Part shown: positions 1 to 64,000 of the stretch, in pieces
Numbering within the stretch: the first letter of the stretch is position 1
Layout: each line of letters opens with the position of its first letter
Source of the DNA: Colwellia sp.
GTDB taxonomy: Bacteria; Pseudomonadota; Gammaproteobacteria; Enterobacterales; Alteromonadaceae
Direction: 5' to 3'
Length of the DNA: 64,000 bases
Assembly: GCA_013215295.1 (NCBI GenBank)
Contig: JABSOZ010000006.1
Coordinates: forward strand, 1-64,000
Notes under the pieces: model-generated
Database searches by the model: none
What the model saw: only the letters and a program-made list of their open reading frames with translations
Told to the model about the DNA's origin: nothing
Position numbers and translations under genes: made by a program

Positions 1-78
1 GGACAAATAACAGCTGGCTATTTGCTCCTTCGTCGCTTATTTTAGCCAACTATCATTTGCCTCTTAATGGGGCGTTAG
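1..78 (+). other. attC site, cut by window edge
   Basis: This is the right part of an attC site: GGACAAATAACAG, then the GCCAACTATCATTTGCC arm and the terminal GGCGTTAG with the cleavage point between G74 and T75. Its R'' end lies outside the window. It belongs to the cassette that precedes the first complete one. Confidence 0.85.
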
Positions 79-96
79 AATTACTTCGAGGTTCTG

Positions 97-561
97 ATGA
101 AAAAATTACTATTAATTGTGCTATTTCTTCCCTTCTTTGTTCACGCAAATGAATTGGCATTTAAATTACTCGAGGTAAATGGAGCAAAAGCCTATTTTGG
201 TAAATCTAAAGGCCAGATGGCAAATGTAATGTACATGATCGACCCTAGTTTGAAGTTACATTCAAATTTAGTTGAACAATGGGAATCAAATTATTTTGCT
301 TGGGATAAGGTAAGAGCTTCGATAGCTCCAATATATACAAGTAGGTTCTCTGATGTCGAAATTAAAGAAATTATAAATTTCTTTAATATTGGCCAGCCTG
401 CATCATTCTTTGAAACTAAAACTGGTAAAAAATTCCAGTTGTTGTCGCCCGAAATAAATCAAGAATTCACAATAAATGGGCATACGTATATGTCGCAAGT
501 AAAGCCATTTTTATATGAGGCTGTAGGTAATTCTAACAAGCCACTCAAGCAGGACAAATAA
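97..561 (+). CDS. Cassette-encoded exported protein, DUF2059-like
   Basis: A 154-aa protein with a clear signal peptide (MKKLLLIVLFLPFFVHA, cleavage near residue 17). The region around residues 75-110 (IAPIYTSRFSDVEIKEIINFF, then a Gly/Lys-Lys turn) resembles the DUF2059 pattern of small periplasmic proteins; this similarity is from memory and moderate. A GAGG Shine-Dalgarno sequence at 88-91 supports the start. The last eight residues (NKPLKQDK) and the stop are encoded by the following attC site, so the native C-terminus is borrowed from the recombination site. Function unknown; periplasmic location is inferred. Confidence 0.75.
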   Translation: MKKLLLIVLFLPFFVHANELAFKLLEVNGAKAYFGKSKGQMANVMYMIDPSLKLHSNLVEQWESNYFAWDKVRASIAPIYTSRFSDVEIKEIINFFNIGQPASFFETKTGKKFQLLSPEINQEFTINGHTYMSQVKPFLYEAVGNSNKPLKQDK

Positions 562-628
562 CAGTTGGCTTTGTTCGCTTCGCTCTCTATTTTAGCCAAC
601 TATCATTTGCCTCTTAGTGGGGCGTTAG
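534..628 (+). other. attC site 1
   Basis: R'' TAACAAGCC at 534, central TTGGCT/AGCCAA inverted repeat, R' GGCGTTAG ending at 628. The cassette end (527-537, GTAATTCTAAC) is the exact reverse complement of that cassette's own start (74-84, GTTAGAATTAC), so the excised circle can extend the attC stem to 11 bp at its base. Confidence 0.93.
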
Positions 629-634
629 GTATTT

Positions 635-1024
635 ATGAAAAGTGTACTTGCAATTCTATTATCGGTTACATTATTTACTGGTTGTCAATCAACTAAAAAA
701 CAGGAAGATGTTGTAACTCCTGTGGCTATGTCGCATACAGCAGTTATGGGTATATCAGCATTTTACTATTGCGCCAATAATCAATGGCCAGCATCAATTG
801 ATAAAATTAATGAATATGAAGCGCAACGAAAAGCAATGCCACATATCAATGTGAACTGGAGTAACCTTAAAAGCATATCAAATTACACTAGTAAACCAAA
901 TTACCAGCTGACGTCTAATATTAAACAGCCAGATAATAGCTTAATTAAATTAACTTCCGGTCAAAAAGCACCAAACTGTGACGGGAATAACGCAGAGTTA
1001 CAAGGTGCTTACGTTAATATGTAG
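635..1024 (+). CDS. Cassette-encoded lipoprotein, unknown function
   Basis: A 129-aa protein whose N-terminus has a lipoprotein signal with lipobox LFTGC (Cys17), so it is probably membrane-anchored in the periplasm. The mature part is hydrophilic with two further Cys residues (in YYCANN and PNCDG) that could form a disulphide. No family recognised. The only Shine-Dalgarno-like sequence is the AGG within the attC end GTTAGG, five bases before the ATG. It is followed by an inverted repeat AGGTGT/ACACCT (1023-1040) that merges with the next attC. Confidence 0.75.
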   Translation: MKSVLAILLSVTLFTGCQSTKKQEDVVTPVAMSHTAVMGISAFYYCANNQWPASIDKINEYEAQRKAMPHINVNWSNLKSISNYTSKPNYQLTSNIKQPDNSLIKLTSGQKAPNCDGNNAELQGAYVNM

Positions 1025-1039
1025 GTGTAAAAAAACACC

Positions 1040-1134
1040 TAACAAGCCACTCAAGCAGGACAAATAACAGTTGGCTTTGTTCGCTTCGGTCTCTATTATA
1101 GCCAACTATCATTTGCCTCTTAGTGGGGCGTTAG
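1040..1134 (+). other. attC site 2
   Basis: TAACAAGCC at 1040 to GGCGTTAG at 1134, nearly identical to site 1; it reads TTCGGTCTCTATTATAGCC where site 1 has TTCGCTCTCTATTTTAGCC. The cassette's first 11 bases (624-634) pair with its last 11 with one mismatch. Confidence 0.93.
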
Positions 1135-1143
1135 GTTTCAAAC

Positions 1144-1557
1144 ATGGAGTTGCACTTTATCTTAAGAATATTATCAATAATTCCTTTTTTAATATTCACA
1201 CCATCTATTCTAGCTTGCTCAACTCGTTTAGTAGATGTCCCTAAAGAATTTATTGAACTTAAATACACACCGGTTTCATTAAATGGTAACGAAGTCTGGA
1301 GTGTTGAAATAATTGCAGAGTCTAAATTCAAAAATTGGAACGCTGCCACAATGTACATATCAACGTTTGAAAAGCCTTTTTTAAAAATTCCTGTTTCATT
1401 TTGGTCAAACTATAATAAAGTAGGTGCTAAAATTTATCTTGCAGACGATATATTAAAAAAATCAAAAGTTTACATTGGTTACGGTAGGGTTGGTTGTACT
1501 CAGGCTCAAAGAGAGGTGCAATTGAAACCTAACAAGCCACTCAAGCAGGACAAATAA
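1144..1557 (+). CDS. Cassette-encoded exported protein, unknown function
   Basis: A 137-aa protein with a signal peptide (hydrophobic residues 5-24, ending SILAC; the Cys could also make it a lipoprotein). The mature region looks beta-rich and has one further Cys (VGCTQ). No family recognised. As in the 97-561 gene, the reading frame continues into the attC, adding NKPLKQDK before the stop. The nearest Shine-Dalgarno candidate is the AGG of the attC end, eight bases upstream. A 75-aa reverse-strand frame covering 1131-1358 has no support and is treated as a shadow. Confidence 0.7.
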   Translation: MELHFILRILSIIPFLIFTPSILACSTRLVDVPKEFIELKYTPVSLNGNEVWSVEIIAESKFKNWNAATMYISTFEKPFLKIPVSFWSNYNKVGAKIYLADDILKKSKVYIGYGRVGCTQAQREVQLKPNKPLKQDK

Positions 1558-1624
1558 CAGTTGGCTTTGTTCGCTTCGCTCTCTATTTTAGCCAACTATC
1601 ATTTGCCTCTTAGTGGGGCGTTAG
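1530..1624 (+). other. attC site 3
   Basis: TAACAAGCC at 1530 to GGCGTTAG at 1624. This cassette shows the longest end complementarity of the array: start GTTAGGTTTCAA (1130-1141) against end TTGAAACCTAAC (1522-1533), 12 of 12. Confidence 0.93.
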
Positions 1625-1629
1625 GTTTT

Positions 1630-2178
1630 ATGAAGACGATAACACTGGTATTTTTTACCCTAATTATTTTACTTTTTAATAAAAACTCTGTATCTGGTGA
1701 ATTAACTCCTACAGACGAAAAATTAAAAACACATTTACTTTCCAAAAGTAATGATTTTGAAACGTTACTTTCTATTTTAAGTGAGACGAAATACACCAAA
1801 ATTCTTTGGATTAAAGATGGACCCTTGAATGCGGGGTTTCAAAATAAAGAAAGTATAGTTTGGGATAAAGCACCCCAACTTGAATCATTTATTAATAAAG
1901 CAACTGAATTGGGGTTTGGTAGGTTCCTGATCGGTAAAGATTATAATGACAACTGGTTAATCTCAACTGGCGATGAGGTTGTTTTACTTGATGATGTACC
2001 AACGAAAGTTAAAACTATTAAAAGATCTTATTGGTATGGCGTTAAACCTGAACACACTATTTGTACTTCTGAATTGGTTAATACTTCTTTTGATGGTACC
2101 TGTTATCTACCTTTACTGAAAAATTGGTTTCTCTATAAATACTGGTTTACATATAGTCCGCCAATAGAAAAAACCTAA
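1630..2178 (+). CDS. Cassette-encoded exported protein, unknown function
   Basis: A 182-aa protein starting MKTITLVFFTLIILLF, with a signal peptide or N-terminal anchor. A longer frame from the TTG at 1561 would run through the attC site (encoding ALFASLSILANYHLPLSGAL) and put the signal sequence internally; the ATG at 1630, four bases after the attC AGG, is preferred. The mature part has several Trp residues and two C-terminal Cys (ICTSE, GTCYL). The stop codon TAA at 2176-2178 is the first three bases of the next attC. No family recognised. Confidence 0.7.
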   Translation: MKTITLVFFTLIILLFNKNSVSGELTPTDEKLKTHLLSKSNDFETLLSILSETKYTKILWIKDGPLNAGFQNKESIVWDKAPQLESFINKATELGFGRFLIGKDYNDNWLISTGDEVVLLDDVPTKVKTIKRSYWYGVKPEHTICTSELVNTSFDGTCYLPLLKNWFLYKYWFTYSPPIEKT

Positions 2179-2271
2179 CAAGCCACTCAAGCAGGACAAA
2201 TAACAGTTGGTTTTGTTCGCTTCGCTCTCTATTTTAACCAACTATTATTTGCCTCTTAGTGGGGCGTTATG
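2176..2271 (+). other. attC site 4
   Basis: TAACAAGCC at 2176 to GGCGTTATG at 2271. The central arms carry paired changes (TTGGTT...AACCAA instead of TTGGCT...AGCCAA), so the stem is conserved by compensating substitution. The cassette's ends pair over 10 bases. Confidence 0.92.
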
Positions 2272-2287
2272 TGGTCTAAGGAAAGTT

Positions 2288-2656
2288 ATGAGTATCGACG
2301 ATAAAATTAATATTCTTTTCTATTTATTTGGATTTTTTTTAGCATTTTATATTTTTACTATCGGCATTAATTTGAAACGAACTTTATTTCCCAAGTTGTT
2401 AGACAGCTATACAAATAAATTGACTGATTGGGACAACACAGGCGAACATGAAACGATACTCGATAATGTTGATAGATATATCGATATGTTTCCTGGGGAT
2501 ACTAGTTTAAGTTGGGCTAAAGCTAGAGCACTCTTTAAATTGAATCGATTAGATGAAGCCAAAGAAATTTTTACCGTAATATCTATATCTGAGCCTCTTT
2601 GGAAAGAAGATGCAGAAAAATACATAGTTAGTATTTCGGAGAAATCAACCACATAA
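2288..2656 (+). CDS. Cassette-encoded membrane-anchored protein with TPR-like C-terminus
   Basis: A 122-aa protein with one N-terminal transmembrane segment (about residues 8-28, FYLFGFFLAFYIFTIGI) followed by a helical soluble part. Residues about 68-105 (PGDTSLSWAKARALFKLNRLDEAKEIF) look like a tetratricopeptide-type helix pair. The start is chosen for its AAGGAAAG Shine-Dalgarno sequence; the longer frame from 2207 begins inside the attC. The stop TAA is supplied by the next attC. It may be an interaction adaptor at the membrane, but no partner is visible. Confidence 0.7.
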   Translation: MSIDDKINILFYLFGFFLAFYIFTIGINLKRTLFPKLLDSYTNKLTDWDNTGEHETILDNVDRYIDMFPGDTSLSWAKARALFKLNRLDEAKEIFTVISISEPLWKEDAEKYIVSISEKSTT

Positions 2657-2749
2657 CAAGCCATTCAAGCAGGACTTTTAACAGTTGGTTAGGTTCCGCT
2701 TCGCTACACATTATAACCAACAATTAAAAGCCTCTTAATGGGGCGTTAG
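2654..2749 (+). other. attC site 5
   Basis: TAACAAGCC at 2654 to GGCGTTAG at 2749. It is more diverged than its neighbours (GGACTTTTAACAG and CAATTAAAAGCC in place of GGACAAATAACAG and CTATCATTTGCC), again with matching changes on both arms. Cassette ends pair over 10 bases (GTTATGTGGT/ACCACATAAC). Confidence 0.92.
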
Positions 2750-3028
2750 GTGTAATCGCCACTTCGTTTTAATTGTTAAAAGCATTTGCCAAGTTAAATA
2801 GGGCGTTTGTATTATCTTTAAATGGCTTTGGAGTGTTTCGCCAAATTCTACGTCACTCTCGCCAATATAGTCTTCGGGCATTACTTAAAACAAAATGTCC
2901 TCGCGAATTGGCTTTTCATTGTTTGGTGTTGTGGCTCAAAATCTAGCAGTTGTGTTTATAAAGTGGCGAATGTTATATTAACTTTTAGTGTTTGCTTTAA
3001 GGTTTTGTATTTACAAATAAACTTCACC
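2750..3028 (+). other. ORF-less integron cassette body (type B)
   Basis: No convincing gene is present. The only frame (2822-3031, 69 aa, Cys- and Phe-rich) lacks a Shine-Dalgarno sequence and runs into the attC. The sequence shares islands in the same order with the cassette body at 3914-4179: CACTT-TCG-TTTTxATTGTTAA near the start, TGGCTCAAAAT in the middle and GTTATATTAACTTT near the end. Both cassettes also end in the same attC subtype. They look like members of one non-coding cassette family or the decayed remains of one ancestral gene. Confidence 0.6.
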
Positions 3029-3123
3029 TAACAAGCAATTCAAACGGACAAATAACAGTTGGCTGTCGTTCGTTCCTCACTATTTTAGCCAACTATTATT
3101 TGCCGCTTAATATGGGCGTTATG
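3029..3123 (+). other. attC site 6 (subtype B)
   Basis: TAACAAGCAATTCAA at 3029 to CCGCTTAATATGGGCGTTATG at 3123. It differs from the main type (GCCACTCAAGCAGG...CCTCTTAGTGGGGCGTTA) and matches the site at 4180. End pairing of this cassette is only 8 bases. Confidence 0.92.
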
Positions 3124-3170
3124 TGTAAGTCATATCTTGCCGTAAATTTAAACAAGGAAGTAAGCTAAGT

Positions 3171-3416
3171 ATGTTAAATTCAATCCCAATAGAATGGTAT
3201 ACATTCGGACCACTTATTTTATTAGCGAGTAATGGACTTATTCATTTATTGTTTGGTGTAGCGGTCTATTTTGATGCTCGTAGTCAAGACAAGTATCCGC
3301 CTACAGGTTCAATATTTGTAAAACCTATTATTTGGGGAGTAGCTACATTAGTTGGTGGTGTTTTTGTAGCTGCCGTTTATTGGCTTATGCACCATTCAAC
3401 TTTAAGAAAGGTGTAA
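3171..3416 (+). CDS. Cassette-encoded small membrane protein
   Basis: An 81-aa protein with two predicted transmembrane helices (about residues 11-33 and 51-74) joined by a short polar loop containing DARSQDKYPPTG. A Shine-Dalgarno sequence AAGGAAG lies 15 to 9 bases before the ATG. The pattern resembles small two-helix inner-membrane proteins, but no specific family is recognised. It lies within a 300-bp cassette and may be transcribed only from upstream. Confidence 0.65.
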   Translation: MLNSIPIEWYTFGPLILLASNGLIHLLFGVAVYFDARSQDKYPPTGSIFVKPIIWGVATLVGGVFVAAVYWLMHHSTLRKV

Positions 3417-3424
3417 TTTACACA

Positions 3425-3520
3425 TAACAAGCCACTCAAGCAGGACAAATAACAGTTGGCTTTGTTCGCTTCGCTCTCTATTTTAGCCAACTATCATTTG
3501 CCTCTTAGTGGGGCGTTATG
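3425..3520 (+). other. attC site 7
   Basis: TAACAAGCC at 3425 to GGCGTTATG at 3520, main type. Cassette ends pair over 11 bases (GTTATGTGTAA/TTACACATAAC). Confidence 0.93.
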
Positions 3521-3544
3521 TTTCTCGAAATTTTGGAGTTATAA

Positions 3545-3811
3545 ATGGACGGTGAAGATCCAAATAAAGCTGGTGAAATAATACTTGAGATAGTAGCGAA
3601 TCAGATAAATGCGAATGATCCTCCTTTGGTTAAGGAAACTTTTAATCGACTACGAAAATTAGGTATTAGCCGAAAAGAATCGAAAAAATATATAGCTTGT
3701 GCTTTATCGGTTGAAATATTTGGTGTAATTAAAAACAGCAATGAAATTGATTACGATAGATATTTTGCTAATCTCCAAAACCTCCCTGAAATGCCGTGGG
3801 ATGAAGAGTAG
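3545..3811 (+). CDS. Cassette-encoded small acidic soluble protein
   Basis: An 88-aa protein without signal or membrane segment, largely helical by composition. Its pattern (PPLVKETFNRLRKLGISRKESKKYIA, ending NLPEMPWDEE) feels like a conserved small-protein family with a proline- and Trp-containing acidic C-terminus, but I cannot name it. A GGAG Shine-Dalgarno sequence lies about 7 bases before the ATG. Function unknown. Confidence 0.65.
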   Translation: MDGEDPNKAGEIILEIVANQINANDPPLVKETFNRLRKLGISRKESKKYIACALSVEIFGVIKNSNEIDYDRYFANLQNLPEMPWDEE

Positions 3812-3818
3812 ATAAACA

Positions 3819-3913
3819 TAACAAGCCACTCAAGCAGGACAAATAACAGTTGGCTTTGTTCGCTTCGCTCTCTATTTTAGCCAACTATCATTTGCCTCTT
3901 AGTGGGGCGTTAG
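3819..3913 (+). other. attC site 8
   Basis: TAACAAGCC at 3819 to GGCGTTAG at 3913, main type. Cassette ends pair over 9 bases (GTTATGTTT/AAACATAAC). Confidence 0.93.
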
Positions 3914-4179
3914 GTGGCACCACTTTTCGGTTTTTATTGTTAACCAACTTATGTGTTTATATTCTTAGTTTGGTGGTTATTCTGTTTCGTGGGTTTTCGC
4001 CTAAACTTTTATAGAATGTCGCGAATCATTGTCGAGAGTCCAGCAATAACATTTGTGTTGTGCGCTAAAAATACTTTTATGTGATTGGCTCAAAATAATG
4101 GTTTGGCATTTAGCCGTGGTGCGGTTATATTAACTTTCAAAGTTTGGGTTAACTGTTTGGTTTCATATTAATTTTAACC
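3914..4179 (+). other. ORF-less integron cassette body (type B)
   Basis: No open frame of useful length exists on either strand. The body is related to 2750-3028 through ordered shared islands (cacttttcgg-tttttattgttaa, tggctcaaaat, gttatattaactttc) and through its attC subtype. It may be a regulatory or promoter-carrying cassette, or a degraded gene. Confidence 0.6.
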
Positions 4180-4277
4180 TAACAAGCAATTCAAGACGGA
4201 CAAATAACAGTTTGCTGTTTGCACTCCGTTCCAACATTTTAGCAAATTGTTATTTTCCGCTTAATATGGGCGTTATG
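4180..4277 (+). other. attC site 9 (subtype B)
   Basis: TAACAAGCAATTCAAGACGGAC at 4180, TTTGCT/AGCAAA central arms, and CCGCTTAATATGGGCGTTATG ending at 4277. It shares subtype B with site 6. Cassette end pairing is 7 bases, the shortest in the array. Confidence 0.92.
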
Positions 4278-4285
4278 AGGTTAGT

Positions 4286-4636
4286 ATGGGGAGAGTTCTG
4301 TTAATTATATCGATATTGTTTTCGTTCAATGTATTAGCGGCTTCTTGCACAGAAATTGCCAAATACGATGAATTAATGTCTGAAATCTATGTAGTGTGCC
4401 CAAACTTAGATAATATAAGTGACGATGAACTAGGTGTTATCGTATATACAATATTTACAAAAAATGAATTTCCACCAGATGAGTATACTATTGATTTTGT
4501 CACTTCAAAGAAGTTCATTACTCAAGATTCATTAACAAAAGAAACTCATATTGGTTTTTATTACACGCATGATAACGGTCTTATGATTTGGCCTAAAGAT
4601 CCAAACAAAAAACGTCATGTACAGTTGCGTATCTAA
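4286..4636 (+). CDS. Cassette-encoded exported protein, unknown function
   Basis: A 116-aa protein with a signal peptide (MGRVLLIISILFSFNVLAAS, cleavage near Ala18/19). The mature part is acidic with two Cys (Cys21 and the VVCPN Cys) likely able to form a disulphide. The Shine-Dalgarno sequence GAGG lies immediately after the attC end. No family recognised. The cassette's expected tail (AACCTCATAAC plus attC) is cut after AACCTC at 4637-4642, where the IS30-family element begins; the coding region itself appears intact. Confidence 0.7.
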   Translation: MGRVLLIISILFSFNVLAASCTEIAKYDELMSEIYVVCPNLDNISDDELGVIVYTIFTKNEFPPDEYTIDFVTSKKFITQDSLTKETHIGFYYTHDNGLMIWPKDPNKKRHVQLRI

Positions 4637-4642
4637 AACCTC

Positions 4643-5721
4643 TTAGTTTCAATTTTGAAGTGCGACAAAAGTAATTATTTATTAAAGCATTCCTCTGGTG
4701 TTTTATAGCCAAGTCGTTTTCTTGGCCTTGTATTTAATTTAGCCGCGATGGTATTGCATCGTTGCTGAGTTAACCCTTCCATTGATGTTCCTTTTCTTAA
4801 GTATTGCCTAATTAAACCATTCGTATTCTCGTTAGTTCCTCGCTCCCAGGAGTGATGTGGGTTGGCAAAGTAGTATGGACAATTTGTCGCTTTTTCAACT
4901 TTCTTGTACTGATGAAATTCAGTCCCGTTATCAGACGTTATTGTCTTAAAATGATTCGGCATTTTTTTCATTAACTGGATCGTTCGCTTGTTTGTTGATT
5001 TGGTCGTTCTATCGTTGAATTGACCTATCAATGTGTAACCCGTTTTCCGCTCTACGAGTGTCACAATGCAATGTTTAGAGCCTTTTCCCATCACGGTGTC
5101 TATTTCCCAATGACCTTGTGTTTCTCGAGTTTCAACCTCTGCTGGACGGTCAGCTATGTTTCGTTTATCGGCAAGTCTGCCGCGGCTGTCATAAGCTTTA
5201 TATCGCTTGCATCTTCGTTTATTAGCACAGCGCAATTGCTTCCACAATTTGCCGCCATTCTTTTTGTCACGCCAAATATATCGATAAATAGTTACATGAC
5301 TGAAACAACGCACACCTTGCTGCTTGAGGTGACCAGATATCTGCTCTGGACTCCATTGCTTATGTAATAATCGCCGAACAATGGCGTAATCTTTTTGGGT
5401 GAAATGTTGGTTTCGGCTAGAACGACTACGCCGGGCTTTTGTCAGTCGTTGTGCCTTTATGGGGCGATATGAACTATCTTGATGCCAACAACTGTTACGA
5501 TTTATCTCGCGATAAATCGTACTTCTATCCTTATTTATGTCTTTCTCAATGTCAGTAAAACTTAAACCTTGCCTTTTTAGGGCGGCTATCGTATATCTAT
5601 CACCTTCGGTGAGCTGCTTGTATTTCATAGTGTTTTACTTCTTGGCGGGAGCAAAAAACTAAGGATTTAGCAGTTCATCGTTTTTACTAAATAAAGTGTC
5701 GCACTTAGTATATGAATTCGG
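4643..5721 (-). mobile_element. IS30-family insertion sequence
   Basis: An element of about 1.08 kb around an IS30 transposase. Near its ends lies the inverted repeat AAGTGCGACA (4659-4668) against TGTCGCACTT (5697-5706), with weaker TTCA matches further out. The left end TTAGTTTCAATTTTG resembles the IS30 terminus as I recall it. A CTC at 4640-4642 and again at 5722-5724 could be a 3-bp target duplication, but the exact ends are uncertain by about 15 bp. The flanks come from two different cassettes, so this is not a simple insertion. Confidence 0.75.
4675..5628 (-). CDS. IS30-family transposase
   Basis: A 317-aa protein. The N-terminus (residues 1-45, LTEGDRYTIAALKRQGLSFTDIEK) is the helix-turn-helix typical of the family. 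A DDE catalytic core follows: the first Asp in GHWEIDTVMG, the second in TSDNGTEF and the Glu in SWERGTNENTNGLIRQY. Length is within the usual range for IS30 transposases and no frameshift is seen, so the element may be active. It is transcribed against the cassette genes. Confidence 0.95.
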   Translation of the reverse strand: MKYKQLTEGDRYTIAALKRQGLSFTDIEKDINKDRSTIYREINRNSCWHQDSSYRPIKAQRLTKARRSRSSRNQHFTQKDYAIVRRLLHKQWSPEQISGHLKQQGVRCFSHVTIYRYIWRDKKNGGKLWKQLRCANKRRCKRYKAYDSRGRLADKRNIADRPAEVETRETQGHWEIDTVMGKGSKHCIVTLVERKTGYTLIGQFNDRTTKSTNKRTIQLMKKMPNHFKTITSDNGTEFHQYKKVEKATNCPYYFANPHHSWERGTNENTNGLIRQYLRKGTSMEGLTQQRCNTIAAKLNTRPRKRLGYKTPEECFNK

Positions 5722-6101
5722 CTCTTCTATATCTCGGTTTTAGTACTATTTTTAGCCATGCGGGCCCTTTAAGTATTAATCCATCTAATAGTAAAATAAA
5801 CAGTGGATATAAAGTGCTTTTAAAAGGTTTTATTTTAGAATTATCTAACCCTAAGGCTCTTTTGTATTTTTCGGCGTTACTACCGCAGTTTATTGATATA
5901 TCAAATCCGATTATGCCTCAGTTAGCATTACTATGTTTAATAACGCTTATTTTAGATCTCTTTTGCTATTCTCTTTATGGGTATTTGGGGTTCAAATCCA
6001 TCAGTATTGGTATCAAACCTGCAGTTATTAAATTTATTAATCGTTCTGCTGGTGTCATGCTAATCTTTGCTGGGATCAAAATGGCATCTGTGGAAAAGTA
6101 A
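5712..6101 (+). pseudogene. LysE/RhtB-family exporter, 5'-truncated by the IS
   Basis: The frame encodes only the C-terminal part of a LysE/RhtB amino-acid exporter. It starts in the YLGF region found in the middle of these proteins and contains the conserved LSNPKALLYFSALLPQF segment, then two or three membrane helices. Family members are about 200 aa; roughly the first 80 residues, including the SPGP region, are absent. The apparent ATG at 5712 lies in or next to the IS right end, and a TAG stop precedes it at 5706. Export function is probably lost. Confidence 0.8.
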
Positions 6102-6189
6102 CTAGTTAGTTGGTTAAACGGAAATATAACTATTTGCCATTGCTCTGCGATTATAACCAACCATTATTTTCAACTAAGTAAGGCGTTAG
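6099..6189 (+). other. Decayed attC site after the lysE remnant
   Basis: It starts TAACTAG at the stop of the lysE remnant and ends AAGGCGTTAG at 6189. The central arms (GTTGGTTA...TATAACCAAC) and a GGAAATATAACTA box are recognisable, but many positions differ from the main attC family. It is probably an old or inactive site, or one of a different lineage. Confidence 0.6.
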
Positions 6190-6252
6190 ATTGCTATCAA
6201 TTGTTAGTATCATTTATAATAAGCACTATAAAATAATAGACACAGTAAAATA

Positions 6253-6765
6253 ATGAACACTGTAAAATATGACATCACTGCAAAAATACTTCATTGGCTA
6301 TCTGCCCTAGTTATATTATGGGCAACCATTGGGGGACTTTATATAATACTTCTCGATACTGAAGAGCATATCAAGTTGCAAATATCGGAGTTAAATATTT
6401 CGATTACGACTTTATTTATTCCAATTTTCTGCTTTCGAATCTTGTATCGCGTAACCAGAAAATCACCACTTGAACAAGGGATAATGCCTACAATCGAAGA
6501 AAAAATGGCTAGATTGATGCACAACTTTCTTTATGCGTTAGTCTCTTTCGTATTAATAAGTGGCATTCTAATGATGGATAGGCCTGTTCCAATATTCGAT
6601 CTTTTTCAATTTACTCAACTTTTAGATAATTCAGATATCATTACAACGTTCAAAATTTTGCACAAGTATTCAACTCAGTTACTTGCTGTTTGCATATTGC
6701 TCCATATTATGGCGGTAATTAAACATGAAATTATGGGTAAAAAAATTCTAAAGCGGATGACTTAG
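6253..6765 (+). CDS. Cytochrome b561 family protein
   Basis: A 170-aa inner-membrane protein with four predicted helices in the pattern of the bacterial CybB-type cytochrome b561 family. Putative haem-ligand His residues are in KILHWLS (helix 1), LMHNFLYALV (helix 3 region) and in LHKYS and LLHIMAVIKH (helix 4). These proteins move electrons between the quinone pool and periplasmic acceptors. It sits between two decayed attC-like sites, so it may be an old integron cassette. No other respiratory gene is adjacent. Confidence 0.85.
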   Translation: MNTVKYDITAKILHWLSALVILWATIGGLYIILLDTEEHIKLQISELNISITTLFIPIFCFRILYRVTRKSPLEQGIMPTIEEKMARLMHNFLYALVSFVLISGILMMDRPVPIFDLFQFTQLLDNSDIITTFKILHKYSTQLLAVCILLHIMAVIKHEIMGKKILKRMT

Positions 6766-6799
6766 CAACTGGGTAATAATGTATGAACTTCCTTCAACC

Positions 6800-6893
6800 T
6801 ACCAAAAAATAATGCAGGAAAAATAACATTAGGCTATTTCCTCCTGTATCGCCGATTCAACCAACTATTTATTGCTTGTTATTAGGGGGTTAG
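6800..6893 (+). other. Decayed attC-like site
   Basis: The segment contains GCAGGAAAAATAACATTAGGCT, a short loop, then CCAACTATTTATTGC and the terminal GGGGGTTAG. The order and spacing match attC, but the R'' end is not recognisable and R' is mutated (GGGTTAG for GCGTTAG). It marks the probable distal end of the array. Confidence 0.5.
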
Positions 6894-6971
6894 ACTTATT
6901 AGATATTTTGCTTTTGAAATAACGTCTTTTCTCAACTAATATTAAATGACTTAATTTGATGGGGAACTCTC

Positions 6972-7331
6972 ATGGATAAAACTCTTTTTGAACGACTGGG
7001 CGGAGAACAAGGAATTCGTAAAATATCTAATGACGTCGTTGATTTACATACAAAAAATGTCAGTATATCAGCTAGATTTGCATCTAGTGATTTAGTTAAA
7101 TTAAAAGAAACCGTTACTAAATTTTTCATTTCTGGTAGTGGCGGCCCTCAGATATATGAAGGCAAAGACATGCGTACTGCTCATCAGCATATGAATATTA
7201 GTGACCATGAATATATGGCGGCTGTTGACGATGTCATGGCTGCATTAACAATGAGTGATATAGGTGATAAAGAAAAAGGTGAGGTTCTTTTTATTTTTTA
7301 TTCACTTCGCCCAGATGTAGTAAGGGTCTAG
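6972..7331 (+). CDS. Group I truncated haemoglobin
   Basis: A 119-aa cytoplasmic globin of the truncated (2-on-2) group I type: N-terminal LFERLGGEQGIRKI, central FFISGSGGPQIYEGKDMRTAHQHMNIS containing the GGP loop, and a probable proximal His in AHQHM. Length is typical of the group (about 120 aa). Roles for the family include NO or O2 chemistry and protection from nitrosative stress. A GGGG run about 9 bases before the ATG may serve as ribosome binding site. It is just beyond the last recognisable attC, so cassette origin is possible but unproven. Confidence 0.9.
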   Translation: MDKTLFERLGGEQGIRKISNDVVDLHTKNVSISARFASSDLVKLKETVTKFFISGSGGPQIYEGKDMRTAHQHMNISDHEYMAAVDDVMAALTMSDIGDKEKGEVLFIFYSLRPDVVRV

Positions 7332-7718
7332 GTTTTTAAAAAGCTAAAAGCCAATTAGAATGTGTAAATAGTGTATAGCTAACAAATAACTATTGTGTCC
7401 ATCCTTAATAATTGATTCATTGTAGGATATCAATAGACATCATCTCTCACTATCGACGTTAGTGTGGTGAGTACGAGTCGTCGCGGTAATTGTTGGATGA
7501 ACACCGTAAATTGAGCGTTTTTTAGACGTTGGAAAACATTGTGCTAAAATACGCTTAACCTTTTTATATCACCATTTTGTCATCAATAAAGTTGAGAATC
7601 ACATTGAATTTTAAAATCACAAAATATGCCTCTCAATATTGATTATATGAAAATCTAATTTTGATTTCTTCTACAATGTAACTTAGTATAAAAAGGAGTA
7701 GTAAATAAAGGGGGTGAA
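7332..7718. other. 387-bp intergenic stretch, no gene
   Basis: AT-rich, with no credible ORF. A weak attC-like frame is present, TAACAAATAAC at 7380 and GACGTTAG ending at 7462, with unsupported arms between. The Shine-Dalgarno sequence AAAAAGGAG for the next gene lies at about 7690-7698. Confidence 0.5.
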
Positions 7719-8462
7719 ATGCATTATTTTGTAAAAATAATAAGCCTTTTATTAATAAATTTATTCCCTGTAGCACTCGCTACCGATTATAACATCATGT
7801 CTGAAGAACTCCCTCCATGGAATTTTACTGAAAACGGATCCCCTACAGGTGTAACCGTTGAAATAGTTCGTGAAATTTTGAAAAAAATTAATCACCCAGA
7901 TACGATTACAATTTATCCATGGATAAGAGCTTACCGCATGACTAGATACGGTCGGAATAATATACTTTTTACTATGGCAAGAACTTCTGAGCGTGAAGCC
8001 CTCTTCAATTGGATCGGACCCATTGCAACTGAAAGAACCTATTTTTATAAGCATAAGGATACTAAATTACATTTAGAAAGTTTAGCGGATGCAAACAATT
8101 CCTATACCATTTTGGTAACCAGAGGCTTCCCTGAACAAAAGATTTTATTGTCTAAGGGATTTAATAACTTATTTATTACGCTAAAAACTATCAATTCTTT
8201 CAAAATGCTAGCCCAACATAGAGCTGATTTGGTGGTATCAGGAGAGTTCACAGCAAAGTTTCTCATGAATAAAAATTTAATTGATGGGGCATTAATAGAA
8301 CGTACGAATGTTGAATTATTAACATCTGACTTATACATCGCGTTCTCTAAAAACATTCCTTCAAATGAGATAATAAAATGGCAAAATGCACTCAATCAAC
8401 TCAAAGCATCGGGTAAATATGAAGAGATATTTAAAAAATATATGGGTGATGATATAAACTGA
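7719..8462 (+). CDS. Periplasmic solute-binding protein, family 3 type
   Basis: A 247-aa protein with a signal peptide (about residues 1-21, ending ALA) followed by an SBP_bac_3-like fold: MSEELPPWNF...GSPTGVTVEIVREIL at the start of domain 1 and AFSKNIPSNEIIKWQNALNQLKASGKYEEIFKKY at the end. This stand-alone type, without ABC permease genes nearby, is common in marine gammaproteobacteria, where the ligand and role are mostly unknown; amino-acid binding is only a guess. No operon partner is visible. Confidence 0.85.
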   Translation: MHYFVKIISLLLINLFPVALATDYNIMSEELPPWNFTENGSPTGVTVEIVREILKKINHPDTITIYPWIRAYRMTRYGRNNILFTMARTSEREALFNWIGPIATERTYFYKHKDTKLHLESLADANNSYTILVTRGFPEQKILLSKGFNNLFITLKTINSFKMLAQHRADLVVSGEFTAKFLMNKNLIDGALIERTNVELLTSDLYIAFSKNIPSNEIIKWQNALNQLKASGKYEEIFKKYMGDDIN

Positions 8463-8755
8463 TGAAAACCTTCCTTTCAATAGCGAGGTAGGAAAAATAA
8501 ATTATTTTGTTTTTCACTTCGAGTAAATCTGTAATCTTAGGTATCAGGGAAAAGATGTTATTTGAAATATAACCTACGAACTAGATACTTAGCTTTGATT
8601 TTTTTACTATAGAACTTTAGTTTGATATAAAGTCACTAGCCAGTGATAATTATTCTTTACCTTCTTATAAAAATAGCTCAAGATAGTTTGATAATACTCC
8701 GAAAAACGAAAACATAAGTCATTGATTTTATTAAAATGAAAATGATAAATATCAT

Positions 8756-9259
8756 ATGTCTAACACATGGAAATTGGTAGCTAAACTTATGAATTATAAA
8801 GAAGTAAACAGTATATTATTTGTCTGTATGGGCAATATTTGTCGGTCGCCAAGTGCGGAAGCTGTATTTAGGCATAAAATGAATGAGAAGGGCATTGTCT
8901 TAGAAGTCGATTCTGCAGGTACTACCGGCTCACATGCACGTGAAAAGCCAGATCATAGGGCGCAAAAAGTGGGTGTTGAACGTGGTTATTCATTTGACAA
9001 AATTAAAGCCCGTAAAGTCACGGTTGATGATTTTAGCAAGTTTGACATGGTGTTAGCAATGGATGAAAATAATGTTAAAGAGTTAAAGAAAGTAGCACCT
9101 GATCATCAACAAGAAAAAATTCAATTGTTTTTAGAATATGCTGAAAACTTTGAAGAAGTTGAAGTACCGGATCCTTATTATGGTGGAGCACGTGGATTTA
9201 AATTTGTATTAGATCTAGTTGAAGATGCCAGTGATGGACTATTAAAACGACTTGCTTAA
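8756..9259 (+). CDS. Low-molecular-weight protein tyrosine phosphatase
   Basis: A 167-aa cytoplasmic phosphatase. The P-loop CMGNICRS (C-x5-R-S) near residue 23 holds the catalytic Cys and Arg, and the general-acid Asp is in VPDPYYGG near residue 140. Length fits the LMW-PTP family. The start could be the ATG at 8756 or, giving a more usual N-terminus (MNYKEVNSILFVC), the ATG at 8789; neither has a good Shine-Dalgarno sequence. No exopolysaccharide genes are adjacent, so a BY-kinase partnership is not indicated. Confidence 0.92.
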   Translation: MSNTWKLVAKLMNYKEVNSILFVCMGNICRSPSAEAVFRHKMNEKGIVLEVDSAGTTGSHAREKPDHRAQKVGVERGYSFDKIKARKVTVDDFSKFDMVLAMDENNVKELKKVAPDHQQEKIQLFLEYAENFEEVEVPDPYYGGARGFKFVLDLVEDASDGLLKRLA

Positions 9260-9310
9260 CATTATTGGTAAGCTCTATATAAGTTTATTTTAATACCCTT
9301 AATAATAAAA

Positions 9311-9340
9311 AAGCCCTGTGAATATAAATTCACAGGGCTT
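9311..9340. terminator. Bidirectional terminator between the LMW-PTP gene and infA
   Basis: A perfect 13-bp stem (AAGCCCTGTGAAT/ATTCACAGGGCTT) with a 4-base loop, A-rich on the left and T-rich on the right, between converging genes. Confidence 0.92.
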
Positions 9341-9360
9341 TTGATTTTATAGGGTCTTAA

Positions 9361-9585
<225 letters not shown>

Positions 9586-9663
9586 CTAAACCTCTAAAGT
9601 TGTGCATAAATAAAAATCTGCGCAGATAATGCCGAATACAGGAAGAAATGTAAAGCTATAGTG

Positions 9664-10365
9664 CTATTTATTTACGGTTTGCCAACAGTTTTCAATTAAG
9701 ACTTGATGAGGGTAATAGCGATTTTTGTAATTCATCTTTTTACAGTCGTCTATTTGGTAACCTAAATAGACATATTCTTTGCCCATCTCTTTGGCTAACG
9801 ACAGTTGACTAAGGATAGAAAATACACCTAAGCCATAACTGCTGTATTCTGGGTGATAAAACGTATATACGGCTGATAGAGCGTCTTTTAGCATATCAGT
9901 AACTGCAACGCTAATAAGTTCATTGTCATGCCAAATTTCGAGGTATAGCTGCTCGGTTACATTACAATTGATGAAACTCTTATATTGTTCAACCGTGGCA
10001 GGAAACATAGCACCATCTTTATGGAGTGTATTTATATATCTCTCGTATAAAGCATAATAATTTTCTTTTTTCTCATGTGCAGTTTTAATAATAAATTGTT
10101 TGTTTTTCTTTATATTACGCTTTTGGCTTTTTGATAAGCAAAATTCTTTTACCAATACACGTAAAGACTTACACGCAGAACATAACTCGCAATGCGGTCG
10201 ATATATCTGATCACCACTACGCCTAAAACCTTGTGTCATTAACCAACCATAATGTTCTGCGTTTTGTAATCGCTCATCGGTGGCAATTAACAAACGCTCG
10301 TGTTGATTGGGTAAGTAATTACAAGGGAATGACTGGGTAATGCCTAACTTAAAGTTTGTACTCAT
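9664..10365 (-). CDS. bpt: Aspartate/glutamate leucyltransferase (Bpt/Ate-like)
   Basis: A 233-aa enzyme of the arginyl-tRNA-protein transferase superfamily. The N-terminal domain has [12 protein letters not shown] and the paired-Cys element [12 protein letters not shown]; the C-terminal GNAT-like domain carries [20 protein letters not shown] and [20 protein letters not shown]. Bacterial Bpt adds Leu to proteins with N-terminal Asp or Glu in the N-end rule pathway. It lies 7 bp downstream of aat, so the two aminoacyl-transferases are almost certainly co-transcribed. Confidence 0.93.
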
Positions 10366-10372
10366 AATAATA

Positions 10373-11083
10373 TTATAGTGTGAGTTGACGAGGTAACCAA
10401 AAGTCTGGGGGTAATAAAATAGATAATGCTTTTTCCTGTATGGCTATAAATTGTGATCGTGGAACTTCTAAGCAGCCCATATTTTCTAGGAATGGATTGA
10501 GCATTTGGCAGTCAATTAAAGGTATGTTGTGGCTTTTAAGTAAATCACTTAAATAAACAAGGGCTATTTTAGAACCATTACTTTTCTTATAAAACATTGA
10601 TTCACCGGAAAAATAACCATTTATTGCTATACCGTACAAGCCGCCAGCTAATTCACCGTCTATCCAAACTTCAATAGAATGAGCTACACCATGTTTATGG
10701 AGCTTTTGATATGCATAAAGCATTTCATCAACAATCCACGTTTCTTCTTTGCGAAATGGCGCATCAGCACAATAGTTAATAACGCGATCAAAGGCCTGGT
10801 TTAACGTTACAGTGAAGTTCTGTTGCTTTAATACTTTACGTAGGGTTCGATTGATGAGTAATTGGTCGGTTAAAATAATAGCTCGTGGATCTGGGCTCCA
10901 CCACATAATTGGGTCGCCGTCACTATACCAAGGAAAAACACCTGCTCGATAAGCTGCCTGAAGACGTTTTACCGACAAATCACCGCCAACCGCTAATAAG
11001 CCATTAGGTTCTGCTAGTGCATCTTCTAGAGGTGGGAATACCAGATTATCATCACTCAGTAGTTCGATAATCTGGTTTTTCAA
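10373..11083 (-). CDS. aat: Leucyl/phenylalanyl-tRNA-protein transferase
   Basis: A 236-aa cytoplasmic enzyme that transfers Leu or Phe from tRNA to N-terminal Lys or Arg of proteins, marking them for ClpS/ClpAP. Conserved blocks include [37 protein letters not shown] and [19 protein letters not shown]. Length matches E. coli Aat (234 aa). It follows trxB by a few bases and precedes bpt, an arrangement common in marine gammaproteobacteria. Confidence 0.97.
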
Positions 11084-11089
11084 TGCCTA

Positions 11090-12106
<1,017 letters not shown>

Positions 12107-12206
12107 TCACAAGAGGGTAAATTACTTTTTTGATAAATAAATTTTCTAGGTGCACTGTTAAATGTACAGTGATGGCATATAACTGCTTATATGCCATCAA
12201 ATATAG

Positions 12207-13046
12207 CTACTTTACGCCGAGTTCTTTTAACCTTTCTAAGAGGTAACTTTCTGAGGTATGTCGATCAGATAAGACAACTTCACCTCTTGGATGGAGAAAT
12301 AATGGCAATGATATTCTCGATTTCTTACTGGCTTCTCCAGACGGATTAATAACGCGATGGCTGGTCGAAGGAAAATATCCACCCGAAGCTTCTTGTAACA
12401 TGTCACCAATATTAATAATTAAACTACCAAAATCAGAAGGCACGTCTACCCAAGAGCCATCTTGTTGTTGTACTTGAAGTCCAGGTTCATTTGCAGCGGG
12501 TAAAATTGTTAATAAGTTAATATCTTCATGGGCAGCTGCTCTAACAGCCCCTGGTTCTTCATCGCCGTTAAGAGGAGGGTAATGTAATATACGTAATAAC
12601 GTATTTGGCGTATCTTTGATCATATTTGAAAGTTTTTCAGAATATTTTGAAGATACATTCTCAGGGCTGTATTTTTCAACCCAATCAAGTAATTCAGAGG
12701 CCAAGTCTGAAGCATTTTTATAATAAGTGAGTATTTCATCTTTTAGTTGTTCTGGGATCCTGCCCCAAGGATAAACATGAAAGTACTCTTTTAAATCTTT
12801 TTTAGTTTGGCCTTTTGCTGTTTCAGAAATTTCAGGTGAAAAATAACCGTCTTGTTTTTTTGGATCAAAACTGAATGCACGTTTTTCATCTGTGTTAAAA
12901 AATTCAAACCAATTTTTATAAATAGACTCAACAAGTTCTTGTTGAACAGGGTGATTTATTAACACACCGAAACCGGTTTCTCTCAAACTTTGAACAAATA
13001 ACTTTCCAGCATTTTTGTCTCGATAATCGACAATCTGAATTTGCAT
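12207..13046 (-). CDS. 2-oxoglutarate/Fe(II)-dependent oxygenase, isopenicillin N synthase type
   Basis: A 279-aa cytoplasmic oxygenase. Iron ligands of the 2-His-1-Asp triad are visible as H173-x-D175 (AAHEDINLL) and H230 (STSHRVINPS); R244-x-S246 (SRISLPLF) fits the 2-oxoglutarate anchor. An N-terminal DIOX_N-like part (TGFGVLINHPV) precedes the catalytic domain. The start 13046 has AGAGGGAA as ribosome binding site. Its promoter overlaps a RutR-type palindrome (13100-13113), so it may belong to a pyrimidine-responsive regulon. The substrate is unknown; fungal thymine 7-hydroxylase belongs to the same superfamily, which makes a pyrimidine substrate worth considering. Confidence 0.9.
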   Translation of the reverse strand: MQIQIVDYRDKNAGKLFVQSLRETGFGVLINHPVQQELVESIYKNWFEFFNTDEKRAFSFDPKKQDGYFSPEISETAKGQTKKDLKEYFHVYPWGRIPEQLKDEILTYYKNASDLASELLDWVEKYSPENVSSKYSEKLSNMIKDTPNTLLRILHYPPLNGDEEPGAVRAAAHEDINLLTILPAANEPGLQVQQQDGSWVDVPSDFGSLIINIGDMLQEASGGYFPSTSHRVINPSGEASKKSRISLPLFLHPRGEVVLSDRHTSESYLLERLKELGVK

Positions 13047-13085
13047 GATTGATTCCCTCTGTATTATTGTTGTCATGTTTAACTT

Positions 13086-13114
13086 AATATAACATAACCT
13101 AACCAAATGGTCAG
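13086..13114 (-). promoter_or_regulatory. Promoter with RutR-type operator before the 2OG oxygenase
   Basis: On the minus strand a -35 CTGACC (13114-13109), 17-bp spacer and -10 TATATT (13091-13086) precede the gene. The operator TAACCA-AA-TGGTCA (13100-13113, plus strand) overlaps the -35 and differs from a perfect palindrome at one position. It matches the E. coli RutR consensus core TGACCA-NN-TGGTCA at all but one base. Confidence 0.65.
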
Positions 13115-13134
13115 CTTTAAGGTTCGAGTATAAA

Positions 13135-13167
13135 AAAACCTCTGTTATAAAATATAACAGAGGTTTT
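13135..13167 (-). terminator. Terminator after ald
   Basis: A perfect 15-bp stem (AAAACCTCTGTTATA/TATAACAGAGGTTTT) with a 3-base loop and flanking A/T runs, located about 40 bp beyond the ald stop and before the 2OG-oxygenase promoter. Confidence 0.9.
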
Positions 13168-13209
13168 CAAAAAATATTTAATCGTACTATATAATATTTA
13201 TCTCAGTGA

Positions 13210-14331
13210 CTATAAAGTTGCAATAGCTTGTTCAGGTGCTACGAATTCATAACCTAGAACTTCTGCCACTGGCTTGTAAGTGATTTTACCACCTAAAACG
13301 TTTAAGCCATTCATTAAATGTACATCATCAAGCATTGCTTGTTTAGCGCCTTTATTTGCTAAGGTTACTGCAAACGGCATAGTGGCATTCGTTAATGCCA
13401 TTGTTGAAGTTCGTGCAACACCACCTGGCATGTTAGCGACACAGTAATGAACAACGTCGTCTACTACATAAGTTGGATCTTGATGAGTTGTTGCTTTTGA
13501 CGTTTCAAAACAACCGCCTTGATCGATAGCGACATCAACAACAACAGCGCCTTTTTTCATCATCTTGATGTGCTCTTTTGTGACCAATTTAGGCGCAGCA
13601 GCACCCGGAATTAATACAGCACCAATAACTAAATCTGCTTCTACTACTAAATGGTTCATGGCATCAGCTGTTGAATACACAGTCTTCAAACGTCCATCAA
13701 ATTCAGTGTCTAATTGACGTAAACGCGGTAATGAACGATCGAGTATCGTAACATCTGCACCCATACCTACAGCCATACGAGCTGCTTGAGTTCCAACAAC
13801 ACCACCACCAACAATCAATACTTTAGCTGGAGCTACACCAGGAACACCACCTAATAAAGCACCTAAACCGCCTTGTGCTTTTTCTAATGCATGAGCACCT
13901 GCTTGAATAGACATACGACCAGCAACTTCAGACATTGGCGCTAATAAGGGTAAACCACCTTCCGCAGCTGTTACTGTTTCGTAGGCTATACAAGTAGCGC
14001 CAGAAGCGACTAATAATTCGGTTTGTTGTGGATCTGGGGCTAAATGTAAGTAAGTGAAAAGAATTTGACCACGGCGAAGCATTTTACACTCGATAGGTTG
14101 AGGTTCTTTTACTTTGATTATCATATCAGCTGTCGCAAAAATTTCTGCAGCGGTATTAATTATTTTTGCACCAGCAGCAACATATTGTTCGTTATCAAAA
14201 CCAATTGATGCGCCGCCGTTATTTTCGACGATCACTTTGTGGCCATTAACGGTTAATTCTTTAACGCCAGATGGCGTTAAGCCAATACGGTACTCATGGT
14301 TTTTAATTTCTTTAGGAACACCAATAATCAT
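13210..14331 (-). CDS. ald: Alanine dehydrogenase
   Basis: A 373-aa NAD-dependent enzyme interconverting L-alanine and pyruvate plus ammonia. The N-terminus MIIGVPKEIKNHEYRIGLTP is typical, as are FTYLHLAPD and the NAD-binding GGGVVGTQAARMAVGMGA. The frame extends upstream to 14481, overlapping the divergent lrp gene, but the ATG at 14331 with GAGAAG upstream is the standard start. It is divergently transcribed from an Lrp-family gene that is a likely alanine-responsive activator. Confidence 0.97.
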   Translation of the reverse strand: MIIGVPKEIKNHEYRIGLTPSGVKELTVNGHKVIVENNGGASIGFDNEQYVAAGAKIINTAAEIFATADMIIKVKEPQPIECKMLRRGQILFTYLHLAPDPQQTELLVASGATCIAYETVTAAEGGLPLLAPMSEVAGRMSIQAGAHALEKAQGGLGALLGGVPGVAPAKVLIVGGGVVGTQAARMAVGMGADVTILDRSLPRLRQLDTEFDGRLKTVYSTADAMNHLVVEADLVIGAVLIPGAAAPKLVTKEHIKMMKKGAVVVDVAIDQGGCFETSKATTHQDPTYVVDDVVHYCVANMPGGVARTSTMALTNATMPFAVTLANKGAKQAMLDDVHLMNGLNVLGGKITYKPVAEVLGYEFVAPEQAIATL

Positions 14332-14466
14332 AATCTTCTCACTTGTTGTATCGTTTTTATAATATTTGCGACTATTATAGTGAGTTATTCTCGAATTAAC
14401 CTGTCGTATTATTTGGTTTGTCGATATATAATCCTGTTTAAATGAAATTTTATAGTTGTTTATATA

Positions 14467-14949
14467 ATGACAAATCCTCAAAACAAAACCATCGATAGAA
14501 TTGATCGTAATATTTTAGTTGAGCTGCAAATAAATGCTCGTTTATCTAATGTAGAGTTGTCTAAAAGAGTAGGTTTAAGTCCAACACCTTGTTTAGAAAG
14601 AGTTAAACGACTAGAAAAAGAGAATTATATCAAAGGCTATCAAGCGATACTTAACCCTGAAAAACTTGAAGCGGCTTTATTGGTTCTGGTTGAGATCACG
14701 TTATCAAAAACGAGCCCTGATGTTTTTGATGATTTCTCTAACGCAGTTCATGAATTGGACGTTATTCAAGAATGTCATTTAGTTTCAGGTGACTTTGATT
14801 TCTTACTAAAAACAAGAGTGGCTGATATGGCAGCTTATAGAGAATTATTAGGAAATACCTTACTTCGTCTTCCTTCGGTAAGTGAAAGTAGAACTTATGT
14901 TGTTATGGAAGAAGTTAAATCGACTAATTTTATACCGATTAAGCGATAA
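14467..14949 (+). CDS. lrp: Lrp/AsnC-family transcriptional regulator
   Basis: A 160-aa protein: DNA-binding helix-turn-helix at about residues 10-60 (LDRNILVELQ-like IDRIDRNILVELQINARLS, then VGLSPTPCLERVKRL) and a C-terminal ligand/oligomerisation domain (QECHLVSGDFDFLLKTR). Close in pattern to global Lrp of gammaproteobacteria. Divergent from ald with a 135-bp spacer, and upstream of ftsK as in many relatives. It probably regulates ald. Confidence 0.95.
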   Translation: MTNPQNKTIDRIDRNILVELQINARLSNVELSKRVGLSPTPCLERVKRLEKENYIKGYQAILNPEKLEAALLVLVEITLSKTSPDVFDDFSNAVHELDVIQECHLVSGDFDFLLKTRVADMAAYRELLGNTLLRLPSVSESRTYVVMEEVKSTNFIPIKR

Positions 14950-15053
14950 ATGAGCAAATCAGATAAAGTAAGTCATTAAAACATTTAACTCCTTACAATA
15001 GTTTGGTATTTTACTGTATATAACTACAATAACGTTTAACTCGGTTTATTATA

Positions 15054-17588
15054 TTGTCTACAGAATCTTCTACTCAAAGTAAATTAAGTGGCGTACAACG
15101 ACTGCTAGAAGCAGGTTTGTTGGTTTCTTTTCTATTTGCCATGTTTATTATGTTAGCGCTGTTCAGCTTTGACCCCGCCGATCCCGGTTGGTCTCAAACG
15201 GGCTACCAAACCCCTATTCGTAACTTAGGAGGGGCTGTTGGCGCTTATCTTTCTGATTTATTATTAAACTTATTCGGTCTCATTGCATATAGTCTACCTT
15301 TCCTTGCAGCGATAACCGGTTGGTTATTGTTTCAAAAATATCATCGCTTAATGCAATTAGACTATTTTACCTTAGGTTTAAAGTTTATTGGTTTTATTCT
15401 TTTTTATATGGCTATAACGTCAATTGCTAGTATGAACTTTGACGATGTGTTTTATTTTTCTGCGGGTGGCATTATAGGTGATTATCTCAGTAAAACGGTT
15501 TTACCCAGCTTCTCTTTTGTCGGCAGTACTTTATTATTCTTAACCTTCTTATTTTCAGGCTTTGTTTTATTAACCGGCTTCTCTTTGATTGGTTTTATCG
15601 ATAAAATAGGTGCTTACACGATAAGATTTGTCCAATATTTATTAACAATACCTGCAAAAGTAAAACAATACGTCAGTGATTTAAAAGCGATAAAACTCGA
15701 GAAGTCTTTATTAATTGAATCAAGTCAACAAAAAGAAGAATCCATTGCCTTACCTGAATTTACTCAAAAAGAGACAGAAACTGTTGAAGCGGATGATAAA
15801 CTCGCAAATCAACAAGAGCATGAAAATTCAGAATTACACCATGCCTTTAACACGATCAATGAACAAGAGCATGAAGATATTATTGCGCCCAGTAAAAATG
15901 ATTTTCCTTTTGAACCTGAAGAAGATATTGAGCATTTTGTAGCGATAGATGATTTGATTGGTGAGCCGTTAGCCTTCAACGTACAAGAACATGTCAGTGA
16001 AGAAGAAATAACGGCAGCGTTTGAAACAGTTGACCCTATCATTGTCGATGAACCTGTTAAGTTAACCCCACAAAGTGATAGTGCAATTTCTCAAGGCTTA
16101 CCTGGATTAGATTTGTTAGACCGTCCTGATAGAACTAAAAATCCCATTGATGAAAAAGAACTTGAACAAATTAGCCGCTTAGTTGAAGAAAAACTTTTAG
16201 AGTTTGGCGTTAAAGCCGAAGTCGTTGGCGTATATCCCGGCCCAGTTATTACTCGATTTGAGTTAAATCTTGCACCGGGTGTCAAGGCAAGTAAAGTAAC
16301 CGGGTTGTCACAAGATATTGCCCGTTCACTTTCTGCTAAGAGTGTTCGTGTTGTAGAGGTCATTGAAGGGAAATCTGTTATTGGTGTTGAGTTACCCAAT
16401 AAATACCGAGAAACCGTATTTTTTGCCGATGTTATTTCAGCACCTGAATTTGCAGAGTCGAACTCTCATCTTGCTATGGCTATTGGTAGCGATATTTCAG
16501 GAAAACCCGTAATTGCTGATTTAGCTAAAATGCCACATTTACTCGTTGCCGGTACAACAGGCTCTGGTAAGTCAGTTGCGGTAAACACGATGATCGTCAG
16601 TATTTTATATAAATCTTCACCAGAAGATGTACGTATGATCATGATTGACCCTAAGCAAGTTGAATTATCAGTTTATAACGGTATTCCACATTTATTGTCT
16701 GAAGTTGTTACCGACATGAAAGAAGCGGCTAACGCACTGCGTTGGTGTGTCGGTGAAATGGAACGTCGGTATAAACTCATGTCTTCGTTAGGTGTCCGTA
16801 ACCTTAAAGGTTATAACGAGAAAGTACTCAATGCCATTGCAGCAGGAGAGCCTTTAATTGATCCTACGTGGCAACCCAATGATGCTTTTACTCAAACACC
16901 ACCATTACTCGAAAAGTTGCCCGCTATTGTTATCCTCGTCGATGAGTTTGCCGATATGATGATGGTTGCAGGAAAAAAAGTTGAAGAACTTATTGCCCGA
17001 ATTGCCCAGAAAGCCCGAGCAGCGGGTATGCATTTGATTTTAGCCACGCAACGTCCTTCAGCCGATGTTATAACAGGTCTAATTAAAGCGAATATTCCAA
17101 CGCGTATGGCGCTTCGTGTTCAATCAAGAATGGAGTCTCGTATTATTCTTGATCAACAAGGTGCTGAACAATTGTTAGGCATGGGAGATATGTTTTATTT
17201 ACCTCCTGGTGAGGCTGTATCTGTTCGTGTACATGGCGCGTTTGTTAACGATGACGAAGTTCATGCCGTTGTTAGGGATTGGAAATCTCGCGGTGAACCT
17301 GATTATGTAGACGAAATTTTATCAGGCGACACAGAAAACGAAATATTATTACCTGGCGAGCAAGCAGAAGGAGAAGAAGCCACTGAACTTGATACTTTAT
17401 ATGATGAAGCGGTTGACTTTGTTACTAAAGGTAAACGTGTTTCAATTTCTAGTGTGCAACGTAAATTCAGAATTGGTTACAACCGAGCAGCACGTATAGT
17501 TGAAGATATGGAAAACCAAGGCGTAGTAAGTACACCTGGCCATAATGGAGCGCGTGAAGTTTTAGCACCACCACCGGTCAGAGATTAA
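15054..17588 (+). CDS. ftsK: DNA translocase FtsK
   Basis: An 844-aa septal DNA pump. Four N-terminal transmembrane helices (about residues 20-185) are followed by an acidic, Gln/Glu-rich linker (about 215-345), the motor with Walker [10 protein letters not shown] near residue 500 and Walker [11 protein letters not shown], and a C-terminal gamma winged helix ([22 protein letters not shown]) that reads KOPS sites and activates XerCD. The start appears to be TTG; no ATG is near and the ribosome binding site is weak. The linker is much shorter than in E. coli FtsK (1329 aa). Confidence 0.97.
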
Positions 17589-17637
17589 TAGATGTTGTTA
17601 ACGACACATCTAGATAAATAGACATAAGGATAACTTA

Positions 17638-18342
17638 GTGATTTTTTCCCTAAAAAAAACAGCCATCGTTTCATTGGTTTCCGCTGTAATTATAAGTAGC
17701 ACTAGTACTTTTTCTTTTGCGGTTCAATCGAACGTTCCGATGAATACAGCAAATAACTCGGTAAATAATTCAGTAAATGAAACTAAAATAATTAAAAGCA
17801 GCCTAATGAAGAAATTGGCAACGTTCGAATTCTTTTCGGCTAATTTTAAACAACAAGTACTTGATGCGGATGGCAATGAATTACAGAATGCTGCTGGAAT
17901 ACTCGCTGTTAAAAAGCCTAATTTAGTACATTGGAAAACAGCTGAGCCTGATGAGTCGTTGATCATATCTGACGGTTCTACATTATGGTTTTTTGACCCT
18001 TTTGTAGAGCAGGTAAGTGCTTATCTTTTAGAAAAAGCGTTATTGAATACCCCTATCATGTTATTAACCAGTAGTGACCCTACGCTATGGCAACATTACA
18101 GTGTCAGCTCATTAGATGAAAATAATTATCTTATTCATGCTAATGATAATAATGCGCAAGTTAAGACATTAGAATTACGTTTTGAAGAAAATAGTAATAT
18201 GCTTGAAAGCTTTACTATTTTAGATGCAACAGGTCAATTAAGTATCTTTAAATTATCGCAATTTGATGTAATAAATTCACCAGAAAACTCGCTATTTACT
18301 TTCGAAATACCTGAAGGTATTGAGTTAGATGATCAACGTTAA
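17638..18342 (+). CDS. lolA: Outer-membrane lipoprotein carrier protein LolA
   Basis: A 234-aa periplasmic chaperone that ferries lipoproteins from LolCDE to LolB. A signal peptide (about 1-29, ending FAVQS) is followed by the LolA fold ([58 protein letters not shown]). The mature N-terminus has an unusual Asn/Thr/Val-rich stretch (residues about 31-50). The start is GTG with AAGGA upstream. The stop shares its last base with the ATG of rarA, so the genes are translationally coupled. Confidence 0.96.
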
Positions 18343-19730
18343 TGGCTAATGTTATCGATACAACAAATGGTTCTTTGCCTTTAGATTTTTCCGATGAAGT
18401 CAATCATGAAACTGACACTCAACATGCTCAGTTTCAGCCGCTTGCTGCAAAACTTCGCCCTAAAACTTTGGCAAATTATCAAGGTCAACAGCATATCTTA
18501 TCTCCAGGTATGCCGCTTACTCTTGCTATTGAACAAGGTAAATGTCATTCCGTTATTTTCTGGGGACCGCCCGGCACAGGTAAAACCACCTTAGCAGAAA
18601 TTATTGCCAGCCACGCGAATGCTGAAGTAGAGCGTTTATCTGCCGTGACCTCTGGTATTAAAGATATTCGTCAAGCCATAGACAACGCAAAGCAGCGCCT
18701 AGTCCATCAACAAAAACGTACTGTTTTATTTGTTGATGAAGTACACCGTTTTAATAAAGGTCAGCAAGACGCTTTTTTACCTTTTATTGAAGATGGCACC
18801 ATTATATTTATTGGGGCGACAACGGAAAACCCTGCTTTTGAGCTAAACCAAGCGGTGTTATCTCGAGCACGTGTTTATACCTTGAAAAAGCTCACCCGTG
18901 ATGACCTCACTATTATTTTACAACGTGCACGTGAAAATGAGCAACTGAGTAAAAACATCACCATTAATATAGAAGACAAAGCCGAACATCAATTATTAAC
19001 ACTTGCTAATGGTGATGCTCGTCGTTTATTAAATGTATTTGAAAATTGTATCGATATTATTTCAGGGACATTAAAAACGATTACATTAGAAACAGTCGTT
19101 CAAGTTGCAGGAAATAAAATTGCTTTGTATGACAAAGGCGGTGATGCCTTTTATGATTTGATCAGTGCTTTTCACAAATCTGTAAGGGGAAGTTCTCCCG
19201 ATGCAGCGCTTTATTGGTATGCAAGAATATTAGCAGGTGGTGGTGACGCCTTATACGTAGCACGTAGACTTTTAGCCATTGCCAGTGAAGATATAGGTAA
19301 TGCTGACCCAAGAGCGATGCAACTTGCCATAAATGCTTGGGATACATTTCAACGTGTCGGACCCAGTGAAGGTGAAAGAGCTATTGCACAAGCAACTGTT
19401 TATATGGCATTGGCTCCAAAAAGTAATGCGGTTTACATGGCGTTTAGTCAAGCGAAAGAACTCGCTAAAAACACAGCTGAATTAGACGTACCTTTTCACT
19501 TAAAAAATGCAGCCAGTAGCATTACTAAAGAGCTAGGTCACGGAAGCGAGTATCGCTATGCGCATAATGAAGACAATGCTTTTGCTGCTGGAGAGTGCTA
19601 CTTTCCAGAGTCGTTGAAACACACTTCACTTTACCAACCAACCGAACGTGGTTTAGAAAAACAACTTAAAGATAAACAGCATTATCTCAACGAATTAAAC
19701 CGCTTGAGTAATAATAAACGTTATGACTAA
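18342..19730 (+). CDS. rarA: Replication-associated recombination protein A (AAA+ ATPase)
   Basis: A 462-aa RarA/MgsA of the clamp-loader-like AAA+ family. Walker [10 protein letters not shown] lies at about residues 75-83, Walker [10 protein letters not shown], sensor 1 [14 protein letters not shown], and the C-terminal tetramerisation domain has [20 protein letters not shown]-like sequence. It acts at stalled replication forks with SSB and RecA. Compared with E. coli (447 aa) it has a slightly longer N-terminus. It overlaps lolA by one base and crcB by eight. Confidence 0.97.
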
Positions 19731-20124
19731 TACCATTAGCACATTTTCTATATATTTATTCGTCGCGCTTGGTGGAGCGTTCGGGGCGAGCCTTAGATTT
19801 TATTTTTCTCAATTAATATTGAATTGGCTCGGAAAAGGTTTCCCTTTTGCTACATTGGCGGTTAATATTTCCGGCTCATTAATCATGGGTACCTTATACG
19901 GGCTTATTGAAAATGGGGTAATTGAAGTGAGTGTCTACCGAACCTTAATTGGTATTGGATTTTTAGGGGCTTTCACTACCTTTTCAACCTTTTCACTTGA
20001 TACATTATTATTAATGCAACAAGGTGATTTTTTAAAAGCCATGATAAATATATTACTGAATGTCAGCTTGTGTATCTTTGCAGCTGGTATTGGACTGTAC
20101 TTAGTAAGTTATGCTGCTAAGTAA
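19723..20124 (+). CDS. crcB: Fluoride channel CrcB/Fluc
   Basis: A 133-aa inner-membrane protein with four helices. Family signatures [10 protein letters not shown] near the start and [16 protein letters not shown] (residues about 82-98, the Phe-box region lining the pore) are clear, as is NISGSLIMG. Fluc channels work as antiparallel dimers that expel fluoride. Start overlaps rarA by eight bases. No fluoride riboswitch was recognised upstream, consistent with expression from the rarA operon. Confidence 0.96.
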
Positions 20125-20164
20125 GCCAAATTAATTCAAACAACAACTTAACTTGTAGATGTGA

Positions 20165-21451
<1,287 letters not shown>

Positions 21452-21473
21452 AAGCAATTTATAGATTGTCATT

Positions 21474-21503
21474 AAAATCCAATACTTAGGTATTGGATTT
21501 TTT
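21474..21503 (+). terminator. Rho-independent terminator of serS
   Basis: Stem AAATCCAATAC/GTATTGGATTT with loop TTAG, followed by TTTT, 24 bp after the serS stop. Confidence 0.9.
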
Positions 21504-21752
21504 ATGTATAGGATATACGTATGTCACGATCACATGGATGTGAAAGAGTGACGATGTATAGGATATACGTATGTCACGATCACATGGATGTGAAAGAGTG
21601 ACGATGTATAGGATATACGTATGTTTTTAGTTCCGGACAAAAACTCAGTACCTAGATCCATGTAGGCAATGTCGCGATCACATGGTCGTTCCTAGGCATC
21701 CATGCCTTCTCGACATTAGTTCATCCATGAACGTCGATGTGAAAGAGTGACG
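21504..21752. repeat. 50-bp tandem repeat with internal hairpins, plus an expanded third unit
   Basis: Two perfect 50-bp units (21504-21553 and 21554-21603) are followed by a third that starts identically (21604-21624), diverges, and ends with the same GATGTGAAAGAGTGACG at 21736-21752. Each unit holds two inverted repeats, GTATA-GGA-TATAC and GTCAC-GA-TCACAT-GG-ATGTGA-AAGA-GTGAC. The inserted part of the third unit has related short palindromes (TTCATCCATGAA, GATCCATG/CATCCATG). No spacers or cas genes are present, so it is not CRISPR. It may be a dispersed intergenic repeat family. Confidence 0.85.
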
Positions 21753-21815
21753 TTGAAATTTTTAATCTGATGATCGGGTCTATAAATAGGTCAGTTAATT
21801 ATTTAAAGGTGTCTC

Positions 21816-22301
21816 TTGTTAAAAAGTTTATTCATTCAAGCCATAGTGTTTTTTACTATCTTTCAAGCACTATCGATGTTTCGAGAAGTAGATATGTTAT
21901 CGACAGGAGACGTTGTAACTCAACAAAATATCTCCTTAAAAACGTTAGATAATAAAACCATTGAACTGAACCCTATTGAAAAAACCACTGTAATTTATTT
22001 TTTTGCGCCTTGGTGTCAAATTTGCCATATGAGCATCAGTAATTTACAAGCTATATATGAAAAAAACGATCACATCAATGTCATTGCTGTTGCACTTGAT
22101 TTTGTTGACCAAAAAGAAGTATTTGAATTCTCCAGCCAACATCAATTAACTTTTCCTATTGCGTTAGGTAATGAACAAATAAAAGCACAGTTTAAGATAA
22201 AAGGTTACCCAAGTTATTACGTCATTGATGAAGAAAATACTGTTGTTGCAAAATCTATGGGTTATTCTTCTGAAATTGGACTTTTTCTTAGAACACTTTA
22301 A
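21816..22301 (+). CDS. Membrane-anchored thioredoxin-like protein (TlpA/ResA type)
   Basis: A 161-aa protein with an N-terminal hydrophobic anchor (about residues 3-20) and a periplasmic thioredoxin fold. The redox motif is WCQIC in FFAPWCQICHMS near residue 70, and the cis-Pro loop is KGYPSYYVID. It probably reduces or oxidises disulphides in the envelope. The start is TTG with AAAGGT upstream. It lies after the hairpin repeat region and 24 bp or more before the M14 peptidase gene. Confidence 0.88.
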   Translation: MLKSLFIQAIVFFTIFQALSMFREVDMLSTGDVVTQQNISLKTLDNKTIELNPIEKTTVIYFFAPWCQICHMSISNLQAIYEKNDHINVIAVALDFVDQKEVFEFSSQHQLTFPIALGNEQIKAQFKIKGYPSYYVIDEENTVVAKSMGYSSEIGLFLRTL

Positions 22302-22373
22302 CGCATATTACTTCTGATCTTTTCATTGTTTGTGTACACTGTGGCATTCATAATAGAAACAGTAGATCCTGTG

Positions 22374-23501
22374 ATGCAAATTACATCAAATTTTGATAGT
22401 GGTAATATTCGCGTTATTGACGCGAGCCAAGCCAATAATATTCAACTCGAAATTGTTAAAGACAATCAATCAGACTTTTATCAGTGGTTTCATTTCAAAC
22501 TACATAATACCGAACGATGCGAGCATACACTTCATTTAATGAATGCATCTACGTCTGCTTATCAAGAAGGTTGGACAGACTACCAAGCCGTCGCTTCTTA
22601 TGATCGTGAACATTGGTTTCGTGTTCCAACAGCGTTTGACGGTGAAAAACTCAGTATTACTTTAACACCAGAATACGATTCAGTTTATTTCGCTTATTTT
22701 GCTCCGTACAGTTATGAACGTCATCAAGACCTACTTCATCAAGCACAGTTAGATATTGATTGTCAGCTGCAAGTCTTAGGACAAACCCTCGACGGACGTG
22801 ATATATCAGTATTGAAAGTCGGTGAAGAAGGTGAAAACAAACGTGTCATTTGGGTAACTGCACGCCAGCATCCAGGTGAAAGTATGGCCGAATGGTTTAT
22901 GGAAGGTTTCATTGACCGTTTATTAAACGAAGATGATGGTGTTGCTCGTTCTTTATTAGACAGTTCAGTTTTTTACTTAGTGCCGAATATGAATCCAGAT
23001 GGTTCTGTAAGAGGGCATTTAAGAACAAATGCTGTAGGAACTAATTTGAATCGCGAATGGTCAGAGCCCTCTATGGAACGAAGCCCTGAAGTTTATTTAG
23101 TCCGTGAAAAAATGTTAGAAACCGGTGTAGATATGTTTCTTGATATTCATGGTGACGAAGCATTGCCATTTAACTTTGTTGCTGGTTGTGAAGGGGTTCC
23201 CGCATACGATGCGAAACATCAAGCGTTAGAAGAAAAATTCAAAGCTATTTTATTAGCAGTAACACCTGAATTTCAAGATGATGAAGGTTATGACAAAGAT
23301 GAGCCAGGTAAAGCAAACTTAACCGTGGGTGCTAATTGGGTTGGTAATAACTTTAAATGTCTTTCATACACAGTAGAAATGCCTTTCAAAGATAATGACT
23401 TACTGCCAGATCATAGTGTTGGTTGGTCAGATAATCGCAGTAGTTTATTTGGTCGTGACTTCTTAACAGCTATTTATCATGTTGTTGGTGAGTTACGCTA
23501 A
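22374..23501 (+). CDS. M14-family zinc carboxypeptidase, cytosolic type
   Basis: A 375-aa protein without a signal peptide. An N-terminal beta domain (about 1-120, with FYQWFHFKLHN and FAYFAPYSYERH) precedes the catalytic domain. Zinc ligands are in RQHPGESMAEWF (His and Glu) and the DIHGDE His; the catalytic Glu is probably in YTVEMPFKD. This resembles the cytosolic carboxypeptidase-like subgroup often annotated M14-type cytosolic carboxypeptidase. The open frame extends to 22326, but the ATG at 22374 gives the usual N-terminus. Confidence 0.9.
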   Translation: MQITSNFDSGNIRVIDASQANNIQLEIVKDNQSDFYQWFHFKLHNTERCEHTLHLMNASTSAYQEGWTDYQAVASYDREHWFRVPTAFDGEKLSITLTPEYDSVYFAYFAPYSYERHQDLLHQAQLDIDCQLQVLGQTLDGRDISVLKVGEEGENKRVIWVTARQHPGESMAEWFMEGFIDRLLNEDDGVARSLLDSSVFYLVPNMNPDGSVRGHLRTNAVGTNLNREWSEPSMERSPEVYLVREKMLETGVDMFLDIHGDEALPFNFVAGCEGVPAYDAKHQALEEKFKAILLAVTPEFQDDEGYDKDEPGKANLTVGANWVGNNFKCLSYTVEMPFKDNDLLPDHSVGWSDNRSSLFGRDFLTAIYHVVGELR

Positions 23502-23643
23502 CCTTAAAAAACAGCCGTCATCTCAGATAGGTTAAGGAATCTTTATTAAATAAGGTTCCTTAAAATTGAGATTGCTGTCAAACATTTGAAATATAAAATA
23601 AAACTAACGAAATATATAATAATAATAAACTTAGGAGTGTCGT

Positions 23644-25134
23644 GTGCAAGAAATCATCAATAATATTACGGGCTACATATGGAGCCCGTATTTAATTTAT
23701 CTCTGTTTAGGAACAGGCGTATTTTTCTCAATTTTAACGCGCTTTGTGCAAGTACGTCAGTTTCGTGAAATGATCCGCTTATTACTCTCAGGTAAAAGCT
23801 CAGAGAAAGGTATATCACCTTTTCAAGCATTAGCTGTTTCTTTATCAGGTCGTGTTGGTACAGGTAATATTGCCGGTGTTGCCGCTGCTATAGGTTTTGG
23901 CGGACCGGGTGCAGTATTTTGGATGTGGGTTGTTGCGTTTTTAGGAGCAGCTACCGCTTACATTGAATCCACCAATGCTCAAATTTATAAAGAAGAAGAA
24001 GATGGTATATATCGTGGTGGTCCAGCTTATTACATTGAAAAAGCACTAGGACAAAAGTGGTATGCATGGATATTTGCATTATCAACTATTCTTGCTTGTG
24101 GCATATTATTACCTGTTGTTCAATCAAACGGCATTGGTGATGCTATGGTCAATGTATTTGGTACCGGTGGTTCTGTTAGCTCTTTTATGGGCGATTTACC
24201 ATTAACTAAGGTATATACCGCGACCTTTATTGTTTTATTACTAGGCTTCATCATTTTTGGTGGTGTCAAACGTATTGCAAGATTCACCCAAGTTGTCGTG
24301 CCATTTATGGCTTTAGCTTACATCATTATTGCATGTACAATTATTGCAGTTCATATTGATCAATTACCAAATATCTTTATGTTAATCCTGTCTGATGCAT
24401 TTACGCCAATGGCTGGTATCGGTGCCGCAATTGGTTGGGGTGTTAAACGTGGAGTTTATTCAAACGAAGCAGGTCAAGGTACGGGTCCTCATGCCGCAGC
24501 CGCTGCAGAAGTTGAGCATCCTGCGCAACAAGGTTTAGTGCAGGCTTTCTCGGTTTACATTGATACTTTATTTGTTTGTTCTGCAACTGCATTTATGATT
24601 TTAATTACTAATTCATACAATGTTATGCCTGATGGCCCAACAAGCATAATCGTACAGAACTTAGCAAGTGATGTTGTAATCAACGGTCCTGCATTTACCC
24701 AAATTGCTGTAGATAGTGTCCTAACGGGGTTCGGCTCACCATTCATTGCTATTGCTTTGTTTTTCTTTGCATTTACAACTGTTCTAGCTTACTACTTTAT
24801 CGCTGAAAATAACGTTTCATACATCAACAAAACGATCAAAATGCCGGTGCTTAAATTTGTATTGAAAGTGATACTTATGTCGGCAGTATTCTACGGCACC
24901 GTTGCAGAGCCAAGTGCGGCTTGGGGCATGGGCGATATTGGAGTAGGTTTAATGGCATGGTTGAACATCTTTGCCATTATCGCTATTTTCTTTATGGCAA
25001 AACCTGCGATAAAAGCATTGAAAGATTACGAACGTCAGCAGAAAGATGGTGTTAAAAATTACACTTTCGACCCAAAAGCTTTAGGTATTGAAAATGCCGA
25101 TTTCTGGGAAGATCGTATAAATAAAGAGAAGTAA
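23644..25134 (+). CDS. Alanine/glycine:cation symporter (AGCS family)
   Basis: A 496-aa inner-membrane transporter with about 10-11 helices. Family blocks include FQALAVSLSGRVGTGNIAGVAAAI, GGPAYYIEKALG and the highly conserved AIGWGVKRGVYSNEAGQGTGPHAAAAAEVEHPAQQG. It imports alanine or glycine, probably with Na+, as usual in marine bacteria. The start is GTG with AGGAG eight bases upstream. Although ald is on the same chromosome segment, it is 9 kb away and shares no obvious operator. Confidence 0.95.
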   Translation: MQEIINNITGYIWSPYLIYLCLGTGVFFSILTRFVQVRQFREMIRLLLSGKSSEKGISPFQALAVSLSGRVGTGNIAGVAAAIGFGGPGAVFWMWVVAFLGAATAYIESTNAQIYKEEEDGIYRGGPAYYIEKALGQKWYAWIFALSTILACGILLPVVQSNGIGDAMVNVFGTGGSVSSFMGDLPLTKVYTATFIVLLLGFIIFGGVKRIARFTQVVVPFMALAYIIIACTIIAVHIDQLPNIFMLILSDAFTPMAGIGAAIGWGVKRGVYSNEAGQGTGPHAAAAAEVEHPAQQGLVQAFSVYIDTLFVCSATAFMILITNSYNVMPDGPTSIIVQNLASDVVINGPAFTQIAVDSVLTGFGSPFIAIALFFFAFTTVLAYYFIAENNVSYINKTIKMPVLKFVLKVILMSAVFYGTVAEPSAAWGMGDIGVGLMAWLNIFAIIAIFFMAKPAIKALKDYERQQKDGVKNYTFDPKALGIENADFWEDRINKEK

Positions 25135-25150
25135 TTCTGTGTTTTACACA

Positions 25151-25181
25151 TTGACATTTATTTATCATAAATAAATGTCAA
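25151..25181 (+). terminator. Hairpin after the AGCS gene
   Basis: A perfect 14-bp stem TTGACATTTATTTA/TAAATAAATGTCAA with a 3-base loop, 17 bp after the stop codon. It has no long T-run, and may act together with the hairpin at 25190. Confidence 0.7.
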
Positions 25182-25189
25182 ATTTCTTC

Positions 25190-25215
25190 AAAAAACGTCC
25201 TAATGGACGTTTTTT
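25190..25215 (+). terminator. Rho-independent terminator
   Basis: Stem AAAAACGTCC/GGACGTTTTT with loop TAAT and a run of eight T on the right. It follows the 25151 hairpin, forming a tandem terminator. Confidence 0.88.
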
Positions 25216-25273
25216 TTTGTCCAAATTTAGGTAGAATATTAACACTAATTATTTAATGAAATTTTATCTGTCT

Positions 25274-25600
25274 ATGGCTGTAATTAATTGCCCGAACTGT
25301 AAGAAAAAGATATCCGACAAAGCGAAGTCATGTTCTCATTGTGCCATCGACCTAACTAAAGTTGATGCTGAGAAAATGGCATCAATGAAAAAAGTGGACA
25401 AAATAAACCAATCTCAAACATTGATGAATCATTCATTTATCGCAATGCTGCTTTTTTGTGGTGGCTTTCTTTTTTTGTTTTCGCAAGATGCGCAGCAAGG
25501 TACTTGGCAATATGTTATCAGTATAGGATCTGCAGTCATCGGCTTCATTTTATATATCGTTACACGTGTACGATTGGTCATGCTGAAATACCGTAATTAA
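25274..25600 (+). CDS. Zinc-ribbon membrane protein, unknown function
   Basis: A 108-aa protein with an N-terminal zinc ribbon (CPNC at residues 6-9 and CSHC about 14 residues later) and two C-terminal membrane helices (about 55-75 and 80-102). The frame can start at 25256, but the ATG at 25274 puts the ribbon at the usual place. No clear Shine-Dalgarno sequence. It sits upstream of the DUF1315 and DUF349 genes on the same strand. Role unknown. Confidence 0.75.
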   Translation: MAVINCPNCKKKISDKAKSCSHCAIDLTKVDAEKMASMKKVDKINQSQTLMNHSFIAMLLFCGGFLFLFSQDAQQGTWQYVISIGSAVIGFILYIVTRVRLVMLKYRN

Positions 25601-25646
25601 ATAAATCTTTCTCTCAAAAATTAAGAAAAAGGCTGTAAATAAAACA

Positions 25647-25937
25647 ATGGATATTATTTCATTAGTAGACGATATGTCAAAAGAGATGTACTTACGCTTA
25701 AAGTGCGCTGCTGAAACCGGTAAATGGCCGGAAGGTACTGTAGTTGATAAAGCACAAAAAGCATCGGCATTACAAATTACCATGGCATACCAATCAAGAC
25801 ATTTAAATTCCGATGAAATATTAAGCATTGGCTCAGATGGATTGATTGTTGATAAAACAAAACGTCAGTTAAAAAACGAATTCGCTGATCTTAAAAACAC
25901 ACCAGAAAACAATATTGCAAGGTTCTCCGATATATGA
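25647..25937 (+). CDS. DUF1315 (YeaC-like) protein
   Basis: A 96-aa soluble protein. The stretch VDDMSKEMYLRLKCAAETGKWPEGTVVDKAQKASALQITMAYQ is characteristic of the DUF1315/YeaC family of gammaproteobacteria, whose function is unknown. Its stop overlaps the ATG of the large DUF349 gene (ATGA), so the two are translationally coupled. Confidence 0.88.
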   Translation: MDIISLVDDMSKEMYLRLKCAAETGKWPEGTVVDKAQKASALQITMAYQSRHLNSDEILSIGSDGLIVDKTKRQLKNEFADLKNTPENNIARFSDI

Positions 25938-28759
25938 TTTTTTCCAAATTTTTCAAAGCAAAATGGCAAAGCAAAGAACATAATGTTCGACTTACTGCAA
26001 TTAGTGATGATTTATCGCTAAGTAACCCCGACGATTTAGTAATATTGGCTAACCTAGCACAAACTGATCCTAACGAACTCGTTCGTCGTGGTGCTTTGAT
26101 CAAAATGGCTGACTTTGCTGTTTGGCAGGTAAATAGTACTAACAACGATAATAAAAAAGTCCGTGAATATTGCATAAAACAAGTAGAAAAAATTCTCCTC
26201 GGTCAACATGAAATCATGATCAGTATTGAAGATAAACTAGCATTACTTAAAAGTGACAGTAAATTACCCGCTCTAGAATTATGGTTACACAACGAAACAC
26301 AGGCCGAAGTAGTTATCGCATTGTTTGAAAGGTTAAATAAACCACAGTTAACACTGTCGATATTTACCCACAAACAAGACGAAGCCGTGCAAAACTATTT
26401 ACTTCAGCAAACCTTGTCAATTGATCTGTTAGATAAATTATCTAAAAAAGCATGCAATGATAAAATTAAAGACCAGATTAAACAGCAAGTTCAAGACTTA
26501 AAGGAATCTGCAGATAAGCCTGATAAAGTTAAAAAGGGTGTTCAATTAGTATTAGCTAAACTACTCGCTTTAAAAGACATTAATGATTATGTTCAAATAA
26601 AAGAAAAACAAGCCCGTTTAGAGGAGCAGTGGAATAGTTATCACCAAGATTTTTCTTGCTTATCAACACTTGAGTGTGAAAATTTTAATGGTAAGTATCA
26701 GGATATTCATCAGCAATTAATTAGGCATTTTGCGCCATTACATGAAGCTTTTGAACAACAGATCATTGTTGAAAAGCTAGTCCAAGACAAAAAAATTGCT
26801 AATGAAAATTTTAATACAAAACTTAATGAAATTGATAAACAACTCACCACGACTATATTTGAAAGTGGTGAGCTTGATGAAGTGCAATACAAAATTCATT
26901 TAGCAGCATTAATTACAGAAATAAAATCATCAACGTTGAATAACAAAGAACAAGATCATTTTATAACGCTGGTTAATGCACAAGCTAAAAAACTTGTTCA
27001 ATTACCTGAAATAGCTAAATCTGTCACTGATGCAACCCATTTAATTTCAAAATTATCACAAGTCGCCCTACCAAAAACTATTGAAGAATTAAATCTTCGC
27101 AAGCCGTTGTTTGATGAATGGTTAAAAGAATGGAAAAGTGTAGAACAAAAAGCTTCGGGTATTTTACCTGTATCTATCGTCGATGCTTTTAAAGAAATAA
27201 AAAATCAATGGCAACAGGGCCTTAAACCATTAATTAAAGAGCAAAACTTACTTTTATCACAATGCCAGAAGAAAATTTCAGATGTAAAACGCTTAGTTAC
27301 TAGCGGTAAATACAATGCAGCGTTTGGTGTGTTTAAAAAGGCTAAGAAGAATTTTGACTTACTATCAGATAATCAGAAATCACGTGTTCAACGTGAGTTC
27401 GGTGATGTTTCAGAAAAAATAGCCGAACTCAGTGATTTAGAGCAATCTATTGCAACACCAAGAAAACATAAATTATTGGAAGAAATCCAATTATTAGTTA
27501 ACCAGCCGCTTGATAATCCTAATGACCAAGCCGCAAAAGTAAAACAATTCCGTGTAACCTGGAATTCGCTTGGACACGCTGAAGAATCGGTAGATAAAGA
27601 TTTAAATTATCAATTTAATGCCTTATGTGAACAAGCCTTTGCTCCATGTCGTTTGTTTTATGCTGAGCAAGAAAAATTACGTGAGCAACATTTAGAAACA
27701 CGTGAACAACTTATCAATAAAGCAAAAAATTTCGCGGATGATTTTTCAATAAAAATCAACGAAGGCACTGACAATAAGACTATTGATTGGAAATATACTG
27801 ATGGAACGCTTAATAAATTAACGCAAGAGTGGCAAAACTCGGGGCAGGTTGATAAAAATAAATTCCAATTGCTTAACGATGCGTTTATTAAAACTCTCCA
27901 GCCCGTTAAAGCAGAATTAAGGAATTATCATCAACGTAACAGTGACAGTAAGAATTTGCTGATTGCACAAGTCACTCAGGCTTTAAGTGACGATGATATT
28001 TTCTCCGCTATTGAAAGCGTAAAGAAGCTACAAACCCAATGGCAAGCTATCGGTTATAGTGGGCAACGAGAAGAGAACCAGCTTTGGCAAAAGTTTAGAA
28101 AAGTGAACGATCAACTCTTTGCTAAACGTGATGAAGCTAAGCTCGCAGACCAATCAATCCGTAAGAACCAGCAAATTGAGTTAACTGATCAATTGGAAAG
28201 TTACCAACAACAATTAGTGGAACAACTGCCTGAGTCTGAACTTTTTACTTTACAAGAAAGCATAGAAGCGTTGCTAACTAATATTGTTAATCAAAAACCC
28301 GTGATAAAAAGCCTGGTGATACAGGCTGAAAATTTACTTATTCAAATTACAAAACAGTTTTCACAAATTAGCGATAACAAAAAGGCTAAAACTTGGCAGT
28401 TAGTTTTTGATTGTTTAGAAGGTTTAGCTGGAAATATAGCCCTGACAAACGAAGAGTTCAGTGAATCTCTGACAGGTTTACCAAACGCGTGGCAAAAACG
28501 GTTGCAAGAATGTTATCAAAACAACAACGAAATTGACCGAAGTAATAAAACTTTGGAGCTTGAAATATTAGCAAGTAAAGAATCTCCTGAAGAATTTAAG
28601 GCCCAACGTTTACAAGTACAAGTTCAATTAATGCAAAGCCAAATGCTCTCAGGGCAAACGATAGACTTAACTAATTCACTTGTTGAGTGGTTGAAATTAG
28701 GTAAATTATCTCAAGCTGATTTGCCATTATTATCAAGAGTTAAAGCAATCTATTGCTAA
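25934..28759 (+). CDS. Large DUF349-domain coiled-coil protein
   Basis: A 941-aa soluble, highly charged, mostly helical protein. It has several DUF349-type repeats, recognised by W-x(n)-W patterns such as FRVTWNSLGHAEESVDK-LNYQFNALCEQAF, LTQEWQNSGQVDKNKFQLLNDAF and LQTQWQAIGYSGQREENQLWQKFR (roughly residues 520-740). The N-terminal 100 residues (HNVRLTAISDDLSL...DPNELVRRGAL) look like HEAT-type helices. Function is unknown; some DUF349 proteins are linked to envelope or stress phenotypes. Coupled to the upstream DUF1315 gene. Confidence 0.88.
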   Translation: MIFSKFFKAKWQSKEHNVRLTAISDDLSLSNPDDLVILANLAQTDPNELVRRGALIKMADFAVWQVNSTNNDNKKVREYCIKQVEKILLGQHEIMISIEDKLALLKSDSKLPALELWLHNETQAEVVIALFERLNKPQLTLSIFTHKQDEAVQNYLLQQTLSIDLLDKLSKKACNDKIKDQIKQQVQDLKESADKPDKVKKGVQLVLAKLLALKDINDYVQIKEKQARLEEQWNSYHQDFSCLSTLECENFNGKYQDIHQQLIRHFAPLHEAFEQQIIVEKLVQDKKIANENFNTKLNEIDKQLTTTIFESGELDEVQYKIHLAALITEIKSSTLNNKEQDHFITLVNAQAKKLVQLPEIAKSVTDATHLISKLSQVALPKTIEELNLRKPLFDEWLKEWKSVEQKASGILPVSIVDAFKEIKNQWQQGLKPLIKEQNLLLSQCQKKISDVKRLVTSGKYNAAFGVFKKAKKNFDLLSDNQKSRVQREFGDVSEKIAELSDLEQSIATPRKHKLLEEIQLLVNQPLDNPNDQAAKVKQFRVTWNSLGHAEESVDKDLNYQFNALCEQAFAPCRLFYAEQEKLREQHLETREQLINKAKNFADDFSIKINEGTDNKTIDWKYTDGTLNKLTQEWQNSGQVDKNKFQLLNDAFIKTLQPVKAELRNYHQRNSDSKNLLIAQVTQALSDDDIFSAIESVKKLQTQWQAIGYSGQREENQLWQKFRKVNDQLFAKRDEAKLADQSIRKNQQIELTDQLESYQQQLVEQLPESELFTLQESIEALLTNIVNQKPVIKSLVIQAENLLIQITKQFSQISDNKKAKTWQLVFDCLEGLAGNIALTNEEFSESLTGLPNAWQKRLQECYQNNNEIDRSNKTLELEILASKESPEEFKAQRLQVQVQLMQSQMLSGQTIDLTNSLVEWLKLGKLSQADLPLLSRVKAIYC

Positions 28760-28778
28760 TCTAATGCTTGTTCTTACT

Positions 28779-28806
28779 AAAAGCCACTGAATATTCAGTG
28801 GCTTTT
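28779..28806 (+). terminator. Terminator of the DUF349 gene
   Basis: A perfect 14-bp stem AAAAGCCACTGAAT/ATTCAGTGGCTTTT without separate loop bases in the palindrome centre, followed by T residues, 20 bp after the stop. Confidence 0.9.
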
Positions 28807-29052
28807 TTATGTTAAATATATCAGTTATAAGATCCTAATGTTTCATCTTGCCTATGATTATATTTGAAGTTCCCTCCAGTCATTCAGATGCCACTTTAAC
28901 CATTATATTGGTATCGCGTTACCATGTTTGGGATTGATATAATTATTTTGACATTACTGATGATAAATAAGCAATTGATTATTAATGTTTATTTTAATGT
29001 AGGGACGAGGAGGGGGAGTTGTTCTACAAATTACAGGTATATTGGTTCATTA

Positions 29053-29082
29053 GGCTGTTGTGCATATAACTTACAACAGCCC
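29053..29082 (-). terminator. Possible terminator of ansA
   Basis: GGCTGTTGT/ACAACAGCC stem around GCATATAACTT, just beyond the ansA stop on the minus strand. No T-run follows, so termination is uncertain. Confidence 0.4.
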
Positions 29083-29104
29083 AAACATCCATCACCCTTA
29101 TTAC

Positions 29105-30115
29105 TTAATTTTTAGTGAGTTCACCACGTAAATTTTCTTGTAGTAAACGACAGATTTCTGCTTGAGGTAATTCTTTACTGAGTAAATAATGAAGTTTAGT
29201 TAATGTTGCTTCTAACGTCATATCGCCTCCACCTACAACACCACATTTACTTAATGCGACACCTGTTGCATAGCCGTCCATATTAACGGTACCTTGAATA
29301 CATTGGCTACAATTAACCACAACAATACCTTGATGGTATGCTTGAGTTAAACAAGCAAGAAGTTGCTCATCTTGCGGTGCATTACCAACACCATAGCTAC
29401 GAATAATTAACGCTTTTACGGGTTGTTTAATAATATTGGCAACTAACTCACTAGAAATGCCTGGATATAAATGAACAACACCAATGGGTTGCGGTGTAAT
29501 TTGTGTCAAGATGAGTGGTTTATCACTCATAACTCTCAATTCACCAGCAATTAATTTTATATTAATTCCTGCTTCTAAAAGTGCTGGCATATTTGGGGAA
29601 TCAAATGCGTTAAAACCATCAGCATAGGCTTTAATACAACGGTTACCACGATATAACTTATTATTAAAATATAAACCCACTTCGTTAATAGGATAGTTGG
29701 CGGCAATATAGAGTGAATTCAATAAGTTTACTTGCCCATCGGAACGCAGTTGGCTTAACGGAATTTGAGAGCCAGTAACAATTATTGGCTTTTCTAAATT
29801 TTCAAACATGAACGAGAGTGCTGAACTGGTATATGCCATAGTATCGGTGCCATGTAACACTACAAAACCATCATAATCTTCATAATTAGCCTTTATGTCA
29901 TCTGCGATACGCTGCCAGTCACTGGGAGCCATGTTTGATGAATCGATTAATGGCGAATATTCATTAATCGTGAATTCTGGCATTTCTTCTCGGTGAAAAT
30001 CAGGTGTACCGTTTATAGATTCGGTTAAATGACCCTTTACAGGTACATAACCTTGATCACTGTTTTTCATACCGATAGTACCGCCAGTGTAGGCGATATA
30101 AATGCGCTTCTTCAT
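29105..30115 (-). CDS. ansA: Type I (cytoplasmic) asparaginase
   Basis: A 336-aa enzyme hydrolysing L-asparagine to aspartate and ammonia. The catalytic Thr motifs YTGGTIGM (residue about 9-16) and VVLHGTDTMAYTSSAL are both present. No signal peptide, so it is the low-affinity cytoplasmic AnsA type (E. coli 338 aa). It lies directly downstream of sppA on the same strand with a terminator between, the same order as E. coli sppA-ansA. Confidence 0.96.
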   Translation of the reverse strand: MKKRIYIAYTGGTIGMKNSDQGYVPVKGHLTESINGTPDFHREEMPEFTINEYSPLIDSSNMAPSDWQRIADDIKANYEDYDGFVVLHGTDTMAYTSSALSFMFENLEKPIIVTGSQIPLSQLRSDGQVNLLNSLYIAANYPINEVGLYFNNKLYRGNRCIKAYADGFNAFDSPNMPALLEAGINIKLIAGELRVMSDKPLILTQITPQPIGVVHLYPGISSELVANIIKQPVKALIIRSYGVGNAPQDEQLLACLTQAYHQGIVVVNCSQCIQGTVNMDGYATGVALSKCGVVGGGDMTLEATLTKLHYLLSKELPQAEICRLLQENLRGELTKN

Positions 30116-30200
30116 TTCTTTACCCTTTTAATGTAAGTTACCAATAGCACTAACTAATTGATCATTTTTCAATGGTAGAACACTATTTTTGTTTAAGGCA

Positions 30201-30226
30201 TAAAAAAGCCTCGAAAAATCGAGGCT
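30201..30226 (-). terminator. Terminator of sppA
   Basis: AGCCTCGA/TCGAGGCT stem with AAAA loop and, on the minus strand, a following run of T. It is 27 bp past the sppA stop. Confidence 0.88.
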
Positions 30227-30252
30227 ATCATATACCCTTAAATCACAGCGTG

Positions 30253-32151
30253 CTAATTAATTTCACAAGCCATACATAATGAGTAAACACCTTGCGGATC
30301 ATTGAGTAAATTCAGGTGTGACAATTCCGCTTTTAATTGTATAAACAATTTATTAGTATTGCTTAATTTCATTGTTTCTGATGTTGGAAAAAAGCTCATA
30401 GCTTGTCCTATCAACCCTTGTAAAAATAGATCTTTTGCTGATTTTTCTTTTTCTATTAATAAGGTATCAAATGTTTCTAGTTCAGCTAATTCTGCAGCAG
30501 TATTAATAGCCAGGGTTAAATCTCCTAATTCATCTACAAGGCCTAACTCTTTTGCCTTCAAACCAGACCATACCCGGCCTTGTGCAATATTATCAACCTG
30601 TTCAAGTGTCATATTTCTATTGGCGGCAACTAAGCTAATAAAGTCTTGATAACCTCTATTGATATTCAATTGAAATATTTTTGCCATGCCATCTGTAAGC
30701 GGACGAGTAACACCAAATCCTGCGATATCTGTAGTGCCTACACCATCAGTATGAATACCAAGTCTGCTTAAAGAATTCTCAAAGGTCATAAAAAAGCCAT
30801 AAATACCGATAGAGCCGGTAATAGTGGAGGGTGATGCTATTATTTTATCTGCAGGAGCAGAAATCCAATAACCACCTGAAGCAGCATAAGTTCCCATTGA
30901 GGCAACAACAGGTTTACCTGCTTGCTTGATGAGTTCAATTTCTTGGCGAATTATTTCAGAAGCATAAGCACTGCCACCAGGGCTATCTACCCGTAAAACA
31001 ACGGCTTTAACTTTATTGTTCAAACGTGCTTTTCTTAAGAGTGAAGCGGTACTGTCTCCACCAATCGTACCTGGTTTTTGGTTACCATCTAAAATAGTTC
31101 CCTTGGCAACAATAACTGCAACTTTATCCGTATTTGGGTTTGTTATTGGAAATATAGGTTGAGTTGCAGTTAAATAATGCTCGAAACTAATGTGATTATA
31201 ACTATCACCTGCAGCGTTTTTACCAACAAGTTCAATTAAAGATTTTTTCATATCTTGACGATTTTTTAAAGCGTCTACCCACTTATTCTCCAAAGCATAC
31301 TGAGCAATATTACCATTGGCTTTTTCAAGTTTGGCAACGAGTATATCTGCATTCTCATCAAAGTTATCAATAGAAAATTTTCTGTTACTTGCTACATCAT
31401 TCTTATATTGTGACCATAAGTCACTTAACCATAATTTATTGGCCTCTTTGGCAGCTGCAGACATATCATCGCGAATATAAGGCTCTATTGCTGACTTATA
31501 GGTACCAACACGAAAAACATGCTGACTAATTGATAATTTCTCTAAAGCAGACTTGAAATACAGTTGATAACGTCCATACCCATCAAGTAATAACCAACCA
31601 CGAGGGTTAAGCCATACTTCATCAGCTGAGCTTGCTAAGTAATATTGGTCTTGTGAGTATTGGTCACCTACAGCGATTATTTTTTTACCTGAAGCTTTGA
31701 AATTATCTAAAGCTTTAGCAATATCTTGAAGTTTACTGAGGCCCGAACGATTGACACCTTGCAGATTCAAAACCATCATTTTGATGCGACTGTCATTCTT
31801 CGCTCTTTCAATAACATTGAGAATATCGCTCAGCAAAACTTCTGGGTTCTTCTGCTTTTTTTCGAGTGCTTCAGTAATGAAAGCATCCATAGGATCGATT
31901 GAACGTTTTTGTTCAACAATATCACCCGCAAAGTTCAGCACTAAGGCAGAACTATCAGGCACTATAACTTTCCCTTCATCACTCATTATTGCAGCGATGA
32001 ATAAAAATAGCACAATAAAAAAGAGTATGTTTATCGTTATTTTTCTGAAAGTGTTTAAGCCACTAAATATTTTTAATGTTACACGTTTTAACGCACTTTG
32101 CGTTATTGGAGCATTCGGTAATGAAGTTTGTTCAGTCATAATATCCGGCAT
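30253..32151 (-). CDS. sppA: Signal peptide peptidase SppA, 67-kDa type
   Basis: A 632-aa inner-membrane protease with one N-terminal transmembrane helix (about 38-58) and two S49 domains. The general-base Lys is in VGTYKSAIEPY in the first domain, and the nucleophile Ser is in GTYAASGGYWISAPAD in the second, as in E. coli SppA. It degrades cleaved signal peptides. The start could be 32151 (MPDIMTEQ) or the internal ATG at 32139, which has GGA upstream. Upstream neighbour of ansA. Confidence 0.96.
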   Translation of the reverse strand: MPDIMTEQTSLPNAPITQSALKRVTLKIFSGLNTFRKITINILFFIVLFLFIAAIMSDEGKVIVPDSSALVLNFAGDIVEQKRSIDPMDAFITEALEKKQKNPEVLLSDILNVIERAKNDSRIKMMVLNLQGVNRSGLSKLQDIAKALDNFKASGKKIIAVGDQYSQDQYYLASSADEVWLNPRGWLLLDGYGRYQLYFKSALEKLSISQHVFRVGTYKSAIEPYIRDDMSAAAKEANKLWLSDLWSQYKNDVASNRKFSIDNFDENADILVAKLEKANGNIAQYALENKWVDALKNRQDMKKSLIELVGKNAAGDSYNHISFEHYLTATQPIFPITNPNTDKVAVIVAKGTILDGNQKPGTIGGDSTASLLRKARLNNKVKAVVLRVDSPGGSAYASEIIRQEIELIKQAGKPVVASMGTYAASGGYWISAPADKIIASPSTITGSIGIYGFFMTFENSLSRLGIHTDGVGTTDIAGFGVTRPLTDGMAKIFQLNINRGYQDFISLVAANRNMTLEQVDNIAQGRVWSGLKAKELGLVDELGDLTLAINTAAELAELETFDTLLIEKEKSAKDLFLQGLIGQAMSFFPTSETMKLSNTNKLFIQLKAELSHLNLLNDPQGVYSLCMACEIN

Positions 32152-32263
32152 GATAAGTCAGTAATAATAATTATCAACTATGCTACTTAATTTTCATCCA
32201 ATTATGTAGTCTCAATAGTAAATAAATGTGTTAATGAAAGTAATTATTCATTTGTGAGGTCTA

Positions 32264-33028
32264 ATGTTAAGTTCATATTGGATGGATATTCCTAACTACT
32301 ATATAGATAATGTAATCATGACTTCTTTAACGCTAATAAATGCCTATCAAAAATTTATAGAAAAACTTAAAAACTTCGATGGATTTCCATCATTATTATT
32401 ACGCTTATATTTAGCGCCAATATTTATTATGGCAGGATATGGGAAAATGCAATTTATCAACCCAGAAGTGACTGGTTTGGCCAATTTTCTAACGAGTCCT
32501 GATATTATTGCTTGGTTCGGTAATGCACAGTGGGGTTTAGGTTTACCTTTTCCTGCGTTGTTAGCAAATATTGCCACATGGACTGAATTTTTTGGCGGTT
32601 GGTTACTATTAATCGGTTTATTTACCCGCTTACTCAGTATACCGTTAATGTTTACCATGATAGTCGCTGCGAGCACCGTGCATATAGATAATGGCTGGTT
32701 TGCAATAACACCAACAAATCCCGATACAAGTCCGGCGAAGATGTTAACTTGGCTTGGCGTTGATAACGCTCAAGCGAGTCTAGAAAACAGTGAGGCAACA
32801 GGTACACGTTTAGAAGCAATGAGAAATTTGCTCGAAGACAATGGCAACACAGAATGGTTATATGAAAATGGTGCTATTGTCGTACTTAATAATGGTATTG
32901 AATTTGCCAGTACATATTTCATTATGTTGCTCGCTTTATTTTTTATTGGTGCTGGTCGCTTTACCAGCATAGATCATTACCTTTATAATCATTACCAACG
33001 AAAAGCAAAACAGAGTTTATATAATTAA
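32264..33028 (+). CDS. DoxX-family membrane protein
   Basis: A 254-aa protein with about four helices. The DoxX signature is in LLLRLYLAPIFIMAGYGKMQF and the helix NIATWTEFFGGWLLLIGLFTRLLSIPLMFTM. About 90 residues of hydrophilic insert (around 150-215) separate the last helix. The start at 32264 has GAGG five bases upstream. The family is linked to redox or sulphur metabolism in some cases; the role here is unknown. The stop overlaps the start of the nitroreductase gene, so both are likely one operon. Confidence 0.85.
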   Translation: MLSSYWMDIPNYYIDNVIMTSLTLINAYQKFIEKLKNFDGFPSLLLRLYLAPIFIMAGYGKMQFINPEVTGLANFLTSPDIIAWFGNAQWGLGLPFPALLANIATWTEFFGGWLLLIGLFTRLLSIPLMFTMIVAASTVHIDNGWFAITPTNPDTSPAKMLTWLGVDNAQASLENSEATGTRLEAMRNLLEDNGNTEWLYENGAIVVLNNGIEFASTYFIMLLALFFIGAGRFTSIDHYLYNHYQRKAKQSLYN

Positions 33029-33576
33029 TGAATGCTAAAGAGCTATTATTACAACGTCAATCTAGCCCTAGATTGATTTCTCCAGCGCCAGTTGCAATTG
33101 ATATTGAGTTTATACTCAACGCAGGCATGCGTGCACCTGATCATGGCAGCTTGCAACCATGGTATTTTACGGTCATTAAAGATCAAGGTTTAGATAAGCT
33201 CAGCACAATATTTGAACGCGCTGCAACCCAGAAAAACTTTAGTGAAGAAAAAATACTAAAGGCTAAAAGCATGCCGTATCGAGCCCCTTTAATTATTGTA
33301 ATTAGTACACAATATCAGGACCATGAAAAAGTACCTAAAATTGAACAATCTATTGCCGCTGGCTGTTGTGCTCACTCAATGCAAATGGCAGCGTATAGTT
33401 TAGGTTATGGTGCTGTTTGGAGAACCGGTGATTTCAGTTATAATGACTCAGTTAAAAAAGATCTCAATATCACGCTAGATAATGACATTATTGGTTTCAT
33501 CTACATAGGTACGCCGGCAAAACATATTCCTCTTAAACCATTAAAATCAATAGAACATCATGCTTCTTACTTATAA
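33028..33576 (+). CDS. Nitroreductase-family flavoprotein (YdjA-like)
   Basis: A 182-aa FMN-dependent oxidoreductase. N-terminal LLLQRQSSPRLISPAP, then MRAPDHGSLQPWYFTVI and the C-terminal GYGAVWRTGDFSYN and FIYIGTPA are characteristic of the YdjA subgroup (E. coli YdjA 183 aa). Physiological substrate unknown. It overlaps the DoxX stop by one base. Confidence 0.92.
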   Translation: MNAKELLLQRQSSPRLISPAPVAIDIEFILNAGMRAPDHGSLQPWYFTVIKDQGLDKLSTIFERAATQKNFSEEKILKAKSMPYRAPLIIVISTQYQDHEKVPKIEQSIAAGCCAHSMQMAAYSLGYGAVWRTGDFSYNDSVKKDLNITLDNDIIGFIYIGTPAKHIPLKPLKSIEHHASYL

Positions 33577-33591
33577 AGTATTTGTTCATTT

Positions 33592-34008
33592 ATGAAAATT
33601 GAAATACTCGATGAACCTGAGCAAGCATTAATTGACTTTTTAGATAAGAAAATCGCAGAATTCAATTGGGCTAACTGGGAAGTGAGCGAACGTAAACCCC
33701 TAGCGATTCAAATAAAAGATGACAAAGGCAATGTTATTGCCGGTTCGTCCGCTAGAACGTTCGGCAATTGGCTGTTAATTAATACGTTATGGGTAGATGA
33801 ATCACTGCGGGGCAATCAAGTTGGCGCTAAAATATTAAATGAACTTGAAAGTACGGCCAAAGCTAGAGGTTGTACGTTAAGTATGCTTGATACGTTAAAC
33901 TTTCAAGCAAAGCCTTTTTATGAAAAGTATGGTTATATAACGAAGTGGGTACAAGAAGATTACCCGAAAACGGGTTGTAAGTACTTTATGGTGAAAGAAC
34001 TGATTTAG
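33592..34008 (+). CDS. GNAT-family N-acetyltransferase
   Basis: A 138-aa cytoplasmic acyltransferase with the GNAT core: LWVDESLRGNQVGAKILNELE is the acetyl-CoA pyrophosphate-binding loop (R/Q-x-x-G-x-G/A), and LDTLNFQAKPFYEKYGY is motif B. Substrate unknown. It follows the nitroreductase by 15 bp, suggesting a three-gene operon ending at the terminator at 34073. Confidence 0.9.
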   Translation: MKIEILDEPEQALIDFLDKKIAEFNWANWEVSERKPLAIQIKDDKGNVIAGSSARTFGNWLLINTLWVDESLRGNQVGAKILNELESTAKARGCTLSMLDTLNFQAKPFYEKYGYITKWVQEDYPKTGCKYFMVKELI

Positions 34009-34072
34009 GTTTTAATAAAGTCATATTCTTTTGGATATAAACGCTCCTTACCAGCCATTGCATTCTGAACAT

Positions 34073-34100
34073 AAAAAAACCTCTTAAAAGAGGTTTTTTA
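34073..34100. terminator. Bidirectional terminator between the GNAT gene and asnS
   Basis: Stem AAAAAACCTCTT/AAGAGGTTTTTT with A and T tracts on both sides, between converging genes. Confidence 0.9.
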
Positions 34101-34116
34101 TTATTCAGTTCTTTTT

Positions 34117-35517
34117 TTAGAATGCAGCGTTATTTGGCGTTCTTGGGAAAGGAATTACGTCACGAACATTTTGCATACCTGTCGCATAAGCAACTAAACG
34201 TTCAAAACCTAAACCAAATCCTGAATGAGGAACAGTGCCGTAACGACGTAAATCGCGATACCAGCTGTAATCATCTATGTTTAAATTCATTTCTTCTAAA
34301 CGAGCGTCAAGTACGTCAAGGCGTTCTTCACGTTGACTGCCACCAATAATTTCGCCAATACCCGGCGCTAATATGTCCATAGCTGCTACGGTTTTGCCAT
34401 CATCATTTAGGCGCATGTAGAATGATTTAATATCTTTAGGGTAGTTTTGTAAAATTACCGGGCCATTAAAGTGCTCTTCAGCTAAGTAACGTTCATGCTC
34501 AGAGTTCAAATCTACACCCCAAGCAACTTTGTTTTCAAATTTCTTATCACAATTTTCTAATATAGTAATTGCGTCAGTGTAATCCAAACGAACAAAATCG
34601 TTATTGATAACTGAATTCATGCGATCAATAACTGTTTTATCAACACGTTGTTGGAAAAAAGCCATATCATCACTACGTTCATCAAGCACCGCTTGGAAAA
34701 CATATTTCAACATTTCTTCTGCAAGATCTGCTGCATCAGATAAATCTGCAAAAGCGATTTCTGGCTCAATCATCCAAAACTCAGCTAAGTGACGAGTTGT
34801 ATTAGAGTTTTCTGCGCGGAATGTAGGTCCAAAAGTATAAACCTTTGAAAGGGCACATGCGTATGTTTCTACGTTTAATTGGCCTGAAACCGTTAAGAAT
34901 GTTTCTTTACCAAAAAAGTCTTTCGAGTAATCAACATCGCCTTTATCAGTGCGCGGTAAGTTTTCCATATCAAGCGTACTTACGCGGAACATCTCACCAG
35001 CACCTTCACAATCACTACCGGTAATTAACGGTGTGCTGATCCAAAAGTAACCTTTACTGTGCAAAAAGCGGTGAACAGCTTGTGCTAATGTATTTCGAAC
35101 TCGAGCAACTGCACCACCTATATTAGTTCGTGCACGTAAATGAGCTTGTTCACGCAAAAATTCGATACTATGGCGTTTAGCTGCCATAGGGTAGGTATCA
35201 GGATCATCAACTAAGCCTAATATTTCAACTTTAGTTGCTTGTATTTCAAATGACTGACCTTTACCTGGGGATTCAACCAAAATGCCGGTAACTTTTACTG
35301 AAGCACCCGTAGTAAGTTTTAAAACTTCTGATTGATAATTATCGAGATCACTTGGCGCGATAGCTTGAATCGCATCAAAACATGAACCATCGTGAATGGC
35401 TAAGAATGAAATACCGGCTTTAGAATCACGGCGAGTTCGGATCCAACCGTGTACTGTAACTGCTTCACTTACTGGATATTTTCCAGCAAGCACATCAGTG
35501 ATTGAGATAACTGACAT
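34117..35517 (-). CDS. asnS: Asparaginyl-tRNA synthetase
   Basis: A 466-aa class IIb synthetase. An N-terminal OB-fold anticodon domain (about 1-110) precedes the catalytic core with motif 2 [21 protein letters not shown] and motif 3 [15 protein letters not shown]. Same length as E. coli AsnS (466 aa). The ATG at 35517 is preferred over the TTG two codons earlier because GAGG lies upstream at the right distance. Confidence 0.98.
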
Positions 35518-35710
35518 TATCAACCTCTTTCTTTATTGAATTATTGTTTGATTTTTTTGTACATATATACAGTTTTTGGCGCTGAATATATTGCACTAAC
35601 TTTAAGGTGTGATATGTTACCTTGACTACTGCGTTTAACAAGTAAAACTTGCTGATCCGGTCTATATAAAAACAAAAAACAGTAATATTGGCTTTAGAGG
35701 TATTAAATCA

Positions 35711-36091
35711 ATGATATTGGATATAAAAAACAGACGGAGTTCTACAGATATAGGGGTAGTGTTAACAAGGATTTTAGCATTAAGTGGTTGGATATTATTT
35801 ATATTTGCCATCGTTATGTCTTATTATGCAGCACCAGATCAGGATTATGGTTTACTGCAATTTAGAGGCATGGAAATAAGGCAATTTTGGCTAGCACCAT
35901 TAACAGGTTATTTATACTTCGTACTTTGGGTAAGTGCTTTATGCAGTTATTTTTGCTTAGTACTTGATCATTATAGAAGCAGACGAAAGTGTGACAGTAA
36001 ACACATTAATTTAGTGTTGCTACTCACTATAACGGTTGCTTGGGTAATGTTTATTTTAGTTAAACTTAATGAATTGCAAACTTATCCATAA
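35711..36091 (+). CDS. Small membrane protein, unknown function
   Basis: A 126-aa protein with three predicted transmembrane helices (about 18-42, 60-84 and 100-120). No family recognised. It stands alone between asnS and bioA, convergent with bioA. A GAGG at 35698-35701 is nine bases before the ATG. Confidence 0.7.
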   Translation: MILDIKNRRSSTDIGVVLTRILALSGWILFIFAIVMSYYAAPDQDYGLLQFRGMEIRQFWLAPLTGYLYFVLWVSALCSYFCLVLDHYRSRRKCDSKHINLVLLLTITVAWVMFILVKLNELQTYP

Positions 36092-36128
36092 GCTTGCAAT
36101 TTTAAAGATAAATACAATTATCTAATTC

Positions 36129-37430
36129 TTATTCATCAAAGCACTGTTCTTCATCAAGTACAGTGCTTATTGCTTTTACAAGCATGCCTAAATCATCTTC
36201 ATTACTAATAAATGGCGGCATGATATATATAAGCTTTCCAAAAGGTCTTATCCAAACACCTAATTCAACAAATCTCTTTTGTATAGTAGCCATGTTTACC
36301 GGTGAATAAGTTTCAACAACGCCTATGCCACCTAAAACTCGAGTATTATTTACTTGTTCATGATTATTTAAGGGTAATAAATGCTGTTTTAAGAAGCTTT
36401 CAATAAAGCTTACTTGCTGCTGCCATTCACCCGTATCTAATAAATCCAAGCTTGCATTAGCTACTGCACAAGCAAGAGGATTAGCCATAAAAGTAGGGCC
36501 GTGCATAAAACATCCTGCTTCACCATTACTGATGGTTTCTGCAATATGGTCAGTACATAAAGTTGCTGCAAGTGTCATGTAACCACCTGTTAAGGTTTTT
36601 CCTAGACACATGATGTCAGGACTTATTTCAGCCCAATTACAACCAAATAATTTTCCTGTTCTTCCTAAACCAGTCGCTATCTCATCAGCAATAAACAATA
36701 CCTCATACTTTGTACACAAGATTCTACAGGCTTTTAAATATTCAGGATGGTAAAAGCGCATTCCACCGGTACCTTGTACGATAGGCTCAATGATAAATGC
36801 AGCGATTTCATTGTTATGTGTTTTAAAAAATCTTTCTAATTCAACTAATTCACTGTCGTCCCATGGTTGATAAAAATGACTTTCAGGCGCGGGAGCAAAA
36901 ATATTTTTCATCAATACAGACTCAAAGATTTGATGCATACCATTAACTGGGTCACACACCGACATAGCAGCAAAGGTATCGCCATGATAGCCATTTTTAA
37001 CCGTCAGTAATTTGTGTTTCTCACTTTTGTTTTGGCTATGCCAATATTGTAATGACATTTTAATGGCGACTTCTACTGATACCGAACCAGAGTCTGATAA
37101 AAATACTTTTTGTAAAGGCTCAGGGGTGATATCAATCAGTTTTTTACACAGGTTAATCGCAGGTTCATGGGTCAAACCTCCAAACATAACATGTGCCATT
37201 TTTTGTGTTTGATCGATAAGTGCCTGATTCAACATTGGATGATTATAACCATGCAACACCGACCACCAAGAAGACATACCATCAACAAGTTTTTCTCCTG
37301 TGGCGAGCTTGATATGAACGCCTTTGGCTGACTCTACTAAATAAGACGGTAATGGATCAGACATCGACGTGTAGGGATGCCAAACGTGTTTTTTATCAAA
37401 ATCGATTAAATCTGTTTGTTTTTTGTTCAT
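36129..37430 (-). CDS. bioA: Adenosylmethionine-8-amino-7-oxononanoate aminotransferase
   Basis: A PLP enzyme of about 433 aa that converts KAPA to DAPA with SAM as amino donor in biotin synthesis. Conserved blocks: VWHPYTSM, DGMSSWWSVLHGYNHP, FIADEIATGLGRTGKLFG and the PLP Lys in CLGKTLTGGYM. The frame also has an ATG at 37445 five codons earlier; neither has a strong Shine-Dalgarno sequence. It is divergent from bioBFCD, the classical E. coli arrangement. Confidence 0.96.
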   Translation of the reverse strand: MNKKQTDLIDFDKKHVWHPYTSMSDPLPSYLVESAKGVHIKLATGEKLVDGMSSWWSVLHGYNHPMLNQALIDQTQKMAHVMFGGLTHEPAINLCKKLIDITPEPLQKVFLSDSGSVSVEVAIKMSLQYWHSQNKSEKHKLLTVKNGYHGDTFAAMSVCDPVNGMHQIFESVLMKNIFAPAPESHFYQPWDDSELVELERFFKTHNNEIAAFIIEPIVQGTGGMRFYHPEYLKACRILCTKYEVLFIADEIATGLGRTGKLFGCNWAEISPDIMCLGKTLTGGYMTLAATLCTDHIAETISNGEAGCFMHGPTFMANPLACAVANASLDLLDTGEWQQQVSFIESFLKQHLLPLNNHEQVNNTRVLGGIGVVETYSPVNMATIQKRFVELGVWIRPFGKLIYIMPPFISNEDDLGMLVKAISTVLDEEQCFDE

Positions 37431-37445
37431 ATGTAAAGCTTGCAT

Positions 37446-37543
37446 GTTTTTTTATGTTGACAATTAATGACTACCGCATAGATTACCTGCTAATATTTAG
37501 CGATGCAATTTTCACATTTATATATTTATAGTTAAGGTTTCAC
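37446..37543. promoter_or_regulatory. bioA-bioB divergent control region
   Basis: The 98-bp spacer between the divergent bio genes must carry both promoters. TTGACA at 37457-37462 with TAGATT 16 bp downstream is a possible rightward promoter. I could not make out a clear BirA operator (the E. coli TTGTAAACC-N15-GGTTTACAA pattern), so biotin control is only expected by analogy. Confidence 0.4.
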
Positions 37544-38590
37544 ATGTCTCAAACGAATATAACGCGTCATGATTGGTCAATAGCTGAAGTCGAAGCGTTT
37601 TTTGCACTTCCTTTTAGTGATCTTATGTTTCAAGCTCAAACCGTTCATCGTGAACACTTTAACCCTAATGAAGTACAAGTAAGTACTCTGTTATCAATCA
37701 AAACAGGTGCTTGCCCTGAAGACTGTAAATATTGCTCGCAAAGTGCTCGATACAATACGGATGTTAAAAAAGAGCGCTTAATGGAAGTTGAAAAAGTGCT
37801 CGAAGCTGCACAAGTCGCGAAAAGCCAAGGGTCAACGCGTTTTTGTATGGGAGCAGGTTGGAGAAATCCTAAAGCGCGGGATATGCCTTATGTGCTTGAA
37901 ATGGTTAAAGGTGTTAAGGCTCTGGGCTTAGAAACCTGTATGACACTAGGAATGATTGATGGCGGTCAAGCAGATGAATTACAAGAAGCCGGGTTAGATT
38001 ATTACAACCATAACCTTGATACTTCCCCTGAGCATTATAATTCCATAATAACAACACGAAGCTACCAAGATAGATTAGATACATTACAGAATGTACGAGA
38101 TTCAGGTATGAAAGTTTGTAGTGGCGGTATCGTTGGCTTAGGTGAAAAAGCACAAGATAGAGCCTCTTTTTTAGCACAATTAGCTAACTTACCTAAGCAC
38201 CCTGAAAGTGTTCCTATTAACATGTTAGTTAAAATTGAAGGTACACCGCTAGCGAATGTTGACGATTTAGACCCTTTTGATTTTATTCGATGTATCGCTA
38301 TAGCACGTATCATGATGCCTAAAAGCCATGTACGCCTGTCGGCAGGTCGCGATGCGATGAATGAACAAATGCAAGCAATGTGTTTTTTAGCGGGTGCAAA
38401 TTCAATATTTTACGGTTGTAAATTGTTAACAACGGGTAATCCGGAAGCCAATAAAGATATGCAGTTGTTTGCCAAATTAGGCATCAATACAGAAACTGTT
38501 GCGACTGAAGATGATGATACAGAGCAGCAAATTGCAACTGCAGTTGTCAATCAGCAAAACAAAGAATTGTTTTACGACGCTTCTTTGTAA
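37544..38590 (+). CDS. bioB: Biotin synthase
   Basis: A 348-aa radical-SAM enzyme inserting sulphur into dethiobiotin. The 4Fe-4S SAM cluster motif is CPEDCKYC (C-x3-C-x2-C); the second cluster region includes CMTLG and [10 protein letters not shown], and the conserved Arg is in RLSAGRDAM. Length matches E. coli BioB (346 aa). First gene of bioBFCD. Confidence 0.98.
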
Positions 38591-38625
38591 ATATTACCAA
38601 CAGAATAAGAGCCAAACTTAAATCT

Positions 38626-39765
38626 ATGTCTTTTAACTTTATTGCTGAGCAAGTTGCTCAGCAAAAAGAAAAATCACGATATCGTCAACGCCAGTGCATT
38701 AGCGAGCAAAATGGTCGAGAAATCGTTGTGTCAGGTCAAACGTATCTAAATTTTTCCTCGAATGATTACCTCGGTTTAAACCATCACCACGAAATTAATA
38801 AAGCGCTTCAAGAGGGTGTCGATAAATTCGGTAGTTGTGCCAGTGCCTCAAGTTTGATCACAGGTTTTCATTATGCACACCAAGCTTTAGAAGAAGAAGT
38901 GTGCGAGTGGCTAAATAAACCCCGTTGTTTGCTCTTTAGTAGTGGATTTGCTGCTAATTCGGGTGTTCTACAAGCATTAGGTAATAAAGAGAGTCAATTT
39001 TTTTTAGATAAACTCAGTCACGCTTCTTTAATTGATGGTGCTTTAACAAGTAATGCATCTGTTAAACGTTATTTACATAATGATCATCAGCAACTTGAAC
39101 AATACTTAACTAAAAGTGACGCTGAAAATAAGCTCATTGTCTCTGAAGGTGTTTTTAGTATGGATGGTGATTGCGCTGATGTCAGCCAACTCATTAACAT
39201 TACCAAGCAACAACAAGCTATGCTTTATATGGATGACGCACATAGTATTGGTGTCATTGGGGAGTCAGGTCAGGGAAGTTGCAGTTTTGGTGATGTAGAT
39301 ATCGTAATGGCCACTTTTGGTAAAGCATTAGCAACGAGCGGTGCATTTATCGCTTGTGAAGAAGATATGTATGAATATCTCGTCAACTTTTCTAGACATT
39401 ATATTTATTCGACAGCAATTTCCCCTGCCGTTGCATGGGCAACAAAAAAAAGCATAAAACTAGCGAAAAATGAATCTTGGCGCAGAGACAACATCTCACA
39501 ATTAAGCGAACTTTTAACGGATAAACTGGATAACAGCATTCAAATTATTCCTTCATCTTCATCGATTCAAGCTATTATTATAGGTAGCGAAGATAAGGCA
39601 CTAGATGTCTGTCAAAAATTAAAAAATAAAGGCATTTGGTTAACCGCGATACGTCCACCTACGGTTGCTAAAAACAGCTCTAGGTTACGTGTTACCATTA
39701 CAGCTAAGCATAAAGATAAGGATATCAGCTATTTAGCAGAATCATTAAATGAGGTTTTAAGTTAA
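38626..39765 (+). CDS. bioF: 8-amino-7-oxononanoate synthase
   Basis: A 379-aa PLP enzyme joining pimeloyl-ACP and alanine. [13 protein letters not shown], the [11 protein letters not shown] Asp/His and the PLP Lys in [13 protein letters not shown] are present. It follows bioB by 35 bp and its stop overlaps the bioC start by one base. Confidence 0.97.
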
Positions 39766-40550
39766 TGCCTGATGTATTAAACAGGGTAAAGATAGCCAAG
39801 TCATTTGGCTCGGCGAGCAAGTCGTATGATGTTTCATCTCGATTGCAGCGCTATACGGGCAAACATTTGATGTCATTATTGCCCAATAGAACCGATATAA
39901 CGATTGTTGATTTGGGCTCTGGTACGGGTTTTTTTACTGACATATTAGCCAGCAAATACCAACAGACCATTGGCGTTGATATTTCAAATAAAATGCTAAC
40001 TTTTGCTCAAGAAAATCGCAGCAAGGAAATTAGTTGGTTAGAAGCAGATGCCTACCATCTACCTTTAAAAGATAATAGTATTGACGTTATCTATTCAAAC
40101 TTGGTTATACAATGGTGTGATCATTTAGATATTATTGTTAAAGAAATTTTACGGGTATTAAAACCTGGCGGCTTATTTATATTTTCTACATTACTCGATG
40201 GGACTTTACATGAGTTAAAGTCATCTTGGGCACAAGTAGATGATGAAAAGCATGTTATTGACTTTAAAACACCAGAATATATGGAATCAGTTTTCGATAA
40301 TGGTTCATGTAAATTACTTGAACATAAAACTAAAAATTTGGTTTTAGAGTACCAAAATGTTATGCATTTAGCGCGAGAATTAAAAGGGCTTGGCGCTAAT
40401 CACGTAGCAAAAGAAAAAGGGAAAGGATTAGCGGGTAAAGATAAATGGAATAAGATGACGAGTAGTTATCAGGATTTTCAAGAACCCAGTGGGATTTACC
40501 CCGCTACTTACAGTGTGTACTCTGGAATTGTAGTAAAATTAAATGATTAA
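39765..40550 (+). CDS. bioC: Malonyl-ACP O-methyltransferase
   Basis: A 261-aa SAM-dependent methyltransferase that starts pimelate synthesis by masking malonyl-ACP. SAM motif I is VDLGSGTGFFTDIL, followed by the acidic GVDISNKML and YSNLVIQWC. Overlaps bioF by one base and bioD by eight. No bioH is visible in the window, so the demethylating esterase lies elsewhere. Confidence 0.95.
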   Translation: MPDVLNRVKIAKSFGSASKSYDVSSRLQRYTGKHLMSLLPNRTDITIVDLGSGTGFFTDILASKYQQTIGVDISNKMLTFAQENRSKEISWLEADAYHLPLKDNSIDVIYSNLVIQWCDHLDIIVKEILRVLKPGGLFIFSTLLDGTLHELKSSWAQVDDEKHVIDFKTPEYMESVFDNGSCKLLEHKTKNLVLEYQNVMHLARELKGLGANHVAKEKGKGLAGKDKWNKMTSSYQDFQEPSGIYPATYSVYSGIVVKLND

Positions 40551-41232
40551 ACTTTTCATTACTGCAACAGACACTGATGCAGGCAAAACTTATGTCGCTC
40601 AATTAATTACGGCGGCTTTGGTGCAAAAAAATTATCAGGTAGCTGTTTATAAACCTATTTCAGCAGGGTGTGAAATTAAACATTTAGCTGATGGCATAAG
40701 ACTTGTTAATGAAGATGCACAACTTCTTCGACAACAGGCAAACTGCGGGCAAAGTATTAATGAAATTAATCCTATTGCATTCCAACCTGCGATTGCACCG
40801 CACATTGCGGCTGACTTAATTAATGTTGAAATTAAACTCAACGATATTATGGCTGGATTTGAAAATGTTATTGCTAGAGGCAGTGATATTGTTATTACCG
40901 AAGGTGCTGGTGGTTGGCGATTACCATTAGGAAAAGGTAAGTTTTTATCTGAATTTGCTCTGCAGACTAAGCAACAAGTAATTTTAGTGGTCAATATGAA
41001 ACTAGGGTGCTTAAACCATGCAGTACTTACCTATGAAACTATATTAGCAGATGGACTTGAATGTATTGGTTGGGTCGCAAATTGTACTGAGCCGATGAGT
41101 TACTTAGACGAGAATATAGCAGAACTACGTTCACTTATTGACTCACCGCTTATAGCAAAACTCGGTTTTGAAACAGATATTAAAAAGGCAGTGTCAGTAA
41201 TCGATTTATCTTCAATTACTGAACTGCTTTAA
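40543..41232 (+). CDS. bioD: Dethiobiotin synthetase
   Basis: A 229-aa ATP-dependent carboxylase closing the ureido ring of dethiobiotin. The P-loop is ATDTDAGKTYV at residues 6-16, and TEGAGGWRLPLG is the conserved second motif. It overlaps bioC by eight bases and ends the bio operon before the terminator at 41270. Confidence 0.97.
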   Translation: MIKLFITATDTDAGKTYVAQLITAALVQKNYQVAVYKPISAGCEIKHLADGIRLVNEDAQLLRQQANCGQSINEINPIAFQPAIAPHIAADLINVEIKLNDIMAGFENVIARGSDIVITEGAGGWRLPLGKGKFLSEFALQTKQQVILVVNMKLGCLNHAVLTYETILADGLECIGWVANCTEPMSYLDENIAELRSLIDSPLIAKLGFETDIKKAVSVIDLSSITELL

Positions 41233-41269
41233 TCTTATATTGTTATATTAGATAAGAGCTGTATTGAAT

Positions 41270-41297
41270 AAAGTGAACTGACTTTTTTGTTCACTTT
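41270..41297. terminator. Terminator between bioD and pepE
   Basis: AAAGTGAAC/GTTCACTTT stem whose loop contains TTTTTT, between converging genes. The T-run sits in the loop rather than after the stem, which is unusual. Confidence 0.65.
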
Positions 41298-41328
41298 ATG
41301 CCTTTCATTCAAATATAGTTCCCTAAGT

Positions 41329-42051
41329 TTATAATAAATGGCTAATCTCTTCATTAACGCCAATAGTACGTTTACTTCCACCTACGAATAAAAAACCATC
41401 AGGTTTTTCTATTTCCTCAAAAGCAATTAGCGACAACTTATCATCTACTAACTTTAAAGCACTTCCTTCGACAATACCCACAATAGGCATTTCAGGGTTA
41501 ATTACCATAAATTCGGCTAAACGCTGTTCTCTAGTTTCACCATTATGCCCAGGGGGATTAAAGTCTGTGTAATGAGGATTCAGTTGAAAAGGCACTAAGT
41601 TCAGTGCTGTAAAACTGCTAGGTTCTATAATTGGCATATCATTTGTGGTGCAAATACTTGTACCCGCAACATTAGAACCCGCACTCCAACCAATATAGGG
41701 TACGCCCAAATTCACTTTTTCCTTGATTGCGCAGAGCAAATCATTTTCATAGAGTTGGTGTAATAAGTGAAAAGTATTCCCACCGCCTATGACGATTGCT
41801 TTTGCGTTATTGACTGCGGTAACAGCGTCATCAAACTGATGTATTCCTTTAACATTAATGTTTAATGATCTTAAGGCACTTTGTACCTTATCTGTGTAAT
41901 CGTCATAATTTACCGTAACACCTGCGTAAGGAATAAATAATATATCTTTAATTCCGTCTAAATGATCTTCAATCATTGTTTTTGCATGTTCTAAATAGGG
42001 CGTTTGGCCTGCGCGCGAACTACTGATCAGTAATAATTTTTTACTCGTCAT
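41329..42051 (-). CDS. pepE: Dipeptidase E-like serine peptidase (S51)
   Basis: A 240-aa cytoplasmic peptidase of family S51, which cleaves Asp-X dipeptides. The nucleophile Ser is in GWSAGSNVAG near residue 123, and GGGNTFHLLHQLY and NPHYTDFNPPGHNGETREQR are family blocks. Length is slightly above Salmonella PepE (229 aa). Convergent with bioD. Confidence 0.92.
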   Translation of the reverse strand: MTSKKLLLISSSRAGQTPYLEHAKTMIEDHLDGIKDILFIPYAGVTVNYDDYTDKVQSALRSLNINVKGIHQFDDAVTAVNNAKAIVIGGGNTFHLLHQLYENDLLCAIKEKVNLGVPYIGWSAGSNVAGTSICTTNDMPIIEPSSFTALNLVPFQLNPHYTDFNPPGHNGETREQRLAEFMVINPEMPIVGIVEGSALKLVDDKLSLIAFEEIEKPDGFLFVGGSKRTIGVNEEISHLL

Positions 42052-42101
42052 TATATTTCTCTTATGTCGTCTTCGTTTTAAATCTTAAATATTTATCAAG
42101 C

Positions 42102-42509
42102 TCAAAGCTCTGATTGATTTAGTTGGCTCATACAGGCGCTGGCAATAAATCCTGACCGTGTTTTATATGCTGAAGATTTACTCACCCGATCATCAATTTG
42201 TTTGATGAGTAATTCAGGTAAGGTGACATTGATTTTATGACTTTTACCTAAATAGGGTGTTATGTCGATATCAATAACTCCCCAGATAACACCTGGATAT
42301 TTATCTAGATGATGTTCAATAGTTGTAGCGTGGGGAATAGCTTCACCATACTCCGCTAATATAGAAAGGTGCGTCGCAATGCTTTCATTTATTTTACTCA
42401 ACGACACATCAATGTTCTCGCCATTACATTCACAACCCGGTAAATCAGGAACACTTACCTTGTAGCTTTCTACTCCCATAATTTTCTTTAACACGATAGG
42501 GTATTTCAT
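42102..42509 (-). CDS. HicB-like antitoxin-family protein without a HicA partner
   Basis: A 135-aa protein. The N-terminal part (MKYPIVLKK...YKVSVPDLPGCECNGENIDVSLSKINESIATHL) is the HicB fold, and the C-terminal part (INVTLPELLIKQIDDRVSKSSAYKTRSGFIASA) is a ribbon-helix-helix DNA-binding domain. A strong Shine-Dalgarno sequence (AAGGAGGTT) precedes the ATG. No HicA-type toxin gene was found on either side, so it may be an orphan or a regulator. Confidence 0.85.
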   Translation of the reverse strand: MKYPIVLKKIMGVESYKVSVPDLPGCECNGENIDVSLSKINESIATHLSILAEYGEAIPHATTIEHHLDKYPGVIWGVIDIDITPYLGKSHKINVTLPELLIKQIDDRVSKSSAYKTRSGFIASACMSQLNQSEL

Positions 42510-42539
42510 TTTAACCTCCTTTTAAATCATTATACCACC

Positions 42540-42660
42540 ATAACCCTGATACCTCCCCAAGTCAACACGAAGGCAACCCCAATAACTCTGCCGCAAAGTA
42601 AGTTGCAACCCCGATAACTCCATATGGCGTGAATAAAGAAACCCTGGTAACTCCATATTA
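42540..42660 (-). repeat. Four imperfect copies of a GGAGTTAT-C-GGGGTT motif
   Basis: Read on the minus strand: GGAGTTACCAGGGTTTC, GGAGTTATCGGGGTTGC, AGAGTTATTGGGGTTGC and GGAGGTATCAGGGTTAT, spaced about 32-40 bp. They lie directly upstream of the hicB-like gene. A 44-codon frame on that strand runs through them (starting MELPGFLYSRHMELSG) and stops just before the hicB Shine-Dalgarno sequence, but this is probably a consequence of the repeats. Confidence 0.6.
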
Positions 42661-42981
42661 TAATGTAGTAAGCATTTACTCGGTCTTCAACGTACTAAAT
42701 TTGTCATATGTTTTGAATGGTTATCTAAACACTAACGTATTCATATACTTGGTTTTATTTGTTTAGTCAGGGGTTCTTGGAGTTGTTATGTGAGCAGTGT
42801 TTGAATATTTTAGACAACAATAATTATTGTTCTTGTTTTAAATAAGGTTTATATCGGTTGAAATAATAAGATGTATTACCTAGGTATAACCAGAGGAGAT
42901 GCTAAGAAATGATCATATAGTGGTTTTAATAATGAGAAGATTGAGTAATAGGTTTGACCTGTTTTTAGTTTCGACATAAAA

Positions 42982-43006
42982 AAGCCGCTAATAAAATTAG
43001 CGGCTT
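42982..43006 (-). terminator. Terminator of the alkaline phosphatase gene
   Basis: An 11-bp stem AAGCCGCTAAT/ATTAGCGGCTT with AAA loop, followed on the minus strand by a T-run. Confidence 0.9.
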
Positions 43007-43034
43007 AAGTTGTATAAAGTTGAAGCCTCAACGT

Positions 43035-44438
43035 TTAGTTTTTACCGAGAAGTATAAATATTTTCTTGGCTATATCGGTATTATCAATCTTACCTTTAAA
43101 CTCTTCACTGCTGTTTCCTAAACTATGAACAGGAACATCAATTGCGGTATGACCACCAGATGTCCATCCAGTGTTGGTTCTAACATCAATGATTTTTTTA
43201 ATTGAGCTTTCTATTATCTGACTCATCATGGGTTTATGAGTCTTTGACTTTGCTTGTGTATTAAGTTTTTTGTATGTTGATAATTTTTCAATTGCCATGT
43301 TTTTTGCTAATTGAATTTGCTTAACTTCTTTCTCAGTAACTTTAAATTTAAGTAATTTCGTTAACAGGTTTTGTGTAATTGTCTTTTCTGATATTTTTTT
43401 CGCGATTGCTCTCGGTGAACTTTTCATTGTACGTAAAATTTCAGGATTCCATTCATACTTTCCATTGGCCCCAATAGTCAGACCACCAGTACTGTGATCA
43501 GCTGTTAATATCACTAACGTATCGGGGTTTTGTTTTACGTATTGCTCTAAGTAGATCATTGTTTTCGCTAAGTCTGACATTTCAGCCATTGCGGTGGCAA
43601 TATCATTTGAATGACCAGCCCAATCAATTTGGCTAGCTTCAACTAATAAAAAATAACCTTCGGTATTTTCTAATTGTTTAATAGCCGATTTAGTCATTGT
43701 TGATAATCGATAATTATTACTGTCATCGAGTGCCGATGGTAAACCTTTATCAGCAAACAAGCCGATCACAGGTGTATTCTCCTGCAGTTTACTTAATGAA
43801 TTATAGTTATCTATGTATTGAAATCCTGATGCTTTAAATTCTTCAATCAAGTTTCTATCATCACGAATAAAATATTTCCAACCACCACCTAAATAAACAT
43901 CAGCCTTAATACCCTTGTCTAAATAACTGTCAGCAATTTCATTGTAGTTTTCTCTACTTACATTATGTGACAAATATGAAGCTGGAGTTGCATGGTTTAT
44001 TTGAGAAGTTACTACCACACCCGTTTTTTTACCTTGTTTTTTAGCAAATTCTAGAACGGTCTCGACACTGTTTTTATTAACATCTAATGCAATCGCACCA
44101 TTATAAGTTTTAAAACCAGTAGCAAGCGCGGTTGCTCCCGCAGCAGAATCAGTCACTACACCGGATACTCTAGCGGGATAGGTACTTGCCGAACCAACAA
44201 GTAAACGGTCAAATACTGTTTCTTCAATATGTTCAGTCAGTGGATCGTCATTAAAATAGCGGTAAGATGTTGTATAAGCGGGTCCCATGCCATCTGCTAT
44301 TACCATAATGATATTTTTTGGTGATTGCATTTCTTCGATAGGGTTAACTGTCAAAACAGCAGTTTCCGAAGCACTTTTAATCGTTTCACAGGCTGACAAA
44401 GCAAGTACGATACTGACAGCAGAGAGGAGTTTTTTCAT
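43035..44438 (-). CDS. Alkaline phosphatase, lipoprotein form
   Basis: A 467-aa PhoA-superfamily phosphatase with a lipoprotein signal (lipobox LSAC, Cys18), so probably membrane-anchored facing the periplasm or outside. Metal and nucleophile motifs: VIADGMGPAY, the phosphorylated Ser in VTDSAAGATALATG, EASQIDWAGHSND, LTADHSTGG and GWTSGGHTAID. In this locus its likely task is removing phosphate from nucleotides released by the neighbouring nuclease. It lies downstream of the nuclease and TetR genes on the same strand. Confidence 0.93.
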   Translation of the reverse strand: MKKLLSAVSIVLALSACETIKSASETAVLTVNPIEEMQSPKNIIMVIADGMGPAYTTSYRYFNDDPLTEHIEETVFDRLLVGSASTYPARVSGVVTDSAAGATALATGFKTYNGAIALDVNKNSVETVLEFAKKQGKKTGVVVTSQINHATPASYLSHNVSRENYNEIADSYLDKGIKADVYLGGGWKYFIRDDRNLIEEFKASGFQYIDNYNSLSKLQENTPVIGLFADKGLPSALDDSNNYRLSTMTKSAIKQLENTEGYFLLVEASQIDWAGHSNDIATAMAEMSDLAKTMIYLEQYVKQNPDTLVILTADHSTGGLTIGANGKYEWNPEILRTMKSSPRAIAKKISEKTITQNLLTKLLKFKVTEKEVKQIQLAKNMAIEKLSTYKKLNTQAKSKTHKPMMSQIIESSIKKIIDVRTNTGWTSGGHTAIDVPVHSLGNSSEEFKGKIDNTDIAKKIFILLGKN

Positions 44439-44483
44439 TTTTTACTTCTTGTATAAGTTTTTATTAAATTATTATTGAATGAT

Positions 44484-45680
44484 TTACTTTTTGAGTAACA
44501 GATCTACCCACACCATTCTATGATCTGAAGATGCTGCTCTATCTTTTATCAATCTAAAGGTATCTTCATCTTCTGTTGGCCAATAAACCCCTGAATTTGT
44601 AATATCAATGCCAGTTTTTGACGGTAAAACGTAATCTGCTCTCATTCGCCAAAAAGCGGTATGATGCATTGCGTTAACACTATCGGGGCTATGCTTTTTT
44701 GCGCCGCGGCTTTGAGGCATAACATCTTGAATATTATTATGCGTTAATAAATTCGAAATTCCTGCAGTCATAGCACTTCCATCAACACTAGACGCATTTA
44801 AATCGCCAAGAATAACAAAAGGGGGCGAGTCTTTTAAACCACCTTTTTCACCCATGTCGTCATATATGTAACCTGATTTGTCAGTCGTTATGTAATCTGT
44901 CCAGAAACGTATTTCATCATGATTACGTTTACCATTTCTATCTTCAGGTCCGTCAAACACCGGTGGTGTAGGGTGACTTGCTAAAATATGAATTGTTTGT
45001 CCGTTAACTTCGACAGGAATATCCCAATGAGACTTTGAAGATAGTCTACTATTTTTCCATGCCTCTTCGCTAAACCAAGGTTTAGCCGTTGTTGGGTCTA
45101 TCGGCTTAAGAGCGTTAGGCATATCTTGCCATTTAAAATATTGAAAGGTACGTATGTTTTTAAAATTTATAGGGTACTTTGAAAGTAACGCCATGCCAAA
45201 ATGGCCTGGGAAGTGACCGTAGCCAAATCCATCACCGGGTAAAACACCTTTTTTTCCATTGCCATCTAAATCAAAGCCAGAGTTAACACCTGTATTTACT
45301 TCACCTTGATAGAAATAGGGGAAATTAATTGCATCTTGACCATTTTGGCTGGTATTTAAATACTTATTAATGAAGGTTTTTAGTGAATTGTGTTGATTGT
45401 TATCCGTGTTTTCTTGATTATCAAATTCGTTAAGTAAAATAATATCAGGGTTAACACGTTGAATAATTTCAGCAATATTTCTTATTTGTTGGTGATTATT
45501 ATCTAAAGCATGTTGCAATGCTTTATTTGACACCTTAGACGTTTCTTTGCTTTCTAGAGGCTGGTAATTTAACGCCTCCATACTTACGTTAAATGTAGCT
45601 ATTTTGAGTTGTTCAGCTTGTGTTGTGCTCATATAAGTCAACGCTAAAGTCATCGTCAGGTGTAAAAGTGATTTTTTCAT
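44484..45680 (-). CDS. Secreted endonuclease/exonuclease/phosphatase-family nuclease
   Basis: About 398 aa with a signal peptide (MKKSLLHLTMTLALTYMSTTQA). Catalytic EEP motifs are present: LKIATFNVSME, LLNEFDNQEN (metal-binding Glu), ILASHPTPPV, VILGDLNASSVDG and ASSDHRMVWV (Asp-His). It could degrade extracellular DNA or RNA or act as a phosphodiesterase. The frame also allows the ATG at 45686, which overlaps the TetR stop (TAATGATAATG), so it is translationally coupled to the regulator. Confidence 0.9.
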   Translation of the reverse strand: MKKSLLHLTMTLALTYMSTTQAEQLKIATFNVSMEALNYQPLESKETSKVSNKALQHALDNNHQQIRNIAEIIQRVNPDIILLNEFDNQENTDNNQHNSLKTFINKYLNTSQNGQDAINFPYFYQGEVNTGVNSGFDLDGNGKKGVLPGDGFGYGHFPGHFGMALLSKYPINFKNIRTFQYFKWQDMPNALKPIDPTTAKPWFSEEAWKNSRLSSKSHWDIPVEVNGQTIHILASHPTPPVFDGPEDRNGKRNHDEIRFWTDYITTDKSGYIYDDMGEKGGLKDSPPFVILGDLNASSVDGSAMTAGISNLLTHNNIQDVMPQSRGAKKHSPDSVNAMHHTAFWRMRADYVLPSKTGIDITNSGVYWPTEDEDTFRLIKDRAASSDHRMVWVDLLLKK

Positions 45681-45685
45681 TATCA

Positions 45686-46318
45686 TTATTTTAAACCACA
45701 GCCGCGTAAAATCATGTCGGTTAAGAATGAAATAACATGTTCTACATCTTCTTCTTCATATTCTGCTCTATTCATGATTGTTAAAATTTGTGTTTCAAAG
45801 TCAGCATAGTGTTGTGTTGAAGACCAAATAAGAAATATCAAATGTATGGGATCAACATCTCGCATTTCACCATTATCTATCCATTTTTGGAAGAGTTGTG
45901 CTTTTTCTCTTACCCATTTTCGTTGATAGGTACGTGCAAAATCTTTTAAATGTTGCGCGCCTTGGATAATCTCCATGGCATAAATCTTTGATGATTCAGG
46001 GTGTTTGAATGACATTCTTACTTTTGCATCAATAAACTTTTCGATAGCCGCTTTAGGTCCATCTTCTGGGGTAATATCACCAATACCCTCATCCCACATT
46101 TGTAACGTATGTTCTAGCACGGCATGGTAAATATTTTCTTTATTCTTAAAATAGTAAAGTATATTGGCTTTAGGTAGACCCGCTCTATCTGCAATTGACT
46201 GCACGGTAGCGCCTTTATAGCCTTGTAAAACAAATTCAGTACTCGCCGCAATTAAAATTTTATGTTGGCTTTGAACTCGAATGTTCCCTGTTTTTTTTAT
46301 TTCTTTGTTATTTTTCAT
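45686..46318 (-). CDS. RutR-like TetR-family regulator
   Basis: A 210-aa repressor. The N-terminal helix-turn-helix (about 18-65, ILIAASTEFVLQGYKGATVQSIADRAGLPKANILYYF) and the C-terminal domain align well, from memory, with E. coli RutR, notably DPIHLIFLIWSSTQHYADF against DPQHLIFMIWASTQHYADF. RutR binds uracil or thymine and recognises TTGACCA-NN-TGGTCAA. Matching palindromes occur at 50222, 56361, 63087, 13100 and, weaker, at 46400 upstream of this gene. It is coupled to the downstream nuclease gene and likely controls the nucleoside locus. Confidence 0.9.
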   Translation of the reverse strand: MKNNKEIKKTGNIRVQSQHKILIAASTEFVLQGYKGATVQSIADRAGLPKANILYYFKNKENIYHAVLEHTLQMWDEGIGDITPEDGPKAAIEKFIDAKVRMSFKHPESSKIYAMEIIQGAQHLKDFARTYQRKWVREKAQLFQKWIDNGEMRDVDPIHLIFLIWSSTQHYADFETQILTIMNRAEYEEEDVEHVISFLTDMILRGCGLK

Positions 46319-46984
46319 AAAGTTGCTCTATATTTAGAATGCATAAACAAAACATTTCAAGTGAAATTGTTATTATTATTTTACTTTCACACTACCTGTT
46401 GACCATATAGTTAAGTTTTATGGTTTGTTAGAATCAAGCCTCTTTTTCAAAAATAACGAAGTGACAAATCTACATTTAGTAATGAAATTCCACTATAAAT
46501 GTTTACTCAATTATATGGAAGGGAACTTTGCCATACGGTGAGATATTTTATATATAGTACGTGTGTGCTATTTTCATGATTACCTCTTAAATAATGTAGT
46601 AACCACTTGTATTATATGCATTAAACTCATATCTTTGCTTTTTAGTTACTTACTGGTTGAACAGGTATATAACTAAAGAGCATAAGTATCGGATTATAAA
46701 TAATAATTTTTTATATAAAACTATCTTCATTATTAATTCCAGTGATAGCGTTTATTTCTTATTTATCTTATTGTTTATTAAGTGTATTTATTGATTCTGC
46801 TAATTCAGAGTTGGTCATATGTAATTTGATTTATAAAAAGTGTGAAAATATGTAATGAAAATGACATAAAAATCTGGTCTAATTTCCCTCGAAATATAAA
46901 AACAGAGCAACTGGTTAAGTTTTTTGGTTGCTAAAAAAAATAATAAGTAATCGACACTTTAAAAACATAATCAAGGAATAAAAG
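46319..46984. other. 666-bp divergent intergenic region, regulator/TonB receptor
   Basis: AT-rich spacer between the RutR-like gene and the TonB-dependent receptor. It carries a weak RutR-type palindrome at 46400-46413, an isolated TGGTTA half-site near 46912, and the receptor's AAGGAATAAAAG ribosome binding site. No gene is seen. Its length suggests complex control. Confidence 0.6.
46400..46413. promoter_or_regulatory. Weak RutR-type operator upstream of the regulator
   Basis: TGACCA-TA-TAGTTA: a perfect left half and a right half with two changes from TGGTCA. It lies 82 bp upstream of the regulator's start codon, a position suited to autoregulation. Confidence 0.45.
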
Positions 46985-49900
46985 ATGAACACGCATCGTC
47001 TCTCACTCATAACAGGCGCAGTAGTTTTAGCGCTTGGACTTTCTACATCAGCTATGGCTTCTGATACATCTTCCGGTATTAGAGGAAGTATTGTAAATTC
47101 GACAGGTGAAATTTCAGTTAATGCAAAAATTGAAATTTTACACGGACCATCTGGTACTAAAACGGTAACTAGATCAAATGACACGGGTAAATTCTCAAGT
47201 AAAGGTCTTCGTGTTGGCGGACCGTATACGATAAAAGTTACAGGTGAAAACGGTGTTAATGTATATAAAAATATTTACTTAACGTTAGGTGATACTTTCC
47301 GTTTAAATGCTGAATTAATATCTACTGACAACGTAGAACGTATTTCAGTTACAGGTAGTAATGTTTTTTCAAATAACATTGGCAGCAACAGTTATTTTAG
47401 CGCTGACGATATCACAAACTCCCCTAGCTTTAACCGTGACATTAAAGATATTGTTCGTAATAATCCGCTTGCAGTTTTATCTTCAAAAGATGGTGAATTA
47501 AGTGTTGCTGGTACTAACCCACGATTCAATAGTATTAGTGTTGACGGTATCGGTCAAAATGATGACTTTGGTTTGAACGCTAATGGCTACCCAACTACAC
47601 GCTCTCCAATTTCATTAGATGCTATTGAGCAAGTTACTATTGACGTAACTCCTTTCAATGCAAAAGATAGTGGTTTCCAAGGCGCAAAAATTAATGCTGT
47701 AACTAAATCAGGTACGAATACCTTGTCTGGTACATTCTTTTATGAAACACAAAACGATGACATGGCTGGCACACCTAAAAATAATACTATTGAAGATCCT
47801 ACCAAAAGGGAAGCTCCATTAGATTTTGACGAAACAACCTTTGGTGCAACGCTTGGTGGCGCATTTATAGAAGACGAATTGTTCTTTTTTGCTTCTTACG
47901 AATATTATGAAGCATCTTCAACAGTTGAGTGGGGACCAGATGGAGCCAATGTACCTAATCCAACACGTGCAAATCTTGCTGATGTTGAAGCAGTAAAACA
48001 AATAGCACGTGATGTTTACGGTGTAGAACCCGGTGACTGGAATGAAACACCTGCGATTGAAGATGAAAAAATATTATTAAAACTAGATTGGAACATAAAT
48101 GACGAGCACCGTGCTGCTTTTACTTACCAATATAGCAAAGGTAATAGTACGCGTAACCAGTCAAGTCACCCATATGAATTACGCTTATCATCTCATTGGT
48201 ACAACAGAACTGAAGAATTAAATAACTATGCATTTAAACTTTATTCTGATTGGAATGATGATTTATCAACACAATTTAGTTTAACTTACCTTGACAACCC
48301 AACGACTCAAGCATCATTAGGTGACTTTTCAGATACGGTTATTAAAGCGGATTCTGGTGATATCGCTATGGGTGCCGATCATTCTCGTCACTCAAATGAC
48401 TTACATAAAAAGACCTTTATCATGTCTTTAGATGGTGATTACTTGGTTGGTGATCATAGTTTAACGTTTGGTTATCAATTTAAACGTTTAGATATTTTTA
48501 ATTTATTCTTACAAAACACTAAAGGAGATTATGTATTTAATAGTATTGAAGATTTTGAGAATCAAATCGCCAGTTCAATTAAATATCAAAATACGACTAG
48601 CTTAGATCCTAATGATGCAGCAGCTTCATTTGTACGTGATGAACATGCATTTTATATTCATGATGAATGGATGTTTAATGACGAAATCACAATTGATATG
48701 GGTGTAAGGTATGAAATGTTGGCATCAAATGATAAGCCAATATTTAACGATCAAATGTTAGAACGTACTGGTTATGATAATACTGAAAACTTAGATGGTG
48801 TAGGTATTATATTACCACGATTTGGAATTAAGTGGGACGCAACTGAAGACCTTATTGTACGCGGTGGTGTAGGCCGTTATTCTGGTGGTCAACCGACTGT
48901 TTGGGTTTCAAATGCATACTCAAATCCTGGTGTTGGTATTGGTAAAGTTGACTTAAGAAATGGTTCATTTGAAAATACTGATATCTCTGGCCCTCGTCAA
49001 GAAGATATGGATTCCGTTGCTAACTCAGAAAGGTATGCAGATACAAACTTTACAGATCCTAATTTTGATTTACCGTCAGATTGGCGTTTCCAGATAGCGG
49101 CTGACTATCGATTTGATATTCCATTTTTAGGTGATAACTTTATGTTCACCGCTGAGTATTTGTATAAAAAAGAAGAAAACACAGCTTTTTGGCAAGATGC
49201 TAGTTTATTCGGTGATGAAGATGGAACAACTGCTGACGGCGGTCGTATTATTTACGATGATCCTGATTATAATGAAGATTTAATGTTAACCAATACTGAC
49301 AAAGCAGGGCGCTCTAAAATTTTTAGTGTCGTGTTGAGTAAAGATTGGGACAGTGGTGTAAGCTTAACCACTTCATACACTAATCAAGACATCACTAGTG
49401 CACATACAAGTTCAAGTGCAACGGCTGGTAGTAATTATGGTTATAATCCTGTTATCAATCGTAACGAAGCCATTGTAGGTCGTTCTGGTTTTGAAACTGA
49501 ACATAGGCTTGTTGTTAACTTAGGTTATGCAACTGAATTCGTTGCTGGTTATAAAACGAACATCAACTTATTCTTCGAACGAAAGTCAGGAAAACCAATA
49601 ACTTTCTATGCTGATGGTAGCCGTGGCGGCGACTTAAATGACCCTTACGGCTTGTTAAGTCCAGGTACTTATAACGATTCATTCTTACCTTATATCCCTA
49701 CACCGGGTGATGAAAATGTAACGTTCACTTCACCGGAAGATGAAGCTGAGTTTTATGAAGTAGTTAACAGTTTAGGTTTGGCTAAATATGCAGGCGGTTA
49801 TTTACCAAAAGGTGTTGCTACAACACCTTGGGTTACAACCCTTGATTTAAGTGTTCGTCAAGAAATCCCTGGATTTAGTGAAGATCATAAAGGAACCGTT

Positions 49901-50116
49901 TATTTCACTGTAGATAATCTATTAAATCTGATCGATAGCAGTAAAGGTAAGGTATACGGAAGTGATTTTGGAACGCAAGAATTAGTTCAGTTTACAATTG
50001 ACCCTGCAACTAGAAAATATCAATATGATAGACCTGGTTCAGATAGCTTAGATAATAAATTTTATACTACTGATTCAGCATGGCGTATAAAAGTAGGTGT
50101 TAGCTACAAGTTCTAA
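46985..50116 (+). CDS. TonB-dependent receptor with N-terminal carboxypeptidase-like domain (Oar type)
   Basis: A 1043-aa outer-membrane receptor. Signal peptide about 1-25 (ending AMA), a carboxypeptidase-regulatory-like beta domain (about 29-115, GIRGSIVNSTGEISVNAKIEIL), a plug (about 120-240, SVAGTNPRFNSISVDGIGQND) and a long beta barrel ending in the aromatic C-terminus VGVSYKF. Oar-type receptors import large ligands; given its neighbours, nucleosides or oligonucleotides are candidate ligands, as an inference. A terminator follows at 50141. Confidence 0.93.
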   Translation: MNTHRLSLITGAVVLALGLSTSAMASDTSSGIRGSIVNSTGEISVNAKIEILHGPSGTKTVTRSNDTGKFSSKGLRVGGPYTIKVTGENGVNVYKNIYLTLGDTFRLNAELISTDNVERISVTGSNVFSNNIGSNSYFSADDITNSPSFNRDIKDIVRNNPLAVLSSKDGELSVAGTNPRFNSISVDGIGQNDDFGLNANGYPTTRSPISLDAIEQVTIDVTPFNAKDSGFQGAKINAVTKSGTNTLSGTFFYETQNDDMAGTPKNNTIEDPTKREAPLDFDETTFGATLGGAFIEDELFFFASYEYYEASSTVEWGPDGANVPNPTRANLADVEAVKQIARDVYGVEPGDWNETPAIEDEKILLKLDWNINDEHRAAFTYQYSKGNSTRNQSSHPYELRLSSHWYNRTEELNNYAFKLYSDWNDDLSTQFSLTYLDNPTTQASLGDFSDTVIKADSGDIAMGADHSRHSNDLHKKTFIMSLDGDYLVGDHSLTFGYQFKRLDIFNLFLQNTKGDYVFNSIEDFENQIASSIKYQNTTSLDPNDAAASFVRDEHAFYIHDEWMFNDEITIDMGVRYEMLASNDKPIFNDQMLERTGYDNTENLDGVGIILPRFGIKWDATEDLIVRGGVGRYSGGQPTVWVSNAYSNPGVGIGKVDLRNGSFENTDISGPRQEDMDSVANSERYADTNFTDPNFDLPSDWRFQIAADYRFDIPFLGDNFMFTAEYLYKKEENTAFWQDASLFGDEDGTTADGGRIIYDDPDYNEDLMLTNTDKAGRSKIFSVVLSKDWDSGVSLTTSYTNQDITSAHTSSSATAGSNYGYNPVINRNEAIVGRSGFETEHRLVVNLGYATEFVAGYKTNINLFFERKSGKPITFYADGSRGGDLNDPYGLLSPGTYNDSFLPYIPTPGDENVTFTSPEDEAEFYEVVNSLGLAKYAGGYLPKGVATTPWVTTLDLSVRQEIPGFSEDHKGTVYFTVDNLLNLIDSSKGKVYGSDFGTQELVQFTIDPATRKYQYDRPGSDSLDNKFYTTDSAWRIKVGVSYKF

Positions 50117-50140
50117 AACAACTTTGCATAATTGAATGTC

Positions 50141-50171
50141 AAACCCTTTAGTTATGCTAAAGGGTTTTTTT
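50141..50171 (+). terminator. Terminator of the first TonB receptor
   Basis: Stem AAACCCTTTAG/CTAAAGGGTTT with loop TTATG followed by TTTT, 25 bp past the stop. Confidence 0.92.
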
Positions 50172-50221
50172 ATGCCATAAATTTCATTTTTGATTGATTA
50201 ATTCAATCAGCTTTAATTATT

Positions 50222-50235
50222 TGACCAAGTGGTCA
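50222..50235. promoter_or_regulatory. RutR-type operator upstream of cdd-deoA
   Basis: A perfect palindrome TGACCA-AG-TGGTCA, 47 bp before the cdd start, preceded by T as in the RutR consensus. A TATAGT at 50252-50257 could be the -10, so the operator would cover the -35 region and act by repression. Confidence 0.75.
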
Positions 50236-50282
50236 GGTATGTTATTCTTATTATAGTTTAACCCTATAAAATCTGGGATAGT

Positions 50283-50702
50283 ATGAAAAATAATACCTAT
50301 GAAATACCTGCCGCACTAAAAGCTGCAGCAAAAGAAGCTTACGGTAAAGCCTATGCACCTTATAGTCAATTCCATGTCGGTTCTGCAGCACTTACTACCC
50401 AAGGTAATATTGTGCAGGGTTGTAATGTAGAGAATGCATCTTACGGTCTAACGATTTGTGCAGAGCGTAATTGTATAGGTCATGCTGTTGCAAATGGTGA
50501 GCAAAGTTTCCAAATGATCGTAATTTATACAGAGCAAGATAAGTTAACGCCTCCGTGTGGAGCATGTCGGCAAGTCATCGCTGAATTTTTTGAACAATCA
50601 GCTCCAGTCATTGCTATTAACCATAAAGATGAACAACAAGTATGGACTGTTGCCCAACTGCTACCAGATGCATTTACACCAAAAGATTTATTGGAATTAT
50701 AA
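50283..50702 (+). CDS. cdd: Cytidine deaminase, small homotetrameric type
   Basis: A 139-aa zinc enzyme converting cytidine and deoxycytidine to uridine and deoxyuridine. The active-site signature NASYGLTICAERNCIG contains the zinc Cys and catalytic Glu, and PPCGACRQVIAEF holds the two other zinc Cys. This is the short tetrameric type, not the 294-aa dimer of E. coli. It is 12 bp upstream of deoA, one operon under the RutR-type operator at 50222. Confidence 0.96.
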   Translation: MKNNTYEIPAALKAAAKEAYGKAYAPYSQFHVGSAALTTQGNIVQGCNVENASYGLTICAERNCIGHAVANGEQSFQMIVIYTEQDKLTPPCGACRQVIAEFFEQSAPVIAINHKDEQQVWTVAQLLPDAFTPKDLLEL

Positions 50703-50714
50703 GGATTTACCATA

Positions 50715-52016
50715 ATGATGTTACCTCAAGAAATAATACGCATTAAACGTAATGGACAAACGCTTAATGATAGCCAGATTCAAAGTTTTGTTAATGGTTT
50801 AGTTGATGGCAGTTTTTCAGATAGTCAAGTTGGCGCGATGGCGATGGCCATTTTCCAAAAAGGAATGTCTGTTGACGAAAAAGTAACGCTAACGAAAGCG
50901 ATGATGAACTCGGGGGATGTACTCTCTTGGGACGGTTATGATGCTCCCATTGTTGATAAACACTCTACGGGAGGTGTTGGAGATAAGGTGAGTTTTATGC
51001 TGGCTGCAATCGTTTCTGCGTGTGGTGCCTTTGTACCTATGATAGCAGGTCGAGGACTTGGCCACACAGGCGGTACAGCAGACAAGTTGGAAAGTATTGC
51101 GGGTTTCAATGTCGAGCCAACAATAGGAGAGTTTAAGCGTATTGTAAAAGAAGTAGGTTTCGCTATCATTTCACAAACTGATAACTTGGCACCAGCAGAT
51201 AAACGTCTTTATGGTATTCGAGATGTCACCGCGACAGTTGAATCTATTCCATTAATTACAGCGTCTATTTTATCTAAAAAAATCGCTGCGGGTCTTGATA
51301 CTTTAGTCATGGATGTAAAAGTGGGTAACGGTGCAATGATGTCATCACTAGAAGATGCCAAAGCGCTTGCCGACAGTATTTCAAGTGTGGCCAATGGTGC
51401 AGGTGTTAAAACGCAAGCTATTATTACCGACATGAACCAGGTCTTAGGTACGAGTGCGGGTAATGCCATTGAAATGTATGAAACAGTAAAATATTTAACG
51501 GGTAAGCAACGAGAGCCACGTTTACATCAAGTGGTTAAAACATTAGCGAGTGCCATGTTAGTAAACACAGATTTAGCTACAGATGAACAAGATGCATACC
51601 TTAAAATAGATAAAGTACTTCACTCTGGCAAAGCAGCGGAGATATTTGAGCGTATGATAGCAGCGCTTGGTGGGCCAAAAGATTTTGTGGAAAATCCATG
51701 GGGTTCAATGAATAAAGCTGCTTTTATTATGGAAGTTAAAGCGAGTCAGCATGGTTATTTAGCACAAATGAATACGCGTGATGTCGGAATGTCTGTTGTC
51801 AGTTTAGGCGGTGGTAGAACAGCACCAGGGCAAAAAGTTGATCATACTGTTGGATTTGATCGAATTTTACCTTTGGGCGTTCAAGTAAATAGTGGCGAAG
51901 TTATTGCTCGAGTTCATGCTAGGGATGAAAATTCAGCGCTATTAGCTGCTCAACAATTTAATCAGGCAATTACATATTCCGAAGAAGCGCCTGAGTTAGC
52001 ACCGGTAATTTATTAA
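50715..52016 (+). CDS. deoA: Thymidine phosphorylase
   Basis: A 433-aa enzyme cleaving thymidine and deoxyuridine with phosphate to the free base and deoxyribose-1-phosphate. The signature VDKHSTGGVGDKVSFML (near 80-95) and IAGRGLGHTGGTADKLESI are present. Two consecutive ATGs start the frame, with AAGGA upstream. Its products thymine and uracil are the ligands known for RutR, which would make the pathway self-inducing. Confidence 0.97.
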   Translation: MMLPQEIIRIKRNGQTLNDSQIQSFVNGLVDGSFSDSQVGAMAMAIFQKGMSVDEKVTLTKAMMNSGDVLSWDGYDAPIVDKHSTGGVGDKVSFMLAAIVSACGAFVPMIAGRGLGHTGGTADKLESIAGFNVEPTIGEFKRIVKEVGFAIISQTDNLAPADKRLYGIRDVTATVESIPLITASILSKKIAAGLDTLVMDVKVGNGAMMSSLEDAKALADSISSVANGAGVKTQAIITDMNQVLGTSAGNAIEMYETVKYLTGKQREPRLHQVVKTLASAMLVNTDLATDEQDAYLKIDKVLHSGKAAEIFERMIAALGGPKDFVENPWGSMNKAAFIMEVKASQHGYLAQMNTRDVGMSVVSLGGGRTAPGQKVDHTVGFDRILPLGVQVNSGEVIARVHARDENSALLAAQQFNQAITYSEEAPELAPVIY

Positions 52017-52070
52017 GCAAACTCGCTTAAGATAATCGACTTAATATTCACTTGTCATGTCATTTGAAGA

Positions 52071-52112
52071 AAAAAGTCACTTGTTACTCAAAAGGTAATA
52101 AGTGACTTTTTA
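52071..52112. terminator. Bidirectional terminator between deoA and upp
   Basis: AAAAAGTCACTT/AAGTGACTTTTT stem enclosing a smaller GTTAC/GGTAAT-like hairpin, with A and T runs outside, between converging genes. Confidence 0.88.
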
Positions 52113-52129
52113 GTTTGATTAAATCAACA

Positions 52130-52756
52130 CTATAACGTACCGAAAATTTTATCCCCAGCATCACCTAAACCAGGCAATATATAACCTTGTTCGTTAAGTT
52201 TTTCATCTATCATACCAATGGTTAGTGTTACATCTGGATGTGCGTCTTTGATGACTTTAACGCCTTCTGGAGCAGCTACTAAAAATAGTGCAATAATGTT
52301 TTTACAGCCAGAAGCCTTTAATAAGTCTATGGTAGCTAAAGCCGTACCACCTGTTGCTAACATAGGATCAATCACAATAGCGGTTCTACTCTCTATATCA
52401 GAGATAATATTTTCATAATAGCTTTCAGGTTGCAATGTTTCTTCATTACGTTGTAGGCCTACAACACTTATTTTGGCACAAGGCAATACTAAAAGTGCTC
52501 CCTCAAGCATACCTAAACCCGCACGTAAAATCGGGACGAGAGTAGGCTGTTTATCTGCCAAGGTTGGCACCGAAATATCACCAGACCAACAGGTCATTGA
52601 CGTATTTTTTAAACTAAAATGTTGAGTTGCTTCAACGGTTAATAGCATTGAGATTTCTTTGGCTAACTCTCTAAAAGCCTTGACCGATATATCGTTATCT
52701 CGTAATAGACTAACTTTGTGTTTTACAAGTGGGTGAGCGCTTTCAAAAACAGGCAT
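52130..52756 (-). CDS. upp: Uracil phosphoribosyltransferase
   Basis: A 208-aa enzyme converting uracil and PRPP to UMP. Conserved blocks: HPLVKHKVSLLRD, VPILRAGLGMLEG, the PRPP-binding VIDPMLATGGTALATIDLLK and GLGDAGDKIFGT. Same length as E. coli Upp. It is the last gene of the leftward run udk-nupC-deoC-tdk-upp. Confidence 0.97.
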   Translation of the reverse strand: MPVFESAHPLVKHKVSLLRDNDISVKAFRELAKEISMLLTVEATQHFSLKNTSMTCWSGDISVPTLADKQPTLVPILRAGLGMLEGALLVLPCAKISVVGLQRNEETLQPESYYENIISDIESRTAIVIDPMLATGGTALATIDLLKASGCKNIIALFLVAAPEGVKVIKDAHPDVTLTIGMIDEKLNEQGYILPGLGDAGDKIFGTL

Positions 52757-52834
52757 GAAATATTATTCCTCGTTATTATGGACAAGATAAGAAAGGTGTT
52801 ATTCTACGATTAAGCGTAGAATAACTTACAGTAT

Positions 52835-53410
52835 TTACCAGACTAGTTTTTTAAAGTGAGCTCTACACAAAGGTTCATAACGTTCATTTCCGCCAACTTC
52901 TACCTGCTGACCACCTTTAACAGGTACACCGTTTTTATCTTGTCTGATGACAAAATTTGCTTTACGACCACAATGACAAATAGTTTTCAGTTCAACTAAC
53001 TTATCGGCCCAAGCGAGAAGGGCTGCACTACCGGAAAAAGTTTCACCTAAGAAGTCAGTCCTTATCCCGTAGGCTAAGACAGGAATGTGTAATAAATCTA
53101 CAACATCGGTGAGTTGTTTAACTTGTTCGGTAGAAAGAAACTGTGCTTCATCGATCAGTACACAATCAAGTTTAGTTTCTTGATGTTTCTTTTTAATGTC
53201 AGCCAGCATGTTACTGTCATCATCAAAAAGAAATGCATCTGCATCAATGCCTAAACGTGACGTAACTTTGCCTTGTGCAAATCTATCATCAATTTTTGCG
53301 GTATAAATAGCCGTTGTTAAACCGCGCTCTTTATAATTATAAGACGATTGAAGCAGGTGAGTAGATTTACCCGCATTCATTGATGAATAATAAAAATATA
53401 ATTGCGCCAT
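52835..53410 (-). CDS. tdk: Thymidine kinase
   Basis: A 191-aa type II thymidine kinase. The P-loop is [17 protein letters not shown] near residue 8-22, the Walker B region is [12 protein letters not shown], and the zinc lasso has CHCGRKANF and the late Cys in LCRAHF. It phosphorylates thymidine and deoxyuridine. It lies 24 bp downstream of deoC and about 78 bp upstream of upp. Confidence 0.97.
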
Positions 53411-53434
53411 GATTTACTTCTTTATTGATGAATA

Positions 53435-54208
53435 TTAATAGCTGCTTGCTGACTTGCTTTCTGCACTGTGCCCCAGTGTAACAAGTAAACTGTTAAGTAA
53501 ACTACTTGCACCAAAACGAAAATGATTATGATCAGCCCAATCAACACCTAATATACTATCTGCAAGATCAAGATAAACAGCGGCATCTTCAGCATTTTTA
53601 ACACCACCAGCAGGTTTAAAGCCAACATTGATATTTTTGTTTTTAATGACTTCTAGCATTATTTTTGCAGCTTCAGGTGTTGCACTAACAGCAACTTTTC
53701 CTGTTGATGTTTTAATAAAGTCAGCACCCGCATTAATGGAAATTTCACTCGCTTGCTGAATAAGTTCCGCTGATTTCAATTCACCAGTTTCGATAATAAC
53801 TTTTAGCTTAGCAATATCACCACAGGCTTGCTTACATACTTTAACCATATCAAAACCGATATCAGGGTTACCTTGCATCAATGCTTTGTAAGGGAACACC
53901 AAATCTACTTCGTCAGCGCCATAAGCGACAGCTGCTTGAGTTTCAGCTAAAGCAATATCTATATCATCATTGCCGTGGGGAAAGTTTGTTACGGTAGCGA
54001 TTTTAATTTGCGGTGTTTGCTGAGCTTTTAATATCTTTTTCGCCATAGGTACAAAACGCGGGTAGATACAAATAGCCGCTGTAGAACCCGCTGAAGATTT
54101 AGCTTGTTGACATAAATTGATAATATCTTGTTCTGTTTCGCTGTCAGTAAGACTGGTTAAATCCATTAAGGAAAGTGCACGTTGAGCGATAAATTTAAGA
54201 TCAGACAT
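53435..54208 (-). CDS. deoC: Deoxyribose-phosphate aldolase
   Basis: A 257-aa class I aldolase splitting deoxyribose-5-phosphate to acetaldehyde and glyceraldehyde-3-phosphate. The Schiff-base Lys is in [18 protein letters not shown], the second Lys in [12 protein letters not shown], and [14 protein letters not shown] is conserved. The frame extends to 54265 into nupC, but the ATG at 54208 with GAGG upstream gives the normal length (E. coli 259 aa). Confidence 0.96.
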
Positions 54209-54230
54209 AGTTTTGTTTTCCTCTGTATTA

Positions 54231-55475
54231 CTATAAAGCAATGAATACACCAGCGATGGCTGCACTCATTAAATTGGCTAAAGTAGCTGCCATCATAGCG
54301 TGCATACCAAGTTTGGCGATATCACGTCGACGACTAGGAGCCATTGAACCAATGCCACCAAGCAAAATAGCAATTGAAGATAAATTAGCAAATCCACAAA
54401 GAGCGAATGTAACAATTGCTTGAGTAGCAGGTGAAAGTGTATCTTTAATTTCAACAAAATTTACATAAGCAAAAAACTCATTAACAACCACTTTTTGACC
54501 AATAAAACTTCCGGCTTGAAGCATTTCGTTCACCGGTACGCCAATAATATAAGCGAAGGGTGCAAATATATAACCTAAAATGAGTTCAATAGTAATATTG
54601 TCATATCCGAACAATCCACTAATACCGCCAACAATCGTATTGAGAAGGGCGATTAATGCAATAAAAGCAAGTAACATTGCGCCAACATTAACAGCAAGTT
54701 TCAACCCTGAAGCAGCGCCAGATGCAGCAGCATCAATAACGTTAGCGGGTTTGTCTTCACCTTCATCAAAGTCTATAGAATTTTGCACAATTTTTTCATG
54801 CTCAGTTTCAGGGTAAATAATTTTAGCCATTAATAAGCCACCCGGTGCGGCCATGAAAGAAGCCGCTATTAAGTATTTTAGTTCAATACCTAACCCGGCA
54901 TAACCCGCCATGATTGAACCTGCAACAGATGCTAATCCACCCACCATAATTGCGAATAACTCTGATTGCGTCATTTTAGCGATGTATGGACGAATAACTA
55001 ACGGGGCTTCAGTTTGGCCAACAAATATATTTGCCGTTGCTGAAAGTGATTCGGGTTTACTGGTTTGTAATAGCTTTTGCAAACTACCGCCAATAATTTT
55101 AATAACCCATTGCATAATGCCTAGATAATAAAGTACGGCGATTAAAGACGAGAAGAAAATAATATTAGGTAAAACACGAATGGCAAAAACAAAACCAACG
55201 CCATTATCGAACATGGCATCTGTACCTAGACCGCCGAACAAGAAGTTTATGCCGACTTTTGCACTATCAATAACGCTTTGCACACTCGAAGTAATAGTGG
55301 TTAATACGTCTTTTCCAAAAGGAACATATAAAACGAAAGCGCCCATAATTAATTGTAAGAGAAACGCAAAGCCTACTGTTCGAAAGTTAATGTTTTTTCG
55401 GCTTTTCGAAAGACCGTAGGCAATAGCTAATAAAACAAATATGCCTATTACCCCTCTATATGCAGACAAATCCAT
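54231..55475 (-). CDS. nupC: Concentrative nucleoside transporter (NupC/CNT family)
   Basis: A 414-aa inner-membrane symporter with about 9-10 helices. CNT signatures include [55 protein letters not shown] (the nucleoside and cation site) and [19 protein letters not shown]. It takes up nucleosides with H+ or Na+. It follows udk by 45 bp and precedes deoC by 22 bp, supplying substrates for the locus. Confidence 0.95.
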
Positions 55476-55520
55476 AAATACCCCTTGTTATAATTATTGT
55501 TATTTGTATTTTATTTTGTT

Positions 55521-56171
55521 TTATTTTTGTAGCGGTAACTTTGATAACTGACGAATTTTTGCTTTTAGTACTTCTATCGCCATTCTATTTTTGCCACCAC
55601 GTGTGATGACTATATCAGCCCAAGCTTTAGAAGGTTCAATAAATTGGTAATACATAGGTCTAACCGTTTCTAAATATTGACTTGTTACAGACTCAACACT
55701 TCTATTTCGCTCAATTAAGTCACGTTTTATGCGTCTAACTAGGCAAATATCAAGCGGTGTATCCATATAGACCTTAATATCAAATTGGTCTCTAAGTGCT
55801 TTATTGGAAAGTAATAAAATACCTTCAACCAGTACGATTTTTGTCGGTGTAAAAACACGTGTTTCTACGGTACGCGTATGTGTTTTGTAACAATATATAG
55901 GAACGTCTATTGATTTATTTTCAGTAATATCTTTTAGGTGCTGGGTTAATAAGTCATGTTCGAAGGCACTTGGATTATCATAATTGGTTTGTTCACGTTC
56001 TGACATGGACAAATGAGATTGATCGCGGTAATAAGAATCTTCACTTAGAATAGAAATTCCTTCTTCACCTAATTCATCTATAAGCTCGTCATGAATAGTT
56101 TGTGCAAAAAGGGTTTTCCCTGATGCAGATGGACCTGTGATTGTGATTATTGTCGGTTTATTATCTTTCAA
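55521..56171 (-). CDS. udk: Uridine/cytidine kinase
   Basis: A 216-aa kinase phosphorylating uridine and cytidine. The P-loop is TGPSASGKTLFAQTI at residues 11-25; ILSEDSYYRDQ and NYDNPSAFEHDLL are family motifs, as is RRIKRDLIERNRSVESV. Length matches E. coli Udk (213 aa). First gene of the leftward salvage operon, with a promoter under the RutR-type operator at 56361. Confidence 0.95.
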   Translation of the reverse strand: MKDNKPTIITITGPSASGKTLFAQTIHDELIDELGEEGISILSEDSYYRDQSHLSMSEREQTNYDNPSAFEHDLLTQHLKDITENKSIDVPIYCYKTHTRTVETRVFTPTKIVLVEGILLLSNKALRDQFDIKVYMDTPLDICLVRRIKRDLIERNRSVESVTSQYLETVRPMYYQFIEPSKAWADIVITRGGKNRMAIEVLKAKIRQLSKLPLQK

Positions 56172-56346
56172 TGTTGTTGCCTGTCAAAATTTCAGGTTCA
56201 AAAGTAATTTTAAATACTATCATTAGCTGCAGAGATGAAAGTAAAAAAAAGCTAAATATATGTTTATTCGGTTAAATAATCATTAAATATACGTTAAATA
56301 ATATATATATCTAAAAGGATCATTTACCCAATTTTTAAAAGATGAT

Positions 56347-56375
56347 AAATTATCACAACTTGACCATGTGGTCAT
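56347..56375. promoter_or_regulatory. Divergent udk/deoB control region with RutR-type operator
   Basis: A perfect palindrome TGACCA-TG-TGGTCA at 56361-56374 in the 257-bp spacer. On the minus strand it overlaps -35 ATGACC with -10 TAATTT 17 bp away (56352-56347), a promoter for udk. Rightward, TTGACC at 56360 with TACTAT at 56385 (19 bp) is a weaker candidate for deoB. One operator may therefore control both directions. Confidence 0.72.
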
Positions 56376-56428
56376 GTTTTATTCTACTATTTATGAATAT
56401 ATATTAAAAAAATATAAAAGGAAATTGC

Positions 56429-57667
56429 ATGACACGCGCAATAGTTTTAGTGATTGATAGTTTTGGTATAGGTTATTCTGCTGATGCTGCAGAGTTTGGT
56501 GATGTTGGTGCAAATACCCTTGCTAATCTGGCTAAAGCATATTTCGACGAAACAGGAAAAGCCATTAACTTACCCAATCTTGCAAAGTTAGGATTATTTA
56601 AAGCCTGTCATGAAGCATCTAATACCGATTTCCCTAAGCAGGGCGGTGTCCCGGAAAAAGGGGCTTATGGTTATATGCAGGAAATAAGCACAGGAAAAGA
56701 TACGCCAAGTGGACATTGGGAAATGGCCGGAGTTCCGGTACTTTTTGATTGGGATTATTTCACCAATAAGGAAAATGCATTTTCTCAAGATTTGATGGAT
56801 AAAATTAATAAAGCAACGGGATTTACCGGCATGTTAGGTAATTGTCATGCTTCTGGTACTGTTATTTTAGATAAATTAGGTGAAGAGCATATTAAGTCTG
56901 GTTTACCTATATGTTATACCTCAGCAGACAGTGTTTTTCAGGTAGCAGCTCATGAAGAGCATTTCGGTTTAGATAATCTATATAAATACTGTGAAACGGT
57001 AAGAGCAGAACTCGGAGATTTAAATATCGGCCGCGTTATCGCTAGACCTTTTATTGGCGATAACTCAGATAATTTTGCTCGTACAGGTAATCGTCGTGAT
57101 TATTCAGTGTTACCACCAGCACCCACTGTGCTTGATAAAATCTTTGATGCAGGAACCCATGTAATTAGTGTTGGTAAAATAGCTGACATTTTTGCTCATC
57201 AAGGGATCAGTGAAAAAACGAAAGCAACAGGTTTAGATGCCTTGTTAGACGCAACGATTGAACATATTAAGTCAGCTCAAGATAATTCGTTGATTTTTAC
57301 CAATTTAGTTAACTTCGATCAAGACTTTGGACATCGACGTGATCCGATAGGATATGCTCAAGAGCTTGAAGCTTTTGATTTACGTTTACCCGAAGTGCTC
57401 AATGCGATGACAGATAATGACATCGTGTTTTTAACCGCAGACCATGGTTGTGATCCAACCTGGCCAGGAAGCGACCATACTCGTGAATACGTTCCTATTT
57501 TAGCTTACCATCACAATATATCTTCTATAAATTTAGGTGAACGTAAAACCTTCGCAGATTTAGGTCAAACCATTGCCGAATTGTTTAACGTTGAAGCAAT
57601 GGACTACGGCACAAGTTTTATGGCCGACTTATACAATAAACAAAGCAATAAACAAAGCAATAAGTAA
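56429..57667 (+). CDS. deoB: Phosphopentomutase
   Basis: A 412-aa alkaline-phosphatase-superfamily mutase interconverting (deoxy)ribose-1- and -5-phosphate. Metal motifs: [28 protein letters not shown] (with the phosphorylated Thr), [15 protein letters not shown] and [26 protein letters not shown] lies before the ATG. The C-terminus ends [10 protein letters not shown] from a short tandem DNA repeat (57639-57664), a probable recent slippage addition. It links DeoA/DeoD products to DeoC. Confidence 0.97.
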
Positions 57668-57744
57668 TTAAACTTTAAAGACAATATTTCTACTACACTA
57701 TTTAAAATATATAAAAACAAATAACCCCCCTTGGGAGATAACAA

Positions 57745-60009
57745 ATGAAAATGTTTAAACAAAGCGCACTAGCACTCTGTGTGCAGGCGTCAATATTTGC
57801 CAGCGTTGCAAGTATTTCAACGAGTTCTTTTGCTGAAGATGGTGTGAAAGAAAAAATTACTGGTATCGAAGTTATAGAAGTAACTGCTCGTAAACGTACT
57901 GAAAACATTAAAGATGTACCTATTTCAATTTCAGCGATTACGGCTAAAAAATTAGAGGTTCTAGGATCTGCAGGAATGGATGTACGTTCGTTATCTGCAA
58001 AGGTGCCTAGTTTATTAATTGAATCTTCATTTGGACGAACTTTTCCACGTTTTTATATTCGCGGTTTAGGTAATACAGATTTTGATTTACTCGCTTCTCA
58101 ACCTGTTTCATTGATTTACGATGATGTCGTTTTAGAAAATGCTTTAACTAAAGGCATGCCTATGTTCGATATTGAACGCGTTGAAGTATTACGTGGCCCG
58201 CAAGGAACATTATTTGGACGTAATACAACCGCTGGTATTATTAAAGTTCAATCTAAAAAACCCACACAAGATTTTGATGCAACGGTATCTACCTCTTATG
58301 GTACTTATGGTTCAACCGATTTTCGTCTTGCGATTGGTGGTGGTTTAACCGACACGTTATCTGCACGAGTGTCGTTATTACAACAAGATAGAGATGATTG
58401 GATAGACAATAAAGCGCCAGGTTTTGAAAAAGAAGATGAGTTAGGTGGCTACGGTGAAACCGCAGGAAGAATTCAACTTCTATGGGAACCAAATGATGAG
58501 TTCTCAGCTTTATTTAATTATCACTTTAGAGATGCCGATGCCGATGCTCGTGTTTTTAGAGCAAACATCATTAAGCCGGGTACAAATGACTTAGTAGATG
58601 ATTTTGATCGTGAAGTCGTTTATCAAGATGCTGCATCAAGAAATAATCAAACTATTGAAATGAAAGGCTCTAGCTTAAAATTATCTTATGACATGGGCAG
58701 CCATACCTTAACTTCTGTAACAGGTTATGAATCTGCTGAAATGTTTTCCGTTGGTGATATTGATGGGGGTTATGGCGCCTCATTCTTAGGTGATTATATG
58801 GGACCTGGATTTATTCCATTCCCATCAGAAACTGGCGCTAAAATGCCAGATCATTCTCAGATTACCCAAGAAATTAGATTATCTAGCAATGATCTTGGTG
58901 ATTTTGATTATCAATTCGGTTTTTTCTATTTTGATGAAGATTTAACTATCCACAATTTAAGTTTTGATACTTTAGGTGGCGGTGCACAAAATGGCATTGC
59001 TATTCAAAATATGGAAACAACCGCGTGGGCTGTTTTTGCTTCATTGGACTTTGAGTTATCAGATGATTTAGGCATAACTGCTGGTATCCGTTATTCAGAT
59101 GATGAACGTGTTTGGGATGGAACTTTAGTTCAATCACCGTTCGGCGCACCTGGTTTCAGTGAAAACACGACGGTTGATGATTCACAAATCAGCGGTGATA
59201 TCAGTGTTAACTACAAAATGAATGATGAAGTAAATCTTTATGCCCGAGTAGCAAAAGGCTACAGAGCGCCAAGTATTCAAGGTCGTAGTTTATTATTTTC
59301 TGCATCACATACAACGGCTAAATCAGAATTAGTAACATCAATTGAATCAGGTTTTAAATCTACCTTTTTAGATAATACTGCACGTATTGACGGTTCAGTA
59401 TTTTATTATGTTGTTGATGATCAACAATTAACAGCAGTAGGCGGCACTGGTAATGTTGCAAGTTTACTTAATGCTGACAAAGCTGTTGGTTATGGTTTTG
59501 AATTAGACTCAGAATTTTGGGCAACTGAAAACTTGGTCTTTGGTGCTAGCTTGAGCTACAACCACACTGAATTACAAGATGACACTATTTCTGTTGCAGG
59601 GTGTGGTGCTAATTGTACTATCACAGATCCTTTAAATAGTGATGGCAGAGTTATTATTGATGGTAACTCACTTCCACAGTCTCCAGAATGGATTGGTAAC
59701 TTAAGTGCTCGTTGGACAAAAGAAATTGGTGATGGTGAATTATACGTTTATACCGATTGGTCTTATCGTAGCGAAGTAAGCTTTTTCTTATATGAGTCTA
59801 AAGAATTTACAGGTGACCCAATATTAGAAGGTGGTTTACGTGTTGGTTATGAGTGGGATGGTGACGATGTAGAATATGAAGTTGCTGCTTTTAGCCGAAA
59901 CATTCTTGATGAAGAAAAGCTAACCGGTGCCATTGATTTTAATAATTTAACTGGTTATGTCAATGAACCACGTTTCTTTGGCGTAGAATTTAAAGCTAAC
60001 TTCTTTTAA
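57745..60009 (+). CDS. TonB-dependent receptor within the nucleoside locus
   Basis: A 754-aa outer-membrane receptor. Signal peptide about 1-30 (ending SFAEDG), TonB box region GIEVIEVTARKR, plug (VPISISAITAKKLEV...RFYIRGLGNTDFD, IERVEVLRGPQGTLFGRNTTAG) and a beta barrel ending in FFGVEFKANFF. Good GGGAG ribosome binding site. It starts 77 bp after deoB with no terminator in between, so co-transcription is likely. Nucleoside or nucleotide import is inferred from context only. Confidence 0.94.
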   Translation: MKMFKQSALALCVQASIFASVASISTSSFAEDGVKEKITGIEVIEVTARKRTENIKDVPISISAITAKKLEVLGSAGMDVRSLSAKVPSLLIESSFGRTFPRFYIRGLGNTDFDLLASQPVSLIYDDVVLENALTKGMPMFDIERVEVLRGPQGTLFGRNTTAGIIKVQSKKPTQDFDATVSTSYGTYGSTDFRLAIGGGLTDTLSARVSLLQQDRDDWIDNKAPGFEKEDELGGYGETAGRIQLLWEPNDEFSALFNYHFRDADADARVFRANIIKPGTNDLVDDFDREVVYQDAASRNNQTIEMKGSSLKLSYDMGSHTLTSVTGYESAEMFSVGDIDGGYGASFLGDYMGPGFIPFPSETGAKMPDHSQITQEIRLSSNDLGDFDYQFGFFYFDEDLTIHNLSFDTLGGGAQNGIAIQNMETTAWAVFASLDFELSDDLGITAGIRYSDDERVWDGTLVQSPFGAPGFSENTTVDDSQISGDISVNYKMNDEVNLYARVAKGYRAPSIQGRSLLFSASHTTAKSELVTSIESGFKSTFLDNTARIDGSVFYYVVDDQQLTAVGGTGNVASLLNADKAVGYGFELDSEFWATENLVFGASLSYNHTELQDDTISVAGCGANCTITDPLNSDGRVIIDGNSLPQSPEWIGNLSARWTKEIGDGELYVYTDWSYRSEVSFFLYESKEFTGDPILEGGLRVGYEWDGDDVEYEVAAFSRNILDEEKLTGAIDFNNLTGYVNEPRFFGVEFKANFF

Positions 60010-60037
60010 AGTTAAATCTGAAAAATAAGTGATTAAT

Positions 60038-60068
60038 AAAAAGGGGTAGCAATAGGCTACCCCTTTTT
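60038..60068. terminator. Bidirectional terminator between the TonB receptor and deoD
   Basis: AAAAAGGGGTAGC/GCTACCCCTTTTT stem around AATAG, between converging genes, with A and T runs on the outside. Confidence 0.92.
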
Positions 60069-60093
60069 ATGTTCAGGAAGAACAGTTAATATA

Positions 60094-60798
60094 TTATATT
60101 AAACTTTCTAACGTTAATTCCATCATGTCTTTAAAGGTTGTTTCACGTTCATCAGCCGTTGTTTGTTCGCCTGTTTTAATATGATCGCTTACCGTTAATA
60201 CCGCCAATGCTTTTTTACCGTATTCCGCAGCAACGCCATAAAGACCTGCAGCTTCCATTTCAACGGCTAAAATCCCATATTTCTCCATCGTAGCAAACAT
60301 TTCTGGTTGTGGTGTATAAAATAGGTCTGCCGTGAATATGTTACCCACTCGAACGTCTTGATTTAATCGTTCAGCGGTATCAACAACACTTTTTAACAGT
60401 GAAAAGTCAGCACATGCTGCAAAATCAACATTATGAAAACGCTGTCTATTAACATTAGAGTCTGTGCTTGCGGCCATTCCAATGATGATATCACGAACTT
60501 TAATATCATCGCGAACGGCTCCACAAGAACCGATACGAATAATACTTTCAACACCGTAGTCTTTATAAAGTTCAGTGGCGTAAATAGAAACACTTGGAAT
60601 GCCCATGCCTGAGCCCATCACTGAAATAGGCTTGCCTTTATAAGTACCCGTGTAGCCAAACATGTTACGAACACGCGTAACACATTTTACGTTTTCTAAG
60701 AAATTGTCAGCAATGTATTTGGCTCTAAGCGGATCGCCTGGCATTAATACCGTTTTTGCGAAATCGCCTTCTTGAGCTTCAATATGTGGAGTTGGCAT
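60094..60798 (-). CDS. deoD: Purine nucleoside phosphorylase, DeoD type
   Basis: A 234-aa hexameric-type phosphorylase releasing purine bases from nucleosides. [30 protein letters not shown] at the N-terminus, [17 protein letters not shown], and the catalytic Asp in [11 protein letters not shown] are typical. E. coli DeoD is 239 aa. It lies downstream of add on the same strand with a 194-bp spacer in which I see no RutR-type box. Confidence 0.97.
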
Positions 60799-60992
60799 AA
60801 GAGTTATCCTTTATTTTTTAAGTGTAACTCAGTAAGTTTCTAGCCGAGCTGATGAAATCAAACTGCTATCAAGGATTTTTTACTGAAATTTTGTTTATAA
60901 CGACATTTTTTATCGCTTGAACGTTAATGTGGTTATGATAATACTAAGTGAAGTGACGATCAATTATCGATTAATAACTTACCTCAATTCTT

Positions 60993-61988
60993 TTAGATTT
61001 TTAGCTGTCGTAAACTTTCTTTTTCTTTATCTGATAAGAAACTCATTTCGATAGCATTATGTTGTAATTGTGTAATTTGCTTTTCACTGAGTTTAAGTAA
61101 ATTGGTGGCAAGATTAAATTCATCTTTAAGTTCTATATTTTCAACCGCTGGATCATCAGTATTTAGGCACACATTCAGTCCATTTTCTAAAAATGTTTTA
61201 ATGGGATGGTTGCTCAAGTCTTTTATAGTGCCTGTTTGATAATTTGATGTCAGGCATGACTCAATGCCAATTTGATGTTTAAGCATATAATCCATGAGCT
61301 TTTGATCTTTAACACAAGCTACGCCATGGCCGATTCTTGTTGCGCCAAGTTTTTCTATGGCATGCCAGACACTTTCTGGTCCCGCAGCTTCACCTGCATG
61401 AACCGTTATTTGTAAACCAGCATCTGATGCCTTTTTAAAGTGACGTTCGAATAAATCACCTGGAAAATTGTACTCATCACCCGCTAAATCTAGCGCTGTA
61501 ATATTATCTTTATGCGCTAATATTGCATTAAGTTCAGTTTCGCAATTTTCTACACCAAAAGTACGACTAAGAATGCCAATTAAATTAATTTTTGTCGGAT
61601 ATTTATCACACCCTTGTTTAATACCTTCAATGATTGCTTCAACAACACCTTCAATAGGAAGTTGATGTGTCATCGCGATATAAAAAGGAGAAAATCGTAA
61701 TTCTGCGTAATCAATATTAGCAAGATAAGCATCTTCAACATTTTCAAAACCAATACGTACAACATCATCTAATGAAGACAGTACTTTGACTCCCCAATCT
61801 AATTTCTTCAAAAAAGCTAAAAGATCAGCTTCATTATTCGTGATCTTAATATGAGGTAAGAAGTCTTCATAATTCGTTTCAGGTAACTCAATGTTGTTCT
61901 TTTTCGCTAATTGCCAAACAGTTTTAGGGCGAATGTTGCCGTCTAAATGACGATGAAGGTCGATAAGTGGGAGTTGCTTGTTATGCAT
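60993..61988 (-). CDS. add: Adenosine deaminase
   Basis: A 331-aa zinc hydrolase converting adenosine and deoxyadenosine to inosine forms. Metal and catalytic residues: LIDLHRHLDGNIRP (two zinc His), TVHAGEAAGPES (His and catalytic Glu), GHGVAC and NTDDPAV (Asp pair). Same size as E. coli Add (333 aa). It provides substrate for DeoD. Confidence 0.96.
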   Translation of the reverse strand: MHNKQLPLIDLHRHLDGNIRPKTVWQLAKKNNIELPETNYEDFLPHIKITNNEADLLAFLKKLDWGVKVLSSLDDVVRIGFENVEDAYLANIDYAELRFSPFYIAMTHQLPIEGVVEAIIEGIKQGCDKYPTKINLIGILSRTFGVENCETELNAILAHKDNITALDLAGDEYNFPGDLFERHFKKASDAGLQITVHAGEAAGPESVWHAIEKLGATRIGHGVACVKDQKLMDYMLKHQIGIESCLTSNYQTGTIKDLSNHPIKTFLENGLNVCLNTDDPAVENIELKDEFNLATNLLKLSEKQITQLQHNAIEMSFLSDKEKESLRQLKI

Positions 61989-62010
61989 GGGGAGTATTGT
62001 CCTGAGAATA

Positions 62011-62041
62011 TAAAAAGTTGCTAGTAGATAACACTAGCAAC
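62011..62041 (-). terminator. Terminator after the second secreted nuclease
   Basis: GTTGCTAGT/ACTAGCAAC stem followed on the minus strand by TTTTTAT, between the nuclease stop (62105) and the add start (61988). Confidence 0.82.
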
Positions 62042-62104
62042 TGTAGATGGCTATTATTTATTTTAGCTTAAAATTATTATTGTGCATTGTAGATTCAAAG
62101 CCAA

Positions 62105-63010
62105 TTAGAGCGCTATTTTAACCGAAATAGGGCAGTGATCAGTTAATGAACGAGAGAGTTCTTTCGTGTATTTTTCTTTAAAGACGAGCTGTTCAAATGA
62201 ATCGTCTAGGTACATGCTTTTAGCACTTGGGTTAAAAACAATATGATCTATATAGTCTTTATAATAACCACCCCAACAATCAGAGTTCTTTGTTGCAGTA
62301 GGTGTCCATAGGGCTTCATTACCTTCGTCATCTAATGCTTGCCACAAACCTTGATCTTCAGCATATTTATTAGATATGTCTTGTGAGAAACGACGATTAA
62401 AATCACCAAGAACAACAAAAGCTTTATTCTCTTTTGCCTGTTTGTCTACCCAACGTTCCAGTGGTTCTATTTGTTTACTGAGCGTTGAACATGCTTGTTT
62501 GCGTCTAACTTCTTTGTCTGAAGTACTTGGCATCATAGCAACACTTTTACTATCGAGAGGGTCAGTAAAACAGCCTGATTTCAAATGTACCACAAGGAGT
62601 TTCAATTCTTTACCATTGCGAGATAAGGTTAAATCCATGCCATGTCTTACACGTGTAACATCTAGATCTTTATATTCTTTAGCAATAACGGTTAAACCCG
62701 CTGATTTTTTAACAGCCACACCCACTCGTTGTACCCAATCTTTTGTGGAAAAGTAGAAATCGTATTCGTTGCCAAAAACTTTTTGAGCCCATTCGCCATT
62801 TTCAACTTCTTGAAGCGCAATTACATCTGCATCGAGCTGCTTGGCATACGCTGCTAATTGTTTATAGTCAGCGGATTTTCGTTCATTATATTCATGAGAG
62901 CCTAACCAAGCTATATTCCATGAAGCGACTTTTAGCTCTTGTGAGTAAGTAGGTGAAACATACATTAAGCTAAATAGTAAACTAGCAGTTGTTAATATTG
63001 GTTTTTGCAT
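62105..63010 (-). CDS. Secreted endonuclease/exonuclease/phosphatase-family nuclease
   Basis: A 301-aa protein with a signal peptide (about 1-23, ending TYSQ). EEP motifs: LKVASWNIAWLG, VIALQEVENGEW (metal Glu), LLVVHLKSGCF, VVLGDFNRRFSQ and LTDHCPISVKI (Asp-His). It contains several Cys able to form disulphides, fitting an exported enzyme. It is divergent from the phosphoribosyltransferase, with a RutR-type box in the spacer. Distinct in size and sequence from the 398-aa paralogue at 44484. Confidence 0.9.
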   Translation of the reverse strand: MQKPILTTASLLFSLMYVSPTYSQELKVASWNIAWLGSHEYNERKSADYKQLAAYAKQLDADVIALQEVENGEWAQKVFGNEYDFYFSTKDWVQRVGVAVKKSAGLTVIAKEYKDLDVTRVRHGMDLTLSRNGKELKLLVVHLKSGCFTDPLDSKSVAMMPSTSDKEVRRKQACSTLSKQIEPLERWVDKQAKENKAFVVLGDFNRRFSQDISNKYAEDQGLWQALDDEGNEALWTPTATKNSDCWGGYYKDYIDHIVFNPSAKSMYLDDSFEQLVFKEKYTKELSRSLTDHCPISVKIAL

Positions 63011-63085
63011 TAATACTTCTCTTAGTTAAACTCATTGTAGTTTGAGCACAGGTAAATAAAAAATTGAATTCTTTGAATAATTTAC

Positions 63086-63114
63086 TTAACCATTCGGTCA
63101 AGAATTGATATAAT
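63086..63114. promoter_or_regulatory. Divergent nuclease/phosphoribosyltransferase promoter with RutR-type operator
   Basis: The palindrome CTTAACCATTCGGTCAAG (63085-63102) has core TAACCA-TT-CGGTCA at 63087-63100, with extra matching flanks. Rightward, -35 TTAACC (63086-63091), 17-bp spacer and a consensus -10 TATAAT (63109-63114) serve the phosphoribosyltransferase gene. Leftward, TTGACC (63101-63096) could be the -35 of the nuclease gene. Confidence 0.72.
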
Positions 63115-63154
63115 TTGCAACATTACACTATTTTTACAGTAAGAAACAACCACT

Positions 63155-63712
63155 ATGAATAAAAAATTTATTACAGCACAAGATTTACTAGTAGATTCTT
63201 TTAAACTTGCAGCACAAGTTTTTGAAGATGGGTTTAGACCACAATTTATAATTGGTATATGGCGTGGCGGTGCTCCTGTTGGCATTGCAGTTCAAGAGTA
63301 TTTTGATTTCAAAAATGTTGAAACAGATCACATAGCTGTTCGCACCTCTTCTTATTACGGTATTAATCAACAAAGTAAAGAGATTAAAGTGCATGGCTTG
63401 CATTACATTATAGAGAATGCAAATGCTACAGATGGTCTATTAATCGTTGACGATGTTTTTGATTCGGGCAGAAGTATTGAAGCTTTAATTAAACAACTTA
63501 AGAAACTTTCACGTAATAATATGCCAACGGAAGTACGCGTAGCATGTCCTTGGTATAAGCCGACCAATAACATGGTTGATTTTAAACCAGATTATTTTGT
63601 TCATGAGTCAGATGAATGGTTGGTATTTCCGCATGAGTTATCAGGATTAACCCAAGAAGAGATTGCTGAAGGTAAATCAGATTTGGCTAATATATTACAC
63701 CTTATAAAATAA
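63155..63712 (+). CDS. Purine-type phosphoribosyltransferase
   Basis: A 185-aa type I PRTase. The PRPP-binding motif is LLIVDDVFDSGRSIEAL near residues 103-119, and the N-terminal FIIGIWRGGAPVGIAVQEYF loop binds pyrophosphate. The family resembles hypoxanthine/xanthine-guanine phosphoribosyltransferases; exact base specificity cannot be fixed from sequence. It would salvage bases released by DeoD. Controlled by the promoter and operator at 63086-63114. Confidence 0.9.
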   Translation: MNKKFITAQDLLVDSFKLAAQVFEDGFRPQFIIGIWRGGAPVGIAVQEYFDFKNVETDHIAVRTSSYYGINQQSKEIKVHGLHYIIENANATDGLLIVDDVFDSGRSIEALIKQLKKLSRNNMPTEVRVACPWYKPTNNMVDFKPDYFVHESDEWLVFPHELSGLTQEEIAEGKSDLANILHLIK

Positions 63713-63730
63713 TTAGTGGTTGAATCGATA

Positions 63731-64000
63731 ATGAAATTGTTACCATTTTTAGCTGTATATCTTTGTGCTACTTGTGTGATGGCTGATGATAACATTCACC
63801 AGCAAGTGACATTGAAAGGAAAGTGGCTGGTAGAAACTAACGATAAAGTCATGTTAGACCCACAAACTTCAGCTTTGAAATTATGGAGAGGAAAGTTACT
63901 ATCACTGTCTGATCGCTCAGCACATGAGTCTCAGCAGAAACAATTACACATTATCAATCCCTCTGACGCTATCGTTGCAGAACAGTCATTAGCAATGACA
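63731..64000 (+). CDS. Secreted protein, cut by window end
   Basis: The first 90 codons are visible, starting MKLLPFLAVYLCATCVMADD with a signal peptide cleaved near Ala18. The visible mature part (GKWLVETNDKVMLDPQTSALKLWRGKLLSLSDRSAHE) suggests a beta-rich, repeat-like extracytoplasmic protein, possibly a propeller, but no family is assigned. It follows the phosphoribosyltransferase by 18 bp and is probably in its operon. The 3' end is outside the window. Confidence 0.7.
   Translation, partial: MKLLPFLAVYLCATCVMADDNIHQQVTLKGKWLVETNDKVMLDPQTSALKLWRGKLLSLSDRSAHESQQKQLHIINPSDAIVAEQSLAMT

Follow-up and report, generated by a model that had tools for sequence, protein, structure and literature searches.

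Escherichia coli RutR senses uracil and thymine. What does a sensor of this type govern when it is encoded among genes for the breakdown of DNA and nucleosides? The question is raised by a 64,000-nt stretch (the window) of contig JABSOZ010000006.1 (assembly GCA_013215295.1) from a marine Colwellia sp., which encodes a RutR-like (TetR_C_3) regulator of 210 a.a., the presumed repressor TetR1 (45686..46318, minus strand). Sequence comparisons make it quite probable that TetR1 represses a DNA/nucleoside regulon through the palindrome TGACCA-NN-TGGTCA, and that a second RutR paralog in the same genome, TetR2, does likewise for purine genes. A TetR1 dimer would sit on this palindrome at the promoters of genes that serve uptake, the breakdown of DNA outside the cell, and the catabolism and salvage of pyrimidine (deoxy)nucleosides, namely those of tetR1-nuclease-phosphatase, an outer-membrane protein, cdd-deoA, udk-nupC-deoC-tdk-upp, deoB, a nuclease/phosphoribosyltransferase (PRTase) pair and a 2-oxoglutarate/Fe(II) (2OG) oxygenase, and would cover the -35 element at least at cdd and PRTase. 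In the presence of DNA or nucleosides, a pathway pyrimidine (in all likelihood one of the DeoA products uracil and thymine) would fill the RutR-like pocket and free TetR1. TetR2 would act in the same manner on purine (xdh/allantoin) genes via TGACAC-NN-GTGTCA; a few promoters carry both palindromes.

In a profile search, TetR1 belongs to the TetR_C_3 (YcdC-like) family (PF08362, 154.1 bits against a gathering score of 25) and has a TetR_N domain (43.8 bits against 24). Its best PDB match by sequence is E. coli RutR, and the STQHYADF block that the initial annotation had named as common to both proteins is present in that comparison. With its predicted model (pLDDT 88.5), Foldseek ranks 1 to 8 are all RutR structures (TM 0.79-0.87), and the next different protein follows at TM 0.72. 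The label "RutR-like" holds by sequence and predicted fold, but TetR1 is no RutR equivalog: it misses both cut-offs (TIGR03613, 166.5 vs. 368 bits; NF011584, 142.7 vs. 230 bits) and falls in a separate clade (clade A) of the tree of RutR-like proteins. The position of E. coli RutR in that tree (89/77, on a long branch) carries no reading here. No rut genes were seen on reading the neighborhood of tetR1, RutA has no match at E ≤ 0.001 across the whole host genome, and the only strong dihydropyrimidinase-family match in that genome, itself under the cut-off, is an allantoinase; of the earlier proposal that the regulator acts on nucleoside breakdown rather than, or as well as, on the rut pathway, the first form is supported by the two genome-wide results. 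A true RutR orthologue serving the rut pathway is out on the equivalog scores, the missing RutA and the separate clade. TetR1 is a RutR paralog with a predicted DNA/nucleoside regulon.

The residues that contact uracil in RutR are W77, Y97, W167, Q171, and Q179 (PMC10891134). Four of the five are kept in TetR1, in which Y97 is replaced by phenylalanine. Across clade A, W77, Q171, and Q179 are each present in 36/36 proteins and W167 in 35/36, and the Y97-to-F exchange occurs in 33/36. That exchange speaks for control of the same genes by TetR1 through some ligand other than these two bases, be it a nucleoside, a purine base or a phosphate of deoxyribose; this reading is rather less likely than not. 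All five contacts are also retained in the purine-linked paralogs, which makes the pocket residues no guide to the ligand and likewise leaves room for another one. Uracil or thymine is favored by the near invariance of the other four positions, as well as by the presence in the cluster of deoA, which makes these bases, and of upp, which uses uracil.

The gene tetR1 abuts a gene for a putative secreted endonuclease/exonuclease/phosphatase (44484..45686, minus strand; PF03372), beyond which lies an alkaline phosphatase gene (43035..44438, minus strand; PF00245); both adjacencies are conserved, and the three genes probably share one transcription unit. On the other side is a large outer-membrane beta-barrel protein (46985..50116, plus strand; PF25183, CarboxypepD_reg), Oar/TonB-receptor-like by reading, which presumably takes up DNA fragments or nucleosides. 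Then follow cdd, cytidine deaminase (50283..50702; TIGR01354), and deoA, thymidine phosphorylase (50715..52016; TIGR02643), on the plus strand, and, on the minus strand, upp, uracil phosphoribosyltransferase (52130..52756; TIGR01091), tdk, thymidine kinase (52835..53410; NF003300), deoC, deoxyribose-phosphate aldolase (53435..54208; TIGR00126), the nucleoside transporter gene nupC (54231..55475; TIGR00804), and udk, uridine kinase (55521..56171; TIGR00235). Divergent from udk is deoB, phosphopentomutase (56429..57667, plus strand; TIGR01696), with a TonB-dependent receptor downstream (57745..60009, plus strand; PF00593, PF07715). The minus strand then carries deoD, purine-nucleoside phosphorylase (60094..60798; TIGR00107), add, adenosine deaminase (60993..61988; TIGR01430), and a second putative secreted endonuclease/exonuclease-family nuclease (62105..63010; PF03372), and the plus strand the PRTase (63155..63712; PF00156). 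All matches to TIGR and NF models in this paragraph are over cut-off.

TGACCA-NN-TGGTCA is taken to be a RutR-type operator by comparison with the RutR consensus (TTGACCA-NN-TGGTCAA). In a pattern scan of the window, TGACCANNTGGTCA is exact at 50222..50235, ahead of cdd-deoA, and at 56361..56374, between udk-nupC-deoC-tdk-upp and deoB, as the initial annotation had it. It recurs with 1 mismatch at 13100..13113, ~50 bp ahead of the gene for the 2OG oxygenase, and with 2 mismatches of 12 both at 63087..63100, between the nuclease and PRTase genes, and at 46400..46413, in the gap that separates tetR1 from the gene of the outer-membrane protein. The last two had been graded near-perfect and weak; the boxes are real and conserved, but the grading falls away on an equal count of core mismatches. 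At ≤3 mismatches the window holds 34 matches against 20.9 expected, a number reached in 0/100 shuffles. A weight matrix was built from 58 sites at cdd and deoB promoters of other genomes, one 97% identical relative being excluded. It scores the five sites at 26.1 (56361), 24.9 (50222), 23.0 (13100), 20.8 (63087), and 18.5 (46400); the sixth-best window site reaches only 9.1, and no site in any of 30 shuffled windows scores above 19.1. By score alone 46400 is borderline (0.03 expected per window), and it is a candidate operator by conservation, not score. The third-best site, 13100, was absent from the initial annotation.

Across the host genome (5.77 Mb), exact TGACCA-NN-TGGTCA occurs 3 times, against 1 for a reversed-pattern control: at 50222, at 56361, and at 111943 of contig C49, before a second cdd-deoA-deoB operon. 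At ≤1 mismatch there are 19 sites vs. 16 in the control, so only the best genome-wide sites stand out. Five of the 19 lie upstream of genes (the three exact sites, 13100 and 150485); the 13 in-gene sites and 1 between convergent genes were not taken as operators. With 16 specified bases and ≤2 mismatches, 6 sites are found, 1 within a gene and 5 on one contig within ~100 kb, all 5 preceding nucleoside-cluster genes; at 3 mismatches this pattern gives 30 sites vs. 13 in the control. The regulon would be wider than first proposed, taking in the 2OG oxygenase (13100), the second cdd-deoA-deoB operon, outer-membrane proteins and, perhaps, endonuclease I.

Conservation was judged in named loci, a gene being counted if a box with ≤2 mismatches lay no more than 250 bp ahead of it. 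Such a box precedes cdd in 49/52 loci (34 exact), deoB in 16/16, and udk in 19/19, and is found upstream of the internal genes deoA, upp, tdk, deoC, and nupC of those loci in 0/169 cases. The gap on the other side of tetR1, toward the outer-membrane protein gene, holds a ≤2-mismatch box in 27/33 other clade-A genomes for which it is covered. In relatives with a TetR1-type regulator, boxes are found again before cdd, udk/deoB, tetR, and the oxygenase gene, so that one refuting condition of the initial annotation, boxes not conserved ahead of orthologous genes, does not apply. Their positions and conservation support the earlier assignment of nucleoside and DNA genes as targets.

Box and regulator also co-occur, but common descent confounds this pattern, since the cluster, its regulator, and the boxes are inherited together. 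The box at cdd or the operon start is present in 14/18 genomes with the clade-A regulator only (two more boxes overlap an extrapolated start) and in 15/16 (of 21) with clade A and the paralog. It occurs in 0/2 paralog-only genomes and in 2/23 with neither regulator, those two being 84-85% complete and from genera whose other members have clade A. It is absent within the 250 bp searched from 22/22 high-completeness family genomes without a clade-A regulator; 20 of these yielded no RutR-like gene, and the other 2 have RutR-like genes outside clade A only. Counting against the pattern, the cdd box is missing in G012 and G032. In G048, which is 85% complete and in which no RutR-like gene was found, two exact boxes lie 320-445 bp upstream of deoA, beyond the 250-bp test.

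The initial annotation had also pointed to a second RutR paralog as a possible explanation of the sites. One exists, TetR2 (C49:145805-146452, at the purine (xdh) cluster), but the window boxes do not require it, and a different palindrome accompanies its clade. TGACACNNGTGTCA (TGACAC-NN-GTGTCA) stands without mismatch 70-90 bp ahead of the xdh operon in 6/6 clade-B1 loci for which the operon start is covered. A CAC-type palindrome lies at the promoter of TetR2 itself; beside the tetR2 gene it is exact only in G000 and G069. A consensus common to both paralogs does not hold for clade B1, and TetR2 seems to serve purines through a slightly different DNA site. Some promoters carry both palindromes (the second cdd-deoA-deoB operon, deoB in some relatives, and a second outer-membrane protein), and the xdhA starts of L315 and L316 carry neither at ≤1 mismatch; the second RutR-like genes of these two loci, outside the tree, are closer to TetR1 than to TetR2. 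That TetR2 binds the window boxes while TetR1 acts elsewhere is improbable. The two proteins share a host genome and a family, and in one genome (G008, L236) a clade-B1 gene has an exact CCA-type box next to it, in the space that separates add from cdd. In other genera, clade-B2 regulators adjoin exact CCA-type boxes (at xdhA/tetR2 in 4/5 loci read), so box type does not follow protein clades. Against this, the 18 genomes in which no intact paralog was found, two of them only 80% complete, mostly retain window-type boxes (tetR1 gap 13/17, cdd gap 13/15, udk-deoB 6/7, 2OG 13/16); the TetR2-type palindrome has 0 sites in the window at ≤2 mismatches; and helix residue K52 is arginine in 9/9 clade-B1 proteins aligned.

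Promoter evidence is thin. Within the box at 50222 lies the -35 of what may be the cdd-deoA promoter (TTGACC-16-TATTCT), and within that at 63087 the -35 of a possible PRTase-ward promoter (TTAACC-17-TATAAT), while the window holds 64 promoter-like pairs vs. 65 in shuffles. A -10 with ≤2 mismatches faces cdd in 36/57 cases vs. 21/57 in the opposite direction, and udk in only 2/33 vs. 11. It is most improbable that the palindromes are kept only as -35 (TTGACC) elements or as sites of an unrelated regulator: the left half does look like a -35 hexamer, and at cdd and PRTase in the window its distance from a -10 is suitable, but the right half TGGTCA, needless for any -35, is nearly as conserved, the 20/20 and 2/2 high-completeness genomes above lack the box at cdd or the operon start, and exact boxes per genome are more numerous with a regulator (clade A plus paralog 2.86, clade A only 1.06, other RutR-like only 1.25) than with neither (0.55; reversed pattern 0.11-0.43).

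Among the candidate targets of TetR1, the 2OG oxygenase (12207..13049, minus strand, likely start ATG at 13046; PF03171, PF14226) is a bolder lead than the regulon itself. Its box (≤2 mismatches) is present at 18/30 loci overall, made up of 17/28 clade-A genomes examined and 1/2 from G076 and G048, genomes of 84-85% completeness in which clade A was not found; the figure is 1/20 for genomes without clade A, and only 3/8 for those with clade A and the paralog. In 15/20 picked relatives without a TetR1-type regulator the gene follows udk-nupC, and outside clade A its occurrence is largely complementary to that of deoA; uridine phosphorylase is over cut-off in only 5/118 genomes and so does not explain most genomes lacking deoA. 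Nucleoside neighbors are absent in several of 20 regions outside the family (e.g., L273, L275, L288, L289). The near relative 3on7 (423 bits) is titled "oxidoreductase, iron/ascorbate family", with no named substrate. Fungal thymine dioxygenase (thymine-7-hydroxylase, 5c3o), which acts on a nucleobase, shares the broad 2OG-Fe(II) oxygenase superfamily, but the match is weak (E 1.7e-15) and ranks below several others. Tentatively, and somewhat short of an even chance, the protein may be an enzyme not yet described, with free pyrimidine (deoxy)nucleosides, or else a modified uridine nucleoside, as substrate. One possible reaction is hydroxylation of deoxyuridine or thymidine on the sugar, by which the enzyme would stand in for thymidine phosphorylase; another is the recovery of uridine, for phosphorylation by Udk, from modified nucleosides of RNA turnover, for example dihydrouridine or 2'-O-methyl nucleosides. 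In clade-A genomes its gene would have come under the RutR-like regulator of DNA catabolism. Predicted membership of this regulon, together with gene order, points to this widespread enzyme, with a solved structure (3on7), as one of nucleoside metabolism.

With E. coli RutR (TIGR03613; PDB 3loc, 4jyk) TetR1 has in common the TetR_C_3 fold, the stacking tryptophans and Q171/Q179 of the uracil pocket, and the type of palindrome, the E. coli rutA-rutR site differing from the box by 3/12 bases. It differs in its 33-34% identity over the aligned model, under both equivalog cut-offs, in its phenylalanine for Y97, and in a host that lacks RutA and a cluster devoted to DNA and nucleoside breakdown. 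RutR regulons predicted in 68 proteobacterial genomes are described as "pyrimidine catabolism", with ~11 genes per genome and taxon-specific substitutions in the motif; the accessible text of that study names no nucleoside or DNA-degradation targets and no paralog split by operator, and overlap with the TetR1 regulon is possible (PMC5343134). No description of a RutR-like DNA/nucleoside regulon, or of a udk-nupC-2OG unit, was found in the open-licence literature. If the proposed mechanism is correct, a uracil-type sensor has passed from a role in nitrogen scavenging (Rut) to one in the use of DNA as food, and two sister regulators in one cell offer a test case of paralog insulation, their candidate operators differing by a swap per half-site (TGACCA vs. 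TGACAC). In E. coli, DeoR and CytR control the deo and nup genes. TetR1 would share with them catabolic genes and a repression relieved by nucleosides or pathway intermediates, but the repressor families and their operators are unrelated.

TetR1, the RutR-like TetR-family protein encoded at 45686-46318 on the reverse strand, is a member of PF08362, and its nearest solved relative, by sequence as well as by predicted fold, is E. coli RutR, in agreement with the initial annotation, which had described it as RutR-like. It reaches 45 and 62% of two RutR equivalog cut-offs. In the tree, E. coli RutR lies outside the clade that contains TetR1 (clade A), as do B1 and B2, two further RutR-like clades that occur in the same taxonomic family; the closest named relative of TetR1 is from a Colwellia (97%). 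Its gene lies among DNA-use genes, which occupy 43 to 64 kb of the window (genome 5.77 Mb, 52 contigs): (i) a putative secreted nuclease and alkaline phosphatase behind tetR1; (ii) a large outer-membrane protein gene; (iii) cdd-deoA; (iv) upp-tdk-deoC-nupC-udk; (v) deoB, then a TonB receptor gene; (vi) deoD and add; and (vii) a second putative secreted nuclease with a phosphoribosyltransferase. A HicB-like antitoxin domain protein (42102-42509; PF15919) is flanked by the alkaline phosphatase gene and, by reading, a peptidase E-like gene. Positions 1-4300 look like a chromosomal integron cassette array, a label given by reading: a 42-120 nt repeat recurs there eight to ten times at intervals of 361-1249 nt, with small ORFs in between. 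An IS30 family transposase (4675-5628; NF033563, over cut-off) lies just past these repeats.

A matrix trained solely on the cdd and deoB promoters of other genomes finds five sites in the window, with a wide gap before the sixth. These TGACCA-NN-TGGTCA (CCA-type) boxes start at 13100, 46400, 50222, 56361, and 63087, of which 46400 is borderline on matrix score alone. Two boxes previously called perfect (50222 and 56361) are so in the sequence scan, and those at 63087 and 46400 are present with 2 mismatches each. The box at 13100 is new, and lies ahead of a 2OG-Fe(II) oxygenase gene (12207-13049, reverse strand). The initial annotation gave the regulon the wrong size rather than the wrong reading. 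The whole genome has three exact CCA-type sites, each ahead of a nucleoside operon; of the six best matches to an extended consensus, five fall within ~100 kb of a single contig, ahead of nucleoside-cluster genes, and the other is intragenic. A weaker box (C49:148310, on the window's contig) lies ~136 bp upstream of a putatively secreted endonuclease I gene (Endonuclease_1; L021:8552-10174, C49:146552-148174) adjoining a purine cluster, and a site in another locus (L247:12784) is similarly placed.

The initial annotation had proposed to test whether the boxes are conserved. In the named loci that carry a TetR1-like gene (73, L203 and L204 included, though the tree leaves their clade unplaced) a box with at most 2 mismatches within 250 bp upstream is found at cdd in 49 of 52, deoB in 16/16, and udk in 19/19, whereas none of 169 such regions ahead of internal operon genes has one. 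tetR1 (33/73) and the outer-membrane protein gene (12/64) have it less often. In a family set of 118 genomes, which overlaps these loci, clade A occurs in 39, of which 21 have a further intact RutR-like gene at E ≤ 1e-15 and 18 do not; 28 have other RutR-like genes only, and 51 have none. At cdd or the operon start, 29 of 34 clade-A genomes examined have the box, and in two more it overlaps an extrapolated start; among 25 deoA-bearing genomes without clade A it occurs in two, both 84-85% complete, and is missing from all 22 others, which are of high completeness. One 85% complete genome (G048, L222), where a RutR-like gene was not found, carries a pair of exact CCA-type boxes, separated by 126 bp, farther upstream of a deoA-like gene. 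The pattern is one of co-occurrence among related genomes, not independent replication. Taken together, the comparative evidence makes a well conserved RutR-like regulon highly probable.

Of the clade-A genomes examined, 17 of 28 have the box ahead of the oxygenase gene, vs. 1 of 20 chosen from genomes that lack clade A. In 15 of these 20 the gene is third in a udk-nupC-2OG unit, and none of the 15 has a deoA match. Of the 118 family genomes, 93 have an orthologue with 55% identity or more, 18 others no more than a 34-39% relative, and 7 none; 37 of 369 genomes drawn class-wide match at E ≤ 1e-60. The HxD...H...R residues are retained in 50/50. Outside clade A, close orthologues are present in 3 of 22 deoA-plus vs. 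51 of 54 deoA-minus genomes (omitting three genomes of 84-85% completeness), a contrast strongly confounded by ancestry; clade-A genomes mostly carry both (36/39). A near relative has a solved structure (3on7), whose entry names no substrate. The best lead is a substrate linked to free pyrimidine nucleosides. Modified uridines are a serious alternative, because RNA-modification genes neighbor the orthologues. In 20 regions of gammaproteobacteria outside the family, the genes upstream of the orthologue include a DusA-type gene in 5 (4 scanned and confirmed), a nucleoside hydrolase in 1, and in 1 a permease pair that reads as a nucleoside ABC transporter (Pfam gives only the general permease family), while many regions have unrelated genes. 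In L282, L284, L285, L286 (by reading), and L290, all of other families, a DusA-type dihydrouridine synthase gene immediately precedes the orthologue. As a lead, the oxygenase could outweigh the regulator in worth.

A second RutR paralogue, which the initial annotation had raised as a possible explanation of the sites, does exist (TetR2, clade B1, C49:145805-146452, divergent from deoD2-xdhA-xdhB-xdhC-allantoinase). It is unlikely to hold the window's boxes in place, because of the 18 genomes lacking an intact paralogue (two of them 80% complete) most keep them (13/17, 13/15, 6/7, and 13/16 at four promoters, counting genomes in which the gap was covered). The intergenic region of TetR2 itself has TGACAC-NN-GTGTCA (CAC-type) instead. 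In 6/6 clade-B1 loci that include the start of the xdh operon, an exact copy of this palindrome lies 70-90 bp ahead of it; beside the tetR2 gene itself an exact copy occurs only in the window's genome and G069. It was not found in the window, even at 2 mismatches. At ≤1 mismatch, 34 clade-A loci (641 kb) contain 7, vs. 1 for a rearranged control. Six lie outside mapped genes, at deoB/udk or outer-membrane protein genes of five genomes, all possessing the paralogue; the other is intragenic, in a clade-A genome without it. In the window's genome, two promoters have both box types side by side: that of another cdd-deoA-deoB operon (0 and 1 mismatch) and that of another outer-membrane protein gene (1 and 2 mismatches). 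The simplest reading of these sites would be two insulated sister regulators with a few promoters in common. Three observations stand against a clean split. Clade-B2 regulators of other genera adjoin exact CCA-type boxes at xdhA, so the CAC type most likely arose within clade B1. A B1 gene in G008 adjoins a CCA-type box. At the xdhA starts of L315 and L316, where the second RutR-like gene has no place in the tree, there is no box of either type at ≤1 mismatch. In L248 (G025:C31), from a genome of the same genus that retains clade A and window-type boxes, a RutR-like gene is interrupted by stops.

At cdd and the phosphoribosyltransferase, a possible -35 falls inside the box, spaced 16-17 bp from a -10, a layout that fits repression by occlusion, in which bound regulator would cover the -35. 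A promoter scan of the whole window is no richer than shuffles (64 vs. 65), and toward udk most loci have no comparable -10. Uracil or thymine could plausibly release TetR1 from its putative operators. With neither a RutA match nor a dihydropyrimidinase above cut-off in the genome, the probable fate of uracil is salvage through the cluster's Upp. Pocket residues fail to separate TetR1 from purine-linked paralogues.

A 2OG family other than that of the window's oxygenase is reported to demethylate 2'-O-methyl nucleosides (PMC12709175). The reported uracil contacts are W77, Y97, W167, Q171, and Q179 (PMC10891134). Clade A retains W77, W167, Q171, and Q179, and differs at Y97, which is a phenylalanine in 33 of 36.
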